Positions 1 through 34,601 of a stretch of DNA of 34,601 nucleotides are shown here, one piece after another. The stretch comes from Bacteroidaceae bacterium (GTDB lineage: Bacteria > Bacteroidota > Bacteroidia > Bacteroidales > Bacteroidaceae). The notes under the pieces are model-generated. The model was not told where the DNA came from. It ran no database searches and worked only from the letters and a program-made list of their open reading frames with translations. The stretch is from contig JAFWYQ010000052.1 in the NCBI GenBank assembly GCA_017517605.1, positions 1 to 34,601 of the forward strand, written 5' to 3'. How positions within the stretch are numbered: position 1 is the stretch's first letter; every line of letters starts with the position of its first letter. The position numbers were made by a program, and so were the translations under genes.

Positions 1-46
1 CACGCTTTTGCATGTATGTCCGCAAATATTATGTGAAAGAAATTAC

Positions 47-3000
47 TTATTTCTTAACCACCTTTTCAGTAACAACTGTACCATCAGTCATGTACTTCTT
101 GATGATGACTACGCCCTGCTGTGCCTTGTTGATGCGGCGACCGCTGAGGTCGTAGAGTTCGAATGCTTCAACATCAGAAGTAATCACTGTACCTTCGATA
201 CCACTAACGAATGCATCGTATTCAGCCTGTGCCTCTTTGTAAGCTTCTGCATAGTTGAAGCCTTCGATTGTACCAGCCATCTGTACGCTGATGGCGTTGA
301 AGTGACAACATGCAGCAGCACCAGCCTTAACACCTACGTTCAAGTAACCGTCAGTAACCTGGATACCTTCAACAGAGAGGTAAAGGTCATCGGTAGGCCT
401 GTCACCCTTGTTCTCAACAGAGTCAACAGCGGCAAATTCACCAGGATTAGTGTTAGAAACTGTTACATAGAATACAGATTCCATATCAGTACCAGTACGT
501 TCGCTGAAGCTTGACTTGATAGTATAAGTACCAACGGGGAGGTCAATTACAGCCTGCTCGATCTGGAAGGCAGACTGCCACTGCAAGAATGTACCGTCAG
601 CAATCAAGTGAGGAGCAGCTACGTTGTAAGTACCTACAGCATACTTCGGAGTAATAGCACCTTCGGGAACTGTCCAACCGGGCATATATTCTTCGTTGTA
701 AGCGCCTTCACCCAATCCACCGCCAACTTCAGTGTTGCTGATGTAGATGTTCGGGTTCTTGTAGAATACTGTCATGTCAACAGTTGAAGCAACAAAGTCA
801 CCTACGTTGTCATCGTAAACAGATGCAAACAATGTTTCAGCCTTACCTTCGCTCAAAGCCTTGTAAGTTTCAGCCTTCAGACGCAACTTGATCTGTGTAG
901 CCAAATTGTCATCGTCAGTCAAAGCATTGTTAGCAGCCTTAATCAATTCATCCTCTTCAGATACACCGAGAGCCTTCAAAGCTTCAGCACCCAAGCGGAT
1001 ACGTTCAACCAAAGCAGCGATACCGGTAGTACCGTACTTAGAAGGACCTTCAGTGAAGTACTTGCTGGCAGAGTCAACAATAGGCTTGATAGCGTCTACA
1101 GCAGCCTGCAATTCAGCATCGTCGTAAATCTTCTTGATTTCACCCAAATCGTTCACATAATCCAGAACACCCTTCTGCAGAGTTGCATACTCAGCCATAC
1201 CGGCGAACTTGCTTCCAGCGTATGTGTCAACAGCCGAGATAGCACCGTTGATGGCAGCATAGTAGTTGTCAACCAATGTGTGGTGAGCATCCATCTCAAC
1301 CATAAGACCGTTCAATTCCTTCTGAGCATTCTTGAATGCATTGGGAGAAGTCCAAGTCTTGTATTCAGCCTTAACCTTATCGATAGCAGCCTTCAAGTTG
1401 TCAAGAACTGTACCTGAATAGATTCCATCCTCAGTAATGTTGGCCTCTCTCTTCTGCTCAGCCTGCTGTATCATGTTAGTCAAATCAACAACAACATCCA
1501 AAGAATCAATATTCTGACCAATATTGATGGTGTAACGCATAGCACCCCAGAAATACTCATCCAATTCAGCACCTATTTCAGAGTGAATATCTGTGATATT
1601 AACTTGGTATTCACCTTCAGCCAAGTCATCAGTCTTGGTACGAACCAACTTAATGGTTTCAGCATAACCTGTAGCAGGCTCTACTGCCAAACCTTCACTA
1701 CCCAAGTAAGCCTTCAAGTCGTCGCAGCTGACAGCCTTGTCGAATGTAATGTTGATAGTATTGAAAGATACAGGCAAGTTGAATGCATCAGCACCCGGAT
1801 CGATAGTCATAGCCTCAGGAGCGGCCAATTCGTCAGGAATAGCACCATCAACTTCCGATACTCTTTGATTAAAGAGACCCTTACCCTGGAAGTCAGGAAC
1901 AACAGTGTTGTCATCAGTATAGATAATCTGATAAGCAGGATCGGTAGAGTTGGTGAATGTCACCTGAATATCATCTTCAGGATTAAATTCGCCATCGATA
2001 AATGCATAGAAACGACCATCAGCCAAAAGTTCTACAGAATATGCCTCAACAGGTTGGCCATTGATTGTTACAGTAACGACACCTTCGGGAAGAATCAAAC
2101 GCTTCTTACCACCAGCTGCCACCAATGCAGAGATATTGGTTGTACGAGCCATATCCAACAAAACAACTTCACCTGAGCACTGCGGAATAAGTCCGTTGTT
2201 CGCAAGTTCGAAAGTCAAGTTGTCGAAGTAGAAGTCTACATTTTCGTCGCGGTTAACAGAAAGGTTGAACGCGATAGACTGGAATGTACCACTACCAGCC
2301 TGGCTGCTTGAGAGTGTACCTTCCTTAATATAAGTCTGCCAATCAGTTGTAAAGGCAGGGCTACCAATCATATCATAATGGATATAGTTGGTCGGATTTC
2401 TGTGAGCCTGAGTACTTGCAGTCACTTCAGTAGAGGCACGGTAATCGAATTGTACGCGATACTTAACACCTTCAGAAAGGGGTTCCTGCAATGCAATGAA
2501 GAACTGAGCATCCCAATCCTGAGCAGCATTAGCGTAAGAAACCATCTTGATACCGCGTGAACCGTCCTTACCTACACCATCCTGAATAAGGGCATTCTTC
2601 AGCCACAAAGAATCTGCAACCAAAGAGTCGTTTTCTCTGGTATAGAAAGAGATGTTCTCTGTACCTTCGAGGTCGCTGTTAACAAGGATGTTCTCCCAAC
2701 GCAAAGCGGGATTGGCACCAGTCTCAACAGTTTCCTGATCTGTCCATACAGAAAGTTCGAGGTCATCAATGTAGATGTCACCCTCAAAAGTACCGATGCT
2801 GGCGATGAAACGCTTACCACCTTCACCGTTACACAAACATGTCACGCGAACGTCTACCCAATCCACGTCGAAATCAATAGTACCGAATTCACCTACAGAC
2901 TTGTAGCTGTCATCAGCATTCTGCAAACCGAAAGTAATCTGACCGGCAGCAGAACCTCTAATCTTACACGTAAGCGTGTATTCATTATTAGGCAAGAATG

Positions 3001-3232
3001 GGTCATTGAAGTCATACGCAATCTGACTTTCCCAAGACTGCACAGCAGAGGGGTTGTTTACATGGAACGCACCATCAACCACATCGCGTGTCTGGTTGTT
3101 ACCCCAACCGTTCAGAAGCACATTACCATCTTCAAAATCTGAAGAGAGCAACACTTTCTTACCGGCATTCGCACTCATTGCACAGCACATTGTCAATGCC
3201 AATGCAAAGAACATTTTAGTAAATTTTCTCAT
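47..3232 (-). CDS. Large secreted multidomain protein (jelly-roll, Ig-like, helical stalk, sorting tail)
   Basis: A 1061-aa protein with a clear signal peptide (MRKFTKMFFALALTMCCAMS, cleavage near ANA, residue 23). Visible parts: a carbohydrate-binding-like jelly-roll at about 30-160 (begins FEDG...GW, ends IYIDDLEL); a second jelly-roll at about 180-342; an Ig-like stretch at 350-440; an SbsA/Big_5-like module at about 470-572 (AFNLPVSFNTINITFDKAV); a largely helical, FIVAR-like region at about 580-800; a C-terminal jelly-roll at 815-990; and a tail at 1022-1061 (ELYDLSGRRINKAQQG...) resembling type IX secretion (Por) sorting domains. No catalytic motif was recognised. Its role is probably cell-surface or extracellular binding. 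It is a paralogue of the 1267-aa protein just upstream but has a different N-terminal module. The promoter region carries the same operator-like pattern as the SusC/SusD cluster, so co-regulation is likely. Whether a type IX system exists in this genome cannot be seen here. Confidence 0.85.
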   Translation of the reverse strand: MRKFTKMFFALALTMCCAMSANAGKKVLLSSDFEDGNVLLNGWGNNQTRDVVDGAFHVNNPSAVQSWESQIAYDFNDPFLPNNEYTLTCKIRGSAAGQITFGLQNADDSYKSVGEFGTIDFDVDWVDVRVTCLCNGEGGKRFIASIGTFEGDIYIDDLELSVWTDQETVETGANPALRWENILVNSDLEGTENISFYTRENDSLVADSLWLKNALIQDGVGKDGSRGIKMVSYANAAQDWDAQFFIALQEPLSEGVKYRVQFDYRASTEVTASTQAHRNPTNYIHYDMIGSPAFTTDWQTYIKEGTLSSSQAGSGTFQSIAFNLSVNRDENVDFYFDNLTFELANNGLIPQCSGEVVLLDMARTTNISALVAAGGKKRLILPEGVVTVTINGQPVEAYSVELLADGRFYAFIDGEFNPEDDIQVTFTNSTDPAYQIIYTDDNTVVPDFQGKGLFNQRVSEVDGAIPDELAAPEAMTIDPGADAFNLPVSFNTINITFDKAVSCDDLKAYLGSEGLAVEPATGYAETIKLVRTKTDDLAEGEYQVNITDIHSEIGAELDEYFWGAMRYTINIGQNIDSLDVVVDLTNMIQQAEQKREANITEDGIYSGTVLDNLKAAIDKVKAEYKTWTSPNAFKNAQKELNGLMVEMDAHHTLVDNYYAAINGAISAVDTYAGSKFAGMAEYATLQKGVLDYVNDLGEIKKIYDDAELQAAVDAIKPIVDSASKYFTEGPSKYGTTGIAALVERIRLGAEALKALGVSEEDELIKAANNALTDDDNLATQIKLRLKAETYKALSEGKAETLFASVYDDNVGDFVASTVDMTVFYKNPNIYISNTEVGGGLGEGAYNEEYMPGWTVPEGAITPKYAVGTYNVAAPHLIADGTFLQWQSAFQIEQAVIDLPVGTYTIKSSFSERTGTDMESVFYVTVSNTNPGEFAAVDSVENKGDRPTDDLYLSVEGIQVTDGYLNVGVKAGAAACCHFNAISVQMAGTIEGFNYAEAYKEAQAEYDAFVSGIEGTVITSDVEAFELYDLSGRRINKAQQGVVIIKKYMTDGTVVTEKVVKK

Positions 3233-3285
3233 GTCACTAAGTTTTAAATTAATAAAAAAGGTTAGTTAAATTCAATTTCTGACCG

Positions 3286-3293
3286 CAAAATTA
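3286..3293 (-). promoter_or_regulatory. -7 promoter element of the 1061-aa secreted protein gene
   Basis: Read on the minus strand this is TAATTTTG, which fits the Bacteroidales -7 consensus TAnnTTTG. It lies 53 bases upstream of the ATG. No good TTTG -33 box is present at the usual 19-21 base distance, which suits an activator-dependent promoter. The operator-like element at 3322-3351 lies 28 bases further upstream. Confidence 0.5.
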
Positions 3294-3321
3294 GGGGATT
3301 CCATTCATAGTAGCTACCTCT

Positions 3322-3351
3322 TTTGTCTCATCTGCTTTCATTTTTGTTTCA
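3322..3351 (-). promoter_or_regulatory. Putative HTCS operator, copy 1
   Basis: The minus strand reads TGAAACAAAAA, nine bases, then ATGAGACAAA. The two TGARACAAA half-sites start 21 bases apart, about two helical turns, and a weaker TGAAAG sits between them. The same pattern with identical spacing occurs at 30535-30564 upstream of the seven-gene uptake cluster. AraC-type domains of Bacteroides hybrid two-component regulators are known to bind direct repeats upstream of the genes they control. Assigning this site to the HTCS encoded in this window is inference. Confidence 0.5.
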
Positions 3352-3575
3352 TTTCGTTAAAAAGCGTAGATTTATCAAAAAAGCAACCATATCGCCCTTT
3401 CGGGAGCCTATAAATGTACCAACTACGGTTAATTGGCTACAAATATACACATTTTCATTGATTTAAGGGCATAATTGCACTTTTTTTCTTGTTAAATACA
3501 GAAGTTTGGGCACGAATGACACGGATTGACACGGAGATTTTCATATACAGGGACTATTTTTTGTTATCATACGCT

Positions 3576-3651
3576 GTAGGGGCAATCCCTTGTGGTTGCC
3601 CGATAATAAATTACCAACATATTCAGGGCAACCACAAGGGATTGCCCCTAC
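3576..3651. repeat. REPIN-like palindromic repeat pair, copy A1
   Basis: Two inverted REP units: the left arm begins GTAGGGGCAATCCCTTGTGG and the right arm is its near-complement, ending GGATTGCCCCTAC. A loop of about 25 bases (GATAATA...ATATTCA) separates them. The total is 76 bases, the same as the copy inside the transposase gene (8750-8825). It is probably mobilised by the RAYT encoded at 8544-9089. Confidence 0.8.
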
Positions 3652-3691
3652 GGTGGGCGATAACAAAAGAACACAAGAATTAAGGGAAGTC

Positions 3692-3723
3692 TTTTGTTCT
3701 TTTGTTCTTTTGTTCTTTTGTTC
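3692..3723. repeat. 8-base tandem repeat (TTTTGTTC x4)
   Basis: Four perfect copies of TTTTGTTC. A second tract with two copies is at 3807-3822. Both tracts have the same flanks (GGGCGATAACAAAAGAA... before, TTATATCTAAAATAAAAT after), so about 3650-3738 and 3768-3841 are direct duplicates that differ in repeat number. Confidence 0.85.
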
Positions 3724-3859
3724 TTATATCTAAAATAAAATAATTATCTGTCATCTTTGCCCCTACGGTGGGCGATAACAAAAGAATATAAGAATTAAGG
3801 GAAGCCTTTTGTTCTTTTGTTCTTATATCTAAAATAAAATATTTCCTCTTTGTCCCTTC

Positions 3860-3934
3860 GTAGGGGCAGACCTATGTGTCTGCCCGGAATATGTGACAAT
3901 CTATTATTGGGCGAACACACAGGTCCGCCCCTAC
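3860..3934. repeat. REPIN-like palindromic repeat pair, copy A2
   Basis: The left unit begins GTAGGGGCAGACCTATGTGT and the right unit ends CAGGTCCGCCCCTAC. It is 75 bases long. The hairpin arms differ from copy A1, but each arm keeps its internal pairing (GGGCAGAC with GTCTGCCC). Confidence 0.8.
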
Positions 3935-4004
3935 GGTGGGCGATAACAAAAATCCCTGTATATGAAACAACCAGGTCAATCCATGACATCCGTGCCTAAA
4001 AGGC

Positions 4005-4040
4005 AAAAAGAAAGAGGGTGCACCCAATGGGCGCACCCTC
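4005..4040 (-). terminator. Rho-independent terminator of the 1267-aa gene
   Basis: On the minus strand a hairpin with arms GAGGGTGC and GCACCCTC (4014-4040), extended by an inner CCC/GGG pair past one mismatch, is followed by a T-rich run (TTTCTTTTT, 4005-4013). It begins 25 bases after the stop codon. Confidence 0.8.
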
Positions 4041-4065
4041 GATTCAATTATGCAATCGGAAGAAA

Positions 4066-7000
4066 TTACTTCTTGATGATCTTTTCAACCTTGACAGTAC
4101 CGTCGCTCATGAACTTACGCATGATGACAACACCCTGTTGGGCCTTGGCAATGCGGCGTCCGTTCAAGTCGTAGAGTTCGATACCCAATACCTGAGCAGG
4201 AGCAGCGATATTCTCTTCTACACCAGCAACAATTTCTTGGTATGCAGAATCATAGTCGAATCCTTCAGCAGCGCCACACATCAACAACTGAACATTGTTG
4301 AAGAATGTAGCTGAACCACTTCCTGCTTGCACACCAATCGTCAACACGCCATCATCAACAATAACTTGCTGAGATTCGATGTTCAATTTGGGGAATGCCT
4401 GACCCACATAAGGACATTGAACAGAATCTGCATATTCACCTTCAAGAGTATTAAAAGTCTTCAAATACATGAACGAACCATCAATATCAGTTTCAGATGC
4501 ACGTTCACCGAATCCGACCTTAACTGTGTAAACACCAGCGGGAAGATCTACGATAGTCTGTTCTACAGCATAAGCACCACCCCAAGTTTGGAACGAGCAG
4601 TCTGAAATATGATATCCAGGACCATTACCCCAACCGTAACTCAAGCCAGGAGTATTTGCGCCCTCGGGAACAACCCAACCAAGAACATTGGTAAGGGTAT
4701 CCTTAGTCTCCTTATTAATATATGTGAAATCCAATGCGTCATACAGTCTGTAGATATTAGGATTCTTCACAAATACAGTCAAATCGTATGTAGGAATTGT
4801 AATATCAGCAGTTTCAGGATTTTCAACAGGAGCAAACAATGTATTGTCAGTATTCTTCAACTGACCGAAGATCTCCAACTTCAAACGTGCCTTAATCATT
4901 TCAGCCAATTCATCATCGTCTGTCAAAGCATTGTTAGCAGCCAGAATAAGAGGATCGTTAGCATCCACGCCCAATGATTTCAAAGCCTCAGCACCCAAGC
5001 GCAGACGTTCAATCATAGCGGCGACACCCGTGGTAGGATTACCATCCATAGTAGAAGCACCTTCAGTAAAGAGCTTGCTAGCAGTATTAACAGGAACAGT
5101 CAATTCATTGACAGCAGTCTGCAACTCTGTACCATCAGTAATTGTCTTACCTACGTAAGATACGATAACCGTATCTCTGGTTGCGCCAGTTTCGGGATCA
5201 GTCAACGTTTCTGTAGTCTCAACCTTAACAATATACTTGGTCTCCATAGCCTTCAACTCAGCATAGAGTTCAGTAGCGGCAAACTTCTTCGCAGCATTGT
5301 CATCTACCACCTTCTTCAACTGATTAGCTTGTGCATAATAAGAATCGCAAAGAGCACGGTGGTCTGACATTGCCTCAGCGGCAGCATCCAAAGCCGCAAC
5401 AGCATTGTTATAAGAAGAAGGATTAGTGTAACCACTATATTCAGCTTCGTACTTAGCTACAAGAGCATCCAAAGTTTCGCGGTCAGTACCGGCATATTTT
5501 TCGTCGGCCTTGGCAATCTCCAATACACTCTTAGCTGCAGTAAGAGACTTAATCAAGTTCTGGGTTTCTACCACACCGGCAGCATTAGGCAAGTAAGTTA
5601 CTTGAGGATTACCCAAAACAATCTCATTCATACCATTAGCAACCAATGCATCGGTCGCATTAACCGGAGTCCAACGCAATCTGTAGTTACCAGTTGTTTC
5701 GGGAACAAATGTATATTCCACAAAGTTAGAACCAGAAACCATACCACCAGAAGCACCGTTTGCAGTACCCTTACATTCATCGAATTGAGAGTGAACAATT
5801 TCACCATCCTGATTATAAATTTCAAAGCGAGCGTAAGTAGTGCTCTTCCATGCCAACAGATTGTAAGTAATCTTATACTTTTTACCTGCTTCCAGAGTCA
5901 ATTCGTAACCTTCGATGCTACCATACTCTACAATACATTGATCAGGAGTATCATTGTTTGTACGGGTATATATACCTCTCGTAAAGTCACCTCCTCCAGC
6001 GAAAGCCTTCATCCAAGCACCACCGCTACCACCAGAAAGCGGTTCACGTTGAGCGCCATCATATACAATATACCAACCTTCAGGGATTGTATTTTCATTA
6101 GCAGCAGAGAAATAGTCGGGCAAAACGGCACGAACTGTATCATTTGGATCGGTACTTACCTTACCAATATTCAAAACAAGTGTAGTATCACCAGCCATTC
6201 CACCTTCAAAGATGTCAATCTCAGGAAGGATGTTGGTGATAGCGAGTTCATACTGACCTGCAACCAAATCACCTGTGCTTGTACGCTTCAAAATGATTTT
6301 TTCAGCCATACCTTCTACAGCATCAACAGGTTCAACAGCCAAGGCTTCTTTGCCCAACTTAGCAACTAACTGTGCGACATCTACATTCTTGTCGAATGTC
6401 AACTTGAACTCACTGATGCTGTTAGGCAAATTGAATGAGCCATCTTCGGGATCAGCAGCAATCAAAGTAGGAGTAACGAAGAGGTAAGAGTATGCATCCT
6501 CAGCAGAAGAAGCTTCAGAATCTTGGCTAACCACACCATCGAAATTCTTCACATCACCACCAGGACCACCATCGTAAACCAAATGGTAAGCAGCATCAGC
6601 AGGATTGGTAAAGGTCATAGTCACTTCATCGTCATCATTGAGGGCGTCCTCAAGGAATACATAAAAACGGCCATCGGCAAAACCTTCTACAGACAATATA
6701 GAAATCTCTTCACCCTTAACCTTTACACTTACGCATTCGTTAGGATACATCAAGCGGGGCTTGCCACATGCAGCTACCAATGCCGGCAAGTTAGTATCAA
6801 ATCCAAAGTCGAGCTTGATAACGTCGCCATTGAATCCAGCAGATACACCATACTTATATTCCTCAAAACGGATGTTGTCAAAGTAGTATGTCACCTCTTC
6901 GTCCATAGAGAGGTTGAATGCGATAGATTGGAAGAGTTTTTCATCACTACCAGCTTGTTCTGCGGTAATTTCGCCTTCATACTTATAGCTCTGCCATTCG

Positions 7001-7869
7001 GTAGTGAAAGCCGGATTATTAATCATCGCGTAATGAATATAGTTACCCGGATTTGCATGGGCCTGAGTAGCTACTGTAACCTCCTTAGTAGCCTTGTAAT
7101 CGAATGTTACACGATACTTAGTACCAGCAGGAAGAGGTTCGGGCAATACAATCCAGAACTGAGATTCGTAATCATTGGTCACCTTAGCAGGAGCAGTCAC
7201 AACAATACCGTTACCACCGTTCTTACCCAAAGTGTCCACTACTGTAGCAGGAAGGATTTCTTCAGATGGAGCAACCTTAGCCATGAAGTTACTCATATCA
7301 TCACCATCCAAATCTGCATTGGTAGTAATTTCAGTCCAACCTACTTGCTGCACTTTACCGGCAAACTCCACTTCGATGCTTTCAACTGTCACATTAGCCC
7401 AGTTGGCACCTTTAATGGCATGGAGATGACAGAAGCCATAATCCTTGGTAATGGCTTTCAAATCATAAATATAGACATTACCATCGATGGTCTGATACTT
7501 GCTGGTACACCAATTCTGGTTAGGTATATCCACCAACTTGGAATCTTCAAAGGTAGCAGCACCTTGACCATCTTTTTCCAAGCGGTTAAAGAGTACACGG
7601 GGAGTACCCTCGGTCACAGTAACATACAGTTTTGAATAAAAAGTCAAATCTGCAAAATTAATAACACTCATGTCTCCATAGACATTTCCTGTAGATGTAC
7701 CTACTCCCCATTCACAACCGGCATCACCTGTCTTCACGGCATCACCAAGATAGCCATCCCAAGAACAGAAGGGAACCTCCTGGAGAGAGATACGTTCCTG
7801 AGCATTTACACTCATAACGCCCACAAATGACAATGCAAGCGTCAAAAACATACGGAAAGTTTTTCTCAT
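4066..7869 (-). CDS. Large secreted multidomain protein, paralogue of the 1061-aa protein
   Basis: A 1267-aa protein with a signal peptide (MRKTFRMFLTLALSFVGVMS, cleavage near VNA/Q24). Visible parts: an N-terminal beta module at about 27-172 (EVPFCSWDGY...CEWGVGTSTG...LYVTVTEGTPRVLFNR), unlike the first module of its paralogue; a jelly-roll at about 178-337 that clearly matches the second jelly-roll of the paralogue; an Ig-like part at 345-432; a Big_5-like module at 470-570; an extra beta module at about 580-760 absent from the paralogue; a helical stalk at about 765-1010; a C-terminal jelly-roll at 1025-1200; and a sorting-type tail at 1228-1267 (ELYDLNGRRIAKAQQG). No catalytic residues were recognised. 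The two paralogues suggest duplication followed by module exchange. The gene has its own promoter and terminator. A binding or adhesion role is likely; the ligand is unknown. Confidence 0.85.
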   Translation of the reverse strand: MRKTFRMFLTLALSFVGVMSVNAQERISLQEVPFCSWDGYLGDAVKTGDAGCEWGVGTSTGNVYGDMSVINFADLTFYSKLYVTVTEGTPRVLFNRLEKDGQGAATFEDSKLVDIPNQNWCTSKYQTIDGNVYIYDLKAITKDYGFCHLHAIKGANWANVTVESIEVEFAGKVQQVGWTEITTNADLDGDDMSNFMAKVAPSEEILPATVVDTLGKNGGNGIVVTAPAKVTNDYESQFWIVLPEPLPAGTKYRVTFDYKATKEVTVATQAHANPGNYIHYAMINNPAFTTEWQSYKYEGEITAEQAGSDEKLFQSIAFNLSMDEEVTYYFDNIRFEEYKYGVSAGFNGDVIKLDFGFDTNLPALVAACGKPRLMYPNECVSVKVKGEEISILSVEGFADGRFYVFLEDALNDDDEVTMTFTNPADAAYHLVYDGGPGGDVKNFDGVVSQDSEASSAEDAYSYLFVTPTLIAADPEDGSFNLPNSISEFKLTFDKNVDVAQLVAKLGKEALAVEPVDAVEGMAEKIILKRTSTGDLVAGQYELAITNILPEIDIFEGGMAGDTTLVLNIGKVSTDPNDTVRAVLPDYFSAANENTIPEGWYIVYDGAQREPLSGGSGGAWMKAFAGGGDFTRGIYTRTNNDTPDQCIVEYGSIEGYELTLEAGKKYKITYNLLAWKSTTYARFEIYNQDGEIVHSQFDECKGTANGASGGMVSGSNFVEYTFVPETTGNYRLRWTPVNATDALVANGMNEIVLGNPQVTYLPNAAGVVETQNLIKSLTAAKSVLEIAKADEKYAGTDRETLDALVAKYEAEYSGYTNPSSYNNAVAALDAAAEAMSDHRALCDSYYAQANQLKKVVDDNAAKKFAATELYAELKAMETKYIVKVETTETLTDPETGATRDTVIVSYVGKTITDGTELQTAVNELTVPVNTASKLFTEGASTMDGNPTTGVAAMIERLRLGAEALKSLGVDANDPLILAANNALTDDDELAEMIKARLKLEIFGQLKNTDNTLFAPVENPETADITIPTYDLTVFVKNPNIYRLYDALDFTYINKETKDTLTNVLGWVVPEGANTPGLSYGWGNGPGYHISDCSFQTWGGAYAVEQTIVDLPAGVYTVKVGFGERASETDIDGSFMYLKTFNTLEGEYADSVQCPYVGQAFPKLNIESQQVIVDDGVLTIGVQAGSGSATFFNNVQLLMCGAAEGFDYDSAYQEIVAGVEENIAAPAQVLGIELYDLNGRRIAKAQQGVVIMRKFMSDGTVKVEKIIKK

Positions 7870-7920
7870 GTTTTTTGTTTTTAAATTAACACTAAAAAGT
7901 TACAAATATTTTTACCGCTG

Positions 7921-7928
7921 CAAAGATA
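7921..7928 (-). promoter_or_regulatory. -7 promoter element of the 1267-aa gene
   Basis: The minus strand reads TATCTTTG, a perfect TAnnTTTG match, 51 bases upstream of the start codon. No good -33 TTTG is seen at 19-21 bases. A 14-base homopolymer lies just upstream at 7961-7974. Confidence 0.55.
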
Positions 7929-7960
7929 GTGTATATACGTGCAATAGATTTTTCTACACG

Positions 7961-7974
7961 TTTTTTTTTTTTTT
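7961..7974. repeat. Homopolymer tract of 14 T (A on the coding strand)
   Basis: An uninterrupted T14 on the plus strand, about 33-46 bases upstream of the -7 element of the 1267-aa gene. Its position would allow it to act as an A-tract upstream element, and its length makes slippage plausible. Confidence 0.6.
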
Positions 7975-8108
7975 GTATTTGTTGCAAGAGAGGCATTAAA
8001 GCGAGATTCAGGCCTAATATACCCATAGGCCGTATAATGGATAATATTCAATACTTTTCGCATATTATCCGTATTTTTGAGCATAATAGTATAGCAAAAC
8101 ATTCGGCC

Positions 8109-8148
8109 TTTATCTCCATTTATCTCCTTCTATCTCCCTTTATCTCCA
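8109..8148. repeat. 10-base tandem repeat (TTTATCTCCA-type, 4 copies)
   Basis: Four consecutive 10-base units: TTTATCTCCA, TTTATCTCCT, TCTATCTCCC, TTTATCTCCA. The core TATCTCC also occurs in the 23-base repeats at 8328-8430. Confidence 0.85.
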
Positions 8149-8252
8149 TAAATTCTACTTGCGAAAGTTGAATACCTGATTATATTGCTACGCAATAGTT
8201 GGATGACACGCAGATTTCATATACAGAGATTGTATTTTGCTGTCGTCACACC

Positions 8253-8514
8253 GTAGGGGCAATCCCTTGTGGTTGCCCTATACAAGTTGGTTCTTCTGCA
8301 TTTTAGTTGAAAAGGTAATGTTTTTGTAGTATATCTCCATTAGCACTTGCAGTATATCTCCATTAGCACTTGCAGTATATCTCTGTTGGCACTTGCAGTA
8401 TATCTTACTTTTCAGTTGTAGTATATCTGCTCAAAAATAAGGATTCAACAAAATTAGGGAAGAACCTACAAGTTTTACAATGCAATTGTGGGCATCCACA
8501 AAGGATGCCCCTAC
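8253..8514. repeat. Split REPIN-like pair with expanded loop, copy B
   Basis: The left unit at 8253-8278 begins GTAGGGGCAATCCCTTGTGG. The inverted right unit at 8489-8514 contains GGGCATCCACAAAGGATGCC and then CCTAC. The two arms are of different sequence types, each self-pairing. About 210 bases, including the 23-base tandem repeats, lie between them in place of the usual 25-base loop. A left outer arm precedes it at about 8200-8252; no right outer arm is seen. Confidence 0.65.
8328..8430. repeat. 23-base tandem repeat, about 4.5 copies
   Basis: The unit is AGTATATCTCCATTAGCACT followed by TGC. Copies at 8328-8350 and 8351-8373 are identical, 8374-8396 differs at a few positions, 8397-8419 is diverged, and 8420-8430 is partial. 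Units are directly adjacent without spacers, so this is a minisatellite and not a CRISPR array. It lies inside the split REPIN 8253-8514. Confidence 0.9.
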
Positions 8515-8543
8515 GGCATTCATATATCCAAATGAAATTTCAG

Positions 8544-9089
8544 TTACACATACAATTGGTCATCCGGCCAATGCATGGGGTTATCAAGAATATAACAGGA
8601 TATTTCTTCATACGACCGCTGATTGCGAATAATGTGTTCGTAATAATTACGTTGCCAAAGACGGATGTTGAACGGTGGCCAGCCACATTGTTTCACACCA
8701 CGGATATAGGCGTTAGTGGTCATGGTTTTGAACCATTGAACCACAGTATGTAGGGGCGGACCTGTGTGTCCGCCCGATAATACATCACCACCATTTTCCG
8801 GGCAGACACATAGGTCTGCCCCTACAATACGCCATATACAATGAAAATGATTGGGCATGATAATCATTTCTAAACAATTGATATTAGGAAATGCGCATTC
8901 GGTTTCGGCATACCACCGTTCCACCATCCTACCCGCATCATTCAACAGCATTTCCCCATCCACAATTTCACCAAACAATGGCAAACGGTCATGGACACAG
9001 ATGGTAACAAAATAAAATCCATCCTGCGAATAATCATATTCCTGTAGACGAACGGAACGGCGATGATGAATATCGGGGTCGTAGGACAT
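8544..9089 (-). CDS. REP-associated tyrosine transposase (RAYT, Y1/IS200-like)
   Basis: The protein has 181 aa from the preferred start (MSYDPDIHHRRSVRLQEYDY). An in-frame ATG at 9158 would add 23 residues with no family look. Y1 transposase features are present: the FYFVTICV strand, the metal-binding HUH pair in MPNHFHCIW, and the candidate nucleophile tyrosine in LWQRNYYEHIIRN. RAYTs are single-copy domesticated relatives of IS200/IS605 transposases that act on REP hairpins; no IS ends flank this gene. An in-frame REPIN (8750-8825) codes for an inserted stretch of about 26 residues (GADLCVCP...GGHTGPPLH) between the HUH motif and the tyrosine helix. The frame stays open and the catalytic residues remain, so the protein may still work. 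It is the likely mobiliser of the REP family in this window. Confidence 0.85.
   Translation of the reverse strand: MSYDPDIHHRRSVRLQEYDYSQDGFYFVTICVHDRLPLFGEIVDGEMLLNDAGRMVERWYAETECAFPNINCLEMIIMPNHFHCIWRIVGADLCVCPENGGDVLSGGHTGPPLHTVVQWFKTMTTNAYIRGVKQCGWPPFNIRLWQRNYYEHIIRNQRSYEEISCYILDNPMHWPDDQLYV
8750..8825. repeat. REPIN inside the RAYT coding sequence
   Basis: A 76-base REPIN: the left unit begins GTAGGGGCGGACCTGTGTGT and the right unit ends TAGGTCTGCCCCTAC. It is the same length as the intergenic copy at 3576-3651. It lies wholly within the transposase gene and is translated in frame. Confidence 0.85.
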
Positions 9090-9177
9090 AGATGACAACG
9101 GTTTAGATTGAGATGCAAATGTAGGAATACATGGGATGTATAAACGATTCAATTTCAAATATGAGATAACATCCGCC

Positions 9178-9307
9178 GTAGGGGCGGACCTGTGTGTCCG
9201 CCCGATAATACATTGTCACATATTCCAGGCAGACACATCGGTAAGTTTGCCCGAAGACAACACACAGGCCGACAATTATTGGGCATCCACAAGGGATGTC
9301 CCTACGG
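9178..9307. repeat. REP/REPIN cluster overlapping the 3' end of the HTCS gene
   Basis: It starts with GTAGGGGCGGACCTGTGTGT, continues through partial inverted units (AGGCAGACACATCGG and an AACACACAGGCC remnant), and ends with GGGCATCCACAAGGGATGTC then CCTAC. It looks like one REPIN next to part of another. It fills the gap between the RAYT and HTCS genes, and its right unit is read as the last codons of the HTCS gene. Confidence 0.75.
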
Positions 9308-12300
9308 TGGCCGTTTCGTCCCCAGTTACCACTTCTTCCTCCGTAGCAGTATTGCCCGAGTTCAAGTTTTCCACATACTCCGTAGGAGCAATGCCGAAAT
9401 GCTTGCGGAAGATGGTTGAGAAGTGTGCCAAGTTAGAGAATCCCACCGTGTAGGCCACTTGGGTTACATTAATCTTCTGCTCGCGCAACAGGCGGGCGGC
9501 CTGTTCGAGACGGATATTACGGATAAATTCGCTGGTGGAGATACCGGTAATCTCTTTCATCTTGCGGTGCAGCTGTGCACGGCTGATACCCACCTCCATG
9601 GTGAGCATATCCACATTGAAGTCGCTGTTGGAGAGGTTTTTGTTGATGGACTTCATCACGCGCTCCATCAACAGTTCGTCGTTGCCCTTCACCTCTTTCA
9701 CCTCAACCTTGTCGGCCTGCTGCTGTGCACCGGAGTACTTTCCTTTCAGGCGCTGGCGTCCGATAATGAGGTTTTCGATGTTCATACGTAACTCCTCCAC
9801 ATCGAAGGGTTTGGGCAAGAAGGCATCAGCACCACGTTCCAATCCTTCGAGACGGTTACCGATATCGGCCTTCGAGGTAAGCATGATAACGGGAATGTGC
9901 GACACGTTGACATTGCTCTTTATCATACGCAACAGGGTGAAACCGTCCATCTCGGGCATCATTACATCACTGATAACCACGTCGTAGTCGCCTGTAAGGA
10001 GTTCTTTCAATGCCTCTTTTCCGTTGGAGCAGACACCAAACTTGTAATACTGGCCCAACTCAGAGGTAATGTAGTGAGCCATTTCAGAATCGTCGTCCAC
10101 CACCAGTATACGCTGGTTCTTACGGCGGATACCCTTAACCTCTTCTGTGCCAAACTCTTCGTAAGGTTGGATTTCCTCCACCTGTTCTTGCGTCAAATGC
10201 TCCTTACCCAAGGGGAGTGTCACCACAAAGGATGCGCCATGCTGGCCATCAGAACGATTGGATGCCTCGATGGTCCCTTGATGCATGTCGACAATCATCT
10301 TGCAGAGATTCAATCCGATACCTGTACCGTTGATGTGCATACGGTGCGAATTGTCGCCTTGATAGAAACGGTCGAACAACTGGTTGATAGTATCTTTCTC
10401 CAATCCCACACCGGTATCACGCACTTCGATGCGTACCCTCTTACTATCACAAGAGAGCAGGATTTCCACAGTACCGCCATCGGCAGTATACTTGAAGGCG
10501 TTGGATAGCAGGTTGGAGACAACCTTGTCAAACTGGCAGCTGTCAAACCATACGTTCAGTTTGTCAATCCCTTCGTGACGGAAATGAAAAGCGATGTTGT
10601 GCTCCTGTGCATTGTATTCGTACAATTTATAGGTACCGTAGATGAAGTGTACCATATCAACCTGCTGGTAGTGCAAACGCATCTGCTGCTTGTCGATCTT
10701 GCGCATATCCAGAATCTGATTTACCAGATTAAGCACACGGTTGGCATTGCGTTCGATGGTGTCAATGTCGCGCAAAGCATCAACCTGTGTACTGTCCAAC
10801 TTACGCTTCAGATTGGCCAAGGGGCTGAGGATGAGCGTCAGCGGCGAACGGATGTCGTGTGTAGCATTGATAAGGAACTTCATCTTTTCTTCGCTCAACT
10901 GGCCGACCATACGGCGACGATAAATCCACACCAGATACATGGCCAATCCCGAAATCAGCAGGAAATAGATGGTATAGGCCCACCATGTGCTGTACCACGG
11001 CGAGAGCACAACGACTGTAATCTGCTTCACGGGCGAATAGACATCGCCATGCAGGGCGCGGGCCTCGATATCGTATGTACCCGGTTGCATAAAGGTGTAA
11101 ATGAAGGTGTTGTCACCCTCGACATTCTTTATCCATTGTCCCCCATTCACGCGGAACTCGAAAGCGACATTGTAGGGATTGTTGAAGTTCAGTTGCGAAA
11201 AGCGCATGGTAACAGTATGGTCCTGATGCGACAGGGTAAACTCCGAAGATTCGGACACAGCCCTCTCTGTCACCTCCACATCACTGAGCACAGTGTGGGC
11301 ATTTACCGGCACACCATCTACAACAAACGAAGTAAGCATCAGCGAATCAGCGGGAATCTGGCTCTGCTGCTGAATCTGCTTGGGAGAAAATGCCACAAGA
11401 CCATCATTGTGTCCAAAAATGATGGCATCCATATCGGTGTGCAATCCTACACCGTGGAGATACTCCTTCTTCTCCAATCCATTACCCGTAATGTGGCCGA
11501 TAAAGCGGTTTCGGTTGGCACTGTATTGCCAGATACCCATCGAGGTAGAGCACCAAAGGTCGCCATCGTTGGCCTGTACAATGTAATTGACAATCTTATT
11601 CTTCAGTTGTCCGCTATTGGGGAAGGGCTTGACTTCGCCCACACTGCGGTCATACAGGTAGAGTCCCTGGTCGGTACCGATAGCAATATTGCCATCGCGT
11701 AACTCACAGAGTGAGAAGCACATCACATTGGCCAACTGGAACATCCATCCCTGAGAGAGGAAATTGTCAGTTTTAGGGTCGTAGCAAGATACACCGGCCG
11801 AAGTGGCAATCCAAATCAAACCGTTGTAGTCGGATGTCATACTGAGCACCCAATCGTTACAGACACGTCCCACCTCATCGGCGCCATAGTTCATGGTAAA
11901 ATGCTTGACTTCACCAGTTTGTGGATTATAGGAACAGAAGCCGCGTGCAAAGACAGAGAAGTAGATGTTTCCCTCTGCATCAGAGGTTATTTCGTTGACT
12001 CCTTCACAATCAAATGTATGCTTCAACTGCGAACGTCCTGTCAAGGGGTCGTAGGCATACAAGCCGTTGCCGGTACCCAACCAATAGCGTTTCTGTTTGT
12101 CGCGATAGATGTATTCCACCGAAGAGGGAGCATCGGGATGAGCTACTACCCTACCCGATGAATCAAAACCATATACGCCAACATTCTGTACCGTACACCA
12201 TGTGATGCCCTTGTCGCCTTCGCATACAGAAGTAATATAGGAACCTAACTGGATATGCTGTTTCTCGAAACTCCATGTACGGAACACATTGGGTTGTTGG

Positions 12301-13277
12301 TTGACAATCAGCAAGCCTTTACGCTCGAGTGCCAGCCACAGGTTGTCGTTGCGGTCGAACAGCATGGAAGTAATCTTCGACGTCTCCAAATCGACACCCA
12401 ACACATCCACATTGACGCGCTCCAACCTACGGCTTCCCAAGGGAAGGCGGAAAAGTCCCTTCCCGCGTGTACCTATATATATATTGCCGTTCCGATAGAT
12501 CTTGGCCACATTGAATGCCACATCATCCGTATCACCCAATTCACCCATGTCGATGTCCATCTCCACCAACTGCCCATTCTGATAGGTCAGGATACCGTTG
12601 TTGCAGACAACAAGCAATTCGTCGTTACGCTCGACAAACGCAATGGGATCACCCACGGGAGAGACGAAACGATAGAAGGCATTGTTGGACTTCATGATGA
12701 TGACCTTGTTGTTGGCCCTGCGCCAAAGGCGACGCTTGGAATCCTCGTAAACCTGCTCGTAATAGTTTTCTTCCAACTCGGGAGTATAATCCGATGTGGG
12801 ATACATGGAGAGGTTATTGCCAATCAGGTAAGCTCCATAACCCGACGTGCTGACAAACAGATTGCCATTGGACAATTGGGACAAATGGGCAATGCGCGGA
12901 CGGTTACCGTCAGGAAATTCGTAATGCACAAACGAATTGCTGTGAGAGTCGTAGCGGTCGAGACCACGGTTGGTACCTACCCACACATGACCATTACGGT
13001 CGCAAAACAAACTTACGACAGCATTATGGCATAACGAATTGGCATCTGACTCATCATGAAGATAGGTAGTAAACTGGTAACCGTCAAACTTATTCAATCC
13101 ATAGTCCGTGGCTATCCATATATTGCCATATTTATCCTGACAAAGAGACTTGATAATACTGTTCGAAAAACGGTCGGCAGATATGAATTGGCCTACTTGT
13201 GCCCACGATGACGGAACAACAAGGATGAGACAAATCAAAAAGAGATATGCAAATTTACGCATAGTATTAAAGTGCAT
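9276..13277 (-). CDS. Hybrid two-component system sensor/regulator (HTCS)
   Basis: A 1333-aa protein that joins sensor kinase and response regulator in one chain. Order: signal peptide at about 6-26 (MRKFAYLFLICLILVVPSSW); Reg_prop beta-propeller repeats to about 650 (many DRNGHVWVGTNRGLDRYD-type units); Y_Y_Y domain at about 693-758; one membrane span at 766-786; HisKA with phospho-acceptor H807 (NATHDIRSPLTLI); HATPase with N-box (LLSNAFKYT), DTGVGL and GTGIGL; receiver at 1054-1170 with D1061-D1063 and phospho-acceptor D1104 (VISDVMMPEMDG); AraC-type DNA-binding domain at about 1205-1310. All key residues are present. Such proteins sense a ligand, usually a glycan fragment, in the periplasm and activate adjacent uptake genes. 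A start at 13262 (MRKFAYLF) is equally plausible. The last nine residues (VGTSLVDAQ) are encoded by a REP unit. The gene lies directly after the SusC/SusD cluster on the same strand. Confidence 0.95.
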   Translation of the reverse strand: MHFNTMRKFAYLFLICLILVVPSSWAQVGQFISADRFSNSIIKSLCQDKYGNIWIATDYGLNKFDGYQFTTYLHDESDANSLCHNAVVSLFCDRNGHVWVGTNRGLDRYDSHSNSFVHYEFPDGNRPRIAHLSQLSNGNLFVSTSGYGAYLIGNNLSMYPTSDYTPELEENYYEQVYEDSKRRLWRRANNKVIIMKSNNAFYRFVSPVGDPIAFVERNDELLVVCNNGILTYQNGQLVEMDIDMGELGDTDDVAFNVAKIYRNGNIYIGTRGKGLFRLPLGSRRLERVNVDVLGVDLETSKITSMLFDRNDNLWLALERKGLLIVNQQPNVFRTWSFEKQHIQLGSYITSVCEGDKGITWCTVQNVGVYGFDSSGRVVAHPDAPSSVEYIYRDKQKRYWLGTGNGLYAYDPLTGRSQLKHTFDCEGVNEITSDAEGNIYFSVFARGFCSYNPQTGEVKHFTMNYGADEVGRVCNDWVLSMTSDYNGLIWIATSAGVSCYDPKTDNFLSQGWMFQLANVMCFSLCELRDGNIAIGTDQGLYLYDRSVGEVKPFPNSGQLKNKIVNYIVQANDGDLWCSTSMGIWQYSANRNRFIGHITGNGLEKKEYLHGVGLHTDMDAIIFGHNDGLVAFSPKQIQQQSQIPADSLMLTSFVVDGVPVNAHTVLSDVEVTERAVSESSEFTLSHQDHTVTMRFSQLNFNNPYNVAFEFRVNGGQWIKNVEGDNTFIYTFMQPGTYDIEARALHGDVYSPVKQITVVVLSPWYSTWWAYTIYFLLISGLAMYLVWIYRRRMVGQLSEEKMKFLINATHDIRSPLTLILSPLANLKRKLDSTQVDALRDIDTIERNANRVLNLVNQILDMRKIDKQQMRLHYQQVDMVHFIYGTYKLYEYNAQEHNIAFHFRHEGIDKLNVWFDSCQFDKVVSNLLSNAFKYTADGGTVEILLSCDSKRVRIEVRDTGVGLEKDTINQLFDRFYQGDNSHRMHINGTGIGLNLCKMIVDMHQGTIEASNRSDGQHGASFVVTLPLGKEHLTQEQVEEIQPYEEFGTEEVKGIRRKNQRILVVDDDSEMAHYITSELGQYYKFGVCSNGKEALKELLTGDYDVVISDVMMPEMDGFTLLRMIKSNVNVSHIPVIMLTSKADIGNRLEGLERGADAFLPKPFDVEELRMNIENLIIGRQRLKGKYSGAQQQADKVEVKEVKGNDELLMERVMKSINKNLSNSDFNVDMLTMEVGISRAQLHRKMKEITGISTSEFIRNIRLEQAARLLREQKINVTQVAYTVGFSNLAHFSTIFRKHFGIAPTEYVENLNSGNTATEEEVVTGDETATVGTSLVDAQ

Positions 13278-13305
13278 TTTTATATTTTTTGAAAAAAATC
13301 GAGCG

Positions 13306-13336
13306 CAAAGGTAATAAAATTTCTACCATACGCAAC
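13306..13336 (-). promoter_or_regulatory. Putative promoter of the HTCS gene
   Basis: On the minus strand the -7 element TACCTTTG (13306-13313) fits TAnnTTTG and is preceded, at 19 bases, by GTTG (13333-13336), three of four matches to the -33 TTTG. The transcript would begin about 20-40 bases before either candidate start codon. Confidence 0.55.
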
Positions 13337-13363
13337 ACTTTTATATGCTTTTCTTTTCTTTTT

Positions 13364-13377
13364 GTCTCAATGTCTCA
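13364..13377 (-). promoter_or_regulatory. Paired TGAGAC half-sites upstream of the HTCS gene
   Basis: The minus strand carries TGAGACAT immediately followed by TGAGACAAAAA. The half-site matches the operator-like elements at 3322-3351 and 30535-30564, but the spacing is 8 bases, not 21. It lies about 50 bases upstream of the -7 element. It could mean weak autoregulation; it is less convincing than the other two sites. Confidence 0.3.
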
Positions 13378-13500
13378 TGAAGAAACATTCCGTTTTCGCA
13401 CACGAGACACAATTCAACATTCAGAGGAAACAGAAAAGTTGTTTTTTCAGGCACGGATGACATGGATTGACACGGAGTTTGTATTTTGCTATCGCCCAAC

Positions 13501-13829
13501 GTAGGGGCAATCCCTTGTGGTTGCACGATAATACATTATTATTGGTGTCCGGTAAAACTTTAACGATTCATTTAGATTCTATGCTTATGTAGTCTCTGTC
13601 ATTTTTCGGACGAGTTGTTGAGCAAAGCGAAAAATCTGAGAACGCAAGCAAAACAATAGAAAATGCTTACGTTTACAGATGCTTCGTCCTATCGTCCTCA
13701 ACATGACAAAGACAGTGAAAGGGGGCTTGTACATCTTTAAAAGACTCAAGAATAGAGAATTATAGGTGTTTATCGGACACCAATAATACATATCAACTAT
13801 TCAGGGCAACCACAAGGGATTGCCCCTAC
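13501..13829. repeat. REPIN-like pair interrupted by an insertion, copy C
   Basis: The left unit begins GTAGGGGCAATCCCTTGTGG (13501) and the right unit ends GGGATTGCCCCTAC (13829). The arms match copy A1. Removing the 252-base insert at 13537-13788 and one CAT restores a loop of about the same length and sequence (GATAATA...ATTCA). Outer arms with CACGGA/TCCGTG sequences flank it on both sides. Confidence 0.8.
13537..13788. mobile_element. MITE-like element, 252 bases, inserted in a REPIN loop
   Basis: It has perfect 15-base terminal inverted repeats (TATTATTGGTGTCCG at the left, CGGACACCAATAATA at the right), is flanked on both sides by CAT (a possible 3-base target duplication), and has no transposase-sized reading frame. 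The inverted match continues imperfectly inward (TAAA on both arms). It is probably a non-autonomous derivative of an insertion sequence located elsewhere in the genome; the parent family could not be named. Confidence 0.75.
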
Positions 13830-13898
13830 AGCGTACGATAACAAAATATAGTCCCTGTATATAATAAAAACCGTGTTAATCCGTGTCTAAAAATCCTA

Positions 13899-13933
13899 CA
13901 AAAAAGAGGATGTATCCTCACGGACACATCCTC
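13899..13933 (-). terminator. Terminator of the FAS1/SusC/SusD cluster
   Basis: On the minus strand a hairpin with perfect arms GAGGATGT and ACATCCTC (13906-13933) is followed directly by a run of six T. It lies about 42 bases past the stop of the last SusD-like gene and marks the likely end of the seven-gene transcript. Confidence 0.8.
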
Positions 13934-13974
13934 CTGAAAGTCAAATATTAACTTAAAAAAACTATTTATCCAAT

Positions 13975-15702
13975 TTAGGGGAGAGGCAAATACCAGTTCT
14001 CCTGAACCATCAACTTGGCACGAAGGGCATCATCCTGCTCAGCGCCACGCTTTGATACGGGGTCGGCCAAGTAAGCATTGTCGTCACGACGCATAGCCAC
14101 ACGCATAAGGTCGTAGAGACGAAAACCTTCGAATGCACCATCCAAAGCCATTTCGGTGATAATCAAATCCTCAACCAACGGAATCTGATAGTCGATGGTA
14201 TCCTGACGGGTAGCCAACGAATCGGCCGGTATAGGCAACACGTAGTACTCGTTGCACTGGCTGTCGCCACTGCCGAATGAATGGATACCTTTAGCCTCCT
14301 CTCTGAGGAAGACGTTGGGATCGAACTCAATCAATGCACCTGCTTCGGCACGCTCTACAGAGTCAACATTCTGAACGAAATAATCCTGACACACACCATA
14401 CTTGAGGATTGTCATGGCCGATTGGGGGAAACCGGCACGGTTCAAAGCCTCGGCATAACGGAGGTAAAGCATCGAGGTGGTATAAGTAGCCACCCTGTCT
14501 CTGCTACTAGTAGGATACTTTCTGATTTCCTGAGTCTCGCTATTGTACTGTGAATACTCGTTCTGAGTACCCATTTTATCATATTGGTAGTCACCAAAGA
14601 GACGAAGGTCACCCAATTGGAGAGGGTCACTCAACCCTGTGCGGGGAGCATACAAGGTGTCGGTCTGTGTATCGGTCTTGTACTCCATGCAATAAATCTG
14701 CTCGCCGGACAAACGACGCATTGCGGAAGAAGGGGTAACCTGGAAATAGTTATAATTCTCCTGAGTACTATTGAAGATGTCAACCAATTCACTCATCACG
14801 CCATCGAACTCACGAAGCTCCATTGGAATGTAGCTCAACTCAGGGCTACTCATATAAGTTATAGATATGGAGGTAAAGTTCACACTTGCACTAGACCATC
14901 TGGCAGTAAGCTCGGAATTTCTCAGAACATGCGGTTCATCGCGGTCAGTCAAAAAGTCGTGATACCAATAGGCAGCCTCGTTATAACGGCCGGCCCACAA
15001 ACAGAGGTCACCCAACAACGCACGCATGGGAATAAAGAAATAGGTAGTAGTGAAATTACCTACGCCACCCCAAGCGGGCAATCTGCGATAAGCATAGGGA
15101 GTAAGGTCGGCAATGAAATATTCGCAAATCTCCGGCATAGAAACGTATTTGCTTTGGTCGTTCATGGCCTCGCGGGCATCAATCTCGGTCATCAACGGTT
15201 CGGTCACAAGGGGCACACGGCCATAGTGCTTGGCCAACTCCAAATAAGTCCATGCACGGAAAGCCTTCACTGCCGCATACTCAGCCTCGAAAATCTTGTA
15301 TCCACGACGCATCAACGTAGTATCCACATGATGGAGGAAATAGTTACAGTGATTGATTACAGAATAGTAGTCGCTCACATTGTTATACTTGTTTTCCTGT
15401 GAGAAATCCCAAGCAGAAAGGCGCTTGAGGTCGGCAGAGGCTGCATCGGTAACATCCAACAAATCGGCACGTACCTCACCCAAAAGGACGGTGCGGTCAG
15501 CAATCTTCTGCATCTGGTTGATAATACCCAACACACTATAGACAGAGTCGGTGGGATCGGTCAGTGTGTGGTCTTTCTCGTACATCACAAAGCTGGAGTC
15601 AGTCTCCAATATATCTTCGCAAGATGTGAAAGTGAAAAATCCACAAAGAAGACCGACAAAGAGAAGACCCTCCCGCATTCTTTTTAAATATTTTGTTATC
15701 AT
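13975..15702 (-). CDS. SusD/RagB-like outer-membrane lipoprotein (pair 1)
   Basis: A 575-aa lipoprotein: signal peptide with lipobox (FTFTSC, lipidated C28) followed by acidic EDILETD, as expected for lipoproteins exported to the cell surface in Bacteroidetes. The body has the helical TPR-like SusD fold pattern (NHCNYFLHHVDTTL, AEYAAVKAFRAWTYLELAKHYGRVPLV, LLGDLCLWAGRYNEAAYWY) and the typical C-terminal SusD stretch (YLRYAEALNRAG, EGFRLYDLMRVAMRR, ending ENWYLPLP). SusD proteins form a lid over a SusC transporter and bind the substrate. Its partner is the SusC-like gene 89 bases upstream; this is the last gene of the cluster. The substrate cannot be deduced from the sequence. Confidence 0.9.
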   Translation of the reverse strand: MITKYLKRMREGLLFVGLLCGFFTFTSCEDILETDSSFVMYEKDHTLTDPTDSVYSVLGIINQMQKIADRTVLLGEVRADLLDVTDAASADLKRLSAWDFSQENKYNNVSDYYSVINHCNYFLHHVDTTLMRRGYKIFEAEYAAVKAFRAWTYLELAKHYGRVPLVTEPLMTEIDAREAMNDQSKYVSMPEICEYFIADLTPYAYRRLPAWGGVGNFTTTYFFIPMRALLGDLCLWAGRYNEAAYWYHDFLTDRDEPHVLRNSELTARWSSASVNFTSISITYMSSPELSYIPMELREFDGVMSELVDIFNSTQENYNYFQVTPSSAMRRLSGEQIYCMEYKTDTQTDTLYAPRTGLSDPLQLGDLRLFGDYQYDKMGTQNEYSQYNSETQEIRKYPTSSRDRVATYTTSMLYLRYAEALNRAGFPQSAMTILKYGVCQDYFVQNVDSVERAEAGALIEFDPNVFLREEAKGIHSFGSGDSQCNEYYVLPIPADSLATRQDTIDYQIPLVEDLIITEMALDGAFEGFRLYDLMRVAMRRDDNAYLADPVSKRGAEQDDALRAKLMVQENWYLPLP

Positions 15703-15750
15703 ATTGTTTATGAATTATTCGTTTATTACTTATAATTAATTGGACTATCC

Positions 15751-15786
15751 ACTCCCCTCCCCTGCGGAGGGGTTTGGGGTGGGTCC
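15751..15786. repeat. GC-rich hairpin repeat between SusC-like and SusD-like genes of pair 1
   Basis: A hairpin with arms CCCCTCC (15754-15760) and GGAGGGG (15766-15772), followed by GTTTGGGGTGGGTCC. It stands out from its A/T-rich surroundings, and the gap here (89 bases) is more than twice any other in the cluster. No T-run follows on the transcribed strand, so it is more likely an attenuator, an RNA-stability element or a dispersed repeat than a full terminator. Confidence 0.5.
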
Positions 15787-15791
15787 TTATT

Positions 15792-18700
15792 TTAGAGGTT
15801 AATATTCACACCCAACGAGAATGAACGTCCGGCAGAGAGATTGCCACGGTCGATACCTTGAGAGAGAACGCTACCAGACATCGTGCAATCGGGGTTGTTA
15901 CCCAAATAGCGTGAGATGGTGAACAGGTTGTTTGCATTTCCCCAAATGGTAAGTCCCTGCAAGTAAGTGCTCACGATAGGAATGTGATAGCTCAATGTTA
16001 CAGAACTGAGGCGCAAGTAGCTGCCATCCTCTATCCAACGGTCGCTGAAGCGGCTGTTGCCCATGGGGTCTTCGTAAGATACACGTGGGATATTGGTCTG
16101 CTGTTCTTCCGTTGTCCAACGGCCAGCCATCGCTGTTGTCTGGTTGAGGAAATGACTTCCACCTTCGAGCAAAGAGCGTTGGTAGTTGTAGATGTCGTTG
16201 CCAATAGAGTAGTTGAAAGCAGCAGAGAGGGTCAGGTTCTTCCAGTTCACAGAAGTGAAGATGTTTCCGTAGAAGTCCGGATTGGGATTACCGATAATGG
16301 TACGGTCGGCATCGTCAATCACCTGATCATCGCTTTGGAAGCTCATGTCACCGGCACCGAAATAAACCTTATCGCCCTTGTCGTTTACAAGATATTTGCC
16401 AGCAGCTTTGGCTTCAGCAGCTGTAGCATACACCCCTTCGGTCTTCCAGCCGTAGAATACACCTACCGGCTGACCTACCTGAGTAAGGATTGTTCCGCCC
16501 AAAACGTCAGTCTTGACAGAACGGTTGTTGTTGGGGAGGGCAGTCACCTCGTTCTTGTAGTGACCAACAGAAGCACCCACTTCCCAACGGAAGTCCTTCA
16601 AGTTGATGGCCTTTACAGAAGCGCTGAGGTTGTAACCCATGTTTTCCAACTTACCACCGTTGCTCCAGTTTTCATCCAAACCGCTGGTCCAAGCCAATTG
16701 ACTCAAAGAAAGGAGGTTGTCGGTCCAGCTCTTGAAGAAGTCGGCACGGAGGCTCAAGCGGTTGTTGAAGAAGTTACCCTGCAAACCGGCAGTAAAGCGG
16801 TTGGTGGTCTCCCACTGCAACTCGGTGTTACCGATGTTACCAATTACCAGACCGGTAGCATTGTCGCCCAACATACGCTGTGCAATGAAGTAACTACGTG
16901 AAGCGGTGTAGTCGATGGCATCGTTACCTGTCATGTCAAAGCCTGCACTCAGACGCAAGTAGTTGATACCCTTGATGTCGGCCATCCACTTCTCGTTGCT
17001 GATTACCCAAGCACCTTCCACACTGGGGAAAAGTCCCCACTTGACACCCATCAGTTCCAAACCGGGGGCATCGTCACCAAAGCGTGAAGAGGCACTGGCA
17101 GAAAGACCGGCATTCACATAGAAACGCTCGGCAAAGTTGTAATCGGCCAACGCATACCATGCCATTTCGCGTGTGATGTCCTCGGCACCACCAGTAGTCT
17201 TGTACTGAAGCGAGTTGCTCATGTTAGGAGTCTTGTCGTTACCGGTGTTGTAACCCTTCTGTTGTGTCAGGCTGTAATTGTTGCTGATGAAACGGAATCC
17301 ACCCTTCACAGACACGTTGTGGGCATTGAAACGCTTGCTCCAAGCCAAACGGGTATCACTCTGAACAGCAGTCTGACGGGCTGCCATACTCTGTGCATAG
17401 TTCTGCAAACGAGAATCTTCGTCCAAACCTTCCACCTTGAAAGTAGGCACACCGTGCACGGGCAGGTAGTACATTTCGTTGGTGTTGACCAATCCCAAAG
17501 AGAACTGTTCGGTAAGAACCAAATTGCGGCCAAGTTCGAAACGAGGAGTTACAGAGAACATAATCAAACGGTTACCGTGTGAATTACGGTTCTCGCTAAC
17601 ACCATAATGAAGGATGGATGTGGGATTGGCCAAACGGCCTTCGCCCTGGAACATGCCCTCCAAATAGTCGTCCGCCTCGGCCAGATACTGGCTGACATTA
17701 CCCGAGTTGTCAAATGCGTAGGGAGAGAGGAAGGGAGACTTGGCCAATGCCAAGAATGTAGGCGAAGTGATGACACCCGAAGTGAGCGTAGAGGGAGCAC
17801 CATCGTCGAAGAGGCTGCGGTCCACGTCGCTGTACGAAGCATCAAAACGGACATCGATACCTTCCATGATGTTGATGTCGGAGTTCAATCTCATGCTGAA
17901 ACGTGAATAGTCATTCTCCTTGAATGTACTGTTTGCCATTGAATAACCCACAGAAAGGTTATAAGAAGCTACATCGTCACCACCCTGTACGTTGATACCG
18001 TAGTTCTGAGAGAAGGCATTCCGGTACACTTCGTCAGTCCAATCGGTATTGTTGTGATACATATTATAATAGTAATATTCAGGGTCGGGGTTCAAGTATT
18101 TCATCGAACCCAAAGATTCGGTCTGATTTGCCAACAATTCAGTGGTGTAGAGACGGTAATCCTCGGCACCCAACATCTCGGGCAAACGGGGAATCAACTC
18201 GTAACGTCCGTTGATGGTCACATCAATCTTGGTGGCCATACTCTTGCTACGCTTAGTGTTGATAAGGATTACACCATTAGCACCTTTGGAACCGTAAAGG
18301 GCAGTACCGTTCTTCAACACCTCAACACTCTCGATGTCGTTGACATTGATGTTGCCCAACATATTGTTGAAATAACCCTCGTGCAACATCTCGCGGCTCT
18401 GCTGCATATCCAAGATTACGCCATCCACTACAACCAAAGGCTGTGCATTGGCATGGAGCGAATTGATACCGTTCATCATCATTACGGCACCGATACCGGG
18501 CAATCCACCACGTGAAATGGTGCGTACATCGCCACCCAAACGCTGCTGGATAAGGGGGTCAATACTCAATTCCGACGTGTTGTCGAAGCCAATGGCTTCG
18601 CGACTCATGGTAGCAGTCGTAGCCTTGGCATAATTGGCATCGAAAGCCTCGTGATAGAGTTTGGCATCCGCACGACCATTGGAAGAGATGGCCTCTTGCT

Positions 18701-18953
18701 GAAGGTTATAACCTTCTACACTCATCGATACCGAACGAGTGTAAGCCGGCACTTGCATTTCGTAGTTTCCCTCTTCGTCGGTCATACCGGTATAACGGGC
18801 ATCACCGTAAGCAGAAACAATCACACCGACCAACGGCTGACCGGTAGCAGCATCCACTACCCTACCTGTCACCGTATTCATATTTTCTTGTGCCGTAGCG
18901 GTAAGCGAACCACTGATTGCAAGCGCGGCACAGATTGTCTTATAGAGTTTCAT
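15792..18953 (-). CDS. SusC-like TonB-dependent outer-membrane transporter (pair 1)
   Basis: A 1053-aa protein with a signal peptide (cleavage near TATAQ, residue 22); a carboxypeptidase-regulatory-like domain at about 26-105 (VTGRVVDAATGQPLVGVIVS...DEEGNYEM); a plug domain at about 115-240 with the SusC signature LKNGTALYGSKGANGVILI (213-231); then a long TonB-dependent beta-barrel to the C-terminus. No standard EEVVVT-type TonB box is obvious before the plug; the stretch reads ANYAKATTATMSREA, and the last residue is leucine (SLGVNINL), not the common aromatic. It would import a ligand across the outer membrane with its SusD partner, powered through TonB. It is clearly diverged from the other SusC-like protein here (1101 aa), so the two pairs are unlikely to be a recent tandem duplication. 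Confidence 0.92.
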   Translation of the reverse strand: MKLYKTICAALAISGSLTATAQENMNTVTGRVVDAATGQPLVGVIVSAYGDARYTGMTDEEGNYEMQVPAYTRSVSMSVEGYNLQQEAISSNGRADAKLYHEAFDANYAKATTATMSREAIGFDNTSELSIDPLIQQRLGGDVRTISRGGLPGIGAVMMMNGINSLHANAQPLVVVDGVILDMQQSREMLHEGYFNNMLGNINVNDIESVEVLKNGTALYGSKGANGVILINTKRSKSMATKIDVTINGRYELIPRLPEMLGAEDYRLYTTELLANQTESLGSMKYLNPDPEYYYYNMYHNNTDWTDEVYRNAFSQNYGINVQGGDDVASYNLSVGYSMANSTFKENDYSRFSMRLNSDINIMEGIDVRFDASYSDVDRSLFDDGAPSTLTSGVITSPTFLALAKSPFLSPYAFDNSGNVSQYLAEADDYLEGMFQGEGRLANPTSILHYGVSENRNSHGNRLIMFSVTPRFELGRNLVLTEQFSLGLVNTNEMYYLPVHGVPTFKVEGLDEDSRLQNYAQSMAARQTAVQSDTRLAWSKRFNAHNVSVKGGFRFISNNYSLTQQKGYNTGNDKTPNMSNSLQYKTTGGAEDITREMAWYALADYNFAERFYVNAGLSASASSRFGDDAPGLELMGVKWGLFPSVEGAWVISNEKWMADIKGINYLRLSAGFDMTGNDAIDYTASRSYFIAQRMLGDNATGLVIGNIGNTELQWETTNRFTAGLQGNFFNNRLSLRADFFKSWTDNLLSLSQLAWTSGLDENWSNGGKLENMGYNLSASVKAINLKDFRWEVGASVGHYKNEVTALPNNNRSVKTDVLGGTILTQVGQPVGVFYGWKTEGVYATAAEAKAAGKYLVNDKGDKVYFGAGDMSFQSDDQVIDDADRTIIGNPNPDFYGNIFTSVNWKNLTLSAAFNYSIGNDIYNYQRSLLEGGSHFLNQTTAMAGRWTTEEQQTNIPRVSYEDPMGNSRFSDRWIEDGSYLRLSSVTLSYHIPIVSTYLQGLTIWGNANNLFTISRYLGNNPDCTMSGSVLSQGIDRGNLSAGRSFSLGVNINL

Positions 18954-18993
18954 AATTACATTTACAATTTACAATGTACAACTTACTATTAAT

Positions 18994-20643
18994 TTACTCT
19001 TCACTAACAACGTCTGTTCTCGGACGCAAATAGATGCAGTCGAGATACATCTCACGTGAATATTTCGTACTTTGCGTTGCTGTGATGGTACATTTCAACT
19101 TCACAGTAGTCTTAACGTCCTGCAGAGCATAAGTACAAGCGGGGAAATGGAAATTCTCGGCCAGTACTACAGTATCAATGCGGGCAGGATCAGTGATAAA
19201 GTCCGTATTATTGCAATTGAAACTCTGAGGAGTTCCATTCTCGTCCACATAATTGATAGTAGCCTTGAACTTACAAGGTTTGAAGGTCTCGTCGGGGAAA
19301 ACAACCGTACGCGGCAGAACAATGGCGCAAATATCGTAGTTTGCACTCAATGCACTGGATATCTTAAAAGTCATTTCCCACTGTGATGTAGCTTTCTCGG
19401 GAAGAATCTGCAGATAACCAGCCTCAGAGATACTGTCAACAGCCAAACGACGTGAATTGTAGTAACAAGACTTGTACTCCGTGATATACGTTTCATACTC
19501 ACTCTCCATCCATATCTCGTGGAAGAAGGTCTTCAAGGGGTCGTAATTCCACTCGTCCATCTCGTAGATGATACCGTTGCTACACTCGATTTCGCGGGCA
19601 TTGGCAAGGACTCCATCCGCAGCAAAGGGCTTGTGGAATACATGATACACCGGCTTCAGATAGCTGCTCGGGCGATAATAAGGAACGGACACCATAGAAT
19701 CAAGCGATGACAAAGTTCCTTCGGCCTTGGCAGTTTCATACCAAGGATTGAGAGTCACGTTGAAAACTGCATCCTGCATCAGAGCAAGCATGGTAAAGCG
19801 TTGCTGCAGAGAGTCGCGCTTGTTCACCTTGTTGTCATACATGAAGTATTTTGAAGTCTCTTCCCACAAACTGTTCCATTTGTCCTTGGTTGGAGCTGCT
19901 ACCAAGTAGAGAGAGTCCTCTCTGTTGATGTAACCGAGAGCATCCAACATCTTGTTACGCTCGATAATGACAGAATCGACATAAACGGGTACACCTTCGA
20001 CAACACCGCTTGAGATAGACTGGTCGGCATCAAAGTAGTCCTCTTCGTATGAACGCAACAGGGCACCGATGGGAGCCAACTCATCCTTATCGCACAACAT
20101 TTCATAAAGATTGCGCTCGTAAGGAATGGGCGATTCAGACACATGCAACATACCATTCTTGGCACGTTGGTTGGGAGTAACCATCGTTACTCCCTCAATT
20201 TTTCCATTTTCGTAGTCGGCATACTTGGCATTCAGCAGCAACACACGCTTATCCTCAGCTGTCACTGAACTGAGCGAACGCGAAAGGTGATTGAAAACGA
20301 AAGATTTCTCAACCACAGAGTCTCCCTGAGCTGTCTGCACCATTGCCAACAACGACTCTTTGTCGAACGAACCGTTCAAAGGAGCTACTACGGTAAAGCT
20401 CTGTCCGCCGTCCAACAACTCGGCATAACTTACTGATGTCTTCTTGTGCTGACGGAACACCTTGGTCTCCTGCAACACTTCAGCGAAATCAGTCAATTGC
20501 GGATTCTCATCAATCATCTGCCACAGGCTCTTGTTGCTACCCGCACCACCATTGTCAGCATTGCTGAAGTGGTCGTCCCAATCAGAGCAAGCCACCAAGC
20601 AGCTTGCAAACAGGGGAATGGCATACAATATATGTTTTTTCAT
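18994..20643 (-). CDS. Fasciclin (FAS1) domain surface lipoprotein, 549 aa
   Basis: A lipoprotein with signal peptide and lipidated C19 followed by SDWDDHF, an acidic surface-export pattern. A FAS1-like domain spans about 38-174 (SLWQMIDENPQLTDFAEVLQ, FTVVAPLNGSF, NGMLHVSESPI). A second, more diverged one is at about 177-366 (LYLVAAPTKDKWNSLW, ECSNGIIYEMDEW). A C-terminal beta-rich region at about 370-549 may be a ligand-binding sandwich; it shows no motif I can name. It sits between another FAS1 lipoprotein gene (41-base gap) and the SusC-like gene of pair 1 (40-base gap), the position of surface glycan-binding proteins in Sus-like loci. A surface binding role is inferred; FAS1 domains in general mediate adhesion. 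Confidence 0.8.
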   Translation of the reverse strand: MKKHILYAIPLFASCLVACSDWDDHFSNADNGGAGSNKSLWQMIDENPQLTDFAEVLQETKVFRQHKKTSVSYAELLDGGQSFTVVAPLNGSFDKESLLAMVQTAQGDSVVEKSFVFNHLSRSLSSVTAEDKRVLLLNAKYADYENGKIEGVTMVTPNQRAKNGMLHVSESPIPYERNLYEMLCDKDELAPIGALLRSYEEDYFDADQSISSGVVEGVPVYVDSVIIERNKMLDALGYINREDSLYLVAAPTKDKWNSLWEETSKYFMYDNKVNKRDSLQQRFTMLALMQDAVFNVTLNPWYETAKAEGTLSSLDSMVSVPYYRPSSYLKPVYHVFHKPFAADGVLANAREIECSNGIIYEMDEWNYDPLKTFFHEIWMESEYETYITEYKSCYYNSRRLAVDSISEAGYLQILPEKATSQWEMTFKISSALSANYDICAIVLPRTVVFPDETFKPCKFKATINYVDENGTPQSFNCNNTDFITDPARIDTVVLAENFHFPACTYALQDVKTTVKLKCTITATQSTKYSREMYLDCIYLRPRTDVVSEE

Positions 20644-20684
20644 AATTACTAATTCTTAATTATTAATTATTCATTCTTAATTTA

Positions 20685-22613
20685 TTAATGCGTATCCTCA
20701 CCTTCGGGACTGGCATACACACTCTTGGGACAAAGTTCGATGAAGTCGAATGACAAATAACATTCGGGATCATCCAATACCTGACGCAGACGCAACTTGT
20801 AAGTTTCCTTTTCGTCCAAATAGGTAGTAACCAAGATACGACGCAGGTTGTTAGAGTTGGTGCGGAACGTATTTTCAGAATCATACTGACGGTATGAGTC
20901 GATACCCTTCATGTAGCCACGGTTGTGCATAGCCTTGTCGTTGGCAATGTTCTCTTCCTCATCGTCGGTATCTTCAATCCAACCGATTCTGGGATCACCA
21001 CCAAACACACGCAAGTCAACAGGAATACCACAAGGTTCGTTGTTCAAATATACCTGCACCACTCCACGTTCTACGTTTGCAGTATAACCGAAACGAATTT
21101 CGTATGTGCCAGACGGTACAGGAGGCAATTTGAATTCTGCGTCGAAGATACCACTGACAGTCACACCATTGGAGTAGTAGTGCTGCCACCAAGGCTGGTC
21201 GCTATGTACTCCCACAAAGGTCTCATCACTGATTTCCCATCCAGAGATGAAGCCTTTCTTCATACCCTTAAGCTCGTTTGCGTCATAACGTCCACGGCCA
21301 CCACTGTTCACAAAGTCGGGACTCAAAGTGGTTGCATCCTTACGGATACGGCAGTTCAATACCACCTCGCGAACATTCGTATCATACACGAGAATATCAT
21401 CCAAATAGTGATATACACCGTTCAAGGCATTCTGGTCTATGCTACCGGATTCAGAAGGAGAAAGCACTCTCACACCACGACAATTGTCATCAATGCGTTT
21501 CTGGAATCCCTTGCGGTTGATGAACAATCCCACACCGGCAGGCTGGGCCACACGCATGATTGTACCCGGACACATGGTCTCGAAGAACTCTTCAGGGTCA
21601 CACACGCTGGTAAGGAAGCAGTGCTCCAACACTTGACTGGGAGCCAAAATGTTGTTGTACTGAAGAATCATAGGCAGGAAATGGTAGCTGACAAAACGGT
21701 TCAACGGATTCTTGCGATGCGTAAAGTCATTGTCGTAGAATCCTGCATCCTCAGGATAAGTCTGGTCATACACCGTCTTGGCATAAGCAATAAGATCATC
21801 AATGGTATAGATTTCTTTTGCATTGAACACTGCATCAGGCTCAACAAACGCCGTGTATTTGAAGTATCTCTTTTCCGGCCAGAAACAGGGATTGGTACCT
21901 TCGGCACGACACTTCTTGGGATAACCATCGAAAACGGAATCCTCACCACAAGAATAGGTCAAATCCAGATAATAACGCAACGAGTCATCCATATTGGTCA
22001 ACTCCATAGCTTGAGCAAACAACGTCAATGTGGTGTCGGCAGCAATTCTGTCGGGCAAGAAGTCGCTGGTACGGGTAATCACACTGTTTACCGTGTGTAC
22101 CACACCATTGGTCACAGAGTCGTCGTACTCAATCATACGCGCGTTCTTATTTATATAATAGATCAACTCGTTGTTGTTATACACATCCGAGTCGCTGGAG
22201 AGGACGATGTAAGAATCCTCCATAGTCATCTCAGGCATGGCACCTTCCACCACATCAACAGTAAAATATGCACCCTTTCGGATAATGTGTGTACGGGCCA
22301 AGGTATCGCAATTCTCGTCGGTCAAGGCTTCGATACCCGGAAGTCCCAATTCATTCACATATTTATCAATCGCATCATTAGTGGGAGCAAACAAGGTAAA
22401 CTCGCCGTATGTAGAGAGCAACGCATAATAGGGGGTACGTTGCAGGATATTGATAAACTGACTGAAGCGTTCGGGATTCTCCTCCAAGAAGCCTGCCGCC
22501 GTCACTTTGGTGGAAGCGTAGTAGTTGACTACCACGTCGTCGTTGTCCACACAGGAGCCCATTGCAAAACTTGCCAACAGGACACCCAACATATATTTTA
22601 ATGTCTTTTTCAT
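20685..22613 (-). CDS. Fasciclin (FAS1) domain surface lipoprotein, 642 aa
   Basis: A lipoprotein with lipidated C21 (FAMGSC) followed by VDNDD. The first FAS1 domain is clear at about 36-187 (FSQFINILQRTPYYALLSTYGEFTLFAPTNDAIDKY...TNGVVHTVNSVI). A second, long and diverged one is at about 190-420 (DLIAYAKTVYDQ...LNGVYHYLDDILVYD). A C-terminal jelly-roll-like region follows at about 425-640 (FDAEFKLPPVPSGTYEIRFGY, VVQVYLNNEPCGIPVDL, YLSFDFIELCP), a pattern common in carbohydrate-binding or surface beta-sandwich modules. It lies immediately after the SusD-like gene of pair 2 (35-base gap). It is likely exposed on the surface and helps capture the ligand; the ligand is unknown. Confidence 0.82.
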   Translation of the reverse strand: MKKTLKYMLGVLLASFAMGSCVDNDDVVVNYYASTKVTAAGFLEENPERFSQFINILQRTPYYALLSTYGEFTLFAPTNDAIDKYVNELGLPGIEALTDENCDTLARTHIIRKGAYFTVDVVEGAMPEMTMEDSYIVLSSDSDVYNNNELIYYINKNARMIEYDDSVTNGVVHTVNSVITRTSDFLPDRIAADTTLTLFAQAMELTNMDDSLRYYLDLTYSCGEDSVFDGYPKKCRAEGTNPCFWPEKRYFKYTAFVEPDAVFNAKEIYTIDDLIAYAKTVYDQTYPEDAGFYDNDFTHRKNPLNRFVSYHFLPMILQYNNILAPSQVLEHCFLTSVCDPEEFFETMCPGTIMRVAQPAGVGLFINRKGFQKRIDDNCRGVRVLSPSESGSIDQNALNGVYHYLDDILVYDTNVREVVLNCRIRKDATTLSPDFVNSGGRGRYDANELKGMKKGFISGWEISDETFVGVHSDQPWWQHYYSNGVTVSGIFDAEFKLPPVPSGTYEIRFGYTANVERGVVQVYLNNEPCGIPVDLRVFGGDPRIGWIEDTDDEEENIANDKAMHNRGYMKGIDSYRQYDSENTFRTNSNNLRRILVTTYLDEKETYKLRLRQVLDDPECYLSFDFIELCPKSVYASPEGEDTH

Positions 22614-22648
22614 AATTGTATCTATTGAATTATCGATTCAACCTATCA

Positions 22649-24358
22649 TTACTTGTTCGTTGTCAATTCATTATCCTCCGTATCTGAATAGGCAGGATTC
22701 TGCTTGAGCAAAGGATTTACCTTCAACTCGCTTTTTGCATACGGGAAATAGATACGGTCAGGGTTGGCCAACTTAATCTTGATGGCATTCACATTCTCGA
22801 TATACTTGCGGGTAGCAAGTGTAGAGAGGCGTGTGTTGTTACCATCACGACGGGCAATACGCACCAAGTCGAACCAACGCTTACCTTCAAACATGAATTC
22901 GCGATGACGCTCTTCCAACAACAAATTCTCGATTTCCAATTTTGAAGCTATATAATCGGCCATCTTCAAAGTATCGGTACGTGAAGAAATGGGCGATGCG
23001 TCAATGGCACGCTTGTTCACAGTATTAATCAAGTGGAATGCACGCTGAAAATCAACAGCCACACCCGTTGTATCCACCATACCACGCTGAATCAACGCTT
23101 CGGCCTTCATCAGGATGGCATCGCTCAAACGATAGAATATCCAGTTGGCAGTGTTTGAAGAGCGACTACTTCCTGAGAAATTCAAACTGCTTTCAGATGT
23201 TACACTCTGCGTAGTGAAACTAACACTTGAGTAGTAGAACTTACGGGGATAATAACCCTGATTTACCATCGAAACGTTAGAATAAGCACGTCCGTCAATC
23301 TTCTTGAACAGGGAATTCTGTCCTGTAGTCACTTCCTGACGAAGGAAATCAGGTGCACCCAACTGACGGATTTCATTATCTTTGTTTCCATAATAGTTAC
23401 TTACCCACGCATTTGACTGATTCTGTGTTTCTGTAAAATATAGTTCAAAAATTCCCTCAAAAGAGTTTCCGTCTCCAAAGATTTCGTTGTAAGAATTACC
23501 ATAATAATTACTGCCTGAAGGCTTGTCCAAAATCATTGGAATATCTCCAAAGAGGTCAATATTGGGAACCTGTCCATCACGTTCCAACATCTCTTCATAT
23601 TGCTGGCGTTTGAAGTCCAACACCATATCGCAATACTTGATGCAGTTGTCCCAATCGCCTCTCCACAAGTAGAGGTCGGCCAACAAAGCCCAGATGGATA
23701 CACGGGTAATGCGGCTGCTGTTCTGGTAAGCACTGGAACTTTCGTCCTGATAATAACGGCGTACGGCATCGTTCTTCACCTTCTCGAGGTCAGTAATCAG
23801 AGAATCGAGGACATCGTTGAAGGGAGTAGCCGGCAACACATACTCCTGTGCATCATCGATACTCGGCTGAGTGGTATAAGGCACATCGCGGAATGTACGA
23901 ATCAAATAGAAGTAGCACAAAGCACGAATGGCTGAAACCTCAGCAATGTTAGCACGCATCTCAGACTCAGTATAGTTGGGGTCGATAGCCTGCACATGAG
24001 GGGCATAATAACAAACCGTGTTACAACGGTTAATGGTCTGATAGAACACTTCCCAACTACACCATGAATTGGTAGGCAGGATATTCTCCTTCAGAATCTG
24101 AGTAATTTCATCAGAAGGGTTTGAACCGGCTTTCAGGTTGTCGCTTCGCAACTCGCCCCAAACTCCCATACGCTCCACACTCTTTGATGAACCGAGCGAC
24201 TCGTAGCAACTGTTCACGACACTGGTGACGTCGTTCTTGTCTGTCCAGAAGTTTTCAAGCACCACCTCGTTCATCGGCAGAGTGTCGAAGAAATCTTCAC
24301 ATCCTGTCAATGCTGTGGCGATGAAAAGGGAGCAAACTATATATTTAATCTTTTTCAT
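22649..24358 (-). CDS. SusD/RagB-like outer-membrane lipoprotein (pair 2)
   Basis: A 569-aa lipoprotein: lipobox ATALTGC (C20) followed by EDFFDTLP, a typical SusD mature N-terminus. SusD-fold segments are visible: VVNSCYESLGSSK, NRCNTVCYYAPHVQAI, IRALCYFYLIRTFRDVPYTT, LLADLYLWRGDWDNCIKYCD, YRLSDAILMKAEALIQRG, EERHREFMFEGKRWFDLVRIARR, and a C-terminal stretch ending LKQNPAYSDTEDNE. It partners the SusC-like protein encoded 32 bases upstream. It differs strongly in sequence from the SusD-like protein of pair 1. Confidence 0.94.
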   Translation of the reverse strand: MKKIKYIVCSLFIATALTGCEDFFDTLPMNEVVLENFWTDKNDVTSVVNSCYESLGSSKSVERMGVWGELRSDNLKAGSNPSDEITQILKENILPTNSWCSWEVFYQTINRCNTVCYYAPHVQAIDPNYTESEMRANIAEVSAIRALCYFYLIRTFRDVPYTTQPSIDDAQEYVLPATPFNDVLDSLITDLEKVKNDAVRRYYQDESSSAYQNSSRITRVSIWALLADLYLWRGDWDNCIKYCDMVLDFKRQQYEEMLERDGQVPNIDLFGDIPMILDKPSGSNYYGNSYNEIFGDGNSFEGIFELYFTETQNQSNAWVSNYYGNKDNEIRQLGAPDFLRQEVTTGQNSLFKKIDGRAYSNVSMVNQGYYPRKFYYSSVSFTTQSVTSESSLNFSGSSRSSNTANWIFYRLSDAILMKAEALIQRGMVDTTGVAVDFQRAFHLINTVNKRAIDASPISSRTDTLKMADYIASKLEIENLLLEERHREFMFEGKRWFDLVRIARRDGNNTRLSTLATRKYIENVNAIKIKLANPDRIYFPYAKSELKVNPLLKQNPAYSDTEDNELTTNK

Positions 24359-24390
24359 AAGTTTTTATGTTTATGAGTTTAAGTTTACTA

Positions 24391-27300
24391 TCAGAATTGT
24401 ACAGTCACACCGGCAGTGAATGACTTGGCACGCGGTGTCTGTGCATTATCACTGGATACTCCGTAACCTCCGTAACCCACTTCGGGGTCAGCACCTGAAT
24501 ACTTGGTGATACAGAAAAGGTTGTTGGCTGACACATACAAGCTAAGACGGTTAAGACCAAATTGCTTGAGCACCTTCGGGTCGACCGAATAGTTCAACTG
24601 AGTATAGTTCAAACGAATGAACGAACCATCCTCCACAAAACGGTCGCTACCCAAGTAGTTGTAACCGGCTTTATAAAGAGCACGAGGAATGCTGGTAATG
24701 TCACCCTCAACACGCCAGCGCCAGTTAACGGCACGGCTCTGGTTATTGTTGGAGTACATGTTTTCGGCATTCATACGGGCCATGTTGACAATCTTGTTTC
24801 CATAACGGAAGTTGAACTGGTTGTTCCAAGAAAGACGACCGAAGCGGAGCTTGAAACCGAAACCTCCAGTAAACTTGGGCAAAGAAGAACCCAAATAGAC
24901 AATATCCAACTCGTCAATTGAACCATCAGCATTCACGTCATCATAAATGGCATCACCACCACGGAACTCGTAATTGGTGGTTCCGGCACGGAACATCATG
25001 GGTTTGGTTCTGTCATTTTCGTCGAGAATCACCACACCATCCTTGTCGCGTACAACAGGTGCATTAGGACCACTTACACCGGGAACTTCCTCGGCTGAAT
25101 ATTCAGAATATTGGTAAACACCCTTGTAGCGGAAACCATAGATGCTACCCAACGCATGATTCAACTCTACACGTGAGAGATAAGAACCGTTGTTACCATC
25201 CCATTCCTTGTTCAGACTTATCAAACAAGTTTCGTCCATTTTGGTCAACTCGTTTCGGTTGTTGGCGAAAGTCACGTTGAAGTCAGCAGCAAACTTACCT
25301 ATTTTAACAATAGAGTTACCGTTCAAGTTAAACTCCCAACCAATGTTCTCCATGTTACCCACGTTGCGTGTAGCAAAAGAGGAATAACCGGAAGAGGTGG
25401 GAATACCATAGTTACCCATCAACAAGTCGCTGGTGTACTGCCAATAAAGTTCCACATTACCTGTGAAACGGTCATCCCAGAATCCGAAGTCGGTACCCAA
25501 GTTCCAAGTTTCCTTTTCCTGCCACTTCAAGTTACTCAAACGGATGTTGTTGGGATGGATAGAGGTCTGTCCCAAATATCCGCTACCGTTAGCATATCTA
25601 CTATAGAAAAGATATTCCTGACCCGGCTGTGAACCTACAATACCCCAACCCGGACGGATTGAAAGCATGGACACCCAAGGCAACACATCCTGGAACCACG
25701 GCTCGCGGCTTATATTCCAGCGAACTGATAATGCGGGGAAGTTACCCCAACGCTTGTCGGGTCCGAACTTGGTAGTACCGTCGCGACGTACAGAGAAGTC
25801 GGCCATATAACGTCCCTTATAAGCATAGTGGGCTGAGTAGGTGAAATAGATACTACGTGATTGTCCACTACCGGTACCCATACCAGAGATGATACCATTG
25901 GCACCCGTATTTTGGATAGTACCTGAAGGTGTACCCCACGTGGTAGTGTTCTGTGAAGTAGAGCTACCTGTTGACATCTGTCCGCGCAACATCATGCTCA
26001 ATGAATGGTCACGATTCTTGAACACGGGCGTAAATGTCAATGTGTGAGTAGTGGTAAGACCAAAGTTCTTGTTCGAACTTGCCGTAGTACGGTTAGCCGC
26101 CTTACCATTGGTATCGTTCCATCCGGCAGTAATAAGCGACAAAGGCATGTATTGGTCGCTATACGAGTTGAAGATATTGAACATCACCTTACCTTCGTAG
26201 TTCAAGCGTGTTCTCTCCTCACCTACACCCAAAAGGTCGTAACGCAACACGAACTCAGGCTTGATATCGTAACTTGTGTTTTTACTTTTTGCAAGATATG
26301 CCAAAGCTACCGGGTTGTTCTGAGTCATCTGGTTGTCGCGGAACTCCTGTGATACAGAAGGTAATATGTGATAGAATACACCCAAATCGTTACCCTGCTT
26401 ATCCTGCTCATAGATAGAGAGGTTAGGCATACGGTTGTAGGCTATACCCAAAAGTCCACCGGTATGCGAAGAGTTCTGATTGTCGGTATAAGTCAATGAG
26501 ATGTTGGTCTCAATCTTGATACGGTCACTTACAAAGTAGTCCAAGTTGACACGTGAAGTGAAACGGTCGAGCTGCTGTGTGATAATAGAACCTGTTTCGC
26601 GGTCGTAACCGGCACCAATACGGAAGTGGGCCTTCTCACCACCACCGGTCAATGAAACATAATGATTCTGACGGAAACCAATCTGTTTTACAGCATCCAA
26701 CCAATCAGTGTTGTTGTTGTACATCTCATACTCAGAGAAACTGGGGTCGTAATTCAACTCTACAATGTTGCTGGCTGCATCACTAAGTGTAGGGTTAAAA
26801 TACTCTTCCTTCAACAACATGGTATATTCGTCACCATTCAACATCTTATATCCTTGGGGCTGATAAGTAGCACTCAAACGATAGCTGTATTCAACACGGG
26901 TCTTACCACGTGTACCACGCTTGGTCTTGATTTCGATTACACCATTTGCACCCTGAGAACCCCAGATGGCTGTAGCGGCAGCATCCTTCAACACCGAAAT
27001 GCTCTGGATATCTTCGGGATTGACGTTCAACAACTGTGCAAAGTTTTCTTCGTTGGCTGAGTTGAAGTCGAAGTTCTCGGTATTGGTTGACAACACGTTA
27101 CCATCGACCACAATCAAAGGTTCGCTGGAACCATTGATGGTAGATACACCACGCAAACGCATAGATGAACCTGCACCCAAGTTACCTGAGTTGGCCACAA
27201 TATCCAAACCGGCAATACGTCCCTGAAGAGCTTCGTCGACGGTAGTGATACCCAAACCTTCGAACTCTGTCATATCAATGCTCTGACGGGCTGTGGAGAT

Positions 27301-27696
27301 TTCGTCCAAAGGAATGGCCAAACCAGAACCGTCAGCCTTCTTACGTGAAGTAATCACCACCTCTTCAATCAAAGCCTCGTCCACCATCTTGATGTCGAAC
27401 TTCAATTTATTAATAGGTAAAGTCACGGTCTTGTAACCTACGTATGTTACACGCAGTTTGTTCTTGGGATTCTTCAAACGGAAAGAGAAGTTACCGTTAA
27501 TGTCCGTTACCGCATTGGCCACAATACGGTTGGCAGCATCCAATTCCACGACATTGGCAGCCATCACTGGACCAAAATCATCGGTAACGGTACCACTGAT
27601 CATGTCGCCCACATTTTGGGCAAACGCACTGGCTACTGACAGCTGACAACCGACAGCCATCAATCCCATTATCTTTATTATTCTGTTTGTACTCAT
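24391..27696 (-). CDS. SusC-like TonB-dependent outer-membrane transporter (pair 2)
   Basis: A 1101-aa protein with a signal peptide (cleavage near AFAQ, residue 27); a carboxypeptidase-regulatory-like domain at about 33-107 (ISGTVTDDFGPVMAANVVEL...GNFSFRL); a TonB-box-like IEEVVIT at 110-116; a plug domain with the SusC signature LKDAAATAIWGSQGANGVIE (236-255); a beta-barrel ending in AGVTVQF with a terminal aromatic residue. All features of an active SusC-type importer are present. It forms a unit with the SusD-like lipoprotein just downstream. A second in-frame Met at residue 10 could also be the start; the first is kept because it leaves a normal signal peptide. Confidence 0.95.
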   Translation of the reverse strand: MSTNRIIKIMGLMAVGCQLSVASAFAQNVGDMISGTVTDDFGPVMAANVVELDAANRIVANAVTDINGNFSFRLKNPKNKLRVTYVGYKTVTLPINKLKFDIKMVDEALIEEVVITSRKKADGSGLAIPLDEISTARQSIDMTEFEGLGITTVDEALQGRIAGLDIVANSGNLGAGSSMRLRGVSTINGSSEPLIVVDGNVLSTNTENFDFNSANEENFAQLLNVNPEDIQSISVLKDAAATAIWGSQGANGVIEIKTKRGTRGKTRVEYSYRLSATYQPQGYKMLNGDEYTMLLKEEYFNPTLSDAASNIVELNYDPSFSEYEMYNNNTDWLDAVKQIGFRQNHYVSLTGGGEKAHFRIGAGYDRETGSIITQQLDRFTSRVNLDYFVSDRIKIETNISLTYTDNQNSSHTGGLLGIAYNRMPNLSIYEQDKQGNDLGVFYHILPSVSQEFRDNQMTQNNPVALAYLAKSKNTSYDIKPEFVLRYDLLGVGEERTRLNYEGKVMFNIFNSYSDQYMPLSLITAGWNDTNGKAANRTTASSNKNFGLTTTHTLTFTPVFKNRDHSLSMMLRGQMSTGSSTSQNTTTWGTPSGTIQNTGANGIISGMGTGSGQSRSIYFTYSAHYAYKGRYMADFSVRRDGTTKFGPDKRWGNFPALSVRWNISREPWFQDVLPWVSMLSIRPGWGIVGSQPGQEYLFYSRYANGSGYLGQTSIHPNNIRLSNLKWQEKETWNLGTDFGFWDDRFTGNVELYWQYTSDLLMGNYGIPTSSGYSSFATRNVGNMENIGWEFNLNGNSIVKIGKFAADFNVTFANNRNELTKMDETCLISLNKEWDGNNGSYLSRVELNHALGSIYGFRYKGVYQYSEYSAEEVPGVSGPNAPVVRDKDGVVILDENDRTKPMMFRAGTTNYEFRGGDAIYDDVNADGSIDELDIVYLGSSLPKFTGGFGFKLRFGRLSWNNQFNFRYGNKIVNMARMNAENMYSNNNQSRAVNWRWRVEGDITSIPRALYKAGYNYLGSDRFVEDGSFIRLNYTQLNYSVDPKVLKQFGLNRLSLYVSANNLFCITKYSGADPEVGYGGYGVSSDNAQTPRAKSFTAGVTVQF

Positions 27697-27729
27697 AATT
27701 TTTCGATTTTAGAGTTTTCCACCATGTCT

Positions 27730-30372
27730 TTATTCTTTCGGTTTTTTGTATGAAAGCGGTTTGTTGATAAGGTGGATAACCGCTGAAGATGATGTTTCAA
27801 TCTGGTTAACTGTCGAAGCATCCTTACCATTATATTGGTATTCGCGCGCCATCAAATTGTAGCAACCCGGCTTATCAGTCTGCACTTTGGCTGGTTCATC
27901 ACCTTGTTTCCAAGAATTGTCTTTCAAAATGATTTCGCTACCTGTTGATTCTGCCGAGATACGAGAGAATCGTTTGGTACTTTGATCAATCAAAGCAGTT
28001 TCAAAGTCACCTTTTTCGGGAGCTGCACCAATAAAGAGAGCGTTGTCCTGAATGTGGTAGCGAAGGAAACTTTCAATCGCCAATGAATCTTTAGTCGATT
28101 TTGCATACAATTCATTAGCAGCCTCAATATTACCAGCCTCCTCAGCAGCTTCACCTGCAATTCTGGAAGCTTCCACATCTTCCCAATCAGGAAGCTCACC
28201 AGCATCCAGCAATGCCAGAATACTTTCATTCTCGGGAACGTACACGGTGTAATGATAAGTATTGAATACCGAAACATTGGTACCACCGCAAATGTAACGG
28301 TCGTTGTGCAGAACCTCGTACAATGAGCTACCCTGCATCAATTCGTTGAACACGGAGAATTCAGGGATGCTATCCAACCAGTCGTGTACTGTCATACGGG
28401 TACCCAAGATAGGACCGGACTCGAGGATGTAACTCTTTCCATTACCACCTGTGGTCTCCTTGCTCTGGTCGTAGATTTCACTAACAAGAATAGGAGCAGT
28501 TTCATTAATCTGATAACTACCGGCAACGGTCATATTCGGTTTACCTGCATTTTCCACACGAATTTCGGTACCACCCTTGGTGCGGTAGTAAGTGTGGCCA
28601 TCTTCCACATTACCAATCACGATATGTGTTTCGAGAACATCTTGCAAACGATTTTTAATTCGATCATCGCCACCTTTCACATATTCAAGGCTGTCGCCCA
28701 ATTCACCGGTAACTGGGTCGTAGTTCCATACACTGGCCCAAACACATTCTTCATACGGTTTTGTAGGATCGTAATGGAAACGATAAAGCTGGGTCTTGTT
28801 CTTACCGAATGAAACAGGATCCACATACTCCAACAAACCATTATTGGTGGGAATAAAGAAGCTGTAGGTCGCATTCAGAGAGTTGAGGTACACGTTGTAT
28901 TGCAACTGATTGATAGCCCAGTCAACAATCTTCATGGTCTCGTTAATCAACGGAGGGTATGATACACTGATAAATTTGGTAGGAGTAAACACCTTATTAG
29001 TAAGGTATACAGCACCGTTACAACCCAACCACACAGAGTCAACATCAGCGATATTGATACCCATGGGGTCGTTGGCATCGTTGAGGATATTGTTGAACTT
29101 GGACGGAACAGACGAAATGAATGAACTGAGCATGTTCACATTGATCAACTCAGCAATTACATTGTTGGGAACATTTTCCCATTCACCGTAATAGTTTTTC
29201 AACACGCTACCATTTCCGTCTTCACCGTTCCAATAAGTATTCATAGCTTCATTGCTGGGTACCATCATCACGGCCATATCCTTCTGCATGGCTGTGTTAC
29301 CTTCACCGGCAAGACCTGCATAATAATCATTCCATCCCGGATCGAATTTCAAAAGTTCTTGAACAGCATCATCATTGGGATCCATATCCAAAGTTACACC
29401 ACCGGCAGACTTCTTGGAGAAGAAACGTTTGGTGAATACCGTATCCACATTAGCACCATACAATTCATTGTAACGGATGGTGACACTTCCATCCTGATCG
29501 GGATTACGATCGGGATAAGGTGCACAGAAACGCTCCAACAAGTTGTTGAAGATGCTGACATTCGGTTTGCTGGCAATCAAGTCGGCCATATTGGGACGAG
29601 GAGTGATAACCTCAGCCATACGGTGGATAAAGCCATTTGAACAGCGGATGTTACCCTCCTCCACCTTTATACCATTCACACTGGCATCACCCGGTTGGCG
29701 ATTGGTGGTATAGTTGAACAGGAAGTTGTAATCATCGTTAGTGATTCTTTTGTTCTCCAATTGTCTTTCGATAAAGAAGAGCAAAGGCACTATAGAATTG
29801 TCAGTCAAGCAGACCATGCTTCCGTCGCGATTGTCGCGATAATACTGCCAATAAGAATTTTCGGGCATCAATTCGGCATTCATCACAGTCACCGAATCAT
29901 ATACCGAGCTGGAAGCATAACGGCGCATACACTCACCCTCGATTGGCTCAGGATCTGTAGAAGTACCTTGAATGCTGGGCAATACACTCAACTGCATGGA
30001 GTTGTCGAGCATACTTCCAAAAAGAAGGAGCTTCTTCTGTGACGTAGTAAGTTGTTTATACCCACTTACACCCCATGAATTGTTCTGATAAAAACGTTCG
30101 TAAGCGGCATCGTCTGCCACAAACAATGTTTTCGAACCCGTCTTGGCCAGCACTTCCTTATAGCCAAGATCTTCAATCATTTGCACTGTGTTGGTAAAGT
30201 TACCTTGGTCGTCCAACCAATTGTAGATGCTACCACCCCAACCATCAGGGGTACGTTCATCCAGGTCATAAACGTCGGTGCACGACGTAAAGGCACTACC
30301 TACCAACAGCACTCCGGCCGCCAACGCTGCTAAGTGTCGACTTTGCCTCAAGATTTGTCTTTCGGTTTTCAT
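27730..30372 (-). CDS. Large fasciclin-repeat surface lipoprotein, 880 aa, first gene of the cluster
   Basis: A lipoprotein with a long charged N-terminus and lipobox AFTSC (C31) followed by TDVYDLDE. About four FAS1-like modules can be traced: 46-262 (KTLFVADDAAYERFYQ...NGFIHRMAEVITP), 266-490 (VSIFNNLLERF, VMMVPSNEAMNTYW, GAVYLTNKVFTP), about 493-690 (NATYSFFIPTNNGLLEYV, VLETHIVIGNV) and about 693-870 (FSVFNELMQGSSLYEVLHND, YTVYVPENESILALLDAG). The later modules are diverged, so the count is approximate. It sits 33 bases before the SusC-like gene of pair 2, at the head of the transcript, directly after the shared operator-like element. A role in surface ligand capture or adhesion is inferred. 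No enzymatic motif was seen. Confidence 0.8.
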   Translation of the reverse strand: MKTERQILRQSRHLAALAAGVLLVGSAFTSCTDVYDLDERTPDGWGGSIYNWLDDQGNFTNTVQMIEDLGYKEVLAKTGSKTLFVADDAAYERFYQNNSWGVSGYKQLTTSQKKLLLFGSMLDNSMQLSVLPSIQGTSTDPEPIEGECMRRYASSSVYDSVTVMNAELMPENSYWQYYRDNRDGSMVCLTDNSIVPLLFFIERQLENKRITNDDYNFLFNYTTNRQPGDASVNGIKVEEGNIRCSNGFIHRMAEVITPRPNMADLIASKPNVSIFNNLLERFCAPYPDRNPDQDGSVTIRYNELYGANVDTVFTKRFFSKKSAGGVTLDMDPNDDAVQELLKFDPGWNDYYAGLAGEGNTAMQKDMAVMMVPSNEAMNTYWNGEDGNGSVLKNYYGEWENVPNNVIAELINVNMLSSFISSVPSKFNNILNDANDPMGINIADVDSVWLGCNGAVYLTNKVFTPTKFISVSYPPLINETMKIVDWAINQLQYNVYLNSLNATYSFFIPTNNGLLEYVDPVSFGKNKTQLYRFHYDPTKPYEECVWASVWNYDPVTGELGDSLEYVKGGDDRIKNRLQDVLETHIVIGNVEDGHTYYRTKGGTEIRVENAGKPNMTVAGSYQINETAPILVSEIYDQSKETTGGNGKSYILESGPILGTRMTVHDWLDSIPEFSVFNELMQGSSLYEVLHNDRYICGGTNVSVFNTYHYTVYVPENESILALLDAGELPDWEDVEASRIAGEAAEEAGNIEAANELYAKSTKDSLAIESFLRYHIQDNALFIGAAPEKGDFETALIDQSTKRFSRISAESTGSEIILKDNSWKQGDEPAKVQTDKPGCYNLMAREYQYNGKDASTVNQIETSSSAVIHLINKPLSYKKPKE

Positions 30373-30457
30373 ACTATTAAAAAATTATTTATTAAGTTTA
30401 TTTGATAATTTCTCTCTCTTGCGACATACAAAGTATATGCGCGTTATTTTACGGATG

Positions 30458-30465
30458 CAAAATTA
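30458..30465 (-). promoter_or_regulatory. -7 promoter element of the seven-gene cluster
   Basis: The minus strand reads TAATTTTG, matching TAnnTTTG and identical to the -7 element before the 1061-aa gene. It lies 85 bases upstream of the first start codon. No -33 TTTG is seen at 19-21 bases, again suggesting activator dependence. Confidence 0.5.
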
Positions 30466-30534
30466 GAAAGAATCTGACAATTTTACATTAAACAACGTTT
30501 ATATTTTTATTTTAAATGTCACATAGGTTTCATA

Positions 30535-30564
30535 TTTGTCTCATGCGATTTTCTTTTTGTTTCA
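30535..30564 (-). promoter_or_regulatory. Putative HTCS operator, copy 2
   Basis: The minus strand reads TGAAACAAAAA, nine bases, ATGAGACAAA, with the same half-sites and spacing as 3322-3351. Two further related half-sites follow toward the promoter: TGAAAC starting at 30532 and TGTGAC starting at 30523, so successive starts are 21, 11 and 9 bases apart, roughly on one face of the helix. It lies about 50-70 bases upstream of the -7 element. Confidence 0.55.
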
Positions 30565-30824
30565 ATACACCATAAAACAGGCTTCAATAAAGGGATAGCA
30601 AGCATCGATTACAAACTTGGATAAAATTCAGAAACATTGAGACACTGAACAACAAGAAATACGCTACACATCTGATAATCAACAAGAAAAGAAAAGCATT
30701 CAAAGAATGAAGGGAATGTAAGGAGAATTGACATCTTCCCTCACCCCAAAGAAACTACAAATCAGACAATTAATCGGACGATGCAAGGAATGAAGGCTGT
30801 TTTTAAATTACTCATCATACAAGA

Positions 30825-30874
30825 TACGGATGTTAAACGCGAATGATTAAAATCTTCAACGCTTAACATCCGTA
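30825..30874. terminator. Inverted repeat downstream of the subtilisin-like protease gene
   Basis: Perfect 12-base arms TACGGATGTTAA (30825-30836) and TTAACATCCGTA (30863-30874) enclose a 26-base loop. It lies 75 bases past the protease stop codon. No clear T-run follows on the minus strand, so it may be a Rho-independent terminator without a good tract, an mRNA 3' stabiliser or a protein-binding palindrome. Confidence 0.4.
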
Positions 30875-30948
30875 CCTTATAAGGAAATCGAACGATTGAC
30901 ATTCTTCGAACGAAAGAATGATAATCTTAAGTACTCAAGAATGCATTC

Positions 30949-33096
30949 TTACAATGCCACCTTCACTACTTGATGTCCTACACGAAGCAAATAGATTCCA
31001 CGAGACAAGTTATCGTGTGCAAGCATAAAGGTCTGCCCTGCTTCTGTTACGACAAGTGAATGTTTCTGCATCAATACACCCGAAGTATCATAAAGTTGAA
31101 CGATTGTCTGTCCTACAGGACGTGTAAAACAGAGCATCAATCCCTGTGAGGTACGCCGAGTTATAACATCGGCAGAAGAATCTTCCTGTACTCCTTCTAT
31201 ATTCGCAGCCAATGACAACACCTCCTTCAATCCTGCGTATGCATCAATTTTTCCATACCCACAAGTAGAGGAATGGGTATATTCGTCATTTATTGCAGTT
31301 TTCTGCAATACGGTGCGTATTTGTTCCGAATCGAGTTGCGGATAAGCCTGCAACCAAGTAGCAATTACCCCACTAACGAAAGGAGCAGCCATAGAAGTTC
31401 CTTGCATGTAAGAGTAATTATAGGTTTTCTCATTCCAAACAACTGCCGAAGCCGTCGGATAGGAGGATTTGTATGCATCAAAAGAATTGACTGCTGAAAC
31501 AATGAAGGTTCCCGGTGCAATTACATCGGGTTTCATGCGTCCATCAACAGTAGGCCCTACACTGGAGAATGTGGCCAATGCTCCCAACTTCTCATCGGTA
31601 TATTTGGTTTGTGACGAACCAAGTTCTTTGTAGGTATTACTCGTCACGTATGCTCCTACAGAAAGGATATTCTTGCCCGTTCCGCCGATTTCACAAAGCG
31701 TACGTTCCTTGTCACCGGCAACCCATCCTTCAGGAACAGTCGTTTCAAAAACCATAAAGGTCGCATCCGTCCAAGCATGAACAGTTCCTGATGAACGTGG
31801 AATAAGGACAATCCCTATTCTGTATCTTGACAAATTCATACTTGTCAAATCAGATGTCACCAACGCATGTGGTTTTCCATTCAAAGGATTCACCTCGGTT
31901 GTTACCAATATTTTTCCAGAAGCGCAATTCGATGGGAATGTGTACTCCATAGTTGTACCATTGGGTGAAGACATGTCCAACGTATCCATCAGATAAATAT
32001 CACTTCCGTCCCTCTTGCTGACAATCGCTAATTTCAAATCCACTTCCATCCCTTTGTCAGCCCAAATGTCTATCTCTCCACCTTTCAGACTCAATGAAGG
32101 TTCCATCTTCTCCTTATAACCAACCATCGCCATCAAAGGAGCATCCTCCGCAGTATTAAAAGTTTTACTCACATGTATCGCATCGTTTCCATAGTTACCC
32201 ATCGAACCGACAAGCACTCGGCCAGGGCCTTGCAATTGGTCGGCCACTTGGTCGAAAGCTGAAGTACCATCATGCGGACCTTGATGCCAACCCAAACTCA
32301 TATTGATAACACAAGGCTTACCTACCGAGTCTGCATAATTATATATGTAGGCAATAGCATCGGAGATATTGGCGCAATTGGCAGTAATCTCGCCTTTGCT
32401 GACAAGTACAATATCGGCATCGGGAGCCACACCATAATAAGGGTTCTCTTCAGTACGGAAAGCACCAGCCGCCATAGCTGCCACATGTGTACCATGCGAT
32501 TGAGTGGCAACATCAGCTCCGGCCGCAAGGATTGATTCTTCTGTAGTCAATTCAATACCATAGCTGAAACCGGCAGGCACTTGTCCTTTAGTAGAACCCT
32601 GCTCCCACACACGCTTGATACGAAGTTTGCCTTCTGCATCATAGAAAGCAGGATGGGTATAATCAAAACCTCCGTCAATGATTCCTACCACAACATCCTT
32701 ACCCGTATAAGCCATATCCAGACCTTCAGCGGCATGAAGCCTATCCACTCCACTGACAGCACGCGCCTTATCCATCATGGGACGGACAGGTGTACCCATT
32801 TGGATGTATTTGATAAAGGGAAGCTGACTTATACCTTCAATAGCCGACAGTGGCAGACGGGCTGTCAGGATACCGTCCAATTGAAGATTCACCTTTACAC
32901 CCAATGCTTCCAAAGCAGACACATCAACAACACCCTCTGTATGGAGATATGCGCTGACAATCTCATTGGAAACAGCCGCACGAGTAACCGCTTGCTGTCC
33001 ACGTATGTAATGCGCTGTAAAAGGCGAAACCTTGCTCTGCCCCCACACGGTGGTGAAAGCAAGCAAGGTTACTATACTGATTAAGAATCGTTTCAT
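30949..33096 (-). CDS. Secreted subtilisin-family (S8) serine protease with sorting-type tail
   Basis: A 715-aa protein with a signal peptide (MKRFLISIVTLLAFTTVWGQ). An inhibitor-like propeptide region spans about 30-125. The peptidase S8 domain spans about 132-625 with the full triad: D141 (VVVGIIDGGFDYTHP), H201 (SHGTHVAAMAAG) and S568 (GTSMAAPFVSG), plus the oxyanion asparagine N301 (GSMGNYGND). An insert of roughly 150 residues lies between N301 and the serine motif. The C-terminal region at about 645-715 (IVQLYDTSGVLMQKH...GIYLLRVG) resembles type IX secretion sorting domains. It probably degrades proteins or peptides outside the cell or at the surface. It starts 5 bases after the stop of the Omp28-like gene, so the two are almost certainly co-transcribed. 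Confidence 0.92.
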   Translation of the reverse strand: MKRFLISIVTLLAFTTVWGQSKVSPFTAHYIRGQQAVTRAAVSNEIVSAYLHTEGVVDVSALEALGVKVNLQLDGILTARLPLSAIEGISQLPFIKYIQMGTPVRPMMDKARAVSGVDRLHAAEGLDMAYTGKDVVVGIIDGGFDYTHPAFYDAEGKLRIKRVWEQGSTKGQVPAGFSYGIELTTEESILAAGADVATQSHGTHVAAMAAGAFRTEENPYYGVAPDADIVLVSKGEITANCANISDAIAYIYNYADSVGKPCVINMSLGWHQGPHDGTSAFDQVADQLQGPGRVLVGSMGNYGNDAIHVSKTFNTAEDAPLMAMVGYKEKMEPSLSLKGGEIDIWADKGMEVDLKLAIVSKRDGSDIYLMDTLDMSSPNGTTMEYTFPSNCASGKILVTTEVNPLNGKPHALVTSDLTSMNLSRYRIGIVLIPRSSGTVHAWTDATFMVFETTVPEGWVAGDKERTLCEIGGTGKNILSVGAYVTSNTYKELGSSQTKYTDEKLGALATFSSVGPTVDGRMKPDVIAPGTFIVSAVNSFDAYKSSYPTASAVVWNEKTYNYSYMQGTSMAAPFVSGVIATWLQAYPQLDSEQIRTVLQKTAINDEYTHSSTCGYGKIDAYAGLKEVLSLAANIEGVQEDSSADVITRRTSQGLMLCFTRPVGQTIVQLYDTSGVLMQKHSLVVTEAGQTFMLAHDNLSRGIYLLRVGHQVVKVAL

Positions 33097-33101
33097 ATTA
33101 A

Positions 33102-34601
33102 TTATTTAACAACCAACTTCTGTACAGACATACCACCCGACGGGAGCAATGCACGTACAACATAGATACCGGCCGGCAGATGAAGAGCATTCTCTCCTTC
33201 TGCAAGAGTAGCGACCAATGAACCAGACAGAGAATAGAACTCTATTTGTTGGAAATCGCCTACAATATTCGTCTGTGCACCATCAAATGTCAACAAAGGA
33301 GCCTTATCAGCCTCAACACCTTCAATCCCATCAGCCATATTATCAGTAAGCAATGGTATGCGGGCAGCATTATATACATTGCAGGCAGTAGGACTGGTGC
33401 TGCTGAAATCGCTCACAAAAGCGACAATCTGCATATTCTCCAGCAATGCCTCAAATTCAGTTCCTTTATAATCTCCATAGGTTGCTGCAATTGTAGAAGG
33501 TATTTCATACTCAAAAGTACGACGCACCGTTTCACCTGCCTTCAATGTAATCTGTTGTCCCCATGCACTGTTATTGAATGTTCCTCGGAACACATGATTA
33601 TGCACATAATTGCTACCACCACCGGATTGCATTCCTATCAATCCGTCTTGTACAAGCCAGACATTCAACGTATGCATAGAATCTGAAGGAACAACAAACG
33701 TTTCCACATCCACAACCAAAGTTCCTTTACGGGTGGTTGCATCAATCTGATTATACAATTTCAATCCTACGTATGGCTGAGTCTGTCGGAATGCCTGTAC
33801 TGCTGTTCTTACCGACTCTCCATCTGTACTGGCAAATACAGGTGAAGTAGTACTGATTGCTGGAATGGCTGTACGATTGAACATTGCTGCAGGAGCAAAA
33901 GTTCCTGAAGTAGCATAAAGCCATGTATAAGAATAACTCTCTTCCAACGTAAATTGGTCGGGATAGAATCCTGCATGATGAGCCACTTCGATGAATTCAT
34001 CTTCAATACCTTTCATGGCATTGACCAAATTGGAATGTCCTGTGGGACAGTTTCCACAAGTCTGACCAGTAAATACTTCTACCAATATCTTCTTTTCAAT
34101 ACCTGCAGGGTAAAAGAATATATCACTTTGAGCTGCATTATCACTCGTTTCGGCATCAACAGCACCGTTTACATTGCTTACAGATACCTCCAAATTCAGA
34201 GCACCAGACTCTGTAGTTACATATTCAGGCAATGTAAAGTTGTATGACTTTCCACTTGCCAAGGAGATACCGGAAACAGAGGTTACAACAGGTTCAGCAT
34301 TACCCAATTTGCATGTAATGTCGAATGAAGTGATGGTCGTAGAACCAAAATTGAATACCTGACCACCAAACACCTGTGCTTTGCCTGCAACTTGATACCC
34401 CTCTGCCTGAATGGGGCGAACCATCAAGTCTGTGAATGAACTTACTCCATCCACCTTTATTTGAATATTAGGTACACCATATCCCTTTCCTGAAACATCA
34501 ATCCATTCGCCATTTTCGTAAGCCCATGACATTCCGGCCTCTGTATTGTCGCTACGGTCAAACGAAAGAGGTTTATACGATGTCCCCACTTCGACAACAT
34601 G
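33102..34601 (-). CDS. Omp28-like secreted protein with thioredoxin-type fold, 5' end outside the window
   Basis: The frame stays open to the right edge (500 codons seen), so the N-terminus and signal peptide are missing; a GTG at 34589 should not be taken as the start. Visible parts: an Ig/CARDB-like beta region at about 40-165 (NIQIKVDGVSSFTDL...LNLEVSVSNVNG); an Omp28-type thioredoxin-like domain from about 170 (KKILVEVFTGQTCGNCPTGH, with a CxxC pair); and a tail at about 430-500 (IEFYSLSGSLVATL...GIYVVRALLPSGG) resembling type IX sorting domains. The family is known as outer-membrane or surface proteins of Bacteroidetes; its biochemical role is poorly known, and the CxxC suggests a redox or structural disulfide. 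It is coupled to the protease gene 5 bases downstream. Confidence 0.85.
   Translation of the reverse strand, partial: HVVEVGTSYKPLSFDRSDNTEAGMSWAYENGEWIDVSGKGYGVPNIQIKVDGVSSFTDLMVRPIQAEGYQVAGKAQVFGGQVFNFGSTTITSFDITCKLGNAEPVVTSVSGISLASGKSYNFTLPEYVTTESGALNLEVSVSNVNGAVDAETSDNAAQSDIFFYPAGIEKKILVEVFTGQTCGNCPTGHSNLVNAMKGIEDEFIEVAHHAGFYPDQFTLEESYSYTWLYATSGTFAPAAMFNRTAIPAISTTSPVFASTDGESVRTAVQAFRQTQPYVGLKLYNQIDATTRKGTLVVDVETFVVPSDSMHTLNVWLVQDGLIGMQSGGGSNYVHNHVFRGTFNNSAWGQQITLKAGETVRRTFEYEIPSTIAATYGDYKGTEFEALLENMQIVAFVSDFSSTSPTACNVYNAARIPLLTDNMADGIEGVEADKAPLLTFDGAQTNIVGDFQQIEFYSLSGSLVATLAEGENALHLPAGIYVVRALLPSGGMSVQKLVVK

Follow-up and report, generated by a model that had tools for sequence, protein, structure and literature searches.

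A probable HTCS direct-repeat operator, doubled before the main uptake genes, marks a putative xylan regulon in relatives of Prevotella

Within a window of 34,601 nucleotides from a Bacteroidaceae bacterium (the whole stretch of DNA that was analysed), direct-repeat sites lie before a seven-gene FAS1/SusC/SusD cluster, before a distant gene for a secreted-type protein and before an HTCS gene, and it is highly likely that these sites are the operators of that HTCS, acting by the mechanism proposed below. Judged from the sequence, this is clearly a regulon of a known kind, the HTCS direct-repeat regulon, with an unusual doubled operator at its main uptake genes, and the gene set marked by the operator is conserved across gut and rumen relatives of Prevotella. 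HTCSs are major glycan switches of the gut Bacteroidota, and their operators have been described mainly for Bacteroides. Because operator, promoter distance and matching recognition helix are readable in dozens of genomes, among them the complete genome of the named strain Prevotella communis E15-14, three questions can be tested directly: what encodes HTCS specificity, what the doubled sites do at the uptake promoter, and which role an HTCS-linked small RNA plays.

The 30-base pattern TGAAACAAAAA-N9-ATGAGACAAA occurs exactly at 3322-3351 and at 30535-30564, in both cases on the minus strand and upstream of minus-strand genes, just as the first-pass annotation of this DNA had described. Its chance expectation in the window is 0 (100 shuffles). 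The annotation had set rarity in the genome as a test, and with up to three mismatches the pattern matches only these two places in the assembly (2,965,347 bases, 80.5 % complete), while the reversed pattern, used as a control at the same tolerance, has 0 matches there; the result of the shuffles and the presence of only two genome matches rule out a chance repeat. Both promoters also have the common -7 box, TAATTTTG, that had been noticed at first, and TTTG (the -33 box), sought 19-21 nt upstream of it, is absent from both. Other parts of the first description need amendment. The half-sites and their spacing are exact, but the N9 is more than a spacer, as a GAAAAnC-like box is conserved inside it; the two promoters are alike in site, orientation and -7 box, but the distance from site to -7 box is 58 bp in one and 99 bp in the other; and the direct repeat at the cluster is real, but the operator there is doubled rather than single. 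Nor is the regulon confined to the two units originally envisaged, as more members have been found, among them the HTCS promoter itself (Table 1).

Table 1. Genes, operator units and promoter boxes of the window
Feature	Position	Strand	Remark
Cluster gene 1, fasciclin (FAS1) protein	27730..30372	-	880 aa
Cluster gene 2, SusC-like	24391..27696	-	
Cluster gene 3, SusD-like	22649..24358	-	
Cluster gene 4, FAS1 protein	20685..22613	-	
Cluster gene 5	18994..20643	-	weak FAS1 match, below curated cut-off
Cluster gene 6, SusC-like	15792..18953	-	
Cluster gene 7, SusD-like	13975..15702	-	
HTCS	9276..13277	-	1333 aa; Reg_prop propeller/HisKA/HATPase/receiver/AraC HTH, SHIP in receiver
U1267, secreted-type	4066..7869	-	related to SP1061
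SP1061, secreted-type, multidomain	47..3232	-	CBM4-like fold match(es)
Cluster operator unit 1, distal pair	30544..30564	-	99-100 bp from -7 box in 5/5 orthologs
Cluster operator unit 2, distal pair	30524..30543	-	about 79 bp from -7 box
Cluster operator unit 3, proximal pair, TGTGAC...	30503..30523	-	weak in window; 58 bp from -7 box
Cluster operator unit 4, proximal pair	30482..30502	-	weakest, inferred; 37 bp from -7 box
Cluster promoter -7 box TAATTTTG	30458..30465	-	without -33 TTTG
SP1061 operator unit 1	3331..3351	-	58 bp from -7 box
SP1061 operator unit 2	3310..3330	-	37 bp from -7 box
SP1061 promoter -7 box TAATTTTG	3286..3293	-	without -33 TTTG
HTCS operator, unit 1 strong, unit 2 degenerate	13328..13371	-	spotted by eye; missed in the first-pass annotation
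HTCS promoter -7 box TACCTTTG	13306..13313	-	56 bp from unit 1
Degenerate A-rich operator upstream of U1267	7945..7988	-	58 bp from TATCTTTG

Each operator consists of two ~21-bp units in tandem, with two TGARAC boxes, and so forms a direct repeat with a period of ~21 bp, as in HTCS regulons. The cluster promoter has four such units, about 100, 79, 58 and 37 bp from the -7 box, and the other promoters have two, at 58 and 37 bp. The window copies of cluster units 3 and 4 score just 2.7 and -4.7 by themselves; with a matrix derived from other promoters, however, the mean of the five orthologs was reached by 0 of 2000 shuffles for unit 3 and, for unit 4, by 0 of 2000 at that offset and 19 of 2000 at any offset. 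Simple self-similarity detects these arrays poorly, since a lag of 21 ranked first in just three of the five cluster ortholog promoters when a sequence-similarity profile was used. The site upstream of U1267 in the window has the right spacing and a poor sequence; it was kept out of the model, and no function is claimed for it.

Conservation in relatives, the second test named in the first-pass annotation, is evident both in the genus and beyond it. With the window counted, the operator precedes the cluster in 5/5 orthologs, the HTCS gene in 4/4 genus orthologs (the second unit being degenerate at HTCS promoters), SP1061 in 2/2 promoters and U1267 homologs in 3/5 genus promoters, and the flanks of the operator have diverged between orthologs. 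The U1267 homologs in G008, G007 (C55) and G002 have better sites than the window's own, and none was seen before a second U homolog in G007 or before the more distant relatives of 2203 aa in G008 and 2112 aa in G000. A profile, R1, was built from 14 sites, and since three of these are window sites, their top rank in their own genome (32.4 bits for cluster unit 1, 27.4 bits for SP1061 unit 1 and 21.5 bits for the HTCS operator) is by construction; the next-best match in that genome has 16.1 bits. All six scanned genus members without the HTCS ortholog and the orthologous cluster lack any match above 14.7 bits, and sites precede the corresponding genes in genomes that were not used for training. 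In other genera, operator arrays occur at the cluster promoters, with one of ten (G377) showing none. Operator-like matches are also present before GH98 in G007 and CotH in G288, and a zero-mismatch match at G002:C29:124027 scores just 12.5 bits in the profile.

The position of the sites relative to the promoter is likewise constrained. Across 77 further HTCS loci that were not part of the training set, 114 of the 123 plus-strand matches have a TAnnTTTG box at a distance of 58-61 bp (21/22, 36/37, 24/26 and 33/38 by match group). Forward matches before and after the HTCS at 80 loci number 64 and 55, as compared to 15 and 15 with the reversed matrix and 3-7 and 5-12 with three permuted matrices; most matches in a low-threshold scan of the 80 loci (198 on the plus and 115 on the minus strand) fall elsewhere. 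It is scarcely credible, given this fixed spacing, the reversed-matrix control and the diverged flanks, that the sites have no dedicated regulator and are either a widespread AT-rich upstream element or a repeat that spread from promoter to promoter, even though the region is A-rich and the intergenic DNA of the window has many dispersed repeats. Moreover, among the R1 matches listed (to E ~3), none falls on a contig that carries one of 12 paralogous FAS1/SusCD clusters. A general SusCD/FAS1 promoter element has also been rejected, as a comparison of the promoters of those 12 clusters, seven of which have no TAnnTTTG in place, left five usable ones and these have no such operator; two of the paralogous loci (L045 and L048) have another upstream sequence in common. 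The idea that a far-upstream site pairs with the HTCS operator by DNA looping was dropped because the spacings between the two vary (about 250-312 bp) and 24 of the 26 far sites lie 58 bp from a -7 box that belongs to them.

The operator is also associated with the recognition helix of the HTCS. Among 77 loci, which share ancestry and so are not independent cases, a nearby site is present in 48 of the 55 that carry the helix NLAHFSTxFR[KR] vs one of the 22 with other helices. Seven carriers have no nearby site, L234 has a site despite a different helix, and L240 and L248 score just below the site threshold. Another helix found in HTCSs is D(Q/L)AHFSTAFK. Together with rarity and conservation, this association supports the earlier proposal of a direct-repeat operator that joins a SusC/SusD cluster with a non-SusCD surface protein. 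That a paralogous HTCS or another AraC-domain regulator reads the operators, either alone or along with the HTCS of the window, appears unlikely, but there are observations in its favour. The HTCSs of L251, L255 and L259, with 48-49 % overall identity but DBDs that are 76-78 % identical, are directly followed by strong sites (27-34 bits). In P. communis, a second HTCS (DBD 65 % identical) lies ~5.5 kb from the GH10-CE1 gene. The GH10-CE1 gene of G004 is preceded by a weak site (14.1 bits), with the HTCS ortholog not found in a 78 %-complete assembly, and shared sites have been proposed for rhamnogalacturonan HTCS pairs of B. thetaiotaomicron (PMC3878776). Conversely, the next-best AraC domain in the window's genome is only 48 % identical, although a closer paralog may be missing given that the assembly is 80.5 % complete, and the cluster, SP/U and HTCS sites co-occur with the HTCS ortholog, except in G009, where the cluster and its site are present and the HTCS was not found (contig end).

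Reading by the window's own HTCS, which is the favoured explanation, would proceed as follows. The periplasmic propeller would sense a xylan-derived oligosaccharide, the receiver would be phosphorylated, and the AraC domains would be released and, as a dimer, occupy two tandem units of ~21 bp. As the proximal pair, 58 and 37 bp upstream of the TAnnTTTG -7 box, reaches the place of the missing -33 box, the bound activator may stand in for the latter in a class II-like activation. Single-pair promoters would belong to the HTCS gene itself and the SP1061/U1267 family as well as, with weaker sites, to the GH43 and GH10-CE1 genes, and the seven-gene FAS1/SusC/SusD cluster would have a second, stronger pair ~42 bp further upstream. 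Binding by the HTCS, activation, autoregulation and xylan as the inducer are what we infer, whereas sites, spacing, conservation and helix association are directly legible in the DNA. The Reg_prop sensor, HisKA, HATPase, receiver and AraC HTH of the HTCS all score above curated cut-offs. Its receiver carries SHIP, as does that of one ortholog, and two of the three genus orthologs have AHIP, which is off the S/CHIP consensus at the first residue; in PMC11253607, the S/CHIP receiver motif of HTCSs is linked to phosphorylation-dependent binding. The same text reports that BT2391, an HTCS with a non-consensus receiver motif, represses its own PUL, and the present sites might similarly repress, with the operator occluding the promoter. 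Such repression is very improbable, however, as the -33 TTTG is absent where the protein would sit, which suits activation, and the window's HTCS has the SHIP motif, despite AHIP in two of its three genus orthologs.

Xylan as the substrate is suggested by linked GH43, GH115 and GH10 genes. The window itself encodes no xylan-active GH43, GH115, GH10 or esterase enzymes; relatives have GH43, GH115 and esterase genes after U/SP, the GH43 gene having weak operator sites of its own in several of them, and the window's genome has, outside the window, a GH10-CE1 (GH10-esterase) gene with a weak operator site. Most likely, the operator-marked genes would switch on together when xylan is sensed.

Xylan systems are familiar from related bacteria. 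XynR of Prevotella bryantii is said to be a positive regulator of xylanases. The Xus system of that species has tandem SusC/D pairs in the order xusA-xusB-xusC-xusD-xusE-xyn10C; the window has another order, its cluster running FAS1-SusC-SusD-FAS1-FAS1-SusC-SusD, with FAS1 inside it. In B. thetaiotaomicron, the direct repeats that make up HTCS motifs are on average 21 bp apart (Ravcheev et al. 2013, PMC3878776), and its regulons resemble the present one in their AraC-type HTCSs, ~21 bp direct repeats, dimer model and the joining of SusC/D operons with distant genes, as well as in the 12-9-12 layout of HTCS_Rgu-1. They differ in genus and motif, and in the available text of that source there is no xylan HTCS in the regulator table and no mention of a fixed -7 distance, four-unit arrays or HTCS autoregulation. 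Xylan PUL 43 / rPUL 70 of Bacteroides xylanisolvens is alike in having one HTCS for two separate xylan gene sets, GH10, GH43, GH115 and CE genes, and two tandem susC/D pairs, but FAS1 proteins and an operator go unmentioned in the accessible part of PMC4855328. A literature search joining fasciclin with SusC, xylan and Prevotella found nothing, and HTCS terms are absent from PMC12596196.

We lean towards the view that HTCS control of xylan uptake has two layers, in which the doubled operator tunes the cluster and a small RNA provides post-transcriptional feedback. Having four -7-locked units, the uptake cluster is proposed to respond to another regulator dose than the single-pair promoters. 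The small RNA, a previously undescribed one with a predicted length of ~130-240 nt, has its place between HTCS gene and cluster. At least 43 of the 80 related HTCS loci have it, and in many of these the HTCS operator immediately precedes it. Its UAGUUAGUAGUU-like stretch is invariant and is accompanied by a small hairpin and by a terminator whose loop reads GUAUGAGAAUA. It has one match per genome where tested, and in P. communis E15-14 it is placed near 2848281-2848364 on the minus strand of NZ_CP091794. The window lacks it, as do two of the three relatives closest to the window. Among putative targets, start regions that match the complement of the conserved stretch with no more than two mismatches were not enriched (2/286 vs 4/375), in a comparison flawed by the presence of RNA-bearing loci such as L184, L254 and L257 in its 'without' group. 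Rfam gave no match above gathering in six loci or in the window; a sub-threshold match to Bacteroides-1 RNA (25.9 bits vs a gathering score of 43) was seen, and a literature search on that RNA found nothing. A known parallel is FopS of B. thetaiotaomicron, likewise a small RNA tied to PUL control with a 3' terminator hairpin; the FopS family has 14 members of ~65-70 nt, transcribed from sigma-ABfr promoters (PMC11697453), whereas the small RNA of the HTCS loci is predicted to be ~130-240 nt long and stands under the HTCS operator.

Both copies, 27 kb apart, of the 30-base pattern that the first-pass annotation took for a shared operator of the hybrid two-component regulator (HTCS) match exactly. 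With up to three mismatches, the assembly (2,965,347 bases, 134 contigs, 80.5 % complete; the window is its contig C53) holds the pattern at these two places and nowhere else. Across 15 genomes of the genus, the same tolerance yields 20 matches in 8 genomes versus 5 matches in 5 genomes for a reversed-pattern control; at this stringency, the pattern alone is thus noisy. The same search shows an identical 30-mer, TGAAACAAAAATCAGTCATTAACAGAAAAA, in four genomes (G002:C20, G002:C49, G003:C11, G007:C163 and G008:C85), which may belong to a conserved gene or a mobile element.

Alignment of 14 operator sites, located upstream of the FAS1/SusC/SusD cluster (five), the genes for the secreted-type proteins SP (two) and U (three), and the HTCS gene (four), with the degenerate U1267 site of the window left out, gives the consensus ATTGAGACAAAAAGAAAAGCGnATGAAACAAAAGnnAAA, i.e. 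two units of ~21 bp, both of which contain a TGARACAAA box together with a second A-rich box. The direct-repeat half-sites stand, but the nine bases between them are not a free spacer, as the second A-rich box of the distal unit (unit 1) falls inside them. Promoters of orthologous clusters, which four genus members carry (SusC 78–91 % identical), display a common footprint. Unit 1 lies 56–59 bp upstream of the TAnnTTTG -7 box at SP, U and HTCS promoters, and 99–100 bp upstream of it at all five cluster promoters. The lack of a -33 box proposed for the SP1061 and cluster promoters was borne out, there being no TTTG 19–21 nt before the -7 box; TTTG is also absent there at the HTCS (GTTG instead) and U1267 promoters. 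With a matrix trained only on non-cluster promoters and 2000 Markov shuffles as reference, the cluster promoters contain an extra unit at 58 bp (five-ortholog mean 7.9 or 6.1 in two runs), its mean being reached by 0/2000 shuffles at that or any other offset, and, at 37 bp, a second, weaker unit (0/2000 at 37 bp, 19/2000 at any offset); in the window's cluster promoter alone, these units score 2.7 and -4.7, respectively. Among ten cluster promoters outside the genus, counting units of at least 3 bits, L220, L224, L226 and L257 have all four units at 100/79/58/37, five others (G083, G046, G233, G245 and L245) have two or three, and G377 has none.

A profile (R1) built on the 14 sites was scanned against 17 chosen genomes. 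In the window's genome, the three window sites rank first (32.4, 27.4 and 21.5 bits; next match 16.1), as expected because the same sites trained the profile. The six genus members having neither an HTCS ortholog nor an orthologous cluster (G003, G004, G010, G011, G012 and G014) show no match above 14.7 bits, and G009 has the cluster and its site with no HTCS found, its contig ending about 0.6 kb past the cluster. In non-training genomes, sites precede the U1267 homolog (G083, G288, G233, G046; E 7e-5 to 0.07), the HTCS gene (G083, G288, G245; E 0.014 to 0.25) and, in G233 and G046, the FAS1 gene (E 0.05 and 0.14). Weak matches (10.7–18.3 bits) also lie upstream of a GH10-CE1 gene in nine of the ten genomes where one was found, the window's included; for the G245 gene, there is no upstream site among the matches listed. 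In paralogous FAS1/SusCD clusters of G004 and G008 (L045 and L048), the FAS1 gene is preceded by a common but different sequence, TTATTTGTC...ATATATGGGA, to which another regulator may bind as its operator.

Of 211 HTCS relatives, the best 80 were compared together with their flanks; they come largely from uncultured Prevotella(ceae), many ruminant-derived judging by titles, with three loci from training genomes. Forward matches number 64 before and 55 after the HTCS gene, versus 15 and 15 with a reversed matrix and 3–7 and 5–12 with three permuted matrices; elsewhere in the loci, they are near background (198 on the plus and 115 on the minus strand). Among 123 plus-strand matches of at least 14 bits in non-training loci, TAnnTTTG stands at 58–61 bp in 21/22 near the HTCS, 36/37 after it, 24/26 far upstream and 33/38 elsewhere. 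Matches in the last group are followed by U homologs and GH43, among other genes, and those on the opposite strand by FAS1 genes.

The presence of a site goes with the recognition helix in the regulator's DNA-binding domain (DBD). Where the second HTH recognition helix reads NLAHFSTxFR[KR], 48 of 55 loci have a site near the HTCS versus 1/22 with other helices (threshold 14; 43/55 versus 1/22 at threshold 18), an association that is inflated by kinship of the loci. Strong sites also accompany the HTCSs of L251, L255 and L259 (48–49 % identical overall, DBD 76–78 %), which are more distant and have nearly the same helix, suggesting that the operator is shared with a second HTCS group. The next AraC domain in the window's genome has 48 % identity to that of the window HTCS.

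In many Prevotella loci, the operator lies 180–450 bp before the HTCS and is followed by a short region closing in a hairpin and T-run, with the 58-bp spacing in 24 loci. This putative small RNA, located between the SusD and HTCS genes and often downstream of a copy of the same operator, has a conserved TAGTTAGTAGTT-like stretch, a small hairpin and a covarying terminator hairpin with loop GTATGAGAATA; an alignment of 23 sequences shows pair-keeping changes on both sides at 6 of the 21 pairs predicted. The loop motif occurs in 28/80 HTCS loci, 26 of which have a candidate -7 box upstream, and the best operator placement, over all -7 boxes within 420 bp and offsets of 57–59, scores at least 11 in 22 of the 26, always at 58 bp. 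A model of the RNA adds 15 loci among 33 sources scanned (43/80 by motif or model), finds one match in each of 5 of 20 genomes (one borderline), and has no match in the window; among the three HTCS-bearing relatives nearest to the window, G002 alone has one. Similarity to Rfam Bacteroides-1 is sub-threshold.

According to PMC3878776, HTCS operators are direct repeats with an average of 21 bp, and HTCS regulons reach distant genes. In B. xylanisolvens, an HTCS is already known to drive the cross-regulation of two xylan loci; the present operator system therefore falls within the known HTCS kind. The literature searched yielded no description of this promoter geometry or of an HTCS-linked small RNA.

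Within the window, the cluster runs FAS1 (880 aa)-SusC-SusD-FAS1-FAS1 (weak)-SusC-SusD, with every gene on the minus strand and 32–89 bp between neighbours, and ends 697 bp from the HTCS gene, whose product has the complete HTCS domain set. The same layout also exists as paralogous copies in several genus genomes, and literature text searches brought up no paper that deals with FAS1 proteins in SusC/SusD clusters of this kind. SP1061 and U1267 are homologous to each other, and neither has a Pfam match at 0.001. The AlphaFold2 model of SP1061 (mean pLDDT 79.2, pTM 0.49; first ~177 residues mostly unreliable) resembles CBM4-type modules, among them CBM4-2 from a Rhodothermus xylanase (E 5e-5, TM by target 0.65), 1gui (0.68) and 8xmz (0.72); multidomain chains ranked above these, for example an arabinoxylanase and insecticidal crystal proteins, reach TM ≤0.14. 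Judged from the model, a role in binding glycan, perhaps xylan, is plausible. In relatives, genes downstream of U/SP encode GH43, esterases, GH115 and GH5-GH43, plus GH97, GH31 and GH95; from GH43, GH115 and GH10-CE1 together, we infer decorated xylan as the substrate.

The window also contains a Y1 transposase-like ORF, below cut-off, with dispersed palindromes beside it and in further intergenic regions, which we take to resemble a REP/RAYT system, and tandem repeats upstream of U1267.

Candidate sites, putative small RNAs and repeats
Feature	Location	Remarks
GH10-CE1 candidate site, window's genome	C95:9874-9910	14.2 bits, E 0.18; GH10-CE1 match from 9977
Strong operators right after HTCS coding region	L251:13911; L255:13900; L259:13912	
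Putative small RNA examples	L187:9661-9832; L201:9687-9883; G233:C1:2848281-2848364	G233 contig, NZ_CP091794
Y1 transposase-like ORF	window 8544-9158	204 aa
GTAGGGGC...GCCC palindromes, beside the ORF	window 8750-8826; 9178-9242	
GTAGGGGC...GCCC palindromes, further intergenic regions	window 3576-3952; 13482-13848	
Tandem repeat, 23 bp	window 8301-8438	TTGCAGTATATCTCCATTAGCAC
Tandem repeat, 10 bp	window 8111-8147
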